Positions 1 to 60,092 of a stretch of 60,092 bases of DNA are shown in pieces. The DNA is from Bacteroidales bacterium. Lineage in GTDB: Bacteria; Bacteroidota; Bacteroidia; Bacteroidales; F082. The notes below the pieces were generated by a model, which was not told the origin of the DNA, did no database searches, and saw only the letters and a list, made by a program, of their open reading frames with translations. The number at the start of each line of letters is the position of its first letter. Positions within the stretch are counted from its first letter, which is position 1. The stretch covers positions 1 through 60,092 of the forward strand of contig JAGCPH010000007.1 in NCBI GenBank assembly GCA_017645275.1, read 5' to 3'. The translations under genes and the position numbers were made by a program.

Positions 1-12
1 GAATTGGAATGA

Positions 13-83
13 TGTCGAGTGGTGTAATGGCAGCACTGCAGATTTTGGTTCTGCCTGTCAAGGTTCGAATCCTTGCTCGACAA
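13..83 (+). tRNA. tRNA-Gln (anticodon UUG)
   Basis: The cloverleaf can be folded by eye. The acceptor stem pairs bases 13-19 with 76-82 (7 of 7 pairs). The anticodon stem pairs 38-42 with 50-54 and encloses a seven-base loop TTTTGGT, giving anticodon TTG (reads CAA, glutamine). The T stem pairs 59-63 with 71-75 around TTCGAAT. Base 83 is the discriminator. The CCA end is not encoded, as is usual for Bacteroidota tRNAs. A terminator-like hairpin follows at 104. Confidence 0.95.
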
Positions 84-103
84 CATTAGGAAAGAGTTGA
101 AGG

Positions 104-131
104 CCTGCTACGGAATGTAACAGGTTTTTTT
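104..131 (+). terminator. Intrinsic terminator after tRNA-Gln
   Basis: Bases 104-111 (CCTGCTAC) pair with 117-124 (GTAACAGG), with one mismatch, around a five-base loop. A run of seven T follows at 125-131. It would end the tRNA transcript just before rimP, or attenuate read-through into the rimP-nusA-infB operon. Confidence 0.7.
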
Positions 132-144
132 ATTGTTAAAGAAA

Positions 145-606
145 ATGATAACGAAAGAACAAATCATCAGTCTGGCCGAAGAGGCGATGCAAGGTAGCGA
201 CCGCTACGTTGTTAACGTGTTGATACACAAGGACAATGTCATTGAGCTTTTCCTTGACGCCGACAGTTCGGTGACCATCGACGACTGCGTTGCAGTGAGC
301 AACTACATCAATGAGAAGTTGGACAGAGACGTTGAGGATTATGAACTCAGCGTGTCGTCAGCCGGCATCGACGAGCCATTGCTGAAGATGAGACAATATC
401 AGAAATATATCGGCAAAGATTTGATTATCACCGATATAGAAGGCGTAAAAAAGATGTATAAACTATTGTCGTTCAACGATTTGCAGCTTGAGGTTGAAGA
501 AGCCGAGGCCAAGAAATACGGCAAGTTGACAAAAATCATCTATCACGATGCTACATCATTGGAAATCAATAAATTAAAAGAAGTCAGACCATATATTAAA
601 TTTTAA
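145..606 (+). CDS. rimP: Ribosome maturation factor RimP
   Basis: A 153-residue protein of the RimP family, which helps mature the 30S ribosomal subunit. The N-terminal domain has the family pattern V..I..D.V.LF.DADSSVTIDDCVAVS around residues 25-50, followed by the D..YELSVSSAGIDEPL stretch typical of RimP near residues 60-80. The C-terminal SH3-like barrel is shorter and less conserved. The frame is open from a TTG at 133, but the ATG at 145 gives the usual family N-terminus (MITKEQ). It is the first gene of the conserved rimP-nusA-infB operon, with only two bases between its stop and nusA. Confidence 0.93.
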   Translation: MITKEQIISLAEEAMQGSDRYVVNVLIHKDNVIELFLDADSSVTIDDCVAVSNYINEKLDRDVEDYELSVSSAGIDEPLLKMRQYQKYIGKDLIITDIEGVKKMYKLLSFNDLQLEVEEAEAKKYGKLTKIIYHDATSLEINKLKEVRPYIKF

Positions 607-608
607 AA

Positions 609-1856
609 ATGGACACACTTAACTTAATCGACACCTTCTCCGAATTTAAGGAGTTCAAGAACATCGACCGCGAGGCCATGATGCACATCCTTAGCGACGT
701 GTTCAAGGCTATGCTTGCCAAGAAATACGGCAGTGACGAGTATTTCGACATCATCGTCAACATCGACAAGGGCGACCTTGAGATATACCACAACCGCACT
801 GTGGTTGAGGACGGCGCTGTCGAGGACGAGTTGGCAGAGATAGCATATTCCGACGCAATAAAAATCGAGCCGGACTTCGAAGTCGGTGACGATGTAGCCG
901 AAGTTGTTGATATTCAAAGCTTTGGCAGAAGAGAGATTTTGGCTATCCGTCAGAACCTCCAGACAAAAATCATGGAATACGAAAAGGAGAACATTTATCA
1001 GAAATATAAAGATAAAGTTGGTGAAATCGTGAACGCCGAAGTCTCACAGGCATGGCGCAAGGAAATCATCGCCGTTGACGAAGACGGCATCGAGCTTGTT
1101 TTGCCAAAAGCCGAGCAGATTCCTGCCGACGTATACAAGAAAGGCGAAAGCATCCGCGCTATCGTGAAGAGCGTGGAGAACAAAAACGGCACACCTGTCA
1201 TCACTTTGTCGAGAACATCGGAGATCTTCCTTCAGCGCTTGTTTGAGCAGGAGGTTCCTGAGGTTTACGATGGCTTGATCACCATCAGAAAGATCGTGCG
1301 TGAGCCAGGTCAGAGAGCTAAGATCGCTGTTGAGTCGTACGACGACAGAATCGACCCGGTGGGCGCATGCGTCGGTATGAAGGGTTCGCGTATCCACGGC
1401 ATCGTGAGAGAGCTCCGCAACGAGAACATTGATGTCATCAACTTCACGACAAAGCCTGAACTGTTCATCAGCAGAGCTTTGAATCCTGCCAAGATCACAT
1501 CCATCAACATCAACGAGGCTAAGAAACTCGCCGAGGTGTACATGGAGAATGATCAGGTGAGCCTCGCCATCGGTAAGGGTGGCTATAATATCAAGCTTGC
1601 CGGCAAGCTCACAGGCTATGACATCGACGTTTACCGTAATAGTGACGAGGTCGACATGGAAGACGACGTCGATTTGAAGGAATTCAACGACGAAATCGAA
1701 GACTGGATCATCGATTCACTCCGCAGAATGGGTTGCGACACAGCAAAGAATGTCCTCGCCTACACTCCAGAAGAAGTGGCATCACGCGCCGACCTCGAAA
1801 TCGAGACAGTGAACGAGGTGTTCAGAATTTTGAAGGCTGAATTTGCTGAGGATTAA
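609..1856 (+). CDS. nusA: Transcription termination/antitermination protein NusA
   Basis: NusA binds RNA polymerase and controls pausing, termination and antitermination. The 415 residues show the expected order: an N-terminal polymerase-binding domain (1-125), an S1 RNA-binding domain (about 130-200), then two KH domains. The first KH domain carries the GMKGSRIHGI loop near residue 257, and the second carries AIGKGGYNIKLA near residue 319. A helical C-terminal segment ends in a helix-hairpin-helix-like stretch. The length matches Bacteroidota NusA, which lack the long acidic repeats of the E. coli protein. It lies between rimP and infB, the standard arrangement. Confidence 0.96.
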   Translation: MDTLNLIDTFSEFKEFKNIDREAMMHILSDVFKAMLAKKYGSDEYFDIIVNIDKGDLEIYHNRTVVEDGAVEDELAEIAYSDAIKIEPDFEVGDDVAEVVDIQSFGRREILAIRQNLQTKIMEYEKENIYQKYKDKVGEIVNAEVSQAWRKEIIAVDEDGIELVLPKAEQIPADVYKKGESIRAIVKSVENKNGTPVITLSRTSEIFLQRLFEQEVPEVYDGLITIRKIVREPGQRAKIAVESYDDRIDPVGACVGMKGSRIHGIVRELRNENIDVINFTTKPELFISRALNPAKITSININEAKKLAEVYMENDQVSLAIGKGGYNIKLAGKLTGYDIDVYRNSDEVDMEDDVDLKEFNDEIEDWIIDSLRRMGCDTAKNVLAYTPEEVASRADLEIETVNEVFRILKAEFAED

Positions 1857-1862
1857 ACGAAG

Positions 1863-1882
1863 AGACGCACGGCCGTGCGTCT
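1863..1882. repeat. Palindromic intergenic repeat (GACGCAC family)
   Basis: A perfect 20-base palindrome, AGACGCACGGCCGTGCGTCT, lies between nusA and infB. It can form a hairpin in RNA and could damp transcription between the two genes, although no strong T run follows. Related palindromes lie at 30512, 51141, 56833 and 58208, so this belongs to a dispersed repeat family and is not a gene-specific terminator. Confidence 0.8.
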
Positions 1883-1932
1883 TTACTAAACAATAAAAGA
1901 TTTGAAAAACAATTATTTAAATTAAAAATTTT

Positions 1933-4818
1933 ATGTCCGAAGAAGTTAAAAATATCAGATTATCAAAGGCTGCGAGGGAGTTTAACGTAGGCACCTCGAC
2001 GATTGTGGAATTCCTGGCAAAGAAAGGTTTTAACATTGATCCGTCGCCTAACACTAAGCTCTCGCCTGATGAATATGCTTTGGTCGTTAAAGAATATCAA
2101 GGCGAAAAAGAAGTGAAAAAGAACGCTGACCAGCTCGGAAGCATTGCATTTAAAGGCAAAACCATCACCGTTGAGACGACGGAAAAGCCTAAGGCAGTGG
2201 AAGAAGAGGAGGAAATCGTATCTATAAAATCCAATATTCTGCCAAAGACAGAGGTGAAAGAGGAGAAACCGAAGGCTGAGAAACCGAAAGAAGAGAAGCC
2301 CAAGGTAGAAAAGCCGAAAGATGATAGTGTCAAGGATGCTATCAAGCTGAACGTCGTTGGCAAGATCGACTTGGACGGTGGCAAGAAAGCCAAGGAACAG
2401 AAGGGTAACGGACAGCCCGGAAACGATGGCAAAAAAGAAGAGAACGCTCCAAAACAGCAGCCTAAGGAGGAGAAACCGGTTCAGCCGGAGAAGCCGAAGC
2501 AACAGGACAAGCCTGTGCAACCGGAAAAACCTGCACAGACAGAGAAGCAACAGCCTGTGCAACCAGAAGCAACAGCTGATAATGACGACAACTTCATCCC
2601 TACCAAGTTCAAGAAACTTGAGGGACCGAAGATTGTCGACAAGATCGAGCTTCCAGTAGAGCATAAAGGCAAAAGCAAGCAACAGGCTCCTGCAGCACTT
2701 GGTGACAAGAAAAAGAAACGCAAACGTATCGGCAACGGTCCTGTGAATCCTAACGAGATAGCAGGTGCCGACAAGCCTAAAGACAAGGGCGGCAAGCCAC
2801 AGCAAGGCGGCAAGCCACAAGGTCAGGGCGGTAAGCCGGGCAAGGACGAAAAACGCTCGAAAGACCGCTTCAAGAAAGGTAAACAGCCTATCTTTGAGGA
2901 GAAACCGGAGCTTTCGGACGAAGAGATCAAGAAACAGATCAAGGAGACACTCGCGAGACTGGAGCCTATGGGCAAGTCGAAGACTTCGAAGCACCGTCGC
3001 GAGAAACGTCACAACATCCAGAACGAGCTTGAGGAGGAGAGAATGCACGAAATGGAGGAACAGAAAGTCCTCAAGGTCACGGAGTTCGTCACCGCCAACG
3101 AGTTGGCCACATTGATGAACATCCCTGTGACCAAGGTCATCGCCACCTGCATGAGCCTCGGCATGTTCGTCAGCATCAACCAGCGTCTCGACGCTGAGAT
3201 CCTGCAGGTCGTGGCAGAAGAGTTCGGCTTCAAGGTAGAGTTCCAGAGCATGGACATCCATGAGGCCATCGAGGAAGCCGACCAGCCTGACAACCCAGAG
3301 GACCTTGTCCCAAGAGCCCCTGTCGTCACAGTCATGGGTCACGTCGACCATGGTAAGACCAAACTGTTGGACTTCATCAGAAGCACCAACGTGGTGGCTG
3401 GCGAGGCCGGTGGTATCACTCAGCACATCGGTGCTTACGAGGTGAAGACCAGCACAGGCAAGAAGATCACGTTCCTGGATACCCCTGGTCACGAAGCGTT
3501 CACCGCTATGCGTGCCCGTGGTGCTAAGATCACCGACGTCGCCATCATCGTCATCGCTGCTGATGACAACGTGATGCCACAGACAGTTGAGGCCATCAAC
3601 CACGCACACGCCGCCAACGTGCCTATCGTGTTCGCTATCAATAAGATTGATAAGCCAACGGCTGACCCTCAGAAGATCTACCGTCAGCTTGCCGACATGA
3701 ACATACTCGTAGAGGAATGGGGCGGCAAGGTGCAGTCACAGGAAATATCAGCAAAACAAGGTATCGGCGTCGACGAGTTGCTTGAGAAAGTTCTTCTCGA
3801 AGCCGAGATGCTGGATCTCAAAGGCAATCCGAACAAACTCGCCAAAGGTACCGTCATCGAGTCGGCACTCGACAAAGGTCGCGGCTATGTGGCCAAGATT
3901 TTGGTACAAGAAGGCACATTACATGTAGGCGACATGGTGCTTGCTGGCACAACCTACGGTAAGGTCAAGGCCATGTTCAACGAGCGCAACCAGGCCTTGA
4001 AAGAGGCAGGCCCTTCTACCCCATTGTTGTTGTTGGGTTTGAACGGCGCTCCTCAGGCAGGCGACAACTTCAATGTCATGACCGACGAACGCGAGGTGAA
4101 GACAATAGCCAACCGTCGTCAGCAGCTGCAGCGTGAGATGGGTATCCGCACCCAGAAACATATCACTTTGGATGAGATCGGACGTCGTATCGCCATCGGC
4201 GACTTCAAAGAGCTCAACATCATCGTCAAGGCTGACGTGGACGGCTCTGTGGAAGCATTGTCCGACTCATTGCTCAAGCTCTCGACAGAAGAGGTGCAGG
4301 TCAACATCATCCACAAGTCGGTGGGTGCTATCTCTGAGGCCGATATCATGCTGGCATCGGCATCCAACGCCATCATCGTTGGCTTCAACGTACGTCCGAC
4401 AATGCAGGCCAGAAAGATTGCAGAACGCGAGCAGATCGATATCCGACTCTACTCCATCATTTACACTGCCATTGAAGAGATTAAATCAGCTATCGAAGGC
4501 ATGTTAGCCCCTGAGATCCAGGAGGTCGTGACATGCAACATCGAGATCCGCGAGGTGTTCCACATCAGCAAGGTCGGAAACATCGCAGGTTGTATGGTCC
4601 TCGACGGAAAGGTCAACCGCCAGACGAAGATACGCCTTATCCGCGACGGCATCGTGGTGCACACTGGCACCCTCGGCTCACTGAAACGTTTCAAGGACGA
4701 TGTGAAAGAAGTCAGCGCTGGTTTCGAATGCGGTTTGAACATCGAGAACTTCAACGACATCAAGGTCGGAGATATAATTGAGGGATACACCGAGAAGGAA
4801 GTCAGCAGAAAACTGTAA
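1933..4818 (+). CDS. infB: Translation initiation factor IF-2
   Basis: IF-2 is the GTPase that brings initiator tRNA to the 30S subunit. Residues 1-50 form the IF2 N-terminal helical domain ([17 protein letters not shown]). Residues 60-340 are low-complexity, rich in K, E, P, Q and G, as in many Bacteroidota IF-2 proteins. The G domain starts near residue 465 with [10 protein letters not shown], followed by the DTPGHEAF switch and the NKID specificity motif. Domains II, III and IV continue to the end (961 residues). The repetitive N-terminal half creates long open frames on the other strand that are not genes. A strong terminator follows immediately. Confidence 0.97.
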
Positions 4819-4819
4819 A

Positions 4820-4858
4820 AAAAAATCAGGGACGCGGTTGCGTCCCTGATTTTTTTTG
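4820..4858 (+). terminator. Intrinsic terminator of the rimP-nusA-infB operon
   Basis: A perfect ten-pair stem joins ATCAGGGACG (4825-4834) to CGTCCCTGAT (4841-4850), and C4835 and G4840 may extend it. An A run precedes it and eight T follow. The flanking A/T pairs mean it could also work in the reverse direction. Confidence 0.9.
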
Positions 4859-4866
4859 TATATTTG
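4837..4866 (+). promoter_or_regulatory. Promoter for the secreted protein gene at 4891
   Basis: A Bacteroidota -7 element, TATATTTG, lies at 4859-4866, with a GTTG -33 candidate at 4837-4840 (18-base spacer). The -33 candidate falls in the loop of the preceding terminator. The predicted start of transcription, near 4874, leaves a very short leader before the ATG at 4891. Confidence 0.55.
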
Positions 4867-4890
4867 CAGATTGAATTAATCATTTTTGAG

Positions 4891-5955
4891 ATGAAAAAAA
4901 TTGTTATTGCTTTGATATTATTAGTGTCAGCAAGCGTTATGCAGGCTAACAATCTTATTACTGAAAGCTTTGAATACGCTAATCACGACGGTGAGACCCC
5001 ATTGGGATGGACATGCGACGATGCCTCCTGGTTATGTGGATATCAGGACAAAGACCACAACCGCAAGCCACATACCGGGTTTTGGTATGTTTATACCAAT
5101 GCTAATGAATCCTGGATGTTCATTCCAGCTTTTTTGAGCACTCAGCTGCAATATAAGATTTCATACTGGGCGATTTCTGATGGAAGCTACACAGTGGAGT
5201 TGTGGGCCGGAACCCAAGACAATGCAAGCAATATGTCACAGTTGCTTTTAACCGAAACAGTAAATAGCGCCAATTATGAGATATTTTCAACTTACATTGA
5301 AACATTAAACGGCAACTATGATTATTTCGGAATTCATGCAATAGCTAACGATAACGCGTATTATCTTACCCTTGACGATATTTGTATCGACTATATCGTT
5401 CAATATGCCTTCAGTGCCTCACCATATGAGACTGACACGATTTTGCAGCCTGGTGATAACATCACTTTTAACTGTAAAGTCTTGAACGAAGGCTATGAGT
5501 CGATTACGATATACATGTCTACGCATACCGAGTTTTTTACTGACGTGCATTTTTATGTCAATGGCGAGATGACCAACCATTTCCCTATCGTTCAAGATGA
5601 GACCGTGGCTATCAGAGGAACAGCTACACTCAGGCCGGAAATAGAGCCTGGGACAACCTGTTGGTTCGATGTGATGTTCACCATAGACTGCGGATGTGCA
5701 ACAGCGATGTACACTTATTGGGCCACCGTGGCAGCAGACGGAATTGATGAAAATCAAGTGAAAACAGCAATATATCCAAACCCTTCAACAGGCCATGTGA
5801 CTATTGAAGGCAGCGGCATAATCACCATTTTCAACAGTCTTGGACAGGAAGTTTTCGCCAAAGAAATCGTTGAAAAAGAGACTATAATGCTTGAAAAAGG
5901 CATATATTTTGTCAAAAAAGACGACGGTGTTACAGAAAAACTGATTGTCGAATAA
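4891..5955 (+). CDS. T9SS-secreted protein with adhesin-like domain
   Basis: A 354-residue exported protein. The open frame extends upstream to a TTG at 4864, but that lies inside the promoter, so the ATG at 4891 is used; it begins with a clean signal peptide (MKKIVIALILLVSASVMQA). Residues about 22-170 resemble the cleaved-adhesin/choice-of-anchor-J jelly-roll fold (ITESFE, PLGWTC, a WMFIPAF-type strand, YYLTLDDI). The C-terminus from about residue 290 is a T9SS type A sorting domain, with IYPNPSTGHV and ending in GIYFVKKDDG...KLIVE. It is probably attached to or released from the cell surface. The ligand is unknown. Confidence 0.75.
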   Translation: MKKIVIALILLVSASVMQANNLITESFEYANHDGETPLGWTCDDASWLCGYQDKDHNRKPHTGFWYVYTNANESWMFIPAFLSTQLQYKISYWAISDGSYTVELWAGTQDNASNMSQLLLTETVNSANYEIFSTYIETLNGNYDYFGIHAIANDNAYYLTLDDICIDYIVQYAFSASPYETDTILQPGDNITFNCKVLNEGYESITIYMSTHTEFFTDVHFYVNGEMTNHFPIVQDETVAIRGTATLRPEIEPGTTCWFDVMFTIDCGCATAMYTYWATVAADGIDENQVKTAIYPNPSTGHVTIEGSGIITIFNSLGQEVFAKEIVEKETIMLEKGIYFVKKDDGVTEKLIVE

Positions 5956-5985
5956 CGTTTTTGAGTTTTTTAAAATTTCTGTATC

Positions 5986-6576
5986 ATGAATAAGATAAAA
6001 AGAATCATCCTCATCCTTCTCGTTGCGTTAGGACTATCGTCATGCGACATTTTATCACAGATGCACCAAATGGCCACTTTCGCCAAATGCACTTTTGATT
6101 TCGAAAGTGTAAACAGTGTCCAAATGCTTGGCGTTAATTTACGTAAAGGCATGACTAAGAGTGACTTAAGTGTCGGCCAGCTGCTACAGCTCACCAATGC
6201 TCTGATGAGCAAGTCGTTGCCAGTGACATTCAATGTCAACCTTGACATAAACAACCCTAATTCCACCGCCGCTTCGATGACAAAGATGGATTACATATTG
6301 ACTCTCAACGACAAACAGATCATCAGCACCACGATGAACAACAGCATCAGTGTGCCTGCCAACTCAAGCAATGTAGTGACTATTCCTGTCACCACCGATT
6401 TGTTCCAATTGTTCAGTGGCGAGTCGGCTGAAGCCATCATGAATTTAGCTTTCAAGCTGGCAGGTGCAACAAGCAATCCTGTCAACGTTGGAATCAAAGT
6501 GAAGCCATATATCACTGTGGGTGGCCAACAGCTTGCATATCCTGACTATATCACTATGAATAAAGTATTGCAATAA
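5986..6576 (+). CDS. LEA14-like lipoprotein
   Basis: A 196-residue predicted lipoprotein: the signal peptide ends in a lipobox (LGLSSC, Cys at residue 20). The rest resembles the LEA type 2/water-stress beta-sandwich family, with a central FNVNLDINNPNSTAASM stretch (LEA14-type NPN motif near residue 90) and a following strand-rich half. No catalytic residues are visible. It lies 30 bases after the T9SS protein and 36 before the next gene, and may be co-transcribed. Its role is unknown; related proteins are described as envelope or stress proteins. Confidence 0.6.
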   Translation: MNKIKRIILILLVALGLSSCDILSQMHQMATFAKCTFDFESVNSVQMLGVNLRKGMTKSDLSVGQLLQLTNALMSKSLPVTFNVNLDINNPNSTAASMTKMDYILTLNDKQIISTTMNNSISVPANSSNVVTIPVTTDLFQLFSGESAEAIMNLAFKLAGATSNPVNVGIKVKPYITVGGQQLAYPDYITMNKVLQ

Positions 6577-6612
6577 TAGGATTGTAACCATATAACTTAA
6601 ACCTAAATAATT

Positions 6613-7623
6613 ATGAAAAAATTAGCTTTACTAATCATTGCCGTAATTGTAGGCACTATCACCGCCGAAGCGCAAATTGGCGGTCTTCTTCAGAAAGCCG
6701 CCAAGAAAGCGCAGCAGAAAACAGAGGAAAAGATCATAGACAAGGCTTCGGACAAGGCCTCCGAGCAAATCTCTGACGCAGTTGCTGACCAGATTCCTGA
6801 AGAAGAGGTCTCAGAAGACCCTGCTTACACAACCGATGAGAGCGAGCCTCTCACCTATGAAGGTGTTATGCGCATGATGCCTCCAATCCCTTCAGCACAG
6901 CAGATGGTCAGCTATAAAAAAGCCGAGTTTGGAGGACAAGGCCTCCGTCAGATGTCGAGTCCGGTGATGAAATTCCAGATGACAGTCCTTGAGCTCACCT
7001 CAAAAGTCTATACTATTCCTGTTCAAGGAGCTGATTCGGCACAGATTGTGGAAGACGCATACAAATATGCCGAGATGTACACAGGTCTCTCGAAAGAGGA
7101 GATCGACATGCTTTCAGAGATGAGCGAAGAGGAGCAAGAGGCGTATCTCGCTGAGCATTATCAGGAGGGACAGGCTGAAGCTGTTTTGCTACAGCAGGCC
7201 GCTGAAGTCGGCGAAGAACTAGAGCCTTTACAGCCGATGATTGACCATTGGTCGAGCTTTGACAACAAAATCATCGAAGTCAATCAAGAGGCCGATTCGA
7301 AATGCAAGGCCATTTACGCAAAATATGAGCCACAGCTGAAGAAGGCTGAAGGTGACGACGAAGCCCGCAACAAGGTGCTTCTGAAATATTACGAAGAGGC
7401 GGCACCTATCATCCACGATGCCATCATCAGCTGCAACAAGATACGTCTTGACGAGCAGCTTCCTGTCGCAATGGAACTTGAGGAGCAGATTATACCTATC
7501 CGTCAGAGACATCCGAATGCCATCACAGCAATTCTTAATTACCCCCAACTTACTGCTGTTCAATACTTTACAGAAGCGTTAAGGGTGATGGAGATTCCTG
7601 AGTATCCTGACGACAACGAATGA
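6613..7623 (+). CDS. Exported coiled-coil protein of unknown function
   Basis: A 336-residue protein that I do not recognise. It has a signal peptide (MKKLALLIIAVIVGTITAEA), then a K/A/E-rich helical segment (IGGLLQKAAKKAQQKTEEK, residues 21-60) likely to form a coiled coil or amphipathic helix, then a mostly helical acidic body. No lipobox, sorting domain or catalytic motif is visible. Its last bases overlap the start of the CotH gene (ATGA-type overlap at 7620-7623), which implies translational coupling. It may be a periplasmic partner of that secreted protein, but this is only inference from position. Confidence 0.55.
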   Translation: MKKLALLIIAVIVGTITAEAQIGGLLQKAAKKAQQKTEEKIIDKASDKASEQISDAVADQIPEEEVSEDPAYTTDESEPLTYEGVMRMMPPIPSAQQMVSYKKAEFGGQGLRQMSSPVMKFQMTVLELTSKVYTIPVQGADSAQIVEDAYKYAEMYTGLSKEEIDMLSEMSEEEQEAYLAEHYQEGQAEAVLLQQAAEVGEELEPLQPMIDHWSSFDNKIIEVNQEADSKCKAIYAKYEPQLKKAEGDDEARNKVLLKYYEEAAPIIHDAIISCNKIRLDEQLPVAMELEEQIIPIRQRHPNAITAILNYPQLTAVQYFTEALRVMEIPEYPDDNE

Positions 7624-9602
7624 AAAAGATTGTTTTAATATTATTGCTATTGCTCGTACAGATGCTGTCGATGGCGCAGATTTTCACCGACAGCAATCTC
7701 CCTATTGTCATCATCGAGACTGACGGAGGCGTGCCCATTCCAGACGAGCCCAAAGTGTTGGGAAACATGAAGATTATCTGGCATCAGGACGGGTCGCGCA
7801 ACTACTTGTCGGATGCCAACAACCCCGAGTTTTTGAATTACGACGGACGTATAGGCATTGAACGCCGAGGCAGCTCATCTCAGATGCCTTCCAAGAAGCC
7901 GTATGGTCTGGAGACTTTGATGGACGACGACATCACCAACAACAATGTCAGTCTGCTCGGTATGCCAAAGGAAAACGACTGGGTACTCAATTCTCTAGCC
8001 TTCGACCAGACCGGAATGCGTGATTTTTTATCATACGAACTCTCAGAAAAACTTGGTCAATACGCTTCGCGACGCGTTTACTGCGAAGTGATGATAAACG
8101 GCCAATACAACGGTCTTTATGTCTTCATGGAGAAGATAAAAGTCGACGATGGACGAGTAAACATTGAGAAAGACGGAGGTTATATCACCAAAGCAGACAA
8201 GAATACCGGCAACGATCCTGTAGCATGGCAGATGCGTGAAAACAGCAGCGGCGGCTGGTGGCCATCATACGTCGATTTCATCCATCACTATCCGAAGCCA
8301 GACGAGATTACGCAAGCACAACATGACTATATCAAGAGTGTGTTTTTCGACCTTGCCGACCAAGCTGAGAACCACAACACTTCCATAATTGACGGTATTC
8401 CGGCCATCATTGACATACCTTCATTTGTCGATTTCATGATGATTGCCGAGTTTTCATCAAATGTTGATGTGTACACCTACAGCACGTTTTTCCACAAAGA
8501 CAAAAATGGCAAGCTGCGTGCAGGACCAGTGTGGGACTACAATCTCGCCTACGGTCACGACGAATTTGGCTACCGCAGCCGTTACGATGTATGGCAATTC
8601 AACAACCAGGACAATAACGGTCCGGAGTTTTTTAATGAGTTGTTCGAGACGCCCGAGTTCCGTTGCTATTTCGCAAAACGATGGTTTGAGATATCTTCAG
8701 AAGGCAACATATTGGATTACAACGCATTATGCAGTCGCATCGACGAAATCGACGAATGGATAACCGAAGCTATTGCACGTGACAACCAGCGGTGGCATCA
8801 GATGAATCAGCACGACTCTTATGTGGAAGACATGAAAGAATGGATTCAATTGAGAATAGATTGGCTAAATGAGAATATCGGTTCGTATAACGCTTGCGAC
8901 GACCTTGACTTGCCACCATTGGTGATATCGAGAATTCATTATCATCCTGCCGACATTGACAGCATCAACGGCAACAGACTTGAGTTCATTCAGATCAACA
9001 ACAACGGCGACGAAGATGTCGACTTGACGGGGTTCTATCTGCGCGAACTCGGAGTGACATACACCTTCCCTATCGATTCACATCTCGCAGCCCGCGACTC
9101 ACTTGTATTGTGCTCAGACTCAGCGACTTACATTGATTTTTATCATCATATTCCTTTCGGAGAATACGACAGGAAACTCTCAAATAAAGACGAGAACATA
9201 GTTCTTGCAGACGCATGGGGTAATGTGATCGACGAGGTACATTATTATGATAGCGAACCGTGGCCCAGTGAGCCTGATGGATTTGGTCCGTATTTGCAAC
9301 TCATTGATTTAGATACTGATAATAGCCTGCCTGAAAACTGGATCGCGGCTGAATTTTATGATAATGTCGAAACTGTTTCGGACCACGATTTTGCGGTTTA
9401 CCCGAATCCATCAAACGACGTTTTGCACATCATATCCGACGAGGAATTTACCACAGTTGAAGTCATCGAAATGACAGGTAAAATGATAGTCAAAACGACT
9501 GAAAACATGGTTGATGTTTCAAGTATTCCAAATGGTCTTTATGTATTGAAAATCAACACCAAACGCCACACTATTGTGAAAAAGGTTTCGGTGATTCACT
9601 AA
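7620..9602 (+). CDS. CotH-kinase-family protein with lamin-tail and T9SS domains
   Basis: A 660-residue secreted protein. After a signal peptide (ending near SMA, residue 19) comes a CotH domain (about 50-400), with the RRGSSSQMPSKKPYG motif, the YNGLYVFMEKIK motif and the conserved PVWDYNLAYG aspartate region. CotH proteins are atypical kinases or spore-coat/surface-assembly proteins. Residues about 425-560 match a lamin-tail domain (LVISRIHYHPAD, LEFIQINNNG). The end is a T9SS type A sorting domain (YPNPSNDV, PNGLYVLKI). It overlaps the preceding gene by four bases. The CotH plus lamin-tail plus sorting-domain architecture is common in Bacteroidota surface proteins. Confidence 0.85.
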   Translation: MKKIVLILLLLLVQMLSMAQIFTDSNLPIVIIETDGGVPIPDEPKVLGNMKIIWHQDGSRNYLSDANNPEFLNYDGRIGIERRGSSSQMPSKKPYGLETLMDDDITNNNVSLLGMPKENDWVLNSLAFDQTGMRDFLSYELSEKLGQYASRRVYCEVMINGQYNGLYVFMEKIKVDDGRVNIEKDGGYITKADKNTGNDPVAWQMRENSSGGWWPSYVDFIHHYPKPDEITQAQHDYIKSVFFDLADQAENHNTSIIDGIPAIIDIPSFVDFMMIAEFSSNVDVYTYSTFFHKDKNGKLRAGPVWDYNLAYGHDEFGYRSRYDVWQFNNQDNNGPEFFNELFETPEFRCYFAKRWFEISSEGNILDYNALCSRIDEIDEWITEAIARDNQRWHQMNQHDSYVEDMKEWIQLRIDWLNENIGSYNACDDLDLPPLVISRIHYHPADIDSINGNRLEFIQINNNGDEDVDLTGFYLRELGVTYTFPIDSHLAARDSLVLCSDSATYIDFYHHIPFGEYDRKLSNKDENIVLADAWGNVIDEVHYYDSEPWPSEPDGFGPYLQLIDLDTDNSLPENWIAAEFYDNVETVSDHDFAVYPNPSNDVLHIISDEEFTTVEVIEMTGKMIVKTTENMVDVSSIPNGLYVLKINTKRHTIVKKVSVIH

Positions 9603-9636
9603 TTTATAATCCAAAATTCATTTTTCGTCAAAATTA

Positions 9637-9668
9637 TTTGCAAGCTATTGATTTTTTTCATACCTTTG
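9637..9668 (+). promoter_or_regulatory. Promoter of the aryl polyene-type operon
   Basis: This is a textbook Bacteroidota sigma-70-type promoter: TTTG at 9637-9640, a 20-base spacer and TACCTTTG at 9661-9668. Transcription would start near 9675, about 28 bases before the ammonia-lyase gene. No promoter this clear recurs until 29146, and most genes between overlap or nearly touch, so a single transcript of about 19.5 kb is plausible. Confidence 0.75.
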
Positions 9669-9703
9669 CAAATTTGAAGAATAGTGCATTTTAGGATTGT
9701 TGT

Positions 9704-11242
9704 ATGATAACTTTTAAAGACAGAATAACTCTTGACGAAGTAGAAAAAGTCCTGTATTCAGGTGAAAATATCAGTGTTTCCGATGATTGGATGGCTCGTG
9801 TCGATGCCTGCTACCGTTTTTTAGAAAAATTCGCTGCCGAGAAGGTGATTTACGGCATAAACACTGGTTTCGGTCCGATGGCGCAATGGCGTGTCGACGA
9901 CCGATATCTCACTGATTTGCAATATAATATAATACGCAGTCACGCCACAGGCGCCGGCGAGCCCCTTGACGACGTGTATGTCAAGTCGGCGATGGTGGCA
10001 CGCCTTGGCACTGTTTTGCAATGCCGTTCAGGAGTCCATACCGATGTGGCCAATCTCTTGATTTCATTTATCAACAATGAGATTTACCCATTCATCCCGA
10101 TGCATGGCAGCGTGGGTGCGAGCGGCGACCTTGTTCAGCTGGCACATATCGCTTTATGCCTCATCGGCGAGGGTGAGGTGCATTATAAAGGCGAATGGCG
10201 CAAATCAGCGGACGTGATGAAACAACTTGGCATCACCCCTCTGAAGATGCACATCCGCGAAGGCCTCTCGATTACCAACGGCACATCAGTGATGACTGGC
10301 ATCAGCGTGGTGAACCAGCTCCATGCGGAGAATCTGCTCGACTGGGCGACTTTAGCAGCAGTCTGGATGAACGAGATTGCGTCTTCATTTGATGATTACA
10401 TGTCGGAGGGCGAAAACAACTGCCGCCGCCACGAAGGCCAACAGGTGGTTGCACGTCGTCTGCGTAAGCTTTCAGAAGGCTCACAATGCCTCAAGAAACG
10501 TGCCCATGAGCTGTACGACTACGGCCATGCTGATGTGAAGGTATTTGAGCACAAGGTGCAGGCATATTATTCGTTGCGTTGCACTCCGCAGATCCTCGGT
10601 CCCATCTACGACACCTTGCAAAACGCACGTCAAATCATTGAAGATGAACTCAATTCGGCATGCGACAACCCTATTGTCGACCCTGAAACACAATACGTTT
10701 ACCATGGCGGTAACTTCCATGGAGATTATATCTCACTGGAGGAAGACAAGGTCAAAATTGCGCTGGTGCGACTCTGTATGACAGCCGAACGACAGCTCAA
10801 CTACCTGTTCCACGACCGCATCAACAACATCCTGCCACCATTCCTCAACCTCGGGACGCTCGGCCTCAACTACGGCATGCAGGCCTGCCAGTTCACCGCC
10901 ACCTCGACAACCGCTGAGTGTCAGACACTCGCGATGCCGAACTACGTGCACAGCATCCCTAACAACAACGACAACCAGGATATCGTGAGTATGGGCACCA
11001 ACACCGCCTTGATCTGCAAACAAGTGGTCGAGAACTGCTTCCAGGTGATGGCTATACAGTACATCGCATTGGCACAGGCGACTGACTGCCTAAAAATAGC
11101 CGCCAAGCTCTGCCCTACCTCACGCAAGGTTTACGACAAGATTCGTGAGATGGTGCCGCTCTTCATCGAAGACACGCCATTCTACAAAGACATCGCCAAC
11201 GTTGAAAACTATTTGAAAACCAACAAATTGAATCTGAAATAA
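9704..11242 (+). CDS. Aromatic amino acid (tyrosine) ammonia-lyase
   Basis: A 512-residue enzyme of the HAL/PAL/TAL family, which uses an MIO cofactor formed from Ala-Ser-Gly. The triad is residues 139-141 in GSVGASGDLVQLAH. Many stretches (IYGINTGFGPMAQ, LQYNIIRSHATGAG, YHGGNFHGDYISLE, HSIPNNNDNQDIVSMG) closely match the Flavobacterium johnsoniae tyrosine ammonia-lyase as I remember it. The likely reaction is L-tyrosine to 4-coumarate plus ammonia, supplying the aryl starter unit. It is the first gene of the cluster and overlaps the reductase gene by one base. Histidine lyase activity is less likely, because no other histidine-degradation (hut) genes are near. Confidence 0.85.
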   Translation: MITFKDRITLDEVEKVLYSGENISVSDDWMARVDACYRFLEKFAAEKVIYGINTGFGPMAQWRVDDRYLTDLQYNIIRSHATGAGEPLDDVYVKSAMVARLGTVLQCRSGVHTDVANLLISFINNEIYPFIPMHGSVGASGDLVQLAHIALCLIGEGEVHYKGEWRKSADVMKQLGITPLKMHIREGLSITNGTSVMTGISVVNQLHAENLLDWATLAAVWMNEIASSFDDYMSEGENNCRRHEGQQVVARRLRKLSEGSQCLKKRAHELYDYGHADVKVFEHKVQAYYSLRCTPQILGPIYDTLQNARQIIEDELNSACDNPIVDPETQYVYHGGNFHGDYISLEEDKVKIALVRLCMTAERQLNYLFHDRINNILPPFLNLGTLGLNYGMQACQFTATSTTAECQTLAMPNYVHSIPNNNDNQDIVSMGTNTALICKQVVENCFQVMAIQYIALAQATDCLKIAAKLCPTSRKVYDKIREMVPLFIEDTPFYKDIANVENYLKTNKLNLK

Positions 11243-11970
11243 TGAAATACGCTCTTATCACCGGTGCCTCACGCGGCTTGGGAAAGGCTGTTGCTATCCG
11301 CCTCGCAAAAGACGGTTTCGCGGTGATTATCAATTATCAATCGAACAAAGAAGCTGCTGAAGACACACTGAAACAGGTGCAGGAACTCAGTGGCACTGGC
11401 GAGCTTTTGCCATTCAATGTGGCTGACCCTCAGGCTATTGAGGCGGCACTCGAAAGCTGGCAGAACGCACACCCAGACGATTATATCTCCGTTTTGGTCA
11501 ATAATGCGGGCATACGCAAGGATAACCTCATGGTTTTCATGCAGGATGAGGAGTGGAACAAGGTGCTCGACACCACTTTGAACGGATTCTTCTACATCAC
11601 ACGCAGACTTTTGAAAGACATGATGATGCACCGCAACGGTAGAATCATCAATATGGCGTCATTGTCAGGAATCAAAGGGCTTCCTGGACAGGCTAACTAC
11701 TCAGCGGCGAAGGCAGCGCTCATCGGGGCGACAAAGGCTTTGGCACAAGAGGTGGCAGCACGCAAAGTCACCGTCAACGCCATTGCACCTGGTTTCATCG
11801 CAACAGATATGACCAAGGAACTCAACGAGGACGAGCTGAAAAAGCTCATCCCGATGGGACGCTTCGGAAAACCTGAAGAAGTGGCGAGTTTGGTGTCGTT
11901 TTTGGCATCCGACGAGGCCGCTTACATCACAGGACAGACGATTTCGATTAACGGAGGATTATACACTTAA
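11242..11970 (+). CDS. 3-oxoacyl-ACP reductase (FabG-like ketoreductase)
   Basis: A 242-residue short-chain dehydrogenase. It has the NADPH-binding GASRGLGK motif at residues 8-15, the NNAG motif near 90, the catalytic Ser (NMASLSG) and the YSAAK Tyr/Lys pair, and PGFIATDM. In this cluster it probably reduces the beta-keto group after each extension of the polyene chain on ACP. The start codon overlaps the last base of the ammonia-lyase stop (TAATG). It is closely FabG-like, but its position argues for a dedicated pathway enzyme and not the housekeeping fatty-acid copy. Confidence 0.88.
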   Translation: MKYALITGASRGLGKAVAIRLAKDGFAVIINYQSNKEAAEDTLKQVQELSGTGELLPFNVADPQAIEAALESWQNAHPDDYISVLVNNAGIRKDNLMVFMQDEEWNKVLDTTLNGFFYITRRLLKDMMMHRNGRIINMASLSGIKGLPGQANYSAAKAALIGATKALAQEVAARKVTVNAIAPGFIATDMTKELNEDELKKLIPMGRFGKPEEVASLVSFLASDEAAYITGQTISINGGLYT

Positions 11971-11983
11971 GAATCAGACATTT

Positions 11984-13210
11984 ATGGCAAGAAGAGTAGT
12001 CATCACCGGCATGGGCATCTGGTCATGTCTGGGAAAAAATAAGGAAGAAGTCAGCGTTGCGCTGCGTGAAGGCAAGTCGGGCATCGGCATCGACCCGAAG
12101 CGCATCGAATATGGCTATCGCTCACCGTTGACAGGCATAGTGGAGAGGCCTCAGTTGAAAGGCAAACTCGATAGAAAGCTCCGTATGTACCTCGCTGAAG
12201 AAGGCGAATATGCTTATATGGCGACGTTGGAGGCTTTCGAGCAGGCGAAAATCACCGAGGAATACCTTTTGAATAACGAGATAGGCGTGCTTTTCGGCAA
12301 CGATTCATCCGCCAAGGCCGTCATCGAGTCGCATGAGATAGCATTGGAAAAGAAAGACACCACTTTGATAGGCTCGTCGGCAATTTTCCAGTCGATGAAC
12401 TCCACCGTGACGATGAACCTCTCGACCATCTTCCACCTGAAAGGCATCAACATGACCATAAGCGCCGCCTGTGCAAGTGGCTCACACTCAATAGGTTTAG
12501 GTGCTTTATTGATCAAAAACGGCTTACAGGACATGGTGCTGTGTGGCGGTGCTCAGGAGACCAACTACCTCTCGATGGGCAGCTTCGACGGCATCAGCGC
12601 GTTCTCGACCAGAGTCAACGACCCTACGAAGGCTTCTCGTCCATTCGACAAAGACCGTGACGGTCTCGTGCCCAGCGGCGGTGCTGCGGCATTGGTGCTC
12701 GAAGACTACGACCACGCCGTGGCTCGCGGAGCAACGATACTCGCTGAAGTCTGCGGCTACGGATTCTCGTCAAACGGCGAGAGCCACATCTCACAGCCGA
12801 GCCAGGAAGGATGCTACAGAGCCATGACACGCGCCATGAAAGAGGCTGGCGTAGAGGCAAAAGACGTCGATTACGTCAACGCACACGCCACATCAACACC
12901 GCAAGGCGACATGTTTGAGGCGATGGCATTGAAACAACTCTTCGGCGACACACACACACCTATATCCTCAACGAAATCGATGACAGGCCACGAATGCTGG
13001 ATGGCGGGCGCTAGCGAGATAGTATATTGCATCCTCATGATGCAGGGCAAATTCATCGCGCCGAACATCAACTTCGAGAAGCCTGATGAGTTTTCAGAAG
13101 GCTTGAACATCGTCAGCAAGACTACAAACAAAGAATTAGAGACTATCCTTTCCAACTCATTCGGCTTCGGTGGAACAAATAGCGCATTGATAATCAAGAA
13201 AATACATTAA
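11984..13210 (+). CDS. Beta-ketoacyl-ACP synthase (FabF-like)
   Basis: A 408-residue condensing enzyme with all catalytic elements: Cys163 in SAACASGSHS, His in VNAHATSTPQGD, Lys in SSTKSM and His in MTGHECWMAGA. The C-terminal NSFGFGGTNSALI motif is intact. It would elongate the polyene or prime chain synthesis with malonyl-ACP. It lies 13 bases after the reductase gene and 3 bases before the methyltransferase gene. It is one of three intact ketosynthases in the cluster, probably with separate roles in initiation and elongation. Confidence 0.87.
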   Translation: MARRVVITGMGIWSCLGKNKEEVSVALREGKSGIGIDPKRIEYGYRSPLTGIVERPQLKGKLDRKLRMYLAEEGEYAYMATLEAFEQAKITEEYLLNNEIGVLFGNDSSAKAVIESHEIALEKKDTTLIGSSAIFQSMNSTVTMNLSTIFHLKGINMTISAACASGSHSIGLGALLIKNGLQDMVLCGGAQETNYLSMGSFDGISAFSTRVNDPTKASRPFDKDRDGLVPSGGAAALVLEDYDHAVARGATILAEVCGYGFSSNGESHISQPSQEGCYRAMTRAMKEAGVEAKDVDYVNAHATSTPQGDMFEAMALKQLFGDTHTPISSTKSMTGHECWMAGASEIVYCILMMQGKFIAPNINFEKPDEFSEGLNIVSKTTNKELETILSNSFGFGGTNSALIIKKIH

Positions 13211-13213
13211 GAC

Positions 13214-14311
13214 ATGAAATTGTTTCCAGGTCTCGAAAAAGCATATACCAAAGAACACAAAAGAGCCGGCGAAGCTCAGGAGATGGCTTATTTCATCGCC
13301 TTCGGCCCGATAATTTTCCAGGTCGGACGACTGATGATAAAATTTGACATCCTCGACATGCTGCGCGACAGCGAGAACGGCATGACGATGGCTGAGATAG
13401 CAGCAAAAACAGGCCTTTCCGACTACGCCGTCAAGGTGTTGATGGAAGGCTCGCTCTGCATCGGGCTGGTGATTTTGGATAAAGACACCGACCGTTTCAC
13501 CATATCGAAGACAGGATTTTTCCTTCTCACCGACCCTTCCATCCGCGTGAACATCGACTTCAATCACGACGTGAACTATGAAGGATGGTTTAAGCTTGAG
13601 GAGGCGCTGAAAGAAGGAAAACCTGCAGGTTTGGAGCATTTCGGCAATTGGCCAACCATCTATGAAGGCCTCTCGCAACTTCCCGAACAGGTTCAGAAAA
13701 GCTGGTTCGGCTTCGACCACTTTTATTCCGATCACTCATTCGACCAGGCTCTGCAGATTGTGTTTAGCAACAAAACAAAGACCTTGCTCGATGTGGGCGG
13801 AAACACTGGACGTTGGGCACTTCGCTGCGTAGATTTCGACGAGAATGTCAACGTCACCATCATGGATCTTCCGCAGCAGCTCGAGATGATGAAGAAATTC
13901 ACCAACGGCAAGAAAGGCTTCGAGCGCATCAACGGCTACGGCATCAACTTACTTGATGACAACCAGCAATTTCCAACCGACAAACACTACGATGTGATCT
14001 GGATGAGCCAGTTTTTGGATTGTTTCGGCGAAGACGAGATACTCAGCATCGTTTCGAGAGCAGCTAAGATTATGGACAAAGACAGCCGTCTGTGCATCAT
14101 GGAGACGTTTTGGGACCGCCAGAACTACCCTGCTGCTGCCTTCGCACTGACAATGACATCGTTGTATTTCACTGCTTTAGCTAATGGAAACAGCAAGATG
14201 TACCACTCCGACGATATGGAACGTCTCGTGAAAAAGGCCGGTTTGGTGGTCGAGACGATACATGATGGTTTGGGACATGGACACAGTATTATGGTTTGCA
14301 AGAAAGTTTAG
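13214..14311 (+). CDS. SAM-dependent methyltransferase
   Basis: A 365-residue protein resembling the O-methyltransferase family 2/dimerisation-domain class. An N-terminal winged-helix-like segment (MTMAEIAAKTGLSDYAVKVLMEG, about 58-80) precedes a Rossmann SAM-binding motif, LLDVGGNTGRWALR, near residue 192, and a VTIMDLPQQLEMM second motif. Late motifs SRLCIMETFWD and SMYHS-like strands follow. It probably methylates the aryl ring or its hydroxyl; related pigments carry ring methyl groups. It sits three bases after the ketosynthase gene. The exact target atom cannot be read from the sequence. Confidence 0.75.
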   Translation: MKLFPGLEKAYTKEHKRAGEAQEMAYFIAFGPIIFQVGRLMIKFDILDMLRDSENGMTMAEIAAKTGLSDYAVKVLMEGSLCIGLVILDKDTDRFTISKTGFFLLTDPSIRVNIDFNHDVNYEGWFKLEEALKEGKPAGLEHFGNWPTIYEGLSQLPEQVQKSWFGFDHFYSDHSFDQALQIVFSNKTKTLLDVGGNTGRWALRCVDFDENVNVTIMDLPQQLEMMKKFTNGKKGFERINGYGINLLDDNQQFPTDKHYDVIWMSQFLDCFGEDEILSIVSRAAKIMDKDSRLCIMETFWDRQNYPAAAFALTMTSLYFTALANGNSKMYHSDDMERLVKKAGLVVETIHDGLGHGHSIMVCKKV

Positions 14312-14376
14312 AGTGTAAAGTGTATAGTTTAGAGTAGTTTTAAAGTTTTAAGTTGAAAGTTAAAAGTTTATTTTAT
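14312..14376. repeat. AT-rich simple repeat before the first ACP gene
   Basis: Sixty-five bases made of drifting copies of AGTTTAAAGT-like units (TAAAGTTTTAAGTTGAAAGTTAAAAGTTTA). It interrupts an otherwise gap-free operon directly before an ACP gene. No clear promoter is visible. A similar stretch precedes the second ACP gene at 18060. Confidence 0.6.
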
Positions 14377-14619
14377 ATGAATAGGGAAGAAATAGAAGCA
14401 AAGGTTAAAGAGTTCATGATTGAGGATCTTGAACTTGACGAGGAAAAGATCAAGCCGGAGGCACGTCTTAAGGAAGATATCGGCATCGACAGCCTCGATT
14501 TCGTTGACATCGTGGTCATCGTCGAGCGCAAATTTGGTTTCAAAATCAAGACCGAAGAGATGGCTAACGTCAAGACATTCAAAGATTTCTGCGATTATAT
14601 CGAGAAGAAGACAGCCTAA
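14377..14619 (+). CDS. Acyl carrier protein (first of two)
   Basis: An 80-residue acidic ACP. Ser39 in GIDSLDFVD is the phosphopantetheine attachment site, and helix II (SLDFVDIVVIVERKFGFKI) follows the family pattern. The frame extends upstream to a TTG at 14353 through the AT-rich repeat, but the ATG at 14377 gives the normal N-terminus (MNREEIEAKVKEFM). It would hold the growing aryl polyene. It stands alone between the methyltransferase and the LpxL-like acyltransferase. Confidence 0.92.
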   Translation: MNREEIEAKVKEFMIEDLELDEEKIKPEARLKEDIGIDSLDFVDIVVIVERKFGFKIKTEEMANVKTFKDFCDYIEKKTA

Positions 14620-14622
14620 CGG

Positions 14623-15516
14623 ATGGCCGACGCTCTGCAACATAACGAATGGTCAGGTAAAACGGGAGGACTTCCGTGGATGCAGCGCTCGCTCATCGTC
14701 ATGTTTCGTGTGCTGCCGTTGTGGCTGCCATATGGCGTGATGGCGTTGGTGGTACCTTTCTACATGATTTTCAATGGGAAAGGCCGCAAAGCGATGTATC
14801 AGTTTTTCAGAAAACGCATTGGCTACGGTCGCTGGAAGTCGTTTTGGCACGTCTACGCGAACCATTTCCGTTTCGGTCAGATAATCCTGGACCGATTCTG
14901 TGTGTATGCAGGCAAAAAATATCACTTGGTCTCTGAAGGTCAAGAACTTATGGATGAATTAGAAAAGCATTCGGAAGGTTTTGTAAACTTAAGCAGTCAT
15001 GTTGGAAATTACGAGATCGCAGGATATTCGTTAAAGCCTAAGGCAAAGAGATTCAATGCGTTAGTATTCGCTGGCGAGACCGACACGGTGATGGAGAACC
15101 GTCAGCGGCTGCTTTCGCAAAACAATATGAGGCTGATTTTGGTGAAGGAAGACTTGTCACATCTGTTTGAGCTTAACGCTGCCATCGACAATGGCGAGAT
15201 TGTGAGCATGCCTGCTGACAGAATCTTCGGCTCGCAGAAAGCTGCGGAATGCCAGTTTTTCGGTAAGAAAGCGAGATTTCCGTTAGGGGCGTTTGCCTTG
15301 GCAGCCCAGAAAAACGTGTCGGTGTTGACGGTCTTCGTGATGAAAGAAGGTTACAAGAGCTATCATGCGTATGTCCGTGATATTAAATGCGACAGAGAAG
15401 CCAATATACGCACACAGATGTCTCAGCTGGCGCAAAGTTTTGCTTCAAATCTCGAGGAGATAGTTAGGAAATACCCGACGCAATGGTTCAACTATTTTGA
15501 CTTTTGGAAACAATGA
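14623..15516 (+). CDS. LpxL/HtrB-like acyltransferase
   Basis: A 297-residue member of the lipid A acyltransferase-like (LPLAT) family. An N-terminal hydrophobic segment (MFRVLPLWLPYGVMALVVPFY, about 27-47) would anchor it in the inner membrane. The H-x4-[DE] active site is seen as SSHVGNYE near residue 130, and MPADRIFGS fits the second block. It could transfer the finished polyene from ACP to a lipid acceptor. It lies 3 bases after the ACP gene, and its stop overlaps the next start (ATGA at 15513-15516). Confidence 0.8.
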   Translation: MADALQHNEWSGKTGGLPWMQRSLIVMFRVLPLWLPYGVMALVVPFYMIFNGKGRKAMYQFFRKRIGYGRWKSFWHVYANHFRFGQIILDRFCVYAGKKYHLVSEGQELMDELEKHSEGFVNLSSHVGNYEIAGYSLKPKAKRFNALVFAGETDTVMENRQRLLSQNNMRLILVKEDLSHLFELNAAIDNGEIVSMPADRIFGSQKAAECQFFGKKARFPLGAFALAAQKNVSVLTVFVMKEGYKSYHAYVRDIKCDREANIRTQMSQLAQSFASNLEEIVRKYPTQWFNYFDFWKQ

Positions 15517-15950
15517 GAGAGATAAAAGACATACCGTTAAACGAGCTGATTCCACAGCGGCCGCCTTTCGTGATGATTGACAGGCTGTTGTCGAGCGACG
15601 CGGTGTATTCGGTGACGGAGCTGGAGGTAAGAAATGATAATATTTTCGTTGAAGATGAACGACTTACAGCCTCAGGACTGATTGAAAACATCGCTCAGAC
15701 ATGTGCCGCACGCATCGGATACATCAACCTCAACAACGGTGGCACGGTGAAAATCGGCGTCATCGGTTCGATAAGCAACTTGAATGTCACGCGGACGCCA
15801 AAAGTAGGAGAAAGATTGACGACGACGATACAGCTTCTCGAAGAGGTGTTTAACGTGACGATGGTGCTCGCCTCAATCAAGATTGGAGAAGAGGAAATTG
15901 TTAGTGCGAACATGAAGATAGCCTTGACGGATATCGACTCAAAAGATTGA
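15513..15950 (+). CDS. Hotdog-fold dehydratase-like protein (ApeP/FabZ-like)
   Basis: A 145-residue hotdog protein related to beta-hydroxyacyl-ACP dehydratases. It starts with LIPQRPPFVMIDRLL, which matches the FabZ PHRYPFLLVDRV block with Gln in place of His. The segment where FabZ has catalytic HFPG..P is shortened (NIFVEDERLTASG), while the following helix keeps the Glu (LIENIAQTCAA). The catalytic His therefore appears to be missing, and the protein may be a structural or partner subunit of the active dehydratase at 21554. The ATG at 15513 overlaps the previous stop; an upstream TTG at 15504 is less likely. Confidence 0.7.
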   Translation: MREIKDIPLNELIPQRPPFVMIDRLLSSDAVYSVTELEVRNDNIFVEDERLTASGLIENIAQTCAARIGYINLNNGGTVKIGVIGSISNLNVTRTPKVGERLTTTIQLLEEVFNVTMVLASIKIGEEEIVSANMKIALTDIDSKD

Positions 15951-15955
15951 TTATC

Positions 15956-16390
15956 ATGGGAAAAGAAAAGGTATTATCGGTTACTAAGCCATTCGACATC
16001 CGTTTCAGCGAGGTCGACTCGATGGGTGTGGTGTGGCACGGACATTATGCCATGTATTTTGAGGATGCACGTGAGGAATTCGGCAAGAAATATCATCTCG
16101 AATATCTTTTCATGTACGACCAAGGCTTTTTCGAGCCACTCGTCGAGCTGACTTTCAAATACAAGAAGCCGTTGATTTACGGCATGAAACCCGAGATCAC
16201 GATAACATACCTCCCTACCGAGGCCGCCAAGATAGTGTTCGACTACGAGATTCGCGACACGGCTACGGGCGAGGTCTACGTGACAGGCCACTCGGTGCAG
16301 GTTTTCATGGACAAAACCAACTATCAGATGGTGCTTTACAGCCCTGATTTTTATGAGGAATGGAAGAAAAAATGGGAGGTAAACGTATGA
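15956..16390 (+). CDS. Acyl-CoA/ACP thioesterase, YbgC/4HBT family
   Basis: A 144-residue hotdog thioesterase. The block RFSEVDSMGVVWHGHYAMYFEDARE carries the Asp and following residues typical of the 4-hydroxybenzoyl-CoA thioesterase family. It may release or proof-read stalled acyl chains on ACP, or hydrolyse an aryl thioester. The ATG at 15956 is preferred over an in-frame TTG at 15947. Its stop (TGA at 16388-16390) overlaps the next start, so the two are translationally coupled. Confidence 0.8.
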   Translation: MGKEKVLSVTKPFDIRFSEVDSMGVVWHGHYAMYFEDAREEFGKKYHLEYLFMYDQGFFEPLVELTFKYKKPLIYGMKPEITITYLPTEAAKIVFDYEIRDTATGEVYVTGHSVQVFMDKTNYQMVLYSPDFYEEWKKKWEVNV

Positions 16391-17505
16391 TTGTCAAGGT
16401 GTCAGACAATATCATCTCGCCACTTGGCACCACCTCGGCTGAGAACTACGCCAAGGTGAAAGCCGGCTTGTCCGCACTGCGACGCTACGACGGACTTTGG
16501 GGGCTTCCAGAGCCGTTTTTTGCCTCACTTTTAGATAGAAACGCCTACGCTGATGATAGACAGACGATAGACGAGAAAATCGTAATCGATTCAATATCAA
16601 AGGCTTTAGAAGGAACCGAGATAGACACGACATGGACAAGGGTGCTTTTCATCATCTCGACGACCAAAGGCAATGTATTTCTGCTCGACGAGCGTGAAAA
16701 CGGTTTCCCGAAAGAACGTGTACGTCTCGGAATGATGGCTCGCGAGGTGACGAAACACTTTAGCAATCCCAATGAGCCGATAGTGGTGTCAAACGCTTGT
16801 ATCTCAGGTGTTTGTGCACAGATAGAAGCCATGCGTTACCTGGAAAGCGGAGAGTATGACTACGTCATTGTATGTGGCGTAGACGTGCAGTCAGCATTCA
16901 TAGTGTCTGGTTTTCAATCGTTTAAGGCCCTGTCGCAAGAGGCATGCAAGCCTTTCGACGCAAACCGATGCGGATTGAATCTTGGCGATGCCGCTGCCAC
17001 GATTATTTACACAAGAAAAGACGAAGTCAGTGATAATGAATGGGTTGCATGTAGAGGTGCTATCAGAAACGACGCGAACCATATCAGTGGTCCGTCGCGT
17101 GTGGGAGAAGGCAGTTACAGGGCTTTGAGAGTAGCACTCGGTAACCTTGACCCATCGGAGCTTGCGTTCATCAACGCACATGGGACGGCGACGCCATATA
17201 ACGACGAGATGGAGTCGATAGCCATCGAAAGAGCAGGATTAGCTGGTGTTCCCGTCAACTCACTGAAAGGATATTACGGTCACACCATGGGAGCAGCGGG
17301 CGTGCTTGAGACCATCATCTCGATGCAGGCTGTCGACAACCATAACATATTGGCTACCAGAGGGTTCGACACCTTGGGCGTGACGCATCATCTGGATGTC
17401 ACAAACCAAAACAGAAGCACCGAAAAACGCGCTTTCATCAAGCTTTTATCGGGTTTTGGCGGATGCAACGCAGCACTGCTCATGGCGAAAGGAGGTCTCA
17501 GATGA
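16387..17505 (+). CDS. Beta-ketoacyl synthase (second intact copy)
   Basis: A 372-residue ketosynthase, with Cys138 in SNACISGVCA, His in INAHGTATPYND, Lys in NSLKGYYGH and His in the same block, and a C-terminal LLSGFGGCNAALL. The start is the ATG at 16387 (ATGA overlap), which has a clear GGGAGG ribosome site about ten bases upstream; ATGs at 16360 and 16372 lie inside the thioesterase gene and are rejected. It is more divergent from FabF than the copy at 11984, so it probably handles pathway-specific substrates. It overlaps the KS-like gene that follows by four bases. Confidence 0.83.
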   Translation: MIVKVSDNIISPLGTTSAENYAKVKAGLSALRRYDGLWGLPEPFFASLLDRNAYADDRQTIDEKIVIDSISKALEGTEIDTTWTRVLFIISTTKGNVFLLDERENGFPKERVRLGMMAREVTKHFSNPNEPIVVSNACISGVCAQIEAMRYLESGEYDYVIVCGVDVQSAFIVSGFQSFKALSQEACKPFDANRCGLNLGDAAATIIYTRKDEVSDNEWVACRGAIRNDANHISGPSRVGEGSYRALRVALGNLDPSELAFINAHGTATPYNDEMESIAIERAGLAGVPVNSLKGYYGHTMGAAGVLETIISMQAVDNHNILATRGFDTLGVTHHLDVTNQNRSTEKRAFIKLLSGFGGCNAALLMAKGGLR

Positions 17506-18059
17506 TCAAACATCAGGTCTACATATCGCCAAACGAGGTAAAAGTCAATGGTAAATCGTTGACAATCAACGGCTGCGGTTCGACAATACTCACCGAATTG
17601 TATCGCAGTCAGGTAGGCGACTATCCGAAGTTTTTCAAGATGGACACCTTGAGCAAAGTCGGTTTCATTGCTTCGGAACTGCTTTTAAATGCTGAAGGAT
17701 ACAGAGGTTTCGAGCCCCGCGAGGACCGTGCCGTCATCTTCTTCAACAGAAACGCCTCGTTGCAGGCCGACACACATTACCAGTCGACGATACAAAATCC
17801 CGAGAACTACTTCCCTAGCCCGGCCGCGTTCGTATACACTTTGCCAAACATCGTGACAGGTGAAATCGCTATACGGAACAAGTATTTCGGAGAGACATCG
17901 TTCATGGTTATCGACGATTTTGATGAAAAAATAATAATGAAAAACCTCGAAAACGCGTTTCAGGACCCCATCACGAAAAGCATCATCGGCGGGTGGGTCG
18001 ACTGCAGCGACGAAGAGCATTTTGAGGCACGCATATTTTTAATGGAAAAAGATAATTGA
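17502..18059 (+). CDS. Truncated ketosynthase-like protein without active-site Cys
   Basis: A 185-residue protein that resembles only the N-terminal half of a ketosynthase. It has strands and helices like AVIFFNRNASLQADTHYQSTI, then SPAAFVYTLPNIVTGEIAIRNKYFGETSFMVID, the segment just before the KS active site. The catalytic Cys and both His motifs are absent. It may act as a chain-length-factor-like or docking partner for the ketosynthase upstream, with which its start overlaps (ATGA). It does not look like a broken gene: the same kind of KS-like sequence forms the second half of the protein at 18363. Confidence 0.6.
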   Translation: MIKHQVYISPNEVKVNGKSLTINGCGSTILTELYRSQVGDYPKFFKMDTLSKVGFIASELLLNAEGYRGFEPREDRAVIFFNRNASLQADTHYQSTIQNPENYFPSPAAFVYTLPNIVTGEIAIRNKYFGETSFMVIDDFDEKIIMKNLENAFQDPITKSIIGGWVDCSDEEHFEARIFLMEKDN

Positions 18060-18104
18060 ATTTTAAATTTTGAATTTTGAATTTTAAATTTTTAAATAAA
18101 AGAT
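18060..18104. repeat. AT-rich simple repeat before the second ACP gene
   Basis: Forty-five bases of repeated ATTTTAAATTTTGA-like units separate the KS-like gene from the second ACP gene. The composition is almost pure A/T with no clear TAnnTTTG element. It parallels the repeat at 14312 and is one of the larger gaps within the first transcription unit. Confidence 0.6.
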
Positions 18105-18362
18105 ATGGACGAATTGATTTACAAACTGAAACAGCAGATTATCGAGGCTTTGAACCTCGAAGACATGAAACCGGAAGACATCGACGATAATGCCTCATTG
18201 TTTGGCGAAGGCCTTGGCCTCGACAGCATTGACGCTCTTGAACTTATCGTGATGATGGAGAAAAACTACGGCATCAAGCTGCAGGATCCGGCACAGGGCA
18301 AAGAGATCTTCAAGTCGGTGGCTGTGATGGCCGATTTCATTGCAAAGAACAGGACAAAATAA
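18105..18362 (+). CDS. Acyl carrier protein (second copy)
   Basis: An 85-residue ACP. Ser41 in GLGLDSIDALEL is the phosphopantetheine site. It is distinct from the first ACP (longer loop after helix II, QDPAQGKEIFKS), so the two may carry starter and extender or serve different ketosynthases. Its stop is directly followed by the start of the KS fusion gene at 18363 with no gap. Confidence 0.92.
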   Translation: MDELIYKLKQQIIEALNLEDMKPEDIDDNASLFGEGLGLDSIDALELIVMMEKNYGIKLQDPAQGKEIFKSVAVMADFIAKNRTK

Positions 18363-20600
18363 ATGACAAGTCCTATTTTGATAACGGGTCGTGGCGTCGT
18401 CTCGGCGATTGGGCGCAACAAGGCGGAAACATTGGATGCCTTGCTGAATAACCGTTCGGGCGTGGGGCCGCTTGTCTACCTCAAGACGGAACACAAGGAG
18501 TTTCCTGTCGGCGAAGTCAAGATGAGCAACGAAGAGATGCGCAAACACCTGAATATCAACGATAAAGACATCACCACTCGCACCGCGTTGATGGGCATGA
18601 TGGCGTTGGACGAGGCACTAAAAGATGCTCGTCTTACCACAGACATGCTGCCTGAGGTGGGATTTATCTCTGGCACAACAGTCGGCGGCATGGACATGAG
18701 CGAGCAGTATTATCTCGACTACATCAGCAACGACAACCACAAGGAATACATCAAGGTGCATGACTGTGGCAGCTGCTCAGAGATGACTGCCGAGCACTTC
18801 GGAAAGTTTGCATTCATGACCACTCTGTCGACGGCATGTAGCTCTGCGGCCAATGCTATCATATTGGGTGCCAACATGTTACGTCGTGGCGAGGCCGAAA
18901 TCGTGGTGGTCGGAGGTAGCGAATGCATCACTAAGTTCCATCTCAACGGCTTCAACTCGCTGATGATATTGGACACCAAGCCTTGTCGTCCTTTTGACGC
19001 CACAAGAGCTGGCTTGAACCTCGGCGAAGGTGCTGCATACCTCGTTTTGGAGACTGAAGAGAGCGCAAAACGCCGCGGGGTGAAGGCACAAGCGATATTG
19101 TCGGGCTACGGCAACGCCTGCGACGCCTTCCATCAGACAGCATCATCGCCCGACGGCGAAGGAGCCTACAGAGCGATGAAAGAAGCACTGGAACTCGCTG
19201 ATATTCAACCATCTGAGATCGGCTACATCAATGCACACGGGACAGGGACGCCCAACAATGACTTGAGTGAAAGTCATGCGGTGATGCGCCTTTTCGGTGA
19301 TAATGTGCCTCCTATGTCATCGACAAAACCTTTCACAGGCCACACGACAAGCGCTTCAGGCTCGATTGAGGCAGTGTTCTGCATTTTGGCATTGCAACAC
19401 GGTTTCTTGCCAGCGAACTTGAACTGGTCACAGCCGATGGATGACGGCATAGTGCCTGTGCATCAATCAGTTAAGAAAGAACTGAAGCATGTTTTGTGCA
19501 ATGCTTTCGGCTTCGGCGGCAACGACTCGTCGTTGTTGATTTCACGCGCCAAGGTCCCTGCGACTGTCGAAGGGCCGACCCAACACAACGGTACTTCGAC
19601 AAGCTCAGCAACCGTGTACATCCTTTCTGCAAAGCAAATCTCGGTTCAGCAGCCACTGTGCGAAGACTGGATGATGCAACCAATTGAATATCAAGCATAT
19701 TTCAACCGTTCGATAGACCCAAGTTTCAAGGAATACATCTCCCCTATCGAGGCTCGACGCATGGGCAAGATACTGAAACGCGCACTCGCCACTTCGAAAG
19801 AAGCGTTGAAAGCCTCAGGATTGAACAGCGTTGACGCAATAATCACTGGAACAGGCTACGGATGCATTGAAAACACTGAGATTTTCCTCGACGCGCTCTC
19901 AAAAGAAGGCGAACAGATGCTCAGTCCGACCTATTTCATGCAGTCAACACACAACACCATCAGCTCGCTGGTGGCGATTCAGCTAAAAAACCACGGCTAT
20001 AACGTCACTTACGCGCACAAAGGCATCTCGTTCGACAGCGCCTTACAAGACGCATGGTTACAGATGCAGCTCGGAAAGATACACTCAGCCCTCGTCGGCG
20101 GTCACGATGAGATGACCGAGACGTTTTACAACATCCTGAAAAAAGGCGGCGTGATGGGTCAGGACAAGGAGATGTGCGGCGAGGCGGCAGTGTCGGTAGT
20201 TTTAGGCACCGAGAAACATGATTCTCTATGTAAATTGGTGAATTTCAAGATGTTACACAAGCCATCAGCGGAAACACTGAAAGTCATCGCGAAAGATTTT
20301 CAAGCTGATTACATTCTTACAGGCATCAGTGGGAACCACAAGAGCGACGAGGCATATCTGACGGAGTGTAAAGAGCTGTTTGGCAGTTCTATCTTATTGA
20401 AATACAAGCACTTATTTGGCGAAAGCTTCACTTCATCGGGCATCGGACTATATGTGGCGGCGCAGTGCCTGAAAGCTGGCAATATTCCCGCTCATCTGTT
20501 CGTTAACAAAGACGAAATAAAGGGCAAAAAGCCATCTAAGATATTGATTTTCAATCATACTGATGGCAATAACTATTCATTAACACTGTTGGAGGCTTAA
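18363..20600 (+). CDS. Fused ketosynthase and degenerate ketosynthase (KS-CLF type)
   Basis: A 745-residue protein with two KS-fold halves. Residues 1-395 form an intact ketosynthase (Cys159 in STACSSAANA, INAHGTGTPNND, SSTKPFTGH, NAFGFGGNDSSLL). Residues about 420-745 resemble a second KS (TGTGYGCIENTEIFLD, QSTHNTISSLVAIQL), but the active-site Cys appears replaced (AHKGISFDSAL) and the later His motifs are gone (KHLFGESFTSSG). This looks like a condensing enzyme fused to its chain-length factor. The linker (about 397-417) is encoded by an imperfect palindromic repeat at 19553-19613. Aryl polyene systems are known to use a KS/CLF pair; the fusion itself is what the sequence shows. Confidence 0.78.
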   Translation: MTSPILITGRGVVSAIGRNKAETLDALLNNRSGVGPLVYLKTEHKEFPVGEVKMSNEEMRKHLNINDKDITTRTALMGMMALDEALKDARLTTDMLPEVGFISGTTVGGMDMSEQYYLDYISNDNHKEYIKVHDCGSCSEMTAEHFGKFAFMTTLSTACSSAANAIILGANMLRRGEAEIVVVGGSECITKFHLNGFNSLMILDTKPCRPFDATRAGLNLGEGAAYLVLETEESAKRRGVKAQAILSGYGNACDAFHQTASSPDGEGAYRAMKEALELADIQPSEIGYINAHGTGTPNNDLSESHAVMRLFGDNVPPMSSTKPFTGHTTSASGSIEAVFCILALQHGFLPANLNWSQPMDDGIVPVHQSVKKELKHVLCNAFGFGGNDSSLLISRAKVPATVEGPTQHNGTSTSSATVYILSAKQISVQQPLCEDWMMQPIEYQAYFNRSIDPSFKEYISPIEARRMGKILKRALATSKEALKASGLNSVDAIITGTGYGCIENTEIFLDALSKEGEQMLSPTYFMQSTHNTISSLVAIQLKNHGYNVTYAHKGISFDSALQDAWLQMQLGKIHSALVGGHDEMTETFYNILKKGGVMGQDKEMCGEAAVSVVLGTEKHDSLCKLVNFKMLHKPSAETLKVIAKDFQADYILTGISGNHKSDEAYLTECKELFGSSILLKYKHLFGESFTSSGIGLYVAAQCLKAGNIPAHLFVNKDEIKGKKPSKILIFNHTDGNNYSLTLLEA
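19553..19613. repeat. Palindromic repeat embedded in frame in the KS fusion gene
   Basis: Two 24-base arms, 19553-19576 (containing CTGTCGAAGGGCC) and 19590-19613 (containing CTTCGACAAGCTCAG), are imperfect inverted copies, with 15 of 24 positions matching after reverse complement. They surround a 13-base centre. The motif CTGAGC-TGTCGAAG resembles a dispersed bacterial palindromic repeat. It encodes a low-complexity Ser/Thr-rich linker between the two KS halves. Confidence 0.65.
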
Positions 20601-20602
20601 TT

Positions 20603-20956
20603 ATGTGGAGACTGATCGGACTAGTATCGTTACAGACGTTTTTCCTCGCTGGAGGCCAGGTTTTTCTGAAGCTCGCGATGGAGAAACTCCCCAGATTTGA
20701 GTGGACATGGGCATATTTCAAAGCCGTTTTAGTCGACTGGTGGCTGCTTGCATGTGGCATCAGCTTCGGTTTTGCGACGGTCCTATGGCTATACATCCTT
20801 AAAAAGTTTCCGTTCAGTCAGGCCTATCCCCTCACCAGCCTCTCGTTTGTGTTTGGAATGCTCGCTGCATGGCTAGTTTTCGGCGAGGCGGTGCCATTTT
20901 CACGTTGGATAGGCTTGATATTAGTAGTTGCAGGTTGTTTTTTAATTATGAAATAA
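20603..20956 (+). CDS. Small EamA/SMR-like membrane protein
   Basis: A 117-residue protein with four predicted membrane helices: IGLVSLQTFFLAGGQVFL, WWLLACGISFGFATVLWLYIL, YPLTSLSFVFGMLAAWLVF and WIGLILVVAGCFLIMK. The FPFSQAYPLTSLSFVF stretch resembles the end motif of EamA/DMT transporters, and the length matches small multidrug resistance proteins, which work as dimers. It probably helps move a pathway lipid or intermediate across the inner membrane. It lies two bases after the KS fusion and one base before the LolA-like gene. Confidence 0.7.
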   Translation: MWRLIGLVSLQTFFLAGGQVFLKLAMEKLPRFEWTWAYFKAVLVDWWLLACGISFGFATVLWLYILKKFPFSQAYPLTSLSFVFGMLAAWLVFGEAVPFSRWIGLILVVAGCFLIMK

Positions 20957-20957
20957 T

Positions 20958-21551
20958 ATGAAAAAGATTTATCTCATTGTTACTCTGATACTTTCTAGCG
21001 TTTTCGGCTTTGCGCAAACGCAAGACGAAGTGATTTCGATGATTACGCAAAAAGCTGCGTCGATGAAAGAATTCAAAAGCGTTTTTGTACAAGAAAAAAA
21101 TTCGTATTTGTTGGCGAAGCCTGCCGTTTCAGAAGGTGAAATGGAGTATATCGCAAAAACGCAAAATCTTAGTTGGGTGTACACCAAGCCAAATCATTTA
21201 GAGCTTCATTTTGACCATAACGTCATCAAAAAAGTGACTGACGATGGCGAAGAAATTCTCGATGCAAAAAAAGAAAAGATGTATTATGGCATGATGAACA
21301 TCATTGTGGGGTGCGCTTCAGGCAACATCTTATTCGACAAATCGATGTTTAACATTGATATTCAAGAAGATGGCACCTATTGGAAAGTTGAGATGACGCC
21401 TAAGAAACGCGACATGAAACGTATGTTCAGCAAGCTTACCTTTTTCTTCGGATTAGACGACAAAATCATCGATAAGGTAGAGTTTACAGAGGTCAACGGT
21501 GATGCCACGACAATACTGTTTTACAACAAAATGTGCCTCTGGGAGGATTGA
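20958..21551 (+). CDS. LolA-like outer-membrane lipoprotein carrier
   Basis: A 197-residue periplasmic protein with a signal peptide (MKKIYLIVTLILSSVFGFA) and a LolA-type half-barrel. FKSVFVQEKNSYLLAKPAVSEGEMEY and LSWVYTKPNHLELHFD follow the family pattern of a strand-rich body with hydrophobic pocket. LolA-like proteins are regular members of aryl polyene clusters, where they are thought to carry the lipid product towards the outer membrane. The next gene starts three bases after its stop, and its ribosome site (GGGAGG) lies in the end of this gene. Confidence 0.8.
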   Translation: MKKIYLIVTLILSSVFGFAQTQDEVISMITQKAASMKEFKSVFVQEKNSYLLAKPAVSEGEMEYIAKTQNLSWVYTKPNHLELHFDHNVIKKVTDDGEEILDAKKEKMYYGMMNIIVGCASGNILFDKSMFNIDIQEDGTYWKVEMTPKKRDMKRMFSKLTFFFGLDDKIIDKVEFTEVNGDATTILFYNKMCLWED

Positions 21552-21553
21552 CC

Positions 21554-21931
21554 ATGAGATTGACTGACGATTTCTTCATTTTTGAGGCTTTTCGCGAAAC
21601 TGAAAACGGTTTTGAGGCTGATTTGCGTACCAATCCAGAACATTTCATCTACAAGGCTCACTTTCCTGGAAACCCAATAACGCCAGGTGTTTGCATCATT
21701 AAGACAGCTGGAGAACTGCTAGAGCAAAAATTAGACCGCAAGCTCTTTCTCAAGACAGTGAAAAACGTCAAATTTCTGTCAGTCATCATTCCTGAAGAAA
21801 AGAAAAAGATAAAATACAGCTTTTCAAATATTGTCGAGGACGAAAACAGTTGTAAAGTACAGGTTGTCGTCAGCGACGATGCCATTGTTTATGCCAAAAT
21901 CTCATTGATTTTCAGTTATGTACGACTCTAA
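21554..21931 (+). CDS. 3-hydroxyacyl-ACP dehydratase (FabZ/ApeI-like)
   Basis: A 125-residue hotdog dehydratase with the catalytic block KAHFPGNPITPGVCIIKTAGELL; His36 is the predicted catalytic base. The usual Glu of FabZ in the helix is replaced (IIKTAGE), but a Glu follows a few residues later. It probably makes the double bonds of the polyene by dehydrating beta-hydroxyacyl-ACP. The ATG at 21554 follows GGGAGGATTG and is preferred to the upstream in-frame ATG at 21533. It overlaps the glycosyltransferase gene by 14 bases. Confidence 0.78.
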   Translation: MRLTDDFFIFEAFRETENGFEADLRTNPEHFIYKAHFPGNPITPGVCIIKTAGELLEQKLDRKLFLKTVKNVKFLSVIIPEEKKKIKYSFSNIVEDENSCKVQVVVSDDAIVYAKISLIFSYVRL

Positions 21932-22670
21932 GACATCAAAGATCTGCGTGGTGATGCCGACTTACAACAACGACGGCACATTGCGTGATGTTGTGGAACG
22001 CGTTTTGAAGTTCTGCAATGATGTCATTGTCGTAAACGACGGATGTACAGACACTTCCGACGAAATTTTAGCTTCATTTGGTGAAAAAATCACCGTTGTG
22101 GATTATGGCAGAAACCGTGGCAAAGGCTATGCGTTAAAAAAAGGCTTCGAAAAAGCCATAGAACTAGGCTTTGACTTTGTCATAACCCTTGACTCCGACG
22201 GACAACATTATCCAGAAGATATTCCTTTGTTTATCAATGCATTAGAGCAGCATCCATATGCTTTGATCATAGGAAGTCGTAACCTTAACGAAGAAAACAT
22301 GCCTGGCAAAAACACTTTTGCAAACAAGTTTTCAAACTTTTGGTTTAAGATTCAAACGGGGGTCAATCTGCCAGACACGCAGACTGGCTATCGTCTGTAT
22401 CCCTTGAAAAACCTGCCAAATCTGAATCTTTTGACATCGCGATACGAGGCAGAACTCGAACTGCTGGTAGGTGCCGCTTGGCGAGGTGTCGACTTGATAC
22501 CTATTAAAATAAATGTGTTTTATCCGAAAGCAGAAGAACGCGTCACACACTTCCGTCCATTTTGGGACTTCTTGAGAATCAGCGTGTTAAACACGTTTTT
22601 GTGCATTTTAGCGGTGTTTTACGGATTGCCTTCAAGGCTAATCAGAAGAGCAAGGAGGCAACATGACTAA
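21918..22670 (+). CDS. Family 2 glycosyltransferase (DPM-like)
   Basis: A 250-residue GT-A glycosyltransferase. It begins ICVVMPTYNNDGTL, has VIVVNDGCTDTSDE, GRNRGKGYALKKGFE and the TLDSDGQH (DxD-type) metal site, and shows the SRYEAELELL block near residue 175 that is common in dolichol-phosphate-mannose synthase-like enzymes. The C-terminal helix FLCILAVFYGLPSRLIRR may touch the membrane. It might glycosylate the polyene lipid or a carrier. It overlaps the dehydratase gene by 14 bases and the exporter gene by 8, so translation is coupled. Confidence 0.8.
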   Translation: MYDSKTSKICVVMPTYNNDGTLRDVVERVLKFCNDVIVVNDGCTDTSDEILASFGEKITVVDYGRNRGKGYALKKGFEKAIELGFDFVITLDSDGQHYPEDIPLFINALEQHPYALIIGSRNLNEENMPGKNTFANKFSNFWFKIQTGVNLPDTQTGYRLYPLKNLPNLNLLTSRYEAELELLVGAAWRGVDLIPIKINVFYPKAEERVTHFRPFWDFLRISVLNTFLCILAVFYGLPSRLIRRARRQHD

Positions 22671-25600
22671 GTTTTTCCTTAAACTATACGATTTTCTATC
22701 TAAAAGAAAGGCTTTTTCAGCAGTTATATTGCTGATAATCATAGTTTTATGCGTATTTTCGGCATTAAGACTAGACTACAAGGAAAACATCGCCGATTTT
22801 CTGCCTACAGACCCTGAGAAGGAGCGGTACACCTCGGTTTACGACGATTTGAGCAACCAAGGACAGATCACAGTTATCTTTTTTGGCGACGATATGGACG
22901 ATATCATTGATGCCATGGATGACTTTGAATCTAATTGGCACAAACTCGATACAACATTGTTGGTCAATGACTTACGCTGTAAAATCGACGACAGATTGGT
23001 CTTCGATGCCATCGATTTCATCAGGGAAAACCAGGCTTTGTTTTTGACTGACGACGATTACAGGCGCATGGATTCGTTGCTTGCCGAGCCTGATTATGTG
23101 GCAACCTGCATGCGAAACATAAAGCGAATATTGGCATTTCCTACGGCAAGCTTTGTTGTTGAAGGCATACAGGCCGACCCACTGAATCTGTATTCCCCTA
23201 CTCTTCAACGACTTACGGCATTGAATGCCACAGAAGGCTATCGTGTGGAGGACGATTATCTCTTCAATGAGGCTGGCGACAAGGCTTTTGCGTTCTTCTC
23301 TTCACCCTTCTCAGGGAATGACACCAAAAACAATGCGATTTTAGTCACTTTGATGGATAATGTCATCAAAACGACGTCAGATTGCCATCAAAATGTGAAG
23401 ATTTCGGCTGTCGGAGCGCCCACTATTGCGGTCACCAATGCGCAACAGGTTAAAAAAGACAGTTTCCTGTCCATATCACTCGCTATAGTGTTGATTTTCA
23501 GCATTTTGATGTTTACGATGGCACGCAAACGCAACCTGATTTGGCTTGGTATCTCCATCCTTTTCGGCTGGATATTCGCCTTAGCGGTGATTGCGTTGTT
23601 CAAGACCAGCATCTCCATCATCGTGGTTGGCATAGGCTCAGTGATTGTTGGCATTGCCGTGAATTACCCCCTGCATTATCTCGACCATATCAAACAAGAA
23701 CCAAACAAACGCGAAGCGTTGAAAGACGTGATACAGCCTCTGGTTATCGGCAACATCACCACTGTGGCGGCCTTTGCATGTCTGATCTTCGTGAAAGCCG
23801 AGGCCATGCACGACTTGGGACTCTTTGGCGCACTTATGCTTGTCGGCACTATACTTTTTGTGATGGTGTTTTTGCCTCTGTTTGCAGTCTCTCCAAAGAA
23901 AACTCACAAACTTTTCGTTGACAGCGGCAAGGAACCATCCGAAAAATGGCGTAAAATCAAGCTGTATGCTTTCTGGCCTTTGGTCATTATCACATTGATA
24001 CTCAGTTACTTCAGTCAAAACACATCGTTCGATTCCGACTTACACAACATCAACTACATGACGGAACAGCAGAAAGAAGATCTGGCTGTCTTGAGCGAGT
24101 CTCTGAATAATGATGACGAGATGGATTTGATTTATGTGGTTTCGGAAGGCGCTGATTTTCAAGAGGTTTTGAGACAAAATGAGATATTATTAGAGACTTT
24201 TGAAAATTCAGATAACTCAATAAAGATCTCAGGACCTAACGGTTTGCTTCCATCAATCGAAAAACAGCAGCAATCACTTGAAAAATGGGCTGATTTCTGG
24301 CAGAGACACTCAGAAATAGCGAAAACTGTTGAAAACGAGGCAATCAAAGCAGGATTTACAGCAAATGCCTTCGCTACATTTTCACAAAACATTGACAAAC
24401 AATATGTTACAAAGTCGGCAGACGAAATGGAGGCTTTGTCGGAGTTATGTAAGACTTACACTTTAAAGCATGACAATCTAACGAGGCTTGTGAACTTTGT
24501 GCGGGTGCCAGCCAATGAGTCGGAATCGGTGAAACGACAGATAAGAGATATGATTGGCCCTTCGACAGGCACAGGGACCGTGTATGCGTTCAGTATCAAC
24601 GATGTGGGTAGTAATCTCGTGAATGCACTTTCCGATGACTTCGACTACATTCTGTATGTCTGCAGCATAGTGGTTTTCTTCTTCCTCTGTCTCTCTTTTG
24701 GCCGCTTGGAGTTGTCACTGCTGGCGTTCCTGCCACTCACCATCGGATGGGCTTGGATATTGGGAATCATGGACTTAACCGGATTACAGTTCAACATAGT
24801 TAACATCATCTTGGCGACGTTCATCTTCGGTCAGGGCGACGACTACACCATATTTATCACTGAAGGATTGCTTTACGAATACGCTTACGGCAAAAAAATG
24901 CTGAAAAATTACCGTAACAGTGTGATTTTGTCAGGAATTCTGATGTTTATCGGCATCGGGACGCTCATTTTTGCCAAACATCCGGCGATGAAATCCCTTG
25001 CAGAGGTGGCAATCATCGGCATGGCGACAGTAGTGTTCATGGCATGTTACCTCCCTCCAATCGTTTTTGGCTGGCTCACAAAGAAAACAGGCAAGTTACG
25101 CGAGGTGCCGCTAACACTGAAACGTATCGTCTACACCACCTTGATGCTGATTGTCTTTTTCATCGCGGCATTTGTCATCGTCACTCCTTTGACATTGATT
25201 TACATTGTGTTATGGCCTCCGACCAAGAAAAAACGCTATCGTTACCATCAGATGATTTGCGGTTTCATGCGTATTGCCTTGAAGCTGCTGCCAGGCATCA
25301 AATACCATCTTGAAAACAAGTATGGCGAGACCTTCGACAGGCCATCTGTCATCATCGCAAACCATCAGTCGCATCTCGACTTATTGTGTGTCATGATGTT
25401 GAATCCAAAGGTGGTGCTTCTGACAACCGACTGGGTTTGGCGTAACCCTATTTACGGTGTCATCATCCGTTTTGCGGAGTTTTACCCCGTTTCTGACGGC
25501 TACGACAAGAATGTGGAACGCTTGCAAAGCCTTGTAAAACGTGGTTATTCCGTAGTCGTCTTCCCAGAAGGCACAAGATCGGTGACAGGCGATATCATAC

Positions 25601-26193
25601 ATTTCCACAAGGGTGCATTCCAGCTGGCACAAGCGTTGAATATCGACATTTTGCCCATATTCATCCATGGTGTGCACGACGTAATGCCTAAGAACGACTT
25701 CGTCTTGCGCGAGGGTCAGATTCATGTGGAGATAGGCAAACGCGTGCCTGCCGAAGAAGCGAGAAACATGGATACGCGCGCTCTCACATCGTATTTCCAC
25801 GAGTTCTATATCACTCATTATGAAGAACTTAGAAAGAAATATGAGGACACAGAATACGTCTTGCCTTATGTCAGATACAAATACATTTACAAAGGCAACG
25901 AGGTGGAACGTACAGTAAGAGCCAATCTGAAGAAGGTCAAGGAACGCGCCAAAGAGATTAACGCATTGAATTACAATAAGATAATCATCACAAACAGCGG
26001 TTACGGAGAACTTGCGTGGGTGTTTGCAATGGTGCATCGCGACACCATAGTTTACGCTTTCGAGGCCGACGAAGACAAATATATGATTGCCTCACATTGC
26101 ACCAACATCCCAGACAATCTGTTCTTCGTAAAAGATGAAAACTGCTTGCCAAAATACGAATATATAATTGATTATCAGTCATTTATAAGATGA
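22663..26193 (+). CDS. MMPL/RND exporter fused to a PlsC-like acyltransferase
   Basis: A 1176-residue fusion. Residues 1-870 form an RND/MMPL transporter: an initial helix (about 17-36), a large periplasmic loop, a helix bundle near 265-410, a second loop, and a helix bundle near 650-860, with the GQGDDYTIFITEG motif in the second half. Residues about 890-1060 form a PlsC-type acyltransferase (NHQSHLD near 900, then FPEGTRS). The last 110 residues form a further small alpha/beta domain (NKIIITNSGYGELAW, VYAFEADEDKY) that I cannot name. It probably acylates and exports the polyene lipid. Its stop overlaps the next start by four bases. Confidence 0.83.
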   Translation: MTKFFLKLYDFLSKRKAFSAVILLIIIVLCVFSALRLDYKENIADFLPTDPEKERYTSVYDDLSNQGQITVIFFGDDMDDIIDAMDDFESNWHKLDTTLLVNDLRCKIDDRLVFDAIDFIRENQALFLTDDDYRRMDSLLAEPDYVATCMRNIKRILAFPTASFVVEGIQADPLNLYSPTLQRLTALNATEGYRVEDDYLFNEAGDKAFAFFSSPFSGNDTKNNAILVTLMDNVIKTTSDCHQNVKISAVGAPTIAVTNAQQVKKDSFLSISLAIVLIFSILMFTMARKRNLIWLGISILFGWIFALAVIALFKTSISIIVVGIGSVIVGIAVNYPLHYLDHIKQEPNKREALKDVIQPLVIGNITTVAAFACLIFVKAEAMHDLGLFGALMLVGTILFVMVFLPLFAVSPKKTHKLFVDSGKEPSEKWRKIKLYAFWPLVIITLILSYFSQNTSFDSDLHNINYMTEQQKEDLAVLSESLNNDDEMDLIYVVSEGADFQEVLRQNEILLETFENSDNSIKISGPNGLLPSIEKQQQSLEKWADFWQRHSEIAKTVENEAIKAGFTANAFATFSQNIDKQYVTKSADEMEALSELCKTYTLKHDNLTRLVNFVRVPANESESVKRQIRDMIGPSTGTGTVYAFSINDVGSNLVNALSDDFDYILYVCSIVVFFFLCLSFGRLELSLLAFLPLTIGWAWILGIMDLTGLQFNIVNIILATFIFGQGDDYTIFITEGLLYEYAYGKKMLKNYRNSVILSGILMFIGIGTLIFAKHPAMKSLAEVAIIGMATVVFMACYLPPIVFGWLTKKTGKLREVPLTLKRIVYTTLMLIVFFIAAFVIVTPLTLIYIVLWPPTKKKRYRYHQMICGFMRIALKLLPGIKYHLENKYGETFDRPSVIIANHQSHLDLLCVMMLNPKVVLLTTDWVWRNPIYGVIIRFAEFYPVSDGYDKNVERLQSLVKRGYSVVVFPEGTRSVTGDIIHFHKGAFQLAQALNIDILPIFIHGVHDVMPKNDFVLREGQIHVEIGKRVPAEEARNMDTRALTSYFHEFYITHYEELRKKYEDTEYVLPYVRYKYIYKGNEVERTVRANLKKVKERAKEINALNYNKIIITNSGYGELAWVFAMVHRDTIVYAFEADEDKYMIASHCTNIPDNLFFVKDENCLPKYEYIIDYQSFIR

Positions 26194-29153
26194 AAAAATG
26201 CATCATCATAGGAAGCGGATTAGGAGGCTTGTCCACTGGAGTAATCTTGGCCAAAAACGGCTATGACGTGACTGTTTTGGAGCAGGCCAATCAAGTTGGA
26301 GGATGCCTTCAATGCTTCCAACGTGATGGTGCAAAGTTCGAGACCGGCATGCATTTCATCGGCAGTCTGGATGACGGACAGATACTCTCGAACTATCTTA
26401 ACTATTTGGAAATCAAGGATAAAATCGTTGTTGACAAGCTTGACGAAAACGCTTACGATATCGTTTCCATAAATGGCGAACGTTTTGCATTCCCTAATGG
26501 TCGTGAGGCTTTTATCGATTATTTTTCAAGACGTTTTCCAAATCAACGCGAGAACCTGAAACGCTATTATGACTTGGTCGAACAAGTTGCCAATCTGTCG
26601 CCATACCGCGACTTGAAACTTCTCGACGATGATAATTTTTTCAAGAGTAACGAACTGTTATTCAAGAGTATAAACGAGATTCTCGATGCCACTATCACTG
26701 ACCCGACTCTGAGAAATGTGCTGGTCGGCAACATCTCGCTTTACTCGGCAGAGATTGACAAGACGCCATTTGCGATACACGCTTTCATCTTCGATTTTTA
26801 CAACAACGGCGCATTTCGCATCGTAGAAGGCAGCGACACCATCGCTAAAGCATTGACCGACATTTTGTTACGCTACGGCGGACGAGTGCTGACGCACAAA
26901 AAAGTGAGTCAAATCGTAGTGGAAAACAAGATTGCTGTTGGTGTCAAAACTGCAAACGGTGATTTTTATCCTGCCGACATTGTAATATCAGATATAAATC
27001 CGAAGCAACTTATTGATATTGTTGATAATAGCGTCTTTAACGAGGCATACAAATCCAGAATTCGTGACATCAACAACACCAATTCCGTTTTCTCGCTTTA
27101 TTTGCGCTTCAAAGACGAGGCGATGCCGTATTTTAACTCAAACTTCTATGGTTTTCAATTAGTTACGCCATGGGAGATGAGTGGAAAGGTCGACGAGAAA
27201 TGGCCGAATGGCTATCTTTATATGCATCATTGCCATGAGAAAGAGCCGAGATTCGCTAAAAGCGGAGTTATTCTTTCTTACATGTCGATTGACGCCTTAT
27301 CACAATGGAAAGACACTAAAATCGGCCATAGAGGCATTGATTATGAACGCTTTAAGCAAGAGATGGCAGATCGTTTGCTCGATGAGGTAGAAAAAGACTT
27401 TCCAGGATTACGCGACAAAATTGCCGACTATTATTCTGCCACGCCACTTACCTACCGCGACTACACCTCCACGCCTGACGGCTCGATTTACGGTCTTGCC
27501 AAAGACGTGTCAAAAGGCATCACGGGAAGGGTTTCATATAAAACAAAAGTGTCGAATCTGTTCTTAGTTGGTCAAAATATCAACTCGCACGGCATGCTTG
27601 GAGTTCTCGTCGGCACAATGACAGTGTGTTCGCAACTCATTGGCGAACAAGAGGTTAAGCGACAGATGATTGAAGCCAACCGCAAGACCACACTCATCAT
27701 CGGAGGCGGTCTGGGAGGCCTCGTGACAGGTGCACTGTTAACCAAAGAAGGCTATAAGGTCACGGTGTTGGAGAAAAACGGCACCATCGGGGGCGGATTG
27801 CAGTCATTTTACAGGAACAATGTGGAATTTCCAACTGGCATGCATATCTTCGGAGGCTTCAGCGAAGGCGGAAATCTAAAGAAAATCTTTGATTATCTTG
27901 ATATTACGTCAAAACTTCATCTTGTTCCAACAGACGCCGACGCTTCGGATGTAGTGACGGTAACCGAAGACAACACGACTTATCATCTTCCGACAGGCAA
28001 AGATAATCTTATAAATTATCTTTCCAAAATCTTCCCTGAAGAGGCTGAAAACATCAGAAATTATATCGCAAAGCTGTTTGAGTTATCGCACGAAGAAGAC
28101 CTTTTCTATCTTCGCGAAAGCTCGACTGCACCTAATTTCTCATCTTTGAGCCAAGACTTCCTGATGCCATATAACTCATTGATAGACAGATATATAAGCA
28201 ATCCAAAATTAAAGCGATTGTTGAGTTATCTAAGCCCGTTATTCGGTGGTGTGGAAGGCATGACACCGGCATTTTTCAATGCTTTGCTTAGCGTTTTGCA
28301 CATCAACGGCACGTTCCAGTTTGCCGGAGGCAGCCAACAGATGGCCAATTTGCTGAAAAATGTGATAGAAAACGGTGGAGGCAAAGTCATAGCAAACGAA
28401 GAAGTAGTAAAAATAAACGTTGACAATCATTTAGTTACAGACGTTTTAACTAAAAAAGGCAACACCTACAAAGCCGACAGTTACATATCCGACGTTCATC
28501 CCGACGTGCTGCTTAATGTCATTTCAGATAACGCATTCCCTACAGCCTTCAAGAAAAGAATTCATTCGATTCCAGAGTCCGCATCGAGTTTTAAAGTTTA
28601 TATAAAATTCAAGGACAAGGCTTTCAGATATGTCAATCATCCGTGCTATTACATTGATAATCAGAAAGATTGGCCAAATCAATTCATGTGCGTGACGCCG
28701 CCTGTCGAGAATCAGGACGAGTTTGCGAAGACGATGGTTGTCATAAGTCCGATGGAATTTGAGCAAGTAAAGAAATGGGAAGACACCCGAACGGGGCATC
28801 GTGGCAAGGATTATGAGACTTGGAAACAAGCTATGACAGAAAAACTGCTTGACCTTGTGGAGAAGATATATCCGGAAATCCGCAACAGCATTGAGTTTTC
28901 GTTCGCTTCCTCCCCTCTCACCATACGCGATTACTACGGCAACAAAGAAGGCTCGAACTACGGATTCCAGAAAGACAGCAACGACCTCATGCTCTCGCAA
29001 ATGTCTGTGTTTACTAAGGTTAAAAACCTATTCCTTACAGGACAAAATGTCAACATCCATGGTTTTTGTGGAGTATCGATAACAGCCATCGAGACAGCCG
29101 AAGCCATAGTCGGACACAACGAAATTGTAAGAAAAATCAATAAAATTTGTTGA
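26190..29153 (+). CDS. Tandem fusion of two CrtI-like FAD oxidoreductases
   Basis: A 987-residue protein made of two homologous halves. Each begins with an FAD-binding GxGxxG fingerprint: IIGSGLGGLSTGVILAK...VTVLEQ near residue 5 and IIGGGLGGLVTGALLTK...VTVLEK near residue 503. Each then has GMHxxGG/S and YSS/FASSPLT-type strands, and ends in a LFLxGQNxNxHG motif. This is the phytoene desaturase/carotenoid isomerase family. A natural guess is desaturation or cis-trans isomerisation of the polyene. The start overlaps the exporter gene (ATGA), so it is the last gene of the first transcription unit. Confidence 0.82.
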   Translation: MKKCIIIGSGLGGLSTGVILAKNGYDVTVLEQANQVGGCLQCFQRDGAKFETGMHFIGSLDDGQILSNYLNYLEIKDKIVVDKLDENAYDIVSINGERFAFPNGREAFIDYFSRRFPNQRENLKRYYDLVEQVANLSPYRDLKLLDDDNFFKSNELLFKSINEILDATITDPTLRNVLVGNISLYSAEIDKTPFAIHAFIFDFYNNGAFRIVEGSDTIAKALTDILLRYGGRVLTHKKVSQIVVENKIAVGVKTANGDFYPADIVISDINPKQLIDIVDNSVFNEAYKSRIRDINNTNSVFSLYLRFKDEAMPYFNSNFYGFQLVTPWEMSGKVDEKWPNGYLYMHHCHEKEPRFAKSGVILSYMSIDALSQWKDTKIGHRGIDYERFKQEMADRLLDEVEKDFPGLRDKIADYYSATPLTYRDYTSTPDGSIYGLAKDVSKGITGRVSYKTKVSNLFLVGQNINSHGMLGVLVGTMTVCSQLIGEQEVKRQMIEANRKTTLIIGGGLGGLVTGALLTKEGYKVTVLEKNGTIGGGLQSFYRNNVEFPTGMHIFGGFSEGGNLKKIFDYLDITSKLHLVPTDADASDVVTVTEDNTTYHLPTGKDNLINYLSKIFPEEAENIRNYIAKLFELSHEEDLFYLRESSTAPNFSSLSQDFLMPYNSLIDRYISNPKLKRLLSYLSPLFGGVEGMTPAFFNALLSVLHINGTFQFAGGSQQMANLLKNVIENGGGKVIANEEVVKINVDNHLVTDVLTKKGNTYKADSYISDVHPDVLLNVISDNAFPTAFKKRIHSIPESASSFKVYIKFKDKAFRYVNHPCYYIDNQKDWPNQFMCVTPPVENQDEFAKTMVVISPMEFEQVKKWEDTRTGHRGKDYETWKQAMTEKLLDLVEKIYPEIRNSIEFSFASSPLTIRDYYGNKEGSNYGFQKDSNDLMLSQMSVFTKVKNLFLTGQNVNIHGFCGVSITAIETAEAIVGHNEIVRKINKIC

Positions 29154-29178
29154 AGTAATTAAAAGTTTCGTATATTTG
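29146..29178 (+). promoter_or_regulatory. Promoter of the second cluster unit
   Basis: TTTG at 29146-29149, a 21-base spacer and TATATTTG at 29171-29178. The -33 element lies within the last codons of the tandem oxidoreductase gene. Transcription would start near 29185, about 22 bases before the radical SAM gene. Confidence 0.6.
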
Positions 29179-29206
29179 TAGTTTAATTAAGGAATATTAT
29201 TAACTA

Positions 29207-30508
29207 ATGGAAACTATAAAGCTGAAACTTATTTACCCTAAGTGGAACAAGCTTCCAGGTCAGACGACATTCAATTTGCCGCCTCACGGACCAGTAGCTT
29301 TTGCCGCCACCTTGCCTGAATATGTAGACATCTCGTTCACCGACGAGAACGTGGAACCCATTGATTTTGATGAGGAATGCGATCTCGTAGCTTTGTCGAT
29401 GATGCTCACCACACAGGTAAAACGAGGCTGGGCCATCGCCGACGAATATCACAAGAGAGGCAAGAAAGTCATTGCGGGAGGCATCTCGACCATGCTTCAT
29501 GCCGAGGAGATGGTAAACCACGTCGACAGCGTGTTTCTCGGTGAGTCGGAAGGCCGCTCGGAGCAGGTGATTTTGGACTGGAAGAACGGCTGTCTGAAGA
29601 AGATTTACAACTACATGGGCAACCAGCCTGACATCGCTTTGGTGGGACCATGCCGCCGTGACCTATACAAGCGCGAGCTGTACAACCACAAAGGCGTGCA
29701 AATGGTCGATTTGTTCCATGCAAGCCGAGGATGCCGTTTCAGCTGCTACCCTTGCGCAGTTTCATATCTTGGAGGTAGAAAATTCCGTCCACGTCCGGTC
29801 GACAAGGTGGTGGAAGACATGGCAGGCATCGACAACAACCGCCTGTTTATCGTCGATAACTCGTTGGCGCAGAACAAAGAATGGGAAAAAGAGCTGTTTA
29901 CAGCCATAGCCCCACTGAAGAAAAAATGGATCAGCCATACAATTGAAGACGATCCCGAAATCCTCGATCTAGCTTCAAAAGCGGGCGCTTGGTACGTGTA
30001 TCAAGCCGTTTACGACACATCAGATTATATCAAAGAACGTGTAAAACGCTACCATGACTACGGCATAGGAGTGGAAGGGACAATACTCTTTGGCCTTGAT
30101 AACCAAACAGAAGACGACATAAAACGATTAATTGACTTCCTTGGCGAAATCGATTTGGACTTGGCAGAGTTTACAATTTTTGCACCATTCCCGCACACCA
30201 AAGGACATGACGACTTGCTGCGCCAGGGACGTATTTTCGACTTCGACTGGGATCATTACAACGCCGGTCAGGTGGTTTACCAGCCGAAGAACATGTCGCC
30301 GGAGAAGCTGCAAGACCTCTACGACTATGCTTGGAAGAGCTTCTACGCCAGCGAGACACAGGAATCGAAGATGTTCCGCCTCTTCTGCAACGTGGCTTTG
30401 CGCGAAATGGAAGAAGGCACATATCGTCCGCGTGACAGACGATTGATAAACAAATCTTTCGGCCGTGATGTGGACCGCAGCAAGAGAAATGTTAACGTCC
30501 GTGTTTAA
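29207..30508 (+). CDS. B12-binding-type radical SAM protein
   Basis: A 433-residue radical SAM enzyme. Residues 1-130 resemble a cobalamin-binding domain (CDLVALSMMLTTQVKRGW, GKKVIAGGIS, VDSVFLGESEG). The iron-sulfur motif is Cys176-x3-Cys180-x2-Cys183 (RGCRFSCYPCAV). The barrel continues with RLFIVDNSLAQ, GVEGTILFGLD and FTIFAPFPHTKGHD. Such enzymes often methylate unreactive carbons or rearrange rings. In this cluster it may modify the aryl ring or the polyene, but the substrate is unknown. A palindromic repeat follows it. Confidence 0.78.
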   Translation: METIKLKLIYPKWNKLPGQTTFNLPPHGPVAFAATLPEYVDISFTDENVEPIDFDEECDLVALSMMLTTQVKRGWAIADEYHKRGKKVIAGGISTMLHAEEMVNHVDSVFLGESEGRSEQVILDWKNGCLKKIYNYMGNQPDIALVGPCRRDLYKRELYNHKGVQMVDLFHASRGCRFSCYPCAVSYLGGRKFRPRPVDKVVEDMAGIDNNRLFIVDNSLAQNKEWEKELFTAIAPLKKKWISHTIEDDPEILDLASKAGAWYVYQAVYDTSDYIKERVKRYHDYGIGVEGTILFGLDNQTEDDIKRLIDFLGEIDLDLAEFTIFAPFPHTKGHDDLLRQGRIFDFDWDHYNAGQVVYQPKNMSPEKLQDLYDYAWKSFYASETQESKMFRLFCNVALREMEEGTYRPRDRRLINKSFGRDVDRSKRNVNVRV

Positions 30509-30511
30509 CAC

Positions 30512-30539
30512 GTAGGGATAACGCATGCGTTATCCTTAC
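30512..30539. repeat. Palindromic intergenic repeat after the radical SAM gene
   Basis: A 28-base near-perfect palindrome, GTAGGGATAACGCATGCG continuing to TTATCCTTAC, with one mismatched pair position. Its outer frame (GTAG...CTAC-like) matches the GACGCAC palindromes elsewhere in the window, while its centre differs. It could slow transcription between the radical SAM gene and the next gene. Confidence 0.65.
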
Positions 30540-30566
30540 AGGTTGTTTAATTGAAAATTATTTAAG

Positions 30567-30929
30567 ATGAAGGTTTCAAAAGAATATTATGATGAGATTT
30601 TTGAATTCAAAGGCGAATGGGACATGGAATCGTCTTGTGGATTGAAAATCAGAGAGATAGATGGTAAAAAATATGTCATCGTGACTGAGTTGTATCAAGA
30701 TAACCCAGGTACATCAGTGACATATGCGGGTAAGAAACTCGCCGACCAGATCTGCGAAGCAAAAGGCTTGGATTTGAAAGACATAATATACTTGGAATGC
30801 ACACCAAACACCAATTCTAAGCTTTCATTTTACGACGAGGAGTATTTTCAAGTAGATTTCTTTGCCGACACGCAGCACAAATACCGCCAGTTATCGAAAG
30901 AAGAAGTGATGAAGATTTTGGGCAGATAA
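30567..30929 (+). CDS. Conserved-looking protein of unknown function
   Basis: A 120-residue soluble protein that I do not recognise. No signal peptide or membrane segment is visible. It looks alpha/beta, with an acidic N-terminus and strands such as GKKYVIVTELY and IIYLECTPN. Its only Cys residues are Cys26 (in MESSCGL), Cys69 (in DQICEA) and Cys84 (in LECTPN), and there is no obvious metal site. Its stop overlaps the esterase start by one base (TAATG), so it is translated together with that gene and belongs to the second cluster unit. Confidence 0.6.
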   Translation: MKVSKEYYDEIFEFKGEWDMESSCGLKIREIDGKKYVIVTELYQDNPGTSVTYAGKKLADQICEAKGLDLKDIIYLECTPNTNSKLSFYDEEYFQVDFFADTQHKYRQLSKEEVMKILGR

Positions 30930-31792
30930 TGTTGAGAAAATTATTGATATTCAGTATAATAGCTATTCTTGCCATTAGAGCTTATGCACAAAAGCCAATT
31001 TATTTATGGCAAGGTCAGGACGTGAGTCACGGCAAGCAGGTGACGTTGACGCCGTTTTTGGCTGAAAACAACACTGACGGGACAGCGGTTATCGTTTGTC
31101 CGGGCGGCAGTTATTTCTGGCTCGACGACGTCAACGAAGGCGAAGAAGTAGCGGAATGGCTGCAAAATCAAGGCATCTCAGCGTTTGTGCTGCGTTACAG
31201 GGCGGCAGGCTTCGGCGCGTTTTTCTGGCATAACAGACGTGTTTTTCGCGGCAAGCAGCATCCCGATATGCTTGATGACGCACAGCAAGCAATCACATAT
31301 TTGAAAGAGCATTCCAGCGAGTATCGCATAGACCCTAACCGATTGGGAATCATAGGGTTTTCGGCAGGCGGACACCTTGCCATGATGACAGCATGTTTTT
31401 CCGACAAGGAAGAAAACCAGCCTGCTTTTGTAGGCGCTATCTATCCAGTAGTGACGATGAACGAGCCTTATGTGCATGAACGTTCACGCAGGGCTTTGCT
31501 TGGTGAACGCAAGCAAAACATCCAGCTGATGCGTGACTCGTTGTCGATGGAACGACACATCCCCGACGACTGTCCTCCAGTGTTTGTCATCAACTGTATG
31601 GACGACGAAACCGTTGATTATCAAAACTCTATCCTACTCGATTCAGCTTTGACCGCAAAAAAGATAGATCACAAATACATTCTTTACAACACCGGCGACC
31701 ACGGCTTCGGCGTAAGCGAGGTTTATGGCAGCGAGGAATGCCGACAATGGAAATATGAATTTTTGGAATGGCTTGATGAAATCAAGCTCTAA
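30929..31792 (+). CDS. Exported alpha/beta-hydrolase (carboxylesterase)
   Basis: A 287-residue serine hydrolase with a signal peptide (MLRKLLIFSIIAILAIRAYA). The oxyanion block CPGGSYFWL, nucleophile Ser145 in GFSAGGH, Asp in CMDDETVDYQ and His in TGDHGFG make a full catalytic set. It resembles acetyl-xylan-esterase/endo-xylanase-type esterases of Bacteroidota (Abhydrolase_3/DLH). Within this unit it may cut or form an ester bond of the polyene lipid in the periplasm. A polysaccharide esterase role is possible but no carbohydrate genes are next to it. Confidence 0.75.
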   Translation: MLRKLLIFSIIAILAIRAYAQKPIYLWQGQDVSHGKQVTLTPFLAENNTDGTAVIVCPGGSYFWLDDVNEGEEVAEWLQNQGISAFVLRYRAAGFGAFFWHNRRVFRGKQHPDMLDDAQQAITYLKEHSSEYRIDPNRLGIIGFSAGGHLAMMTACFSDKEENQPAFVGAIYPVVTMNEPYVHERSRRALLGERKQNIQLMRDSLSMERHIPDDCPPVFVINCMDDETVDYQNSILLDSALTAKKIDHKYILYNTGDHGFGVSEVYGSEECRQWKYEFLEWLDEIKL

Positions 31793-31804
31793 CATCACAA
31801 GATT

Positions 31805-33103
31805 ATGATTAACAACGACATAGAATACAAATCAGCAGAAGAGATTAAGGCTTTTCAAGAGGAATTGCTTCACAAGGCTTTGGTTTATCTGAAAGATAAC
31901 TCGCCTTACTACCAGAGGATGTTCAAGAGCTACGGCATCAACATCGATAAAATCCGTCATATCGAGGATTTAGTGAAGATTCCATTCACCGAAAAGAAAG
32001 ACTTACAGCTTTTCAACGACGAGTTTTTATGCTGTCCGAAAGCTAAAATCATCGATTATATCACTACTTCAGGCACTCTCGGCGACCCTGTGACGTTTGG
32101 ATGCACAGAGAATGACCTGCAACGCTTGGCTTTCAACGAGAAAAAGTCTTTTGAATGTGCTGGCGTTCATCCCGGCAACATAGTCCAACTAATGACCACC
32201 CTGGACAAGCGTTTCATGGCGGGACTGGCTTATTTTCTTGGGCTTCGCGAGCTTGGTGCCAGCGTCATCAGAGTCGGCAACGGCATCCCGGAGCTGCAAT
32301 GGGACACTATCCGTCGCATTAAGCCCGACACCATCATGTGCGTGCCGTCGTTCATACTGAAACTCATCCAATACGCCGAAGAGCATAATATCGACTATAA
32401 AAACAGCAGCATCCGCCGTATAATCGGCATCGGCGAAGGCCTGCGCGACCAGAACTTTGAGCTCAACCTTCTTGGCCGAAAAATCAAGGAGAAATGGGAT
32501 GTGCAGCTGTTTGCAACATATTCCTCTACCGAGATGGGCGCCACCTTCTCGGAATGCGAGTACGGACTGGGCGGCCATGTGCATCCGGAACTCATCATTG
32601 TGGAGATCATCGGTGAAGACGGTCTGCCTGTTCCTGACGGCCAGCCAGGCGAGATAGTGGTGACGACACTTGGCGTGGAAGGCATGCCACTGCTGCGTTT
32701 TCGCACAGGCGACATAGCGGCGAAGATAGTGGAGCAATGCAAATGCGGACGTAACTCCTACCGCCTCACTCCTCTCGTGGGACGCAAAAACAACATGATA
32801 AAACTCAAAGGCACAACGCTGTATCCGCCTGCGATAAACGACGTTTTGGACAACACTGACTATGTTGAGAATTATGTGATTGAAGTCAAACAAAGCGAGG
32901 CTGGCACCGACGACGTAGTGGTAAAAATCGGCCTGAAATACCAGCCTGATTTCGATGTGGTGAAAGAATTAAAAGACAGCTTCCGTTCACGCATCAGAGT
33001 AGCTCCGCAGATCGAGGTGCATCCCGTGGAGGAGATTCAGAAGATAAACTATCCGGCGAAGAGCCGTAAACCCATAAAATTCATCGACTTAAGAAACAAA
33101 TGA
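31805..33103 (+). CDS. PaaK-like acyl/aryl-CoA ligase
   Basis: A 432-residue adenylating enzyme of the phenylacetate-CoA ligase family. The phosphate-binding loop is TTSGTLGDPVTFG near residue 79, followed by the ATYSSTEMG block and the LLRFRTGDIA block, and the C-terminal lid holds LVGRKNNMIKLKGTTLYP. It would activate an aryl or acyl acid with ATP, most simply the 4-coumarate made by the ammonia-lyase, for loading onto CoA or ACP. It lies 12 bases after the esterase gene and overlaps the next gene by four bases. Confidence 0.8.
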   Translation: MINNDIEYKSAEEIKAFQEELLHKALVYLKDNSPYYQRMFKSYGINIDKIRHIEDLVKIPFTEKKDLQLFNDEFLCCPKAKIIDYITTSGTLGDPVTFGCTENDLQRLAFNEKKSFECAGVHPGNIVQLMTTLDKRFMAGLAYFLGLRELGASVIRVGNGIPELQWDTIRRIKPDTIMCVPSFILKLIQYAEEHNIDYKNSSIRRIIGIGEGLRDQNFELNLLGRKIKEKWDVQLFATYSSTEMGATFSECEYGLGGHVHPELIIVEIIGEDGLPVPDGQPGEIVVTTLGVEGMPLLRFRTGDIAAKIVEQCKCGRNSYRLTPLVGRKNNMIKLKGTTLYPPAINDVLDNTDYVENYVIEVKQSEAGTDDVVVKIGLKYQPDFDVVKELKDSFRSRIRVAPQIEVHPVEEIQKINYPAKSRKPIKFIDLRNK

Positions 33104-34212
33104 TGGCTAATTTCGACGACATACGACCTTACAACGCGGAGGAGTTTCCTGCCGCCATGCAACGCATCGCCGACAGCGAGCTCATTCCATCGATTGCCGA
33201 CTTCCTGATGCCGGGTATCGACCCGGAAGTGTTACGCGACAAGATTCGCAATATCAAAAATATCACTGAGTTACAGCTTAGCTTTTTAAAAGAAGTCATT
33301 GAGATTTTGCTGAAAAAGACCACCACACAATTCGACTGGTCGGGCATGGAAAACATCAGCGAGAAGAAACCGTATCTGTTTGTCTCGAACCACCGTGACA
33401 TAGTGCTCGACGCTATGTTTTTGCAGTATATACTGAACGCCGGTGGGCACAATACCTGTCAGATCACCTTTGGAAGCAACCTCATGGAACACCCTATGGT
33501 CGTCGACTTCGGCAAGGCCAACAAGATGTTCCGTACCGAGCGCGGCGGCAACCGCATGGAGTTTTACAACAATTTGATGCACATGTCGGAGTATATGCGC
33601 CACGTCATCACGGAGGAGAAGGAGTCGGTGTGGATCGCACAGCGCAATGGCCGCACCAAAGACGGCATCGACGCCACCGACCCTGCCATCATCAAGATGT
33701 TTTGGATGAGCCGCAGAGACGACAAAGTAAAATCATTGGCGGAGTTGAACATAGTGCCAGTGGCTGTCTCATACGAGTGGGAATCGTGTGACAAGCTGAA
33801 AACGCTTGAGCTTTACGCGACTAAGGTCAACGGACGATACGAAAAACGACCTGGCGAAGACCTCAACAGCATCATCACAGGCATAATACAACCCAAGGGA
33901 CACGTGCATTTCCACATCTGTGAGCCTGTGACGGAAGCCGACCTACAGAGGATGGACAACAACCCTGGCGACTACTTCAACAATATCGCCAAGCTGATGG
34001 ACGAACGTATCAACGCGGGATATATGTCGATGTCAAACAACTTCATTGCCAACGACTTACGCAGTGAATCAAACAAATACGCCAGCCATTACACCGAGAA
34101 GCAGAAAAACGATTTCCTGCAATACATGAATTGGATCGAGATGTACAAAGACCTCGACCAGGCACTTTTAAGAGATATCTTCTTGGGAATTTACGGCAAC
34201 TCGGTGAGATAA
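33100..34212 (+). CDS. Glycerophosphate-type acyltransferase (LPLAT family)
   Basis: A 370-residue cytoplasmic acyltransferase. The active-site block is VSNHRDIVLDAM near residue 93, the H-x4-D type. RTERGGNRMEF and VWIAQRNGRTKDGID correspond to later family blocks. It resembles 1-acyl-glycerol-3-phosphate acyltransferases of Bacteroidota but lacks a clear N-terminal membrane helix. It starts at the ATG that overlaps the ligase stop (ATGATG; the second ATG is also possible). Its last 22 bases overlap the end of the convergent transglutaminase gene. Confidence 0.75.
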   Translation: MMANFDDIRPYNAEEFPAAMQRIADSELIPSIADFLMPGIDPEVLRDKIRNIKNITELQLSFLKEVIEILLKKTTTQFDWSGMENISEKKPYLFVSNHRDIVLDAMFLQYILNAGGHNTCQITFGSNLMEHPMVVDFGKANKMFRTERGGNRMEFYNNLMHMSEYMRHVITEEKESVWIAQRNGRTKDGIDATDPAIIKMFWMSRRDDKVKSLAELNIVPVAVSYEWESCDKLKTLELYATKVNGRYEKRPGEDLNSIITGIIQPKGHVHFHICEPVTEADLQRMDNNPGDYFNNIAKLMDERINAGYMSMSNNFIANDLRSESNKYASHYTEKQKNDFLQYMNWIEMYKDLDQALLRDIFLGIYGNSVR

Positions 34213-36530
34213 CGCAGAAGCTGCTCGCCGAGACCGATAGTATAGCCTTGTTTTTCAAAAATCACATCGTTTTCAAAGTTCAAAATTTGGAAACAAGGTA
34301 AATAATTAATTGTATCAAAAACCGTGCCAGAGTTTATCTCAAAATCAATATTTTTAGGTAAGTTATTGAATTTCTTTAACTTAAAATTATTATAATCCTC
34401 TTCATTTTTAAAAACGAAGGTGATTTTGCCATTCCATTGCTCGAATTTATCTTTTAAAATTGATATATCTTGCATGGCGTGAGTTGTAGGTTCAGAACCG
34501 CCATCGAGGTAGGCGACAACATAATCGCCATGGCGCAATGATTCAGCAGAACGCATCACCAATTCAATCTCAGTTGTTTTTCCTGATTCTATCGTAAAGA
34601 AAATCAAATGGTTAAGCACGCTGCCGTCGGCTAGACGAGGACCACTGCTCATAACGTAGTAACCTTCATCCAGCACAAATCCGCCATCAGCCATCAACTG
34701 GGACAAAGTCATGCCCACATCCATTCCAGGGTCCATCGCATCGTAGGCTAACAAATCGAAGGTGTTGCCATTGAATTTCTTTATTGAAAAATGTGTGTAA
34801 TAACGTGGATCGTCAGTGCCTTTGTAATTGATTATCAATGTCCCTGTGTTTGTCGCAACAGGTTCGGGATTACCACCGCGACGTGAACATGTCACGTTGT
34901 ATATATCATACGAATGCGAATCTGTCACACGTGCACGAGCCACTCCGGCAGGCGACATCGGAATCTGACGGACGTTAAAATCATTGTTAATAAATATAGT
35001 ATCAACATCGCAGCCATCGGCTGGGAACGGACGCAGCATCTCGTTGGCGACACGCGGATTCATGACGCCATTGTCAAGGCAGTCAACCAAAACGTCGAGT
35101 GTGACGTCACGCAAATCCTTGTCGGTGAGGTTATGAAGGATGGTATAAGCCTCGTTTTCTTTATCAATCTTGCGCGAATAATCAACGAAATCCTTGATTG
35201 TCTGATAGTTACCCCATGTCTTTGCCATTATCTCACGGTCGTAATCGCCTTCATTTTGAGCAGCGACGCATTGTGCGATATAGGCGTTACGAATAGAATC
35301 CTCAATGGCCAAACGACGGTTGTTTTCGGCACGCATCTCGGCGGAAACCTCAGGAATTCTGGCGTTTTCAACAGGTGGGATGATGTCGAAATCATATTCC
35401 ATATTTTCCATTGAGAAGCGATGAATCGCATCTCTACAGATAGTTATTGTAAGTGTATTGGCAGACCCGATTTTCACGACCTCAAAACCGAAATTTCCGT
35501 CTTTTGATGCATAAACCATCATGGTGCCAAGACCTGCCGTCAGCCACGTATCACCTTGATTGTCAGTGTGTTTGGTAGCAACACTGCAATATTCCGAGTA
35601 ATTGTAAATCTTGAAATCGACACGAGCGTTAGGAACCGCATTACCTTCAGAATCAACGACTTTGACATTCAGTTTGGCTGTCTCCGCATAGTTGTCGATT
35701 ACATTAATCTCAGTGTAGTTGCCATTTCTGTCTATTACTTCCTCCGGACCGAAATATTTTCCGAAAACGCGGGTGTGTAGCAGCAATGCCCGTGATGCAG
35801 GAGCGTTGAACCATCCCAGATCGAGCACTGGCTCAGGCTCGCAGGCACCCAGAAAATGCCATTTGCCATCAACCCAGGCCTCCACCCAAGCGTGGTTGTC
35901 GTCACAATGTGCCCAACGAGGGGTATATACCTGTCGTGCAGGGATGCACACAGTGCGCAGAGCCGCCACCAATAGCGTCGATTCCTCACCACAGCGACCC
36001 CACGAGGTCTTGATGGTTGCCATCGGGGCACTCGTTCGAGAATCGGAGCCTTTGTAATTGACTTTTTCATGGCACCAGTGGTTGACCTCCAACACAGCGT
36101 CATACATTGATAAGTCCTTGACTCTGTTGTACAATTCGTCGTAATAAACGGTGCGGAAATCGTCGAGATTCTCATTGTTTACTCGAACAGGTAGCACGAA
36201 ATGGTTGAATTCGCGTTCAGGCACTCTCCCACCCCACGGCAACTCAGCTTTTGCCTGAAATGACTGCTTCACATTATTCAAAAAATAATGGTTGTCGTAG
36301 TCCGCCACATCGCATGATGGCATGTAAGCGTACAAAAACTCAAGGGCTTCACGGTCCTTTTGCTCCAGATTTTCATCGAAAATGGTAAACAAATCGCCGT
36401 AAGGCATGGCGGCTTTCTTTATTTCAAAATCGCGATGCACCTCAGCACGTTGCGAGGCGTCGGAGATGAAATGATGGTTGGTACATGATGCGATAACCAG
36501 CATCAGTATGGCAAATAGTATTTTTTTCAT
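34191..36530 (-). CDS. Transglutaminase-domain lipoprotein
   Basis: A 779-residue predicted lipoprotein: the signal peptide ends in a lipobox (LVIASC, Cys16). Residues about 150-250 hold a transglutaminase-like core, with the Cys in WGRCGEESTLL, His in DDNHAWVEAW and Asp in the following ACEPEPVLD block. Beta-rich repeats (NARVDFKIYNYSEY) follow, similar to Bacteroidota transglutaminase/peptidase proteins with carboxypeptidase-like or Ig-like domains. It may cleave or crosslink peptides at the cell surface. It is convergent to the cluster and overlaps the acyltransferase gene by 22 bases. Confidence 0.8.
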   Translation of the reverse strand: MKKILFAILMLVIASCTNHHFISDASQRAEVHRDFEIKKAAMPYGDLFTIFDENLEQKDREALEFLYAYMPSCDVADYDNHYFLNNVKQSFQAKAELPWGGRVPEREFNHFVLPVRVNNENLDDFRTVYYDELYNRVKDLSMYDAVLEVNHWCHEKVNYKGSDSRTSAPMATIKTSWGRCGEESTLLVAALRTVCIPARQVYTPRWAHCDDNHAWVEAWVDGKWHFLGACEPEPVLDLGWFNAPASRALLLHTRVFGKYFGPEEVIDRNGNYTEINVIDNYAETAKLNVKVVDSEGNAVPNARVDFKIYNYSEYCSVATKHTDNQGDTWLTAGLGTMMVYASKDGNFGFEVVKIGSANTLTITICRDAIHRFSMENMEYDFDIIPPVENARIPEVSAEMRAENNRRLAIEDSIRNAYIAQCVAAQNEGDYDREIMAKTWGNYQTIKDFVDYSRKIDKENEAYTILHNLTDKDLRDVTLDVLVDCLDNGVMNPRVANEMLRPFPADGCDVDTIFINNDFNVRQIPMSPAGVARARVTDSHSYDIYNVTCSRRGGNPEPVATNTGTLIINYKGTDDPRYYTHFSIKKFNGNTFDLLAYDAMDPGMDVGMTLSQLMADGGFVLDEGYYVMSSGPRLADGSVLNHLIFFTIESGKTTEIELVMRSAESLRHGDYVVAYLDGGSEPTTHAMQDISILKDKFEQWNGKITFVFKNEEDYNNFKLKKFNNLPKNIDFEINSGTVFDTINYLPCFQILNFENDVIFEKQGYTIGLGEQLLRYLTELP

Positions 36531-36550
36531 AGTTACATATTGTTTTGAAT

Positions 36551-36577
36551 GAGATTCCTCGCTGCGCTCGGAATGAC
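36551..36577. repeat. Half-copy of a GAGATTTCTCG-family repeat
   Basis: Twenty-seven bases starting GAGATTCCTCGCTGCG and ending CTCGGAATGAC lie between the ATP-grasp and transglutaminase genes. It resembles one arm of the inverted repeat inside mutS2 at 54694-54802, with a shared GAGAT..CTCG core and AATGAC end. It may be a decayed or solo arm of the same family. Confidence 0.55.
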
Positions 36578-36583
36578 AAGGCG

Positions 36584-37735
36584 TTATCGAATGAATTCCA
36601 TCAAATCTGAGTGTAATATCTCGTGCAGCTCGTTTCTGTGAGCTTTATCCGTTTTCACGAAGAGGAACCCCCAGATGCTCATTGCCGGATTCATGATGTC
36701 GCGAGTCTCCAACACGCCATGCCAATGTTTTTTAATCTTCTCAAAATCAATGGCTTTCTGAGTTTCGTATGGCTTGTCGAGCACCACAAAACTGAATACA
36801 TCGTCCTCAATGCCGTTCCACATCGTGGCATAGTCGGGATGAATACCTTCGAAGAAAGCCTGCACCGGCAACAAACCGCAGGTGTGACGCGTCAAGTCGT
36901 TGAGGCACATGCCAGCGAAACGCAACGGATTGACCTCAATCGGGATAGCCTTGCCCGAATTTTTATCTACACGGAACTCCACGTGCATCGGGAAGTTGCG
37001 AAGGTTCAACACGCCGTTCAAGTCGATGAGGAACTGGTTGAACGGACCGTAGTTCTTCTCAAAAATATCCTTGCTCATGCAATAGAGGCGGTCACTGACG
37101 TCGGTTTCGCTCTTGAAAACATGGTGGAAAATATTGATAATGTTTGGTTTACCATCTTTATCATAATATGCGTCGACAGCATATTCCTCACCTTGGATGA
37201 AGTCTTCGAGCACAAATTTGCCACTCTTCACCACCGTTTCAGGGAATACCGCGCACTGCTTTGCGAAGTTTTTATCAATATCGTCGAGGGCATTGTTCCA
37301 TTCCTCCTTATTGCGCACGATGTACACGCCCACGCTGAGGAAGCCCACAGCCGGTTTTATGACCAAAGGTAATGGGAGTTCATCTGGGTTCAAAGAGCGT
37401 AACTCATTCATTTCCACTTCTTTATAGTAGAAATTGGGGAATATCTTGGCGCAAATCTTACGGAACTCGGCTTTGTCTTTCACAATCTTCACCTTCTCGA
37501 TGAGCTCTGAGCCTGCAAGATGCGGATAGAGCCACACAAGGGCGTTTTCCGACACGGCATAAAGCTTTCCAGATTTTTTATAATGAGCAACGAACTCGTT
37601 GTCGTTCACCAAGTTAAGACGATGTCCCTGCTTCACGAGAAGCTCCGACATATCATTTTTCAAAACAGCAATCTGCGATTTCTCCAAGTATTCAACCAAT
37701 GGAGCGGAGACGTATGGTTTTTCAAGTATAATCAT
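36584..37735 (-). CDS. ATP-grasp domain protein
   Basis: A 383-residue ATP-grasp enzyme. LVIKPAVGFLSVGVYIV (about residue 128) fits the nucleotide-binding Lys/glycine loop, VLEDFIQGEEYAVDAYYD fits the central strand pair, and PIEVNPLRFAGM holds the metal-binding Glu and Asn. ATP-grasp enzymes join acids to amines or thiols through acyl phosphates. Its substrate is not clear: it is near purA, but it is not PurK, PurD or PurT by sequence. It lies in a minus-strand run between purA and the transglutaminase lipoprotein, so a peptide-ligase role is possible. Confidence 0.72.
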   Translation of the reverse strand: MIILEKPYVSAPLVEYLEKSQIAVLKNDMSELLVKQGHRLNLVNDNEFVAHYKKSGKLYAVSENALVWLYPHLAGSELIEKVKIVKDKAEFRKICAKIFPNFYYKEVEMNELRSLNPDELPLPLVIKPAVGFLSVGVYIVRNKEEWNNALDDIDKNFAKQCAVFPETVVKSGKFVLEDFIQGEEYAVDAYYDKDGKPNIINIFHHVFKSETDVSDRLYCMSKDIFEKNYGPFNQFLIDLNGVLNLRNFPMHVEFRVDKNSGKAIPIEVNPLRFAGMCLNDLTRHTCGLLPVQAFFEGIHPDYATMWNGIEDDVFSFVVLDKPYETQKAIDFEKIKKHWHGVLETRDIMNPAMSIWGFLFVKTDKAHRNELHEILHSDLMEFIR

Positions 37736-37737
37736 AA

Positions 37738-37806
37738 TAGTCTTTAGTTTTTAGTCTCTAGTCTTTAGTAAATAAGGTCTAACAACTAAAGACTAAAGAC
37801 TAGAGT

Positions 37807-37809
<3 letters not shown>
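37738..37809. repeat. AGTCTTT simple repeats forming an inverted repeat
   Basis: The region holds several copies of TAGTCTTTAGT on one side (37738-37769) and of ACTAAAGACTA on the other (37785-37809), so the RNA could form a long hairpin. The right arm reaches the stop of purA. It might act as a terminator or processing site between purA and the ATP-grasp gene, though no T run is visible. Confidence 0.6.
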
Positions 37810-39099
<1,290 letters not shown>

Positions 39100-39107
39100 T
39101 TAGCGTA

Positions 39108-39115
39108 CAAAGTTA
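39108..39115 (-). promoter_or_regulatory. Promoter -7 element of purA
   Basis: On the minus strand the sequence reads TAACTTTG, matching TAnnTTTG, 23 bases before the purA ATG. The expected -33 TTTG lies inside the end of rel and is not well matched, so only the -7 element is supported. Confidence 0.45.
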
Positions 39116-39123
39116 CAAAATTT

Positions 39124-41355
39124 TTAGCTTCTTTTTCCTACTCTTTCAACTTTTTTTACAAGTTCGAGTTTCCTAATCTTATCTATAAGATTTTCAAGGG
39201 TTTTGAGGTTATTGACGTATACCGAAACCGTTGCCACAACCATACCGCCTTCTATTTTCATCTCCATGGCCTGCATGTCGAGTTTTTCCTGGTTGGTGAT
39301 GATGTCAAACAATGTCGTTCCAAAACCCATCTTATTGACCGCCAATATCTTAAGTGTAGCAAGGAAAGCAAAATCGTCACCAAACTGGAGGTGTGCTTTC
39401 ACTATACTCTCGCCGTAGCGTGACATGAGTTTCTGGGCTTCCAGACAGTCGGGATGGTGTATCTGTATTGGCTGTCCCGGCAGTTGTATCGCCACGACAT
39501 CGTCGCCTGGAATAGGGTTACAACAGGTGGAGATGACATAACCCGAAACGCTATTATCTGCCGGCTTTTCTTCGGCCTTGTCGTTCTTCCTTTCTGACGA
39601 CGGTTTCACTATGCCAAGTGTGAGGTATTTCACCAGATATTCCGACCAACTCGCCTCATCTTTCTTCAGACAGGTTTCTACGTCTTGCTGGCCTATTTTG
39701 TTAGTTGCCACCAGATAATACAAGTCGTTGCGGTTTGAGAGGTTAAACTTCTCAGCCAGTATGTTACGATTCGTTTTGCTGAAGTCGATTTTAGCGTTGT
39801 CGAAATATTCTTTCAACATAGCTTTACCCTTGTCTTTAAACGACTTACGAAAATCTTTGATGCCGTTCTTTAGGCGCGTTTTCGCACTTGAGGTAGCCAG
39901 GTAATCGAACCATTTCTCCTGTGGTTCCTGATACTCTGATGTGATAATCTCCACCTGGTCGCCCATCTTCAGTTCTGTCTGTATCGGCGACAGCTTCTTG
40001 TTAATGTTAGCGCCCACACAATGGTTGCCAAGGTCGGTGTGGATATTGTATGCGAAATCGAGTACTGTAGAGCCTTTCGGCAATGTTATCTTGTCACCTT
40101 TCGGGGTAAACACGAAAATCTCGTCGTTGAATAGGTCGAGTTTGAAATTATCAATAAACTCTATTGCTGACGCGTGGTTCTCGTCGGCTTGCTGCACCAG
40201 ATTTCTAACCACTTTCATCCATAAATCCAAACCAGATTCAGCGTTGAAGTTCTGATCGCGATACTTCCAATAGGCGGCGAAACCATTCTCAGCAGTCTCG
40301 TCCATGCGCTCAGTGCGTATCTGCGTCTCAACCCAGTTGCCTTTCTTGTTCATGAACACAGCGTGTATCGACGAGTAACCGTTTGTTTTAGGGAACGACA
40401 CCCAGTCACGCATCTTCTTGTTGTCGGGGTAATAGTATTTTGTGAACACTGCAAAGGTCTCCCAGCACTGAACCTTCTCATCCTCAGGGTTTTGGCAGTC
40501 GATGATGATACGTGCCACGTAGGCGTCGTACACCTCTTCGAGCGACATCCCGAACTTCACCATGCGCTCCCACACCGAGCTCACGTTACGCTCTATAGCA
40601 CGGGTGCGCACCTTGATGCCTCGCTGCTCAAGTTCCGCCTTGACGGGAGCCAGAAAGTCCTCTATCTCTTTGATTTTCTTTTCTCTAACCTCTTCAAGCT
40701 GTTTCTGTACCGATTCAAACACCGATGGGTTGATATATTTCAGGCAGAGGTCGTCGAGCTCGATTTTCACTCGATAAAGGCCTAGGCGGTATGCTATCGG
40801 GGCGTATATCTGCGTTGTTTCTGATGCAATCTTAAGCTGTTTATGATGAGGCATCGCACTGAGTGTGCGCATGTTATGCAGTCGGTCAGCGAGTTTCACG
40901 AGGATGACACGAATGTCAACCGACATACTCATGATCACCTTACGAAACGTCTCAGCTTGTGGGCTGTGAACGCCTTTATCCAAGTCCTCGCTGGTGAGTT
41001 TGGTGACGCCGTCCACTATCTTAGCTACTTTTTCTCCAAAATGCTCGCTGATATACTCAAGGGTATAGTCGGTGTCTTCCACCACATCGTGCAATAGTGC
41101 GCATATTATAGAGGTACGTCCAACACCCATCTCGCTGGCGATAATTGTAGCCACAGCTAGAGGATGATACATATATGGTTCACCTGAACGTCGGCGTTGG
41201 TCCTTATGAGCGTTGGCGGCGAGGAGGAAAGCCTCGGTGACGAGGGCCACATCCTGCTCGTTTTTTCTTGATTTCCAACACTTCAACAGCTCTTCAAACT
41301 GCCGTTCGAGTTCTATTTTTTCTTCTGGAGAATAAGTGTCGGGCAAAGTAAACAT
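39124..41355 (-). CDS. relA: Bifunctional (p)ppGpp synthetase/hydrolase, Rel/SpoT family
   Basis: A 743-residue stringent-response enzyme. The hydrolase domain (about 45-190) has YMYHPLAVATII and LLHDVVEDTDY, the synthetase domain (about 240-360) has VSFPKTNGYSSIHAVFM and VETQIRTERMDE, TGS follows near 400-460 (FTPKGDKITLPKGSTVLDFAY), and an ACT domain closes the protein. Both halves keep their key residues, so both activities are likely. An in-frame ATG ten codons upstream lies almost on the predicted transcription start, so the ATG at 41355 is chosen. The promoter lies at 41387-41417. Confidence 0.93.
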   Translation of the reverse strand: MFTLPDTYSPEEKIELERQFEELLKCWKSRKNEQDVALVTEAFLLAANAHKDQRRRSGEPYMYHPLAVATIIASEMGVGRTSIICALLHDVVEDTDYTLEYISEHFGEKVAKIVDGVTKLTSEDLDKGVHSPQAETFRKVIMSMSVDIRVILVKLADRLHNMRTLSAMPHHKQLKIASETTQIYAPIAYRLGLYRVKIELDDLCLKYINPSVFESVQKQLEEVREKKIKEIEDFLAPVKAELEQRGIKVRTRAIERNVSSVWERMVKFGMSLEEVYDAYVARIIIDCQNPEDEKVQCWETFAVFTKYYYPDNKKMRDWVSFPKTNGYSSIHAVFMNKKGNWVETQIRTERMDETAENGFAAYWKYRDQNFNAESGLDLWMKVVRNLVQQADENHASAIEFIDNFKLDLFNDEIFVFTPKGDKITLPKGSTVLDFAYNIHTDLGNHCVGANINKKLSPIQTELKMGDQVEIITSEYQEPQEKWFDYLATSSAKTRLKNGIKDFRKSFKDKGKAMLKEYFDNAKIDFSKTNRNILAEKFNLSNRNDLYYLVATNKIGQQDVETCLKKDEASWSEYLVKYLTLGIVKPSSERKNDKAEEKPADNSVSGYVISTCCNPIPGDDVVAIQLPGQPIQIHHPDCLEAQKLMSRYGESIVKAHLQFGDDFAFLATLKILAVNKMGFGTTLFDIITNQEKLDMQAMEMKIEGGMVVATVSVYVNNLKTLENLIDKIRKLELVKKVERVGKRS

Positions 41356-41386
41356 AATCCTAAAAGTTTTAGATGCTAAAAACATG

Positions 41387-41417
41387 CAAAATTACTAAGG
41401 AAATTTGACAATTCAAA
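41387..41417 (-). promoter_or_regulatory. Promoter of the rel gene
   Basis: Minus-strand TTTG (41414-41417), a 19-base spacer and TAATTTTG (41387-41394). The predicted transcript starts near 41380, so the leader to the chosen ATG is about 25 bases. The upstream ATG at 41385 would not be transcribed. It is divergent from the promoter at 41441. Confidence 0.65.
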
Positions 41418-41440
41418 GCGTTTTCGAATTTTTTTATTTT

Positions 41441-41474
41441 TTTGTTTGACATATTAAAATAATTTGTATTTTTG
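41441..41474 (+). promoter_or_regulatory. Promoter of the first surface-protein paralogue
   Basis: TTTG twice at 41441-41448, then TATTTTTG at 41467-41474 (18 or 22-base spacer). The transcript would start near 41481 and carry a leader of about 135 bases before the ATG at 41616. The -7 element and following bases (TTGCAGTCCGATT) are the same as before the second paralogue at 43608. Confidence 0.6.
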
Positions 41475-41615
41475 CAGTCCGATTTGATGGAATTTTGAGC
41501 TGCATTTACAAAATTGATTTTCAATAGCTTAAACGAAGTTGATTTGGCAATTGCAACGAAAAACAAGAGCAACGAAAAAGCATATAACGTAAAACACAAA
41601 AAACAAATACAAAAA

Positions 41616-43481
41616 ATGAAAAGAAAATTGCAATTTAAACGCATTTTAAGCCTCGTAGCGATGACTTTGCTATTCGCATGGGGGGGGGGCATTAACACAA
41701 CCTTAAACGCCCAGGGAAGCGACGGATTCTTCCGTGGAGGCAACGACGACAGCTACAGCAACCGCGATGGAATGTCGCTTGGCGACGCAGTCAACGAAAA
41801 CCCGACACCTCTCGGAAGCGGATTGCTGATAATGATGGCGGCAGGCGCAGGCTACGCAGTGGCACGCCGCAACCGCAAAAGCAACTCAAAGAAAACAAAA
41901 ACCAGCACAACCTTATTTTTAGCTCTGGCACTTATTTTGGGAATGACACAGTGCAAGAAAAGCACAGTGGCACCAACAAACAACGACAACGGCGTACACA
42001 TTACGCTTAATGCAGGACAAGGAGCAAAAGGTGACAGAACAGACTTCACCCCGACATCATTCGTTTGGACAGAAGGAGCCACCGAATACATATATGTTGG
42101 TGGCAGTGCCCACTCAACATGCCTTGGAGTGCTTAGTGGTACAGGAAATGGCGAAACAACCATGTCATTCACTGGTGATTTGACAACCACGCCAAACGAC
42201 GGAGAAACCCTTCATTTCTTTTATTTAGGCAAAGGCAGAGACGGCAGTGCGGTAACCACATTAGATTTTTCAAATCAGGACGGAACTCTGGACAACGTAA
42301 CCAAGTATCACATCGCCATTGGTGATGCAACATATTCTACTGGCCAAACCAGTTTCAGCGCATCTCTGGAAATGAAAATGGCGATAGCTTATTTCAACAC
42401 GAGTAATTTTGGAAGTGAAGAAGTTTTCCTTCATGGTAATAATATTATATCTAAAGTTAACATTAGTTACATTAGTGGTGAATTAAACACAACCAGTTTA
42501 ACTGCTGTTTATGGTTATATCAACACTGGATCTGGTAAAAACGGTGCTTATGTTGCATTAATTCCTTCAACCGAAGCCGAAACTACACTCAAGTTAGAAA
42601 GCAATAGCAAACAAGGCGGCGAAATCACCTTCAGTCGCGGAATTCAAGCTGGCCGTTATTATTCAAATAGCGGTGCTGCTCTTTCCGTATCTGAACCAAC
42701 TTCTGTCACCAATGATGTCATTAAAGGCTTGTTCACCGTGTCTCCAAATAAGGGGGTAAGATTTGCAAAAGGCAATTTGCAATATACGAGAGAAAGCACT
42801 GATGTAGCATGGAGCACCGGATCTTATAGCTTTTTGGCCAATCAATACGATGTGGTTGAAACAGGAAATGTTTCCGAAAACTATGGTTCACAGACAGCCG
42901 TTGGTCTTTTTGGCTGGGGCACAGGTAATAACCCGACAACCACTTCAACAACAATAGATGATTATTCAACATTTACGGATTGGGGGTCATCAGTTTCTAT
43001 TGGAGACTATACTTGGCACACTTTATCATCAACAGAATGGAATTATTTGTTGAATACAAGAAGTGCGTCAACCATCAACGAAACACCGAATGCTCGTTTT
43101 GTAAGAGCAAATGTCCATGGAAAAAATGGTGTTGTTTTATTCCCAGATTCATTTTCTTATCCAACAGATGCGGGATTCCCTGTTCCTGTTGCAAGCAATA
43201 TCAATAAAGCTGGCTGGAGTAATGTGTATTTGTCTTACAGTGATGATAATTGGGTTATAATGGAACAAAAAGGTGCTGTGTTTTTACCATTTACAGGTTA
43301 TAGAGAGGGAACTACCTTAAAGAATAATACAACAGCTGGTTATTATTCATCATCAGAAAATAATTCTGGAGATAATTGTAAACATTTATTATTTAATAAT
43401 TCTGGTATTAGCGCGACAAGTTCTACCGACGCCAAACGTTCTTATGGTCGCGCAGTCCGTCTTGTTCGAGACGTCGAATAA
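41616..43481 (+). CDS. Surface protein, fimbrillin-like with lectin-like C-terminus (paralogue 1)
   Basis: A 621-residue protein. The frame opens upstream at 41514, but the ATG at 41616 starts a normal signal peptide (RILSLVAMTLLFAWGGG). A short DGFFRGGNDDSYSNRD linker precedes a membrane helix (GSGLLIMMAAGAGYAVARR), then a second hydrophobic segment ends in a lipobox-like LGMTQC. A fimbrillin-like beta domain follows. The C-terminal 200 residues look like a formylglycine/C-type-lectin fold family, with EWNYLL, PDSF, VFLPFTGYR and a final YGRAVRLVRD. A run of ten G at 41680 encodes the signal peptide end and may switch the gene on and off. Confidence 0.65.
   Translation: MKRKLQFKRILSLVAMTLLFAWGGGINTTLNAQGSDGFFRGGNDDSYSNRDGMSLGDAVNENPTPLGSGLLIMMAAGAGYAVARRNRKSNSKKTKTSTTLFLALALILGMTQCKKSTVAPTNNDNGVHITLNAGQGAKGDRTDFTPTSFVWTEGATEYIYVGGSAHSTCLGVLSGTGNGETTMSFTGDLTTTPNDGETLHFFYLGKGRDGSAVTTLDFSNQDGTLDNVTKYHIAIGDATYSTGQTSFSASLEMKMAIAYFNTSNFGSEEVFLHGNNIISKVNISYISGELNTTSLTAVYGYINTGSGKNGAYVALIPSTEAETTLKLESNSKQGGEITFSRGIQAGRYYSNSGAALSVSEPTSVTNDVIKGLFTVSPNKGVRFAKGNLQYTRESTDVAWSTGSYSFLANQYDVVETGNVSENYGSQTAVGLFGWGTGNNPTTTSTTIDDYSTFTDWGSSVSIGDYTWHTLSSTEWNYLLNTRSASTINETPNARFVRANVHGKNGVVLFPDSFSYPTDAGFPVPVASNINKAGWSNVYLSYSDDNWVIMEQKGAVFLPFTGYREGTTLKNNTTAGYYSSSENNSGDNCKHLLFNNSGISATSSTDAKRSYGRAVRLVRDVE
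41680..41689. repeat. Run of ten G in a signal-peptide region
   Basis: Ten consecutive G bases at 41680-41689 encode most of Trp-Gly-Gly-Gly near residues 22-25 of the surface protein. Loss or gain of one G shifts the frame. Runs of this length are prone to strand slippage, so this is a candidate phase-variation tract. A sequencing or assembly error in run length is also possible. Confidence 0.75.
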
Positions 43482-43530
43482 AAAAGAAGTTGATTAACAT
43501 CAACCTTATATTAAAGTTTAAACAATTTTG

Positions 43531-43558
43531 AAGCCAGCCTGCCCGGGCTGGCTTTTTT
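43531..43558 (+). terminator. Intrinsic terminator after surface-protein paralogue 1
   Basis: AAGCCAGCC (43531-43539) pairs with GGCTGGCTT (43546-43554) around a six-base loop, followed by a run of T to 43558. It lies 50 bases after the stop. Confidence 0.85.
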
Positions 43559-43581
43559 GTTTTTTAAAAAAAGTATAATTT

Positions 43582-43615
43582 TTTGTTGCGCGTATAAAAA
43601 TAATATTTATTTTTG
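43582..43615 (+). promoter_or_regulatory. Promoter of the second surface-protein paralogue
   Basis: TTTG at 43582-43585 or GTTG at 43585-43588, then TATTTTTG at 43608-43615 (22- or 19-base spacer). The predicted leader is about 80 bases and begins with the same TGCAGTCCGATT as at 41481. Confidence 0.6.
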
Positions 43616-43703
43616 CAGTCCGATTAGAGCATCGACCCTCCTAGGGTAAAACGCTGAGAATCACATGTTTAAACTTTAATATTAACTGAAAAACAAAAAC
43701 AAA

Positions 43704-45743
43704 ATGAAAAAAAACTTAAGCACAGGGCGTATTATGCGCCTTGCGATGGCATTACTCCTACTTACAATAGGAGGTATTAGCACAACCTTACATGCCCAGA
43801 GAAACGACGGATTCTTCCGAAGTAACAATAATGATGATGTTTACAATGACAGAGATGCTTCGACACTTATCAATGGTGGCGGTTTTACTAACAACCAGAT
43901 GAATCAGCAAGATCCGAATTCGCCGGCTCCCATCGGAAGCGGCTTATTGATTATGGTGGCAGCGGGTGCCGGCTATGCAGTGGCTCGCCGTAAAAAAGCA
44001 GTGCGCAAAAGCGCGGCTTTGCTGATGGCAGGCGTTCTCATGCTAGGACTCACTCAGTGCAGGAAAAAAGATGTTGCCACTGTCGTTGACAACACAGCCA
44101 ATCTCGTCCCGATGACACTTACAACCGACGGTGCCAAAACGAGTTTTGACGATGGCGTTATCTCGTGGGTGAGTGGCGACAAACTGAATGTTGTGGCAGG
44201 TGGAAAATGTATCGGAACCTTGACTTATGACGGCAATGATTTTTCAGGATATGTTGACCTTGACGCTTTTAGCGAATCAGATGAAACGACATTCTATTTC
44301 TACTATGTTGGAAATCAGACAATAGGCAGTGGCGAAACATCATTTACTATGAGCATGTCGGGACAGACAGGCGCGAAAGCGAATCTTGGAGACTTTCATG
44401 TATCAAAAGGCTTACAATATGTGATTATCAACAAATCAGGAATGAATGTGAGTGCCACGTTGAGATCATATACTTCGGTGGCATATTTCAATGTGAGCGG
44501 CTTCAACAGATATAGTGAAACGGATGAAAATCTGTATATGTATGGTGACAACATTTATGAGCAGCTGACAATAAACTTCTCTGACAATAGTATTACTCCG
44601 GAACATGACGGATATTATATCAGTGCAGGAACATCGGCCGACAAAGCGAATGCATATTACATGTTTATTCCTACAAGTGCTGACGGACAGACAGAGGTGA
44701 ACCATGTTGTTAATTTCGTAAACAAGAGAACCTCGGCAACTACCACTTTCAAATATGGCATTGTTTCAAACGGCTGGTATTGCAATGGCGGTTTTGATGA
44801 GCCTATAGCAGTTACTGGAGCAGAGTATTACCAAGGTACATTACGCGGAGAGTTTTCCGTTGTTGCTAATAATTCAAAAAAAGTCAAGTTTTCACAAGGA
44901 AATTTACAATACTTAGCTTCAGAGACAAAATGGAAATTTGCAAACAATCAATATGATTATATAGGGAATGCCCCTGGTAATAATACGGCATCAGCAAACA
45001 GACCAACACAAAATTATTGGATAGTTATATTTAGTTGGGGAACAAGTGGATATAATAATACAGCAAATGATGAATATGCAACAAGATATCAACCATATTT
45101 GGAAACACTTAGTTCAACAGTAAATGTAGACTATAATTATTACGGATATGGGCCGTCAACGAATATGACTGATGTAAGTTTAATTGAAACAAGTAAAAAC
45201 TATGATTGGGGTATATTTAATGCAATAAATAACGGTGGAAATACTACTAACATATGGCGTACTTTGACACTAGATAATAAAGCTGGTGAATGGTATTGCC
45301 TGATAGGATTGGATAGCAAACCATCTCCAGGAACTAATTGTAGAACAGTTATAAATACTTTAGGCGAAGATTATAGATACACACAGGCAACTATTGGCGA
45401 AGATTTAAAAGGTTTAGTGCTTTTTCCTGATAATTATACACATCCTAATGGTACAACAATCACTAATGCTGTCTATAATAGCAAGAGTGATTTTACTGCT
45501 GTAATATCACAAATAGAATGGAATATGATGGAGGCAGCTGGGGCTGTGTTTTTACCAACTGCAGGATATAGAACCAGTGGTGTAACCATATGGAATTCAG
45601 GCTCACAAGGCCGTTATTGGAGCGTTAATAGATATGATATCAAACAAGCCAGAGGAATACAGTTTAATTCATACGGAGTTTCTGCAAGTTATTATTACAC
45701 TTATAATGGAACTTCTGTCCGTCTCGTTAAAGACGTTGAGTAA
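43704..45743 (+). CDS. Surface protein, fimbrillin-like with lectin-like C-terminus (paralogue 2)
   Basis: A 679-residue paralogue of the protein at 41616. It has a signal peptide (MRLAMALLLLTIGGISTTLHA), a DGFFRSNNNDDVYNDRD linker, the helix GSGLLIMVAAGAGYAVARR, and a second hydrophobic segment ending in LGLTQC. The middle has TTDGAKTSFDDGVISWVSGDKLNVV, the W..GD pattern of fimbrillin-like domains. The C-terminal part is distinctly AT-rich and Asn/Tyr-rich, ends in GTSVRLVKD, and contains GAVFLPTAGYR, as in the paralogue. It has no poly-G tract (GGI is coded by mixed codons). A terminator follows. Confidence 0.65.
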   Translation: MKKNLSTGRIMRLAMALLLLTIGGISTTLHAQRNDGFFRSNNNDDVYNDRDASTLINGGGFTNNQMNQQDPNSPAPIGSGLLIMVAAGAGYAVARRKKAVRKSAALLMAGVLMLGLTQCRKKDVATVVDNTANLVPMTLTTDGAKTSFDDGVISWVSGDKLNVVAGGKCIGTLTYDGNDFSGYVDLDAFSESDETTFYFYYVGNQTIGSGETSFTMSMSGQTGAKANLGDFHVSKGLQYVIINKSGMNVSATLRSYTSVAYFNVSGFNRYSETDENLYMYGDNIYEQLTINFSDNSITPEHDGYYISAGTSADKANAYYMFIPTSADGQTEVNHVVNFVNKRTSATTTFKYGIVSNGWYCNGGFDEPIAVTGAEYYQGTLRGEFSVVANNSKKVKFSQGNLQYLASETKWKFANNQYDYIGNAPGNNTASANRPTQNYWIVIFSWGTSGYNNTANDEYATRYQPYLETLSSTVNVDYNYYGYGPSTNMTDVSLIETSKNYDWGIFNAINNGGNTTNIWRTLTLDNKAGEWYCLIGLDSKPSPGTNCRTVINTLGEDYRYTQATIGEDLKGLVLFPDNYTHPNGTTITNAVYNSKSDFTAVISQIEWNMMEAAGAVFLPTAGYRTSGVTIWNSGSQGRYWSVNRYDIKQARGIQFNSYGVSASYYYTYNGTSVRLVKDVE

Positions 45744-45770
45744 AATACACAAACAATCATAATTACAAAA

Positions 45771-45798
45771 GCCAATCCCAACAGATTGGCTTTTTTTT
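45771..45798 (+). terminator. Intrinsic terminator after surface-protein paralogue 2
   Basis: GCCAATC (45771-45777) pairs with GATTGGC (45784-45790), followed by eight T. Confidence 0.85.
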
Positions 45799-45806
45799 GA
45801 TATTTT

Positions 45807-45840
45807 TTTGGCTCCATGTCAAAAAAAATTCGTATCTTTG
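45807..45840 (+). promoter_or_regulatory. Promoter of the T9SS adhesin-like gene
   Basis: TTTG at 45807-45810 and TATCTTTG at 45833-45840. The spacer is 22 bases, slightly long. The leader to the ATG at 45901 is about 54 bases. Confidence 0.55.
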
Positions 45841-45900
45841 CAGGCTAAAATATGTAATATTTTATTAACTTAATTATAACTAAATAAAAAATTAACATTT

Positions 45901-47481
45901 ATGAAAAAATCATTACTGATTGTATTGCTTATGGTGCTTATGGCTCCGTTTGCAATGAACGCACAGGAAACAAAGGACATGTGGGACTTTGTCAACTCCT
46001 TCTCATGCTCGACAGGACGCCAACATGCTGTGGTCTACGACGGCGAGAATATCTACACCGCCGCCTGGGGAAAGAGCTCAACAGTGCTCTCGATGTTCTA
46101 CAAATACGACCTTGAAGGCAACCTCATCGAGGAATTCGACGTCGCCGGCGTCAGCAACTCTGACAACTATATGCGCGACATGACATGGGACGGCCAGTAT
46201 GTTTACGGATGCGACGCCCACAGCGGCAACATCTGGTGCTACGACCTCCGCAACAAGACTCTGGTGAACTCAAACAAGATTGTCACCAACTTCAACGAAC
46301 TCGGCACCTGCACCTATGACCCTGTTTACGACGCTTTCTGGGTTGGCGAGAGAGCTACAGGCTCAAGCCCTGCGCTCCACCTCGACCTCAAGCTCGTGAA
46401 CCGTAGCGGCGTGGTCATCAAAACAGCCACAGCACACAACCTCGGCGGCCACACAGTGCACGGCACCGGCTACTTCACCGACGAAAACGGTGTGGCACAC
46501 CTCTATCTGTTTGCAGTGGAAGGCTTCACAGCACATGTGTTCGACTATGAAATCGAAGCCGACAGCATGTCATCAAGCTACATCTTCGACTTCGCGGTAA
46601 CACCAGGATGGGGAGCAGCTTGCAGCGCAGGCGGCGCATTCATCGGCTCAGTCGAAGGCTCACAGTATTTCTTCGGCGATGTCGACAAGAGCCCTAACCT
46701 CATCGGCATCTATGCTCTTGGCGATTACACCCCTGTCCCACCAACACCACCAGAGGGCAACATCCTCTTCGACTTCAACGACGGCATCATGCATCTCAAC
46801 CTCATCGACGCCGATGGCGACGGTTACAACTGGGATATCCGCCAGAACTGGAGTAACCCTGAGAACCCATACAGCGCCACATCAGCCTCTATCGACGATT
46901 ACGATGTGCCGTTGTTCCCTGAGAACTACATGGTGACACCTTACAAACTCGACTGCGAGCAGATAGTGTTCAAGGCATGCGTACAGGATGCAGCACATCC
47001 GGCAGAGCACCTCGGCGTGGCAGTGTCAACAACAACAGGCGACTCAGCCGATGAGTTCACCATCGTGTGGGATGTCGATATGACAGCAAAACAAGTGGGC
47101 AACTGGTATCTGTTTGATGTCGACCTGAGAGAGTTCCAGGGCCAGGACATCTACGTGGCCATCGTTCACTACAACTGCACCAACCAGTTTATGGTGAATG
47201 TCGACGACATTTTGCTCAACAGAGTTTATGACAATGTAAGCGAAAACGCAATCACTTCGTTTGTGGTGTATCCTAACCCTGCCAGCGACATGGTGAAGAT
47301 CGACAGCGAAGTCGTTGTCAACCAATACGACATCTACAACGTTGCAGGCGAGATGGTTTACAGCGCCAAGGTAGGCGAGAAATCGTTTGAAATCAACGTG
47401 AGCGAGCTTCCTGCTGGAACCTATGTCATCAACGTTATCAGCGAAGGCATGACACAGAGCAGAAGAATCGTAAAGAGATAG
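45901..47481 (+). CDS. T9SS-secreted protein with cleaved-adhesin-type domain
   Basis: A 526-residue exported protein with a signal peptide (LLIVLLMVLMAPFAMNA). Residues about 30-280 look like a beta-propeller-type repeat region (QHAVVYDGENIYTAAWG, MTWDGQYVYGCDAHSG). Residues about 290-445 resemble the cleaved adhesin domain of gingipain-type proteins (LIDADGDGYNWDI, ENYMVTPYKLDC, EHLGVAVSTT, MVNVDDILL). The end is a T9SS sorting domain (VYPNPASDMVKI, PAGTYVINV). It may bind host or environmental ligands. It has its own promoter and terminator. Confidence 0.78.
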   Translation: MKKSLLIVLLMVLMAPFAMNAQETKDMWDFVNSFSCSTGRQHAVVYDGENIYTAAWGKSSTVLSMFYKYDLEGNLIEEFDVAGVSNSDNYMRDMTWDGQYVYGCDAHSGNIWCYDLRNKTLVNSNKIVTNFNELGTCTYDPVYDAFWVGERATGSSPALHLDLKLVNRSGVVIKTATAHNLGGHTVHGTGYFTDENGVAHLYLFAVEGFTAHVFDYEIEADSMSSSYIFDFAVTPGWGAACSAGGAFIGSVEGSQYFFGDVDKSPNLIGIYALGDYTPVPPTPPEGNILFDFNDGIMHLNLIDADGDGYNWDIRQNWSNPENPYSATSASIDDYDVPLFPENYMVTPYKLDCEQIVFKACVQDAAHPAEHLGVAVSTTTGDSADEFTIVWDVDMTAKQVGNWYLFDVDLREFQGQDIYVAIVHYNCTNQFMVNVDDILLNRVYDNVSENAITSFVVYPNPASDMVKIDSEVVVNQYDIYNVAGEMVYSAKVGEKSFEINVSELPAGTYVINVISEGMTQSRRIVKR

Positions 47482-47502
47482 TTACCTCGGGTAACTACCA
47501 TT

Positions 47503-47532
47503 AAAAAAGGCTCCCAATTGGGAGCCTTTTTT
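47503..47532. terminator. Bidirectional terminator between the adhesin gene and gapA
   Basis: AAAAAAGGCTCCCAATT is followed by its inverted copy GGGAGCCTTTTTT. The flanking A and T runs make it work on both strands, which suits the convergent genes on each side. A small GTTAC/GTAAC hairpin lies just before it at 47481-47495. Confidence 0.9.
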
Positions 47533-47549
47533 GTTTCAAAACCAATCGA

Positions 47550-48590
<1,041 letters not shown>

Positions 48591-48621
48591 TTAACAAAAA
48601 ATTCATGTTACAATTGTTTTG

Positions 48622-48652
48622 CAAAGTTAGACACTATTTTTTAATAAAACAA
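48622..48652 (-). promoter_or_regulatory. Promoter of gapA
   Basis: Minus-strand TTG (48650-48652), a 20-base spacer and TAACTTTG (48622-48629). The leader to the gapA ATG is about 40 bases. Confidence 0.6.
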
Positions 48653-48709
48653 GCAATTTTCAAAAAAATTTTAAAAATAAATATTTATCGTCATTATGAT
48701 AAAATTTCG

Positions 48710-48717
48710 TATTTTTG
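48710..48717 (+). promoter_or_regulatory. Promoter -7 element of lepA
   Basis: TATTTTTG at 48710-48717, about 40 bases before the lepA ATG. No clear TTTG is seen at the -33 position. Confidence 0.45.
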
Positions 48718-48757
48718 CAGAATTAATTACTATTTTGGAGTAAATTGGTTTTTTAAG

Positions 48758-50545
48758 ATGGATAAGATTCGAAACTTCTGCATTATAGCTCATATTGATC
48801 ACGGGAAAAGCACCCTTGCCGACAGACTCATTGAGCTCACTAACACATTGACAAAGAAGGAGTTAGTGGACCAAGTTTTGGACGACATGGACCTTGAGCG
48901 CGAGCGTGGCATCACCATTAAAAGTCATGCCATCCAGATGAAATATGAGCATGAGGGCGAAGTTTACACCTTGAATCTTATTGACACTCCCGGCCACGTC
49001 GACTTTTCATACGAAGTTTCGCGTTCAATAGCCGCCTGCGAAGGTGCTTTGCTGGTTGTCGACGCATCGCAAGGCATTCAGGCTCAGACGATTAGCAATC
49101 TTTATATGGCCATCGACCACGATTTGGAGGTGATACCTATCTTAAATAAGATCGACATGGAGAGCGCTCAACCCGAGAAGGTGGAGGACCAGATTGTGGA
49201 CCTCATCGGTTGCGATCGTGAGGATATTTTACGCTGCTCAGCACGCACAGGATTTGGCGTCCCAGAGATTCTAGAAGCCATCGTCAAGCGCATTCCGGCA
49301 CCTAAAGGCGACCCAAATGCACCGTTGCAGGCTTTGATTTTCGACTCCGTCTTCAACTCTTTCAGAGGAATCATCGCTTACTTCAGAATAATGAACGGCA
49401 CCATCCACACTGGCGAGAACGTCAAGTTTTTCAACACAGGCATGGAATACGACGCAGACGAGATTGGTGTCTTGCAGATGAAACAAGTGCCTAAGAAAGA
49501 GCTTTCAGCAGGCAACGTGGGATACATCATCTCGGGCATCAAGACTTCGAAAGAGGTCAAGGTCGGCGATACGATTACTTCGGTTGCCAACCCTTGCGAC
49601 AAGCCTATCGCTGGCTTCGAGAACGTGAAGCCGATGGTGTTTGCTGGTGTCTACCCTGTCGATGCCGATGATTACGAGGAACTTAGGAGCTCGTTGGAGA
49701 AACTTCAGCTCAACGATGCCTCCTTGGTGTGGGAGCCTGAGTCATCAGCGGCATTGGGATTCGGATTCCGCTGCGGTTTCTTGGGATTGCTGCACATGGA
49801 GATCATACAGGAGCGCCTCGACCGCGAGTTCAACATGGATGTTATCACCACTGTGCCTAACGTCTCGTTCAAGGCCTATCTCACTGACGGCAACATTGTG
49901 GACGTACACAACCCGAGCGGAATGCCCGAAGTGACAAAGATAGACCACATCGACGAGCCATATATCTTGGCACAGATTATCTCACAAAACGAGTACGTCG
50001 GCTCCATCATGACGCTTTGCATCGAAAGACGAGGCATACTGAAGAACCAGGTCTACCTCACCACCGACCGCGTGGAGCTCACCTTCGAGATGCCATTGAG
50101 CGAGATTGTGTTCGATTTCTATGACAAACTAAAGTCAATATCAAGAGGTTACGCCTCATTCGACTATCATATCTGCGGCTACAAGCCATCGAAGCTGGTC
50201 AAATTGGACATCATGCTCAACGGCGACACTGTCGATGCACTTTCGACCTTGATTTTCGTTGACCACGCCTACTCTTTCGGACGTCGCATGTGCGAGAAAC
50301 TAAAGGAGTTGATACCAAGACAGCAGTTCGACATCGCCATCCAGGCCGCTATCGGAGCGAAAATCATCGCAAGAGAGACTGTGCGTCAAGTTCGTAAGGA
50401 CGTTACTGCGAAGTGCTACGGTGGCGATATCTCGCGTAAGCGCAAGTTGCTTGAGAAACAGAAAGAAGGGAAGAAACGAATGAGGCAGATTGGAAACGTG
50501 GAGGTGCCACAGTCGGCGTTTTTAGCGGTTCTTAAGCTGGATTAA
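48758..50545 (+). CDS. lepA: Elongation factor 4 (LepA)
   Basis: LepA is a ribosome-associated GTPase that acts in translation under stress or initiation. The 595 residues begin [20 protein letters not shown], the G1 motif; DTPGHVDF and NKIDM follow, then the EF-G-like domains and the LepA-specific C-terminus ([30 protein letters not shown]). The frame opens at 48605, but those 51 codons lie upstream of and across the promoter, so the ATG at 48758 is used. It ends in a hairpin shared with the convergent beta-mannosidase gene. Confidence 0.96.
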
Positions 50546-50617
50546 TTATTGATACCTTTCTCGAATTACTCGCAGTACCCTGTGGTAAGTCGTAATTCTG
50601 CGAAAGGTATCAATAAT
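50545..50617. terminator. Long hairpin shared by convergent lepA and mannosidase genes
   Basis: The arms 50545-50569 and 50592-50617 are inverted copies with 16 perfect pairs, then a mismatch, two pairs, a bulge and six more pairs. The left arm begins at the last base of the lepA stop and the right arm ends at the last base of the mannosidase stop, so the hairpin fills the gap exactly. There is no long T run, so it may act as a transcript-end stabiliser or a weak terminator on both strands. Confidence 0.7.
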
Positions 50618-52899
50618 CATTGTATTGAATGTCGCAAATCTTTCGGACAAACGAGATATTGCTTTCTCTGAGCCACAACTTCATCATTTTCAACGAGTTG
50701 CATCTCGATGTAAATTTCTTCTTTATCGAATTCCTTAACAAAATCGTTCACGTCGAGAGGCAGTTTTATGCTACTATTTTCTGGGATTGCAACGTCTGCA
50801 CCAAACGACTTCAGTAATTTTCCGTTAAAATCATAGATATCAAGATTCAATTCGGCGTTTATCTCACGATAGAGGTCGCTGACGGCGTAAACCGTGAAGT
50901 TGCCGTCGGTGGTCGGGAGCACACCTATTAATATAGGTGCATACAAAACTTTGAGTTCATCATGCAGCAACTTCTTGTTACCATAGTAATCTATTGACGA
51001 CCATGATATTACAGGCCAAGCGTCGTTGAGTTGCCAGTAGAGTGTTCCCATGGAACGAGGTTTGGCGGCGCGCTGGGCTTCGATGGCAAGGCCGATGCCC
51101 CATGCCTGCGACAATTGGGAATAATAGACGTAATCATCCATAGGGACGTGGCACGCCGCGTCCCTACAGACGTATTGGTTTACATGTTTTTGTATCAGTG
51201 CCTCTCCCCTGTTGTGTTTCTGGTGTGCTTGGATAACCTCGTCATCCAGATCAGGCGAAATGGCTAGCAATGTTGACAAAGCAGGATATGCCTGATAGCC
51301 GAATTCACTGTTGAAACGACCTACTTTCTCGAGATAAGCCTCGTAAGGCAACTCGCCCCACCACACACCCCAGTAATGCACGTCGCCTTCGGTAAGACTT
51401 TGTGGTTTGCCCCAACCATTTTTAGGAGAACTCGGCCAATAGTTTCGCGTACCATCTTGTGTTTCAACGACTTCAGTAAAAATATCGACAAACAGAGTGT
51501 CCATGCCATGTTTCATCTCGGCGTAATCGTCGTCGGTCCAGCCCATCGACTGCTGCCAGCCCCAGTTGACGTAGCCTTCGCTCACTTCGTTATTGCCGCA
51601 CCACAGTGCCAGCGACGGATGGTTCTGATAATGAATCACTTGCTGGGTAGCTTCTTCTTTCACGTTGTTCAGGAACTCGTCGGAATATGGGTAAGTGGTG
51701 CCGGCAAACATGAAATCCTGCCACACCATGATGCCGAGGCTGTCGCAGACATCGAAGAAATAATCGGGAGGATAGATACCGCCTCCCCACACTCTGAGCA
51801 TGTTGAAATGCGCAGGCACACATTCAGCTAACAGCTTGATTGTCTTGTCTTTAGACATCCACGTCTCGATCATCTCCTCTGGGATGTAGTTCGCGCCCTT
51901 GATGTAGACTTTCTTGCCGTTCACCTTGAAATACATGGCATTTCCGATGCTATCGGGTTCTTCGATGAGTTCTATTTTGCGAATACCTGTCGTAACTTTT
52001 TGAGATTCAATAAGTTTATCATTTTCATAAATCTCGACAACAAAATCCGTCATCGACTGCTCCCCCATCTCGTTTGGCCACCAAAGACTGGCATTTTGCA
52101 GTTCAAACGGAATCTTTACATGACACTGTCCGTTGATTGAAACCGATTGTGCACAAATCTGTGAATCGTTATGTAAAACCACGAATTTTAAATCATGCGG
52201 TCCATCGGTGCAAAGCCTAATGTTTGCTGACATTTCAGCGTCGTTTCCATCAAGGTCTTCGGTTAAAACCGATATCTTTTCGACCCTAAAACCGTTCCAG
52301 CCGAGCAGTTCAACGTCTTTCCAGATGCCGACATTCAGATAGCGAGGAGCCCAGTCCCAGCCGTTTTGATAGGCTGCTTTACGCATCACGGCATATTTTT
52401 CCGGGAAACGGAGACGATAGGTTTCGATGAGACTATCTCGTTGTTTATCAAACGGATAGAAACGCACCTTAAGCTCATTGCCGTGCTTTTTCAGAAGATT
52501 TTTCACCTCTTTCTGATACTTGACGAACATATTGTCGGAGCGAATAATCTTCTCGCCATTGAGCCAGACGTCTGCGTAAGTATCTAAGCCATTGAAAATC
52601 AGGTCAATATTATCTTTTTCAAAAATATCGTTATCGACATCGAATTTCAAAGAATAATCCCAGATCTGTTGTGGAATCCATTGCAAATCTTGTTCCACTT
52701 TGCCGAGATATGGATGTGGAATTAAGCCGTTTTCGTACAGATCGGCCTGCACGACGGAAGGGATATCCACTTGTAAATCAATGGATAACGTGTCGGTCTG
52801 GAGATTCCATCCGGAGTTTAGCGATTGATATGAAAAATGGTTTTTACCTATGCATGACGATAGGATGAGCGGAATCAAAAAGAATATAAGTTTTTTCAT
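50617..52899 (-). CDS. GH2 beta-mannosidase-like lipoprotein
   Basis: A 760-residue glycoside hydrolase of family 2 with a lipoprotein signal (LIPLILSSC, Cys16). It has the sugar-binding N-terminal domain (FNGLDTYADVWLNGE), an immunoglobulin-like domain, the TIM barrel with the acid/base WCGNNEV and the nucleophile in GRFNSEFGYQ, and the WQLNDAWPVISWSSIDY block of beta-mannosidases. A palindromic repeat at 51141 is read through in frame and encodes CRDAACHVPM. Its start overlaps the cutC stop (ATGA). It probably sits in the periplasm or outer membrane and trims beta-mannosides. Confidence 0.87.
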   Translation of the reverse strand: MKKLIFFLIPLILSSCIGKNHFSYQSLNSGWNLQTDTLSIDLQVDIPSVVQADLYENGLIPHPYLGKVEQDLQWIPQQIWDYSLKFDVDNDIFEKDNIDLIFNGLDTYADVWLNGEKIIRSDNMFVKYQKEVKNLLKKHGNELKVRFYPFDKQRDSLIETYRLRFPEKYAVMRKAAYQNGWDWAPRYLNVGIWKDVELLGWNGFRVEKISVLTEDLDGNDAEMSANIRLCTDGPHDLKFVVLHNDSQICAQSVSINGQCHVKIPFELQNASLWWPNEMGEQSMTDFVVEIYENDKLIESQKVTTGIRKIELIEEPDSIGNAMYFKVNGKKVYIKGANYIPEEMIETWMSKDKTIKLLAECVPAHFNMLRVWGGGIYPPDYFFDVCDSLGIMVWQDFMFAGTTYPYSDEFLNNVKEEATQQVIHYQNHPSLALWCGNNEVSEGYVNWGWQQSMGWTDDDYAEMKHGMDTLFVDIFTEVVETQDGTRNYWPSSPKNGWGKPQSLTEGDVHYWGVWWGELPYEAYLEKVGRFNSEFGYQAYPALSTLLAISPDLDDEVIQAHQKHNRGEALIQKHVNQYVCRDAACHVPMDDYVYYSQLSQAWGIGLAIEAQRAAKPRSMGTLYWQLNDAWPVISWSSIDYYGNKKLLHDELKVLYAPILIGVLPTTDGNFTVYAVSDLYREINAELNLDIYDFNGKLLKSFGADVAIPENSSIKLPLDVNDFVKEFDKEEIYIEMQLVENDEVVAQRKQYLVCPKDLRHSIQ
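51141..51166. repeat. Palindromic repeat inside the beta-mannosidase gene
   Basis: A 26-base near-palindrome beginning TAGGGACGTGGCACG and ending GCGTCCCTA, with arms of eight perfect pairs and a few mismatches inside. It belongs to the same GACGCAC-like family found between genes at 1863, 56833 and 58208, but here it lies within a coding frame without breaking it. Confidence 0.65.
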
Positions 52900-53627
52900 T
52901 TGATACTCTCAACGATATCCTTGATTCTGTTGACATCCGACACTTTCATCGACGTCGGCACTTTGTTATGATCATATTCTTTATGATATAATTTGTGCGG
53001 CAGATAGTCTTTTTGTGATGTCAGCGATGCGTGACAGTTATTGATGCCTGTGGCGCTTAGTATTTGTTCGATATTTTCCTCAGTGATGCCGCCACCTGCC
53101 ATTATTTTTATCTTGTCGCCGTAGCGTTTCTGCATCTCACGGATCACTGGTATTCCTTCGTAAGCCGTTGGTTTTCCGCCACTTGTAAGAACTTTGTCGA
53201 ATCCGAGGCTAACGAGTTTCTCCACTGTCTCAACTGGGTTTTTGCATCTGTCGATGGCACGGTGAAAGGTAAACTTCATCCCCTCGCCTGCTTTTTTCAT
53301 CTTTTTTATTGCTGGGATGTCGATTTCGCCGTCAGCGTTAAGGGCGCCTATCACAACTCCTTCATAGCCAAGGCTTTTCACCTTTCTGATGGAGTCGCAC
53401 ATGGTATCGATTTCTTTCTCGTTATATACAAAATTACCGTCGCGGCAGCGGATCAGCACCCTCACAGGGATGTGTCGTGCCGCATTTTGGCAGTTAAACA
53501 GCGTTTCTTCTGACGGTGTCACACCGCCCACCTCCAGCGCCTCGCAGAGCTCGGCGCAGTCGGCACAGCCTACAACGCCGTTGATCATTGACTGATAGCC
53601 GTTTGCGCAAAGTTCAAAGTTAACCAT
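52896..53627 (-). CDS. cutC: CutC family protein
   Basis: A 243-residue TIM-barrel protein of the CutC family, described as copper homeostasis proteins in older work, although the function is disputed. The N-terminus MVNFELCANGYQSMINGVVGCADCAELC and the blocks PVRVLIRCRDGNF, FTFHRAIDRCKN and KVLTSGGKPTAYEG are typical. The frame opens 19 codons further up, but those codons lie in the promoter, so the ATG at 53627 is used. It is the first gene of an operon with the mannosidase, which overlaps it by four bases. Confidence 0.9.
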   Translation of the reverse strand: MVNFELCANGYQSMINGVVGCADCAELCEALEVGGVTPSEETLFNCQNAARHIPVRVLIRCRDGNFVYNEKEIDTMCDSIRKVKSLGYEGVVIGALNADGEIDIPAIKKMKKAGEGMKFTFHRAIDRCKNPVETVEKLVSLGFDKVLTSGGKPTAYEGIPVIREMQKRYGDKIKIMAGGGITEENIEQILSATGINNCHASLTSQKDYLPHKLYHKEYDHNKVPTSMKVSDVNRIKDIVESIK

Positions 53628-53636
53628 AACATAATT

Positions 53637-53669
53637 TTTGGCAAAGATATGAAAAGTTTTGTAATTTTG
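53637..53669 (+). promoter_or_regulatory. Promoter of mutS2, overlapping the cutC promoter
   Basis: TTTG at 53637-53640, a 21-base spacer and TAATTTTG at 53662-53669. The transcript would start near 53676, leaving a leader of about 13 bases. It shares almost the same DNA as the opposite promoter at 53642-53673. Confidence 0.6.
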
Positions 53670-53673
53670 CAAA
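53642..53673 (-). promoter_or_regulatory. Promoter of the cutC-mannosidase operon
   Basis: Minus-strand TTTG (53670-53673), a 20-base spacer and TATCTTTG (53642-53649). Each promoter lies inside the other, so only one polymerase can bind at a time. Confidence 0.65.
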
Positions 53674-53688
53674 TAATTTTTCATAAAA

Positions 53689-56214
53689 ATGATTTATCCT
53701 GCAGAATTTGAAAATAAAATCGGTTTCAAGGCTGTAAGAGAGCGTCTTAACACCTTGTGTATCAGCGAGATGGGCAAAGAGTTCGTTGGCAAGATGAGTT
53801 TCAGCACCGATGTCGACGAGATTCGCACTTATCTGCGCCTGATACAGGATTTCGAGACGCTTTTGCAGGACGGAGTGCCTTTTCCTGTCAGGGATTACAA
53901 CGATTTGCGCGACGATTTCCATCATCTCGCCATTGACGGCACCATCATCAGCCTAGAGAGCCTTTTTGCGCTGAAGCCCACCCTTTCGGCGTTGTCGTAT
54001 ATTTTCAAATTCTTCAACTCAGAATCGTCTGAAAAAGTGCCATATCTGAAAGCATTGGCAGAAGGCATTTCCATTGATAATCATCTCTTTACAGAGATAA
54101 ACCGTCTCATCGACGACAAAGGCGAAATTCCAGACAACGCTTCAGCCGAACTCGCAGAGATACGCAGAGATATAAGGCGAAAACAGAGCTCTATCGACCA
54201 CAGGATGCATAAGATTTTGGTCGAGGCGAAGAACTCAGGCTGGACCGACAGCACCGCCGAGATGACCATACGCGACGGAAGGCCAGTGATTCCTGTGCGT
54301 GCCGCCGACAAACGTGCTTTGCGAGGCTTCATCCACGATGAGTCGGCGACGGGACAGACGGTATATATCGAGCCGGCGGAGATTTTCGAGACCAACAACG
54401 AAATCAAGGAGTTGGAATATGCCGAGAGACGCGAGATCAATAAGATTTTGCTGGCTTTCACGAAGATTCTGAGACCAGATATCCCGAATCTCATCATGGC
54501 ATGGCGACTCTTAGGATTACTCGATTTCATCAGGGCGAAAGCGCTGTTGAATCATGAATACGGCTGCGTTATCCCAGAAGTTGTAAATGAGCCGATGTTC
54601 GACTGGATTGAGGCGCGGCATCCTCTGCTGGAGGAGAAGCTGAAGGGGCAAGGAAAACATATAACACCGCTGGATTTGAAACTTGGCGTACACCGTCATT
54701 TCGAGCGTAACGAAGTGGAGTCGAGAAATCTCCGCCAAACAATTCTGAGCGATTCAAATGCCGGTGATTTCTCCATTCCGCTCCGCTCCAGTCGAAATGA
54801 CGAAACGGAACGAATTTTAGTGATTTCCGGACCGAATGCTGGAGGTAAGTCGGTGTGTCTCAAGACGATAGGATTGTTACAATACATGTTGCAATGCGGA
54901 CTCGCAATTCCTGTCAAGGTGGATTCGAAATGCGGCGTGTTTCACGACATGTTTATAGACATCGGCGATGAGCAGTCGCTAGAAAACGACCTCTCGACAT
55001 ACAGCTCGCACCTTATTAATATGAAGGCGCTCATCGAGAACGGCAACGAGCGCTCACTGTTCCTCATCGATGAGTTCGGAACTGGCACCGAGCCACAACT
55101 TGGAGGCGCCATAGCAGAGGCTATCTTATTGAAAATGAACGAGAAAAAGTCGTTCGGAGTGGTCACCACACACTATGCGAATCTTAAACTGCTCGCCGAC
55201 AACCATCCGGGCATCGTCAACGGCGCGATGCTGTTCGACACAAGATATCTGCAGCCACTTTACGTGATGATGATTGGCAAACCAGGCTCATCGTTCGCCT
55301 TCGAGATAGCGAAAAAGATAGGTTTTCCTCAAGAAATACTCGACAATGCGGCAGAGATATCAGGTCGCGAGCACCTCGACTTCGACCAGCAGCTGCAGCA
55401 ACTCGAGATCGAGAAAAAAGAGGTGCGCAAGAAGGAATACGAGCTTAAAGTCGCCGACAAACTGCTTGACGAGGTCGTCACAAAATACAAAGGCCATCTT
55501 GCCGACATCGAGAAACACAAGAATCGGCTTTTGAAGGAGGCTAACAAAGAGGCGCAGGCACTCATCGACAAGGCCAACGCCAAGATTGAACGCACCATCA
55601 AGGAAATCAAGGAAGCGCAGGCGGAGAAGCAGCGCACTAAGGAGCTTCGCGAGGAGCTCAAAGAGATGAAAAACGACCTCGTGAAAGATGCTGAAGTCAT
55701 ATCGAAGAAGCTGAAAGCCGAGGAAAAAGAAGAAGTCGTCAATCAAGAGCTCAAAGTCGGCGACACAGTGTGTATCAATGAGTTAGAAGTCATTGGAGAG
55801 CTTTTGGCGATATCCGACACCGATGTCACGGTTCAGTTTGGAGACGTAAGACTGCGCACCACCGCCGACAAGCTCCGTAAGATGAGTAAGACGCAGGCCA
55901 AGAAAGCCGCCAACAACCCATCGTATCTGCGCAAGAGCATCATGAACGACATCAACGAGAAGGCGCAGCATTTCAACCTCACTTTGGATGTCCGCGGTCA
56001 GCGTGGCGACGAGGCTGTTGACAACGTAGCTAAATACATTGATGAAGCTACACTATTGAGTATCAAGGAAGTGAGCATCCTCCACGGCAAAGGCAACGGC
56101 ATTCTCAGAAAGCTCATCAGAGAATACCTGAGCAAGCAATCATGCGTTAACGACTTCCACGATGCAAGTTTGGAAACTGGTGGCGCTGGAATTACGAGGG
56201 TGACATTAAAATAG
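53689..56214 (+). CDS. mutS2: Endonuclease MutS2
   Basis: An 841-residue MutS-type ATPase that suppresses recombination or acts in ribosome rescue. The N-terminal clamp and core domains lead to the ATPase with GPNAGGKSVCLK near residue 382, DIGDEQSLENDLSTYSSH, LIDEFGTGTEP and VTTHY. A long helical segment (about 560-690) is followed by the C-terminal Smr nuclease domain with LDVRGQRGDEA and LHGKGNGILR. A palindromic repeat at 54694-54802 is translated in frame just before the Walker A motif (residues about 336-371). The added segment is longer than usual for MutS2. Confidence 0.9.
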   Translation: MIYPAEFENKIGFKAVRERLNTLCISEMGKEFVGKMSFSTDVDEIRTYLRLIQDFETLLQDGVPFPVRDYNDLRDDFHHLAIDGTIISLESLFALKPTLSALSYIFKFFNSESSEKVPYLKALAEGISIDNHLFTEINRLIDDKGEIPDNASAELAEIRRDIRRKQSSIDHRMHKILVEAKNSGWTDSTAEMTIRDGRPVIPVRAADKRALRGFIHDESATGQTVYIEPAEIFETNNEIKELEYAERREINKILLAFTKILRPDIPNLIMAWRLLGLLDFIRAKALLNHEYGCVIPEVVNEPMFDWIEARHPLLEEKLKGQGKHITPLDLKLGVHRHFERNEVESRNLRQTILSDSNAGDFSIPLRSSRNDETERILVISGPNAGGKSVCLKTIGLLQYMLQCGLAIPVKVDSKCGVFHDMFIDIGDEQSLENDLSTYSSHLINMKALIENGNERSLFLIDEFGTGTEPQLGGAIAEAILLKMNEKKSFGVVTTHYANLKLLADNHPGIVNGAMLFDTRYLQPLYVMMIGKPGSSFAFEIAKKIGFPQEILDNAAEISGREHLDFDQQLQQLEIEKKEVRKKEYELKVADKLLDEVVTKYKGHLADIEKHKNRLLKEANKEAQALIDKANAKIERTIKEIKEAQAEKQRTKELREELKEMKNDLVKDAEVISKKLKAEEKEEVVNQELKVGDTVCINELEVIGELLAISDTDVTVQFGDVRLRTTADKLRKMSKTQAKKAANNPSYLRKSIMNDINEKAQHFNLTLDVRGQRGDEAVDNVAKYIDEATLLSIKEVSILHGKGNGILRKLIREYLSKQSCVNDFHDASLETGGAGITRVTLK
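54694..54802. repeat. Inverted repeat embedded in frame in mutS2
   Basis: Two 40-base arms, 54694-54733 and 54763-54802, share the end sequences CGTCATTTCGA and GAGAAATC in inverted orientation, with divergent middles, and enclose about 29 bases. It encodes a block like HFERNEVESRNL...FSIPLRSSRNDE, which looks like a translated dispersed repeat. A related half-copy lies at 36551. The frame is kept across it. Confidence 0.75.
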
Positions 56215-56219
56215 TAGCT

Positions 56220-56516
56220 TTAATCAAATTTTGAGTATATATCCATCTTCTGATGCAAAATCCTCAAAATTTCAATTCCATCGTCTACTAATTGATAGAA
56301 TATCAAGTGTTTCTGGCATTTATGACAATATAATCCTAGAAGAATTTCATCATAATTTCTGTCGAGATATTTTGGATGTTTGGCAACTTCTTTAATTTCC
56401 TCAATCAGATCGTGATAATAAGCATCGGCCTGCGTTTCAGACCATGTTTCAACCGTGTAGATCCATATCTCGTTGAGATCTTCTATTGCTTTGTTTGTGA
56501 GATGATAATGTTTCAT
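56220..56516 (-). CDS. parE: ParE/RelE-type toxin
   Basis: A 98-residue toxin of the ParE/RelE superfamily. The N-terminal YHLTNKAIEDLNEIWIYTVETW helix block, the central GLYCHKCQKHLIFYQL strand and the final IEILRILHQKMDI match ParE-like toxins, which in ParE act on DNA gyrase. It is encoded directly after and within the 3' end of its antitoxin. Its stop lies 6 bases from the convergent mutS2 stop. Whether it is an active toxin cannot be judged here. Confidence 0.85.
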   Translation of the reverse strand: MKHYHLTNKAIEDLNEIWIYTVETWSETQADAYYHDLIEEIKEVAKHPKYLDRNYDEILLGLYCHKCQKHLIFYQLVDDGIEILRILHQKMDIYSKFD

Positions 56517-56751
56517 AATGTTTGGCTTTCAGTTGTTTCAAATTGGTTTCAGGGTCGAAATCATCGTTCCGACCGCTTTCAAGTCCTTCACGGATGGCAT
56601 TTCTCAGTTGCGCCACCTTCTGTTCCCTCTCCTCCAAGAGGCGAAGACCTGCTCTAACCACCTCACTGGCGTTGTTATACCTGCCTGTTTGAATGGTCGA
56701 GCTGATAAAATCATCAAAATAACTGCCTAATGCAACAGATGTTGTTTTCAT
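56449..56751 (-). CDS. parD: ParD-type antitoxin
   Basis: A 100-residue antitoxin with an N-terminal ribbon-helix-helix domain (MKTTSVALGSYFDDFISSTIQTGRYNNASEVVRAGLRLLE) and a toxin-binding tail. The ATG at 56751 gives the usual ParD start; an upstream ATG at 56775 lies at the promoter. The family core would be expected to end near the toxin start (LKQLKAKHYE), but the frame runs on for about 20 further residues, overlapping the toxin gene by 68 bases. It would bind its own promoter and block the toxin. Confidence 0.85.
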   Translation of the reverse strand: MKTTSVALGSYFDDFISSTIQTGRYNNASEVVRAGLRLLEEREQKVAQLRNAIREGLESGRNDDFDPETNLKQLKAKHYETLSSHKQSNRRSQRDMDLHG

Positions 56752-56772
56752 ATCATTTATATTTTTTCGATG

Positions 56773-56780
56773 CAAAATTA
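56773..56780 (-). promoter_or_regulatory. Promoter -7 element of parDE
   Basis: Minus-strand TAATTTTG (56773-56780), 21 bases before the parD ATG. A -33 TTTG is not clearly seen. The inverted repeat at 56795 lies immediately upstream and may be an operator. Confidence 0.45.
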
Positions 56781-56794
56781 CTAATAATTATTAA

Positions 56795-56829
56795 ATTTTG
56801 GTAATTTTTTTGAAAAAAATTACCAAAAT
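56795..56829. promoter_or_regulatory. Inverted repeat upstream of parDE (possible operator)
   Basis: Two perfect 16-base arms, ATTTTGGTAATTTTTT and AAAAAATTACCAAAAT, are separated by three bases. It lies at the -33 to -70 region of parDE and downstream of metK. ParD proteins bind such palindromes, but it could also be the metK terminator hairpin. The composition is almost all A/T. Confidence 0.5.
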
Positions 56830-56832
56830 AAT

Positions 56833-56860
56833 GTAGAGGCGCACGGCCGTGCGCCTCTAC
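56833..56860. repeat. Palindromic repeat after metK (GACGCAC family)
   Basis: A perfect 28-base palindrome: GTAGAGGCGCACGG and its inverted copy CCGTGCGCCTCTAC. It is the cleanest copy of the family. It lies 19 bases downstream of the metK stop on the minus strand and might stabilise the metK mRNA end. Confidence 0.85.
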
Positions 56861-56879
56861 ATTCGTATGTTCTTTTTGA

Positions 56880-58172
56880 TTAAATACTAAAAACCTTCTG
56901 GATCTTCTCCACCATGTCGAGTTTCTCCCATGCGAAGAACTCGACATTTTTGTAGTTCTTCCCGTTTTCGGTGAAGGTGTCCTTGTCTTTGTACATCACC
57001 TCGACCTTTGCGGTGAACGGGTCGCGGCCGAAGTGACCGTACGATGCCGTCGGCTCGAAGATAGGATTCTTCAGTCCGAAACGTTTCACGATAGCATACG
57101 GACGGAGGTCGAACAAAGCCTTAAGTTTATCAGCTATCTCAGCATCGCCCATCTTCTTGCCGTTGGCGTCTTTCACGTGAGCGGTGCCGTATGTGTTGAC
57201 GTAGAAACCGACAGGCTGTGCCACGCCGATGGCGTATGCTATCTGCACGAGAGCCTCGTCGCAAACGCCTGCTGCCACTATGTTTTTCGCTATATGACGT
57301 GCTGCGTATGCTGCTGAGCGGTCGACCTTTGACGAGTCTTTGCCAGAGAACGCTCCGCCACCGTGTGCGCCACGACCGCCGTAGGTGTCGACGATGATTT
57401 TTCGGCCTGTGAGACCGGTGTCGCCATGAGGCCCTCCGATGACGAACTTGCCCGTTGGGTTGACGAAGAGCTTCATATCAGCCTTGAAGAGGTTTCTAAC
57501 TCTCTGAGGCAGAAGCTTTTTCACCCTCGGGAGCAATATTGTGCGAACGTCGTGCTCGATTTTTTCAATCATGGCTGCGTCGTCGTCGAGGAACTCGTCG
57601 TGCTGTGTCGAGATGACGATTGTGTCGATGCGCAGCGGCTTCCAGTTGTTGCCGTATTCCACCGTGACCTGTGATTTCGCGTCAGGACGGAGATATTTCA
57701 TCTTCTTGCCTTCGCGGCGGATCTTGGCGAGCTCCATGAGAAGCATGTGCGAGAGCACTATCGTAAGCGGCATATAGTCGGGTGTCTCTTTGCAGGCATA
57801 GCCGAACATCATGCCCTGGTCGCCGGCGCCCTGGTCTTCCTCATTTTTACGTTCCACGCCACGGTTGATGTCCTGCGACTGTCCATGAATGGCTGACAAC
57901 ACGCCGCACGACTTGCTGTCGAACTGGTATTCCGCTTTGGTGTAGCCAATGCGTTCGATGACACGACGTGCAGTGCCTTGAATGTCAACATATCCATTTG
58001 ATTTAACCTCGCCTGCGACGACGGTGAGACCTGTGGTCACCAACGTCTCGCAAGCCACTTTTGATTCAGGGTCCTGACGCAGCATTTCGTCGAGGACGGC
58101 ATCTGAAATCTGGTCGGCCACTTTATCCGGATGGCCTTCTGATACTGATTCTGAAGTGAAGTAATAACCCAT
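56880..58172 (-). CDS. metK: S-adenosylmethionine synthetase
   Basis: MetK makes SAM from methionine and ATP, and so feeds the methyltransferase and radical SAM enzymes of the pigment cluster as well as the rest of metabolism. The 430 residues begin [26 protein letters not shown] and show [45 protein letters not shown] and the C-terminal [14 protein letters not shown]. The length is that of Bacteroidota MetK, which are longer than the E. coli enzyme. A long leader (about 170 bases) carries a palindromic repeat at 58208. Confidence 0.96.
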
Positions 58173-58207
58173 TTTATTTAATTATTTATTGGGATTAGCC
58201 ATTGCAG

Positions 58208-58227
58208 AGACGCGCCATGGCACGTCT
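58208..58227. repeat. Palindromic repeat in the metK leader
   Basis: AGACGCGCCATGGCACGTCT is a near-palindrome with two imperfect pairs. It has the same outer AGACG/CGTCT as the copy at 1863 but a different centre. It lies within the predicted metK 5' leader. Confidence 0.65.
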
Positions 58228-58351
58228 TTACAATACACCAATCGCAACGTTGTTAATAAATATGGATAATTTGAGATTGTTAAAAGAAATACTGTTTTAG
58301 CATTTTTTCTTGTGGTTGCAATCAATCAAATCTGTCCACTGAAATTTGGTG

Positions 58352-58359
58352 CAAAGATA
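58352..58359 (-). promoter_or_regulatory. Promoter -7 element of metK
   Basis: Minus-strand TATCTTTG (58352-58359). The predicted start near 58345 gives a leader of about 170 bases. No convincing -33 element is seen, and no known SAM riboswitch could be recognised in the leader by eye. Confidence 0.45.
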
Positions 58360-58401
58360 CAACTATTTTTGATATGCAGATGATTTTTAAAAATAATTTT
58401 G

Positions 58402-58409
58402 TATTTTTG
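58402..58409 (+). promoter_or_regulatory. Promoter -7 element of the GldA-like gene
   Basis: TATTTTTG at 58402-58409, about 19 bases before the ATG at 58428. No clear -33 element. It is divergent from the metK promoter 43 bases away. Confidence 0.45.
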
Positions 58410-58427
58410 CAATCCAAAAATTTTAAC

Positions 58428-59153
58428 ATGTCAATAAAGATAAACCACGTAACGAAGAGATATGATCAGCAGCTGGCGCTGAATGATGTGAATCTGGAGA
58501 TCGGGAAAGGCCAGATTGTGGGACTTTTAGGTCCGAATGGAGCCGGAAAATCAACGCTGATGAAGATCATAACCTGTTTTATTCCACAGACGGAAGGCAC
58601 ACTATCGGTTGAAGGTTTCGACACCATCGACAACCCGATGGAGGTGCGCAAGCGCGTGGGTTATCTGCCGGAGCATAACCCTCTTTATCTTGACATGTAT
58701 GTTCGCGAATATCTTGAGTTTGTGGCTGGAATTCATCACATTACAGGCTCGGAGGCGAAAAAACGTATTGACGAGATGATTGAAAAGACTGGTCTGACCG
58801 TCGAGATGCGTAAGAAAATCGGGGCTTTGTCGAAAGGCTACCGCCAGCGTGTGGGACTCGCCCAGGCGATGATGCACAACCCATCGGTTTTGATTTTGGA
58901 TGAGCCGACATCGGGACTCGACCCGAACCAACTCGTTGATATTCGTAGTTTGATTTCAGAATTGGGAAAAGAAAAGACCGTGCTTCTCTCGACACACATC
59001 ATGCAGGAGGTCGAGGCGATGTGTCCGCATATCATTATTATTAATAAAGGTGTGGTGGTTGCGAACGACTCAATTGAGAACATCAAGATGAATGTGATGC
59101 ATAGCAAAGACGCGTCAATTGAGGAGTGTTTCCAAGTTTTGACAATGGGTTGA
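58428..59153 (+). CDS. gldA: ABC transporter ATP-binding protein, GldA-like
   Basis: A 241-residue ABC ATPase. Walker A is GPNGAGKST, the Q-loop is in YLPEHNPLY, the signature is LSKGYRQRVGLAQA, Walker B is VLILDEPTSGLD and the switch His is in LLSTHIMQE. The sequence resembles GldA, the ATPase of the gliding-motility-linked ABC transporter GldA-GldFG. No membrane partner (gldF or gldG) is in the window, so it may pair with a distant one or serve another exporter. The ATG at 58428 is used; the frame opens 18 codons upstream within the promoter. Confidence 0.8.
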   Translation: MSIKINHVTKRYDQQLALNDVNLEIGKGQIVGLLGPNGAGKSTLMKIITCFIPQTEGTLSVEGFDTIDNPMEVRKRVGYLPEHNPLYLDMYVREYLEFVAGIHHITGSEAKKRIDEMIEKTGLTVEMRKKIGALSKGYRQRVGLAQAMMHNPSVLILDEPTSGLDPNQLVDIRSLISELGKEKTVLLSTHIMQEVEAMCPHIIIINKGVVVANDSIENIKMNVMHSKDASIEECFQVLTMG

Positions 59154-59195
59154 AAAATATTATTAAATTAATGTTTTTCGTATGAAATTTATTTG

Positions 59196-59203
59196 TAATT
59201 TTG
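59196..59203 (+). promoter_or_regulatory. Promoter -7 element of rplM-rpsI
   Basis: TAATTTTG at 59196-59203. The leader of about 60 bases contains a CCCAAATTTTGGG palindrome (59208-59220) that could fold into a short hairpin. Whether it is a binding site for L13 or S9 cannot be told from one sequence. Confidence 0.45.
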
Positions 59204-59268
59204 CAGTCCCAAATTTTGGGTAGGAAAATAGTGTAAAAAAACACAATAAAATTAATTAACAAAATTAA

Positions 59269-59718
59269 ATGGATACATTAAGTTACAAAACAGTTAGCGT
59301 CAACAAGGAGCATGCCAACAAAAAGTGGTATGTCGTCGACGCTGAGGGTCAGGTTCTTGGCCGCATGGCACAGGAAATCGCCCAGGTTTTAAGAGGAAAG
59401 AGGAAGGCATGCTATACTCCCCACAGTGATTGTGGCGATAATGTCATCGTAATCAATGCCGAGAAAGTCATCCTCACCGGCAACAAAATGGACAAGAAGG
59501 TTTACGTACACTACACAGGTTATCCTGGTGGTCAGCGCGTAAAGACCGTCAAGGAACTTCTGAACAAGAAGCCTATCTTCGTCATCGAACACGCGGTGAA
59601 AGGCATGTTACCTAAGACACGCCTTGGCAGCGCCATCTTCCGTAATCTTTACGTTTATGAGGGACCTAATCATCCGCATGAGGCCCAGCAACCACAAGTA
59701 TTAACAATTAAGAAATGA
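59269..59718 (+). CDS. rplM: 50S ribosomal protein L13
   Basis: A 149-residue ribosomal protein. The blocks WYVVDAEGQVLGRMAQEIAQVLRGK, DNVIVINAEKVILTGNK, YPGGQRVKTVKELL and GMLPKTRLGSAIFRNLYVYEG are standard L13. It is the first gene of the usual rplM-rpsI pair; the two genes nearly touch. Confidence 0.96.
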   Translation: MDTLSYKTVSVNKEHANKKWYVVDAEGQVLGRMAQEIAQVLRGKRKACYTPHSDCGDNVIVINAEKVILTGNKMDKKVYVHYTGYPGGQRVKTVKELLNKKPIFVIEHAVKGMLPKTRLGSAIFRNLYVYEGPNHPHEAQQPQVLTIKK

Positions 59719-59723
59719 ACATC

Positions 59724-60092
59724 ATGGAAGTAATCAACGCGTTAGGTAGAAGAAAGACAGCCGTCGCACGTATTTACATGAAAGCTGGCGAAGGCAAAAT
59801 TACGGTCAACAAACGTGACTACAAAGAGTATTTTCCAACAAGCATCCTGCATTACGTGGTTGAACAGCCATTAATGCTCACAGAGAACCTTGGAAAATAT
59901 GACATCAAGGTGAACCTCGATGGCGGTGGTATCAACGGTCAGGCAGAAGCCCTCCGTCTCGCTATCAGCCGCGCATTGTGCGAAATCAACGCTGAATATC
60001 GTCCTATCCTTAAGGCTAAAGGTTTGATGCGCCGCGACCCACGTATGGTCGAACGTAAGAAGCCAGGTCAGCCAGGTGCACGTAAGAAATTC
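59724..60092 (+). CDS. rpsI: 30S ribosomal protein S9, 3' end cut by the window
   Basis: The frame runs to the window edge without a stop; 123 codons are visible. It begins MEVINALGRRKTAVARIY, has NLDGGGINGQAEALRLAISRAL and GLMRRDPRMVERKKPGQPGARKKF, and lacks only the last few residues (usually ending in QFSKR). An ATG at 59715 overlaps the rplM stop (ATGA) in the same frame, but the ATG at 59724 gives the family N-terminus. Confidence 0.93.
   Translation, partial: MEVINALGRRKTAVARIYMKAGEGKITVNKRDYKEYFPTSILHYVVEQPLMLTENLGKYDIKVNLDGGGINGQAEALRLAISRALCEINAEYRPILKAKGLMRRDPRMVERKKPGQPGARKKF

Follow-up and report, generated by a model that had tools for sequence, protein, structure and literature searches.

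Gene content of the cluster

The window analyzed here, a stretch of 60,092 nt on contig JAGCPH010000007.1 (assembly GCA_017645275.1), contains 23 genes between positions 9704 and 34212, all on the plus strand, that form one cluster. Profile matches and motif searches located in this interval all of the parts named in a sequence-only reading of the same DNA. Four of the encoded proteins pass the cut-offs of NCBIfam flexirubin equivalog models: the tyrosine ammonia-lyase FlxA (9704..11242; NF053541, 835.7 bits, cut-off 700), the SDR ketoreductase FlxB (11242..11970; NF053542, 412.2 bits, cut-off 340), a FlxJ-family methyltransferase (13214..14311; NF053543, 593.8 bits, cut-off 560), and the PaaK-like 4-coumarate-CoA ligase FlxY (31805..33103; NF053551, 703.2 bits, cut-off 520). 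FlxA, earlier described as close to a tyrosine lyase, carries the Ala-Ser-Gly of the MIO group at residue 139. The ligase had been counted among the unusual additions to the cluster, a view that has to be abandoned since FlxY is an ordinary flexirubin part. The methyltransferase is present as claimed; it had been listed merely as such, although a FlxJ-family enzyme already offers ring modification. Based on sequence, this enzyme likely C-methylates the ring, an optional flexirubin trait, with the exact site of action being putative. Ring methylation differs among known flexirubin members, and methionine is the source of the methyl group, as described in PMC3992019.

Together with FlxB, the polyketide genes make up the expected type II set, so that ketosynthases, acyl carrier proteins, ketoreductase, dehydratases, and an aryl-starter ligase occur within one cluster. 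Three ketosynthases contain Cys-His-His by motif search: KS1 (11984..13210), a second enzyme (16360..17505), and a 745-aa protein assigned by profile match and motif search as a ketosynthase fused to a degenerate ketosynthase (18363..20600). The same motif search found no second Cys-His-His set in the C-terminal half of this fusion, and the two parts are separate genes in most relatives read. Acyl carrier protein 1 (14353..14619, with a TTG start as listed; PF00550) has its serine in DSL, and acyl carrier protein 2 (18105..18362; NF006617, 84.4 bits, cut-off 70) in DSI. There are two dehydratase-like proteins, the FabZ-like hot-dog protein DH1 (15504..15950; fabZ models at E ~2e-6, below cut-off) and the ApeI/FabA-like DH2 (21533..21931; PF07977, 28.4 bits); activity of DH1 is doubtful because PQR stands where FabZ has PHR.

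The thioesterase, acyltransferases, carrier, and exporter of the earlier account are likewise in place: a 4HBT thioesterase (15947..16390; PF13279, 47.1 bits), an LpxL-type acyltransferase (14623..15516; PF03279, 57.4 bits), a glycerolphosphate-type acyltransferase, AT3 (33100..34212; PF01553, 36 bits), a LolA2-like periplasmic carrier (20958..21551; NF053544, 117.5 bits, slightly short of its cut-off, 125), and an MMPL exporter that is itself fused to an acyltransferase (22663..26193; PF03176 and PF01553, with NHQSHLD at residue 900). The remaining genes of this kind encode an EamA/ArnE-F-like small membrane protein (20603..20956; PF00892, 41.8 bits), a family 2 glycosyltransferase (21918..22670; PF00535), and a BD-FAE-type esterase/hydrolase (30929..31792; PF20434, 82 bits). 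Most of the flx clusters that were read contain a homolog of orf198 (17463..18059), and in six of these clusters the preceding gene encodes 559–588 aa, as if fused to the homolog.

A tandem CrtI-like FAD oxidoreductase (26190..29153) contains two GxGxxG sites in halves that are 34% identical. It has a full-length match in 15 genomes of the genus, while the match covers about one half in others. The notion that such an enzyme is foreign to flexirubin clusters was rejected, since five of the six DarA/B-bearing clusters read from other orders carry a CrtI-like gene; only the fused second copy remains special. The sixth (G114) has no CrtI-like, MMPL, LolA, or GT2 gene in 44.7 kb.

The division into two transcription units proposed earlier is supported by promoter-like sites at 9637..9668 (TTTG-N20-TACCTTTG) and 29146..29178 (TTTG-N21-TATATTTG), both on the plus strand. 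They were found with the pattern TTTG-N-TAnnTTTG, presumably that of Bacteroidales-type promoters, which has 18 matches in the window, some of them inside genes, against a mean of 1.37 in shuffled sequences. The separate second unit is not general, because just 10 of 77 related loci (three loci left out) have such a site in the 200 bp ahead of the radical SAM gene.

How far can FlxA serve as a guide to such clusters? Nine further FlxA-bearing stretches were read, seven from other orders (G064, G151, G133, G146, G087, G138, and G042) as well as G206 and G457. The seven, each at most 20 kb and covering one side of FlxA, all contain FlxA and, except for the 2-kb piece of G151, FlxB and KS1; within these limits neither FlxY nor the radical SAM pair is present, and CrtI finds at most a 22–23% match (G064). 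FlxA alone is therefore no marker of the full cluster.

The radical SAM–orf120 pair

The second unit opens with a gene for a B12-type radical SAM protein (29207..30508; PF04055, 30.0 bits, cut-off 29.5), with the core motif CxxxCxxC present as CRFSCYPC at residue 176. Its putative cobalamin-binding N-terminal domain scores below the Pfam cut-off (PF02310, 25.2 bits against 32.1), and its best solved-structure matches, over the radical SAM core, are AprD4, which ranks first, 9ccb, TsrM, and TokK. AprD4 catalyzes another reaction than methylation; for this reason, and given the subthreshold B12 domain, methylation by the radical SAM protein is a guess. In each of the 80 named loci, the adjacent orf120 (30567..30929, 120 aa) accompanies the radical SAM gene; profile searches found no family for it, and its profile matched solved structures at E 0.08 at best.

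Within the order sample, 16 of 18 radical SAM orthologs lie beside flx homologs, within a single stretch no longer than 20 kb (G000 being from the window), with none nearby in G342 and G453. FlxA occurs in 12 of these 18 carriers (Fisher p 2e-6), and six show no FlxA. The 80 named loci, chosen from 328 as those with the highest radical SAM similarity, all lie near flx homologs. Radical SAM identity across these loci is biased upward by that choice, making comparison within loci safer: FlxY identity is not below radical SAM identity in one of 72, ACP2 (84%) exceeds the radical SAM protein (79%) in G257, and in G496 FlxY and orf120 (92%) are marginally above it (91%). The genus contains 21 carriers, at no less than 79% identity, all with FlxA and CrtI, and three FlxA-positive genomes without the radical SAM gene. 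A radical SAM ortholog of 89% identity is also encoded by the cultured Caecibacteroides pullorum (locus L054), with no FlxY in the part of the locus that was read. A sample of 192 genomes from the remaining orders of the class yielded no ortholog. The earlier description of the radical SAM protein as an extra thus applies with respect to the DarA/B-bearing clusters of other orders, whereas among Bacteroidales polyene clusters it is recurrent.

The window-type enzyme coexists with FlxJ, as in the window, and in G411 and G414 with a member of a second B12-radical SAM family that fills the slot where FlxJ is usually found; we therefore set aside the idea that it replaces FlxJ, and it appears to perform a separate step. 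Replacement of FlxJ is hypothesized for the slot-type family only, and this exchange offers a direct test of the ring methylation route.

It is conceivable that the radical SAM–orf120 pair serves another product, e.g., a sulfated lipid, and shares no more than location or regulation with the polyene genes here, an explanation we consider unlikely but deserving of attention. In G209, G250, G411, G468, and G361, all with DarB, the pair is accompanied by a sulfotransferase-like gene and by BtrH/134-aa proteins, in three of them (G250, G411, and G468) also with an ACP, and in G209 the pair and FlxA are on different contigs; the substrate of the radical SAM protein may therefore not be the polyene. 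The promoter-like site of its own in the window and the carriers without FlxA fit the same explanation. The proximity of flx homologs in the order sample and the named loci speaks against it, as do FlxA in every carrier of the genus and the fact that several genomes have the pair flanked by FlxY on one side and by CrtI or C45-AAT genes on the other. In the literature, flexirubin and radical SAM were not found together, nor were aryl polyene and radical SAM among the matches listed.

DarA and DarB in the genome and the genus

The earlier reading had noted that DarA and DarB, which make the dialkylresorcinol of flexirubins, are missing, and this observation holds well beyond the window. Profile and sequence searches gave no match for either within the window, and neither was found in the recovered genome, a MAG that is 82% complete and contains a single KAS III C-terminal domain, in a FabH-like protein. 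In the genus, 24 genomes carry FlxA, 12 of which are no less than 98% complete, and DarB is found in none of the 24, compared to 31 of 34 FlxA-positive genomes from other genera of the family (Fisher p 2e-13, with genomes treated as independent); none of the 33 DarA matches listed belongs to the genus. Hence, the product is probably not a flexirubin proper.

A true flexirubin cluster whose dar genes sit outside the recovered portion of the genome would be compatible with the incompleteness of the MAG, with the distant dar locus described for Chitinophaga pinensis (PMC3992019), and with G073, G506, and G411, where DarB lies on another contig or far from FlxA. We regard this as very improbable, given that the genes would have to be overlooked throughout a genus with many nearly complete genomes and that the only KAS III domain of the genome itself is FabH-like.

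Proposed pathway and relation to known systems

We propose, at a probability of roughly 70%, that the cluster encodes a Bacteroidales version of the flexirubin polyene pathway with no detectable dialkylresorcinol arm, producing a tyrosine-primed, ring-methylated, lipid-anchored aryl polyene with one extra radical step. FlxA would deaminate tyrosine to 4-coumarate and FlxY would convert it to 4-coumaroyl-CoA; C. pinensis FlxA and FlxY were both assayed and these reactions demonstrated, FlxY being a 4-coumarate-CoA ligase (PMC3992019). The ketosynthases, FlxB, a dehydratase, and the two ACPs would extend the starter, giving an aryl polyene acid whose ring would be methylated by FlxJ. Because DarA and DarB are missing, the acid is probably moved to a lipid, presumably by the LpxL-type, MMPL-fused, and AT3 acyltransferases, and the MMPL and LolA proteins would carry the polyene lipid to the outer membrane. 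E. coli-type aryl polyenes undergo lipid transfer and MMPL/LolA transport to the outer membrane. The radical SAM protein and orf120, behind their own promoter-like site, may account for a further, separate step, for which C-methylation or some other radical modification of chain or ring is most likely. A lipid-linked aryl polyene, as first suggested, is thus plausible from the gene content, and we infer a product that is probably a modified pigment-like lipid, with chain length, lipid anchor, FlxJ site, and radical chemistry being predictions of the same kind.

What is the relevance of such a pathway? In chemical terms, flexirubin is in use as a marker for the Bacteroidetes (PMC3992019), and resemblance to flexirubin has already been reported for a gut arylpolyene cluster from a gene scan (PMC12940132). 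Since FlxA carriers of this genus are without DarA and DarB, the flexirubin label is predicted to be wrong for these organisms. We speculate, tentatively, that the resorcinol-free, tyrosine-derived polyene lipids of its gut Bacteroidales form a distinct class, with radical SAM–orf120 chemistry (C-methylation of chain or ring, or cyclization) unknown in other-order flexirubins, and with a purpose other than light protection in a dark habitat. The recurrent radical SAM–orf120 pair marks an uncharacterized tailoring step in Bacteroidales from many herbivore guts.

The Kuenenia fatty-acid clusters proposed to make ladderanes likewise combine ketosynthase paralogs, diverged in sequence, with phytoene-desaturase-like (CrtI-like) and radical SAM genes, and no aryl starter is described in the relevant portion of that account (PMC2649909). 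By this analogy the tandem CrtI-like enzyme and the radical SAM protein would rework the polyene into a cyclized hydrocarbon, an idea we consider very improbable, as the ladderane-type model TIGR04072 matches at 36.5 bits, far under its cut-off of 360 and below TIGR04013 (56.5 bits), and flexirubin clusters often carry CrtI-like genes.

Gammaproteobacterial ape clusters contain a type II PKS, two ACPs, LpxL- and glycosyltransferase-type enzymes, LolA, an MMPL exporter, and no resorcinol genes. By gene list, the window cluster resembles them in the PKS, ACPs, LpxL- and glycosyltransferase-type enzymes, LolA, MMPL exporter, and absence of resorcinol genes; it differs in priming by a tyrosine ammonia-lyase and a PaaK-like ligase and in its FlxJ, CrtI, and radical SAM enzymes.

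In layout, the cluster resembles flexirubin clusters, which also start with a tyrosine ammonia-lyase and a 4-coumarate-CoA ligase and from which the genome and genus differ in having no detected DarA or DarB. By the NCBIfam models, FlxA, FlxB, FlxJ, and FlxY are common to this cluster and those of C. pinensis (flxA–flxY) and Flavobacterium johnsoniae. The C. pinensis cluster is also described as having KS, DH, TE, LolA, glycosyltransferase, and exporter genes (PMC3992019), and an arylpolyene cluster of Bacteroides xylanisolvens, another gut member of the Bacteroidales, is reported as similar to and syntenic with the C. pinensis cluster (PMC12940132). A gene-by-gene match with five DarA/B-bearing clusters of other orders further supports the tyrosine-lyase-primed aryl polyene/flexirubin layout recognized initially. 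Relative to these five, the window cluster is without the 134-aa, BtrH-like, ABC permease, polysaccharide deacetylase, and C45-type acyltransferase genes, and adds the radical SAM gene, orf120, the esterase, AT3, the EamA-like gene, and the fused second CrtI.

Cluster parts and transcription

Judged from its genes, the cluster at 9704-34212 belongs to the flexirubin-type aryl polyene clusters, but no resorcinol arm is detectable in it. The tyrosine ammonia-lyase FlxA, the ketoreductase FlxB, the FlxJ-family methyltransferase and the acyl-CoA ligase FlxY all score above NCBIfam equivalog cut-offs, which bears out the aryl polyene/flexirubin-type layout proposed in the sequence-only reading; the LolA2 model falls slightly below its cut-off (117.5 vs 125). 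For C. pinensis, tyrosine ammonia-lyase activity is reported for FlxA and 4-coumarate-CoA ligase activity for FlxY, and the polyene carries a ring derived from tyrosine and a ring methyl from methionine (PMC3992019). A second aromatic lyase gene lies on contig C6 of the window's own genome.

Every gene of the cluster is on the + strand, and adjacent genes overlap or nearly touch. Promoter-like sites occur on the + strand at 9637-9668, 35 bases upstream of flxA, and at 29146-29178, upstream of the radical SAM gene (29207..30508); the window holds 18 such matches, against a mean of 1.37 in shuffles. The two transcription units proposed earlier are therefore a reasonable reading, the first predicted to run from flxA to the CrtI-like gene and the second from the radical SAM gene to the glycerolphosphate-type acyltransferase gene AT3. 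Immediately upstream of the cluster (7620-9602) lies a gene whose product combines a CotH domain with lamin-tail and type IX sorting domains. The protein encoded at 17463-18059, orf198, appears, in six clusters (L100, L126, L140, L145, L146, L148), as part of the ketosynthase encoded just before it (559-588 aa there), which ties it to that enzyme.

The resorcinol arm across genomes

Where would the dialkylresorcinol enzymes DarA and DarB be expected? According to PMC3992019, C. pinensis darB/darA (Cpin_6850/6851) are distant from flxA-flxY (Cpin_1853-1877). The lack of the pair in a single cluster is therefore weak evidence, and the search was run genome-wide. As queries we aligned proteins from four loci that are linked to flx genes in other genomes, picked by place, size and KAS III similarity, which we take to be DarA and DarB.

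The family was sampled with 119 genomes. Of these, 24 from the window's genus and 34 from other genera have FlxA (E up to 1e-150). At E up to 1e-40, DarB was detected in none of the former and in 31 of the latter, the exceptions being G202, G227 and G255; in G223 and G246 the match covers only a fragment. All 33 DarA matches in this sample (E up to 1e-10), one of them a G227 fragment, come from other genera, and none from the window's genus. Completeness is at least 98% in 12 of the 24 genomes, and Fisher p-values treat genomes as independent, though related genomes are not. The single KAS III C-terminal domain of the window's own genome sits within a FabH-like protein. The absence of DarA/DarB, noticed earlier in the cluster, thus extends to the recovered part of this genome (2.0 Mb in 54 contigs, the window being C2; 82% complete) and to the 24 FlxA-positive genomes of the genus, and it is on these two enzymes that the cluster falls outside flexirubin proper.

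In an order sample of 198 genomes, FlxA occurred in 36, DarB in 23 and both in 18. Half of the FlxA carriers (18/36) thus lack DarB at this threshold, and the window's genus is a clear case of this among others. G354, without DarB at this threshold, has a distant KAS III (23% identical to DarB; KAS III by Pfam) near its radical SAM gene. AT3 alone as a substitute for the resorcinol is ruled out, since among the genomes with AT3 homologues (G209, G318, G418) G209 also has DarA/B.

The radical SAM–orf120 pair

The radical SAM protein contains the core motif, and its B12-binding match lies below the Pfam cut-off; by profile, its solved relatives are AprD4 (E 7e-15), 9ccb, TsrM and TokK. A literature search found no publication combining 'flexirubin' and 'radical SAM'. 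The best 80 of 328 relatives from named genomes are nearly all recorded as Bacteroidales, Bacteroidaceae, Bacteroidia or similar, many from ruminant or horse gut samples; one (L085), recorded as Clostridiales, is possibly a mislabelled bin. Within these best 80, whose fetched stretches mostly exclude the cluster's first genes, every locus encodes the 120-aa partner orf120 and at least one of FlxY, MMPL, CrtI, GT2, the ketosynthase fusion and AT3, and 79 encode at least two. Compared within the same locus, conservation is higher for the radical SAM protein than for FlxY (71/72), MMPL (64/64) and the acyl carrier protein ACP2 (27/27).

Orthologues (E up to 1e-100) occur in 18 order-sample genomes, 12 with FlxA and seven with DarB. 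All 18 neighbourhoods were read: flx homologues share the stretch in 16, and none is found there in G342 and G453; on the maps of G489 and G414 the gene was masked by a longer antisense frame, and its position comes from similarity search. In G441 the gene stands in line with DarA and FlxA. In a class sample of 198 genomes, 34 passed the FlxA cut-off, and the radical SAM protein (E up to 1e-60) was found in the window's own genome alone; 192 of the 198 belong to other orders. The earlier view of it as an extra enzyme is right relative to the DarA/B-bearing clusters of other orders, but it recurs in Bacteroidales. Within the genus, FlxA and CrtI accompany it in 21 of 21 carriers, and three genomes (G295, G307, G314) have FlxA without it. 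Other genera of the family (G206:C14, L130:6035-11439; G233, G207, G216) hold arrays of B12-radical SAM paralogues, three to four in tandem, which share ~28-37% identity with the window protein; an ACP-like gene lies nearby in G206.

The gene sets beside the radical SAM gene vary among loci, so the polyene may not be what it acts on. Genes like those for a 134-aa protein, BtrH and a sulfotransferase come before it in G209, G250, G411 and G468, and G250, G411 and G468 have an ACP there too; in G361 all three kinds of gene are matched, and an ACP is not. The sulfotransferase-like call was made by Pfam (G209, G250), blastp (G468, G361) or eye (G411). These five genomes all have DarB; the stretches concerned are L116, L117, L121, L163 and L156 (ACP in L117, L121, L163). 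By sequence reading, the radical SAM–orf120 pair is followed in G354 and G464 by genes resembling those for a thioesterase, two enoyl-CoA hydratases and a KAS III, possibly an alternative tail module; the two stretches are L160:9414-14355 and L154:4294-8986.

A second B12-radical SAM family is present in five clusters (G407, G411, G418, G506, G414; L140:11259, L146:8790, L138:9746, L122:3455, L167:9414), flanked by LpxL-type and dehydratase-like genes. Its identity to the window protein is 24-27% in G411, G506 and G407, where that is the best blastp match; in G418 it is unmatched. FlxJ, found in 11 clusters read, including G206, never accompanies this family; some clusters have neither, several pieces are incomplete, and the counts omit weak matches, at 23%, to a methyltransferase (G361) and to a radical SAM protein (G250). 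FlxJ of G073, G336 and G420 occupies the very slot of the second family, which, with the mutual exclusion, suggests that the latter replaces FlxJ in ring methylation; the window's FlxJ lies elsewhere, between the first ketosynthase gene KS1 and ACP1. In the genus the window-type radical SAM occurs together with FlxJ, and in G411 and G414 together with the second family, and so it probably has another role.

Comparison with DarA/B-bearing clusters

Gene content was compared across 21 clusters or cluster pieces, two further FlxA regions and ten more stretches. The sequence-only reading had also counted the PaaK-like ligase and the CrtI-like enzyme as extras, which does not hold: the ligase is FlxY, found in all six DarA/B-bearing clusters of other orders (G021, G030, G065, G101, G194, G114), and all of these except G114 have a CrtI-like gene, 35-38% identical to the N-terminal half of the window protein. 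G114 shows no CrtI, MMPL, LolA or GT2 match within 44.7 kb. The window's tandem CrtI (987 aa) consists of two fused halves, 34% identical, matched at full length in 15 genomes of the genus and by one half in others; G418 has two unfused genes at the corresponding place, and a single one was mapped in G257. What is special about the window's CrtI is thus the fused duplication alone. Six genomes of other orders (L104, L107-L111) have FlxA, FlxB, KS1 and ACP1, five with an LpxL-type gene, and no FlxY match within the one-sided stretches fetched; FlxA may have a part in shorter or split pathways too.

Against the five CrtI-bearing clusters, the window cluster lacks DarA, DarB, the 134-aa protein (which matches no known family), the BtrH-like protein, an ABC permease, a polysaccharide deacetylase and a C45-type acyltransferase (AAT, PF03417); a distant ABC ATPase (34%) lies beyond it at 58374. 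It adds an EamA-like protein, the radical SAM protein, orf120, a BD-FAE esterase and AT3. An arylpolyene cluster of Bacteroides xylanisolvens has been likened to the flexirubin cluster of C. pinensis (PMC12940132). Such clusters are therefore already known from the gut, and this analysis adds the absence of dar genes in the window's genus and the radical SAM–orf120 pair.
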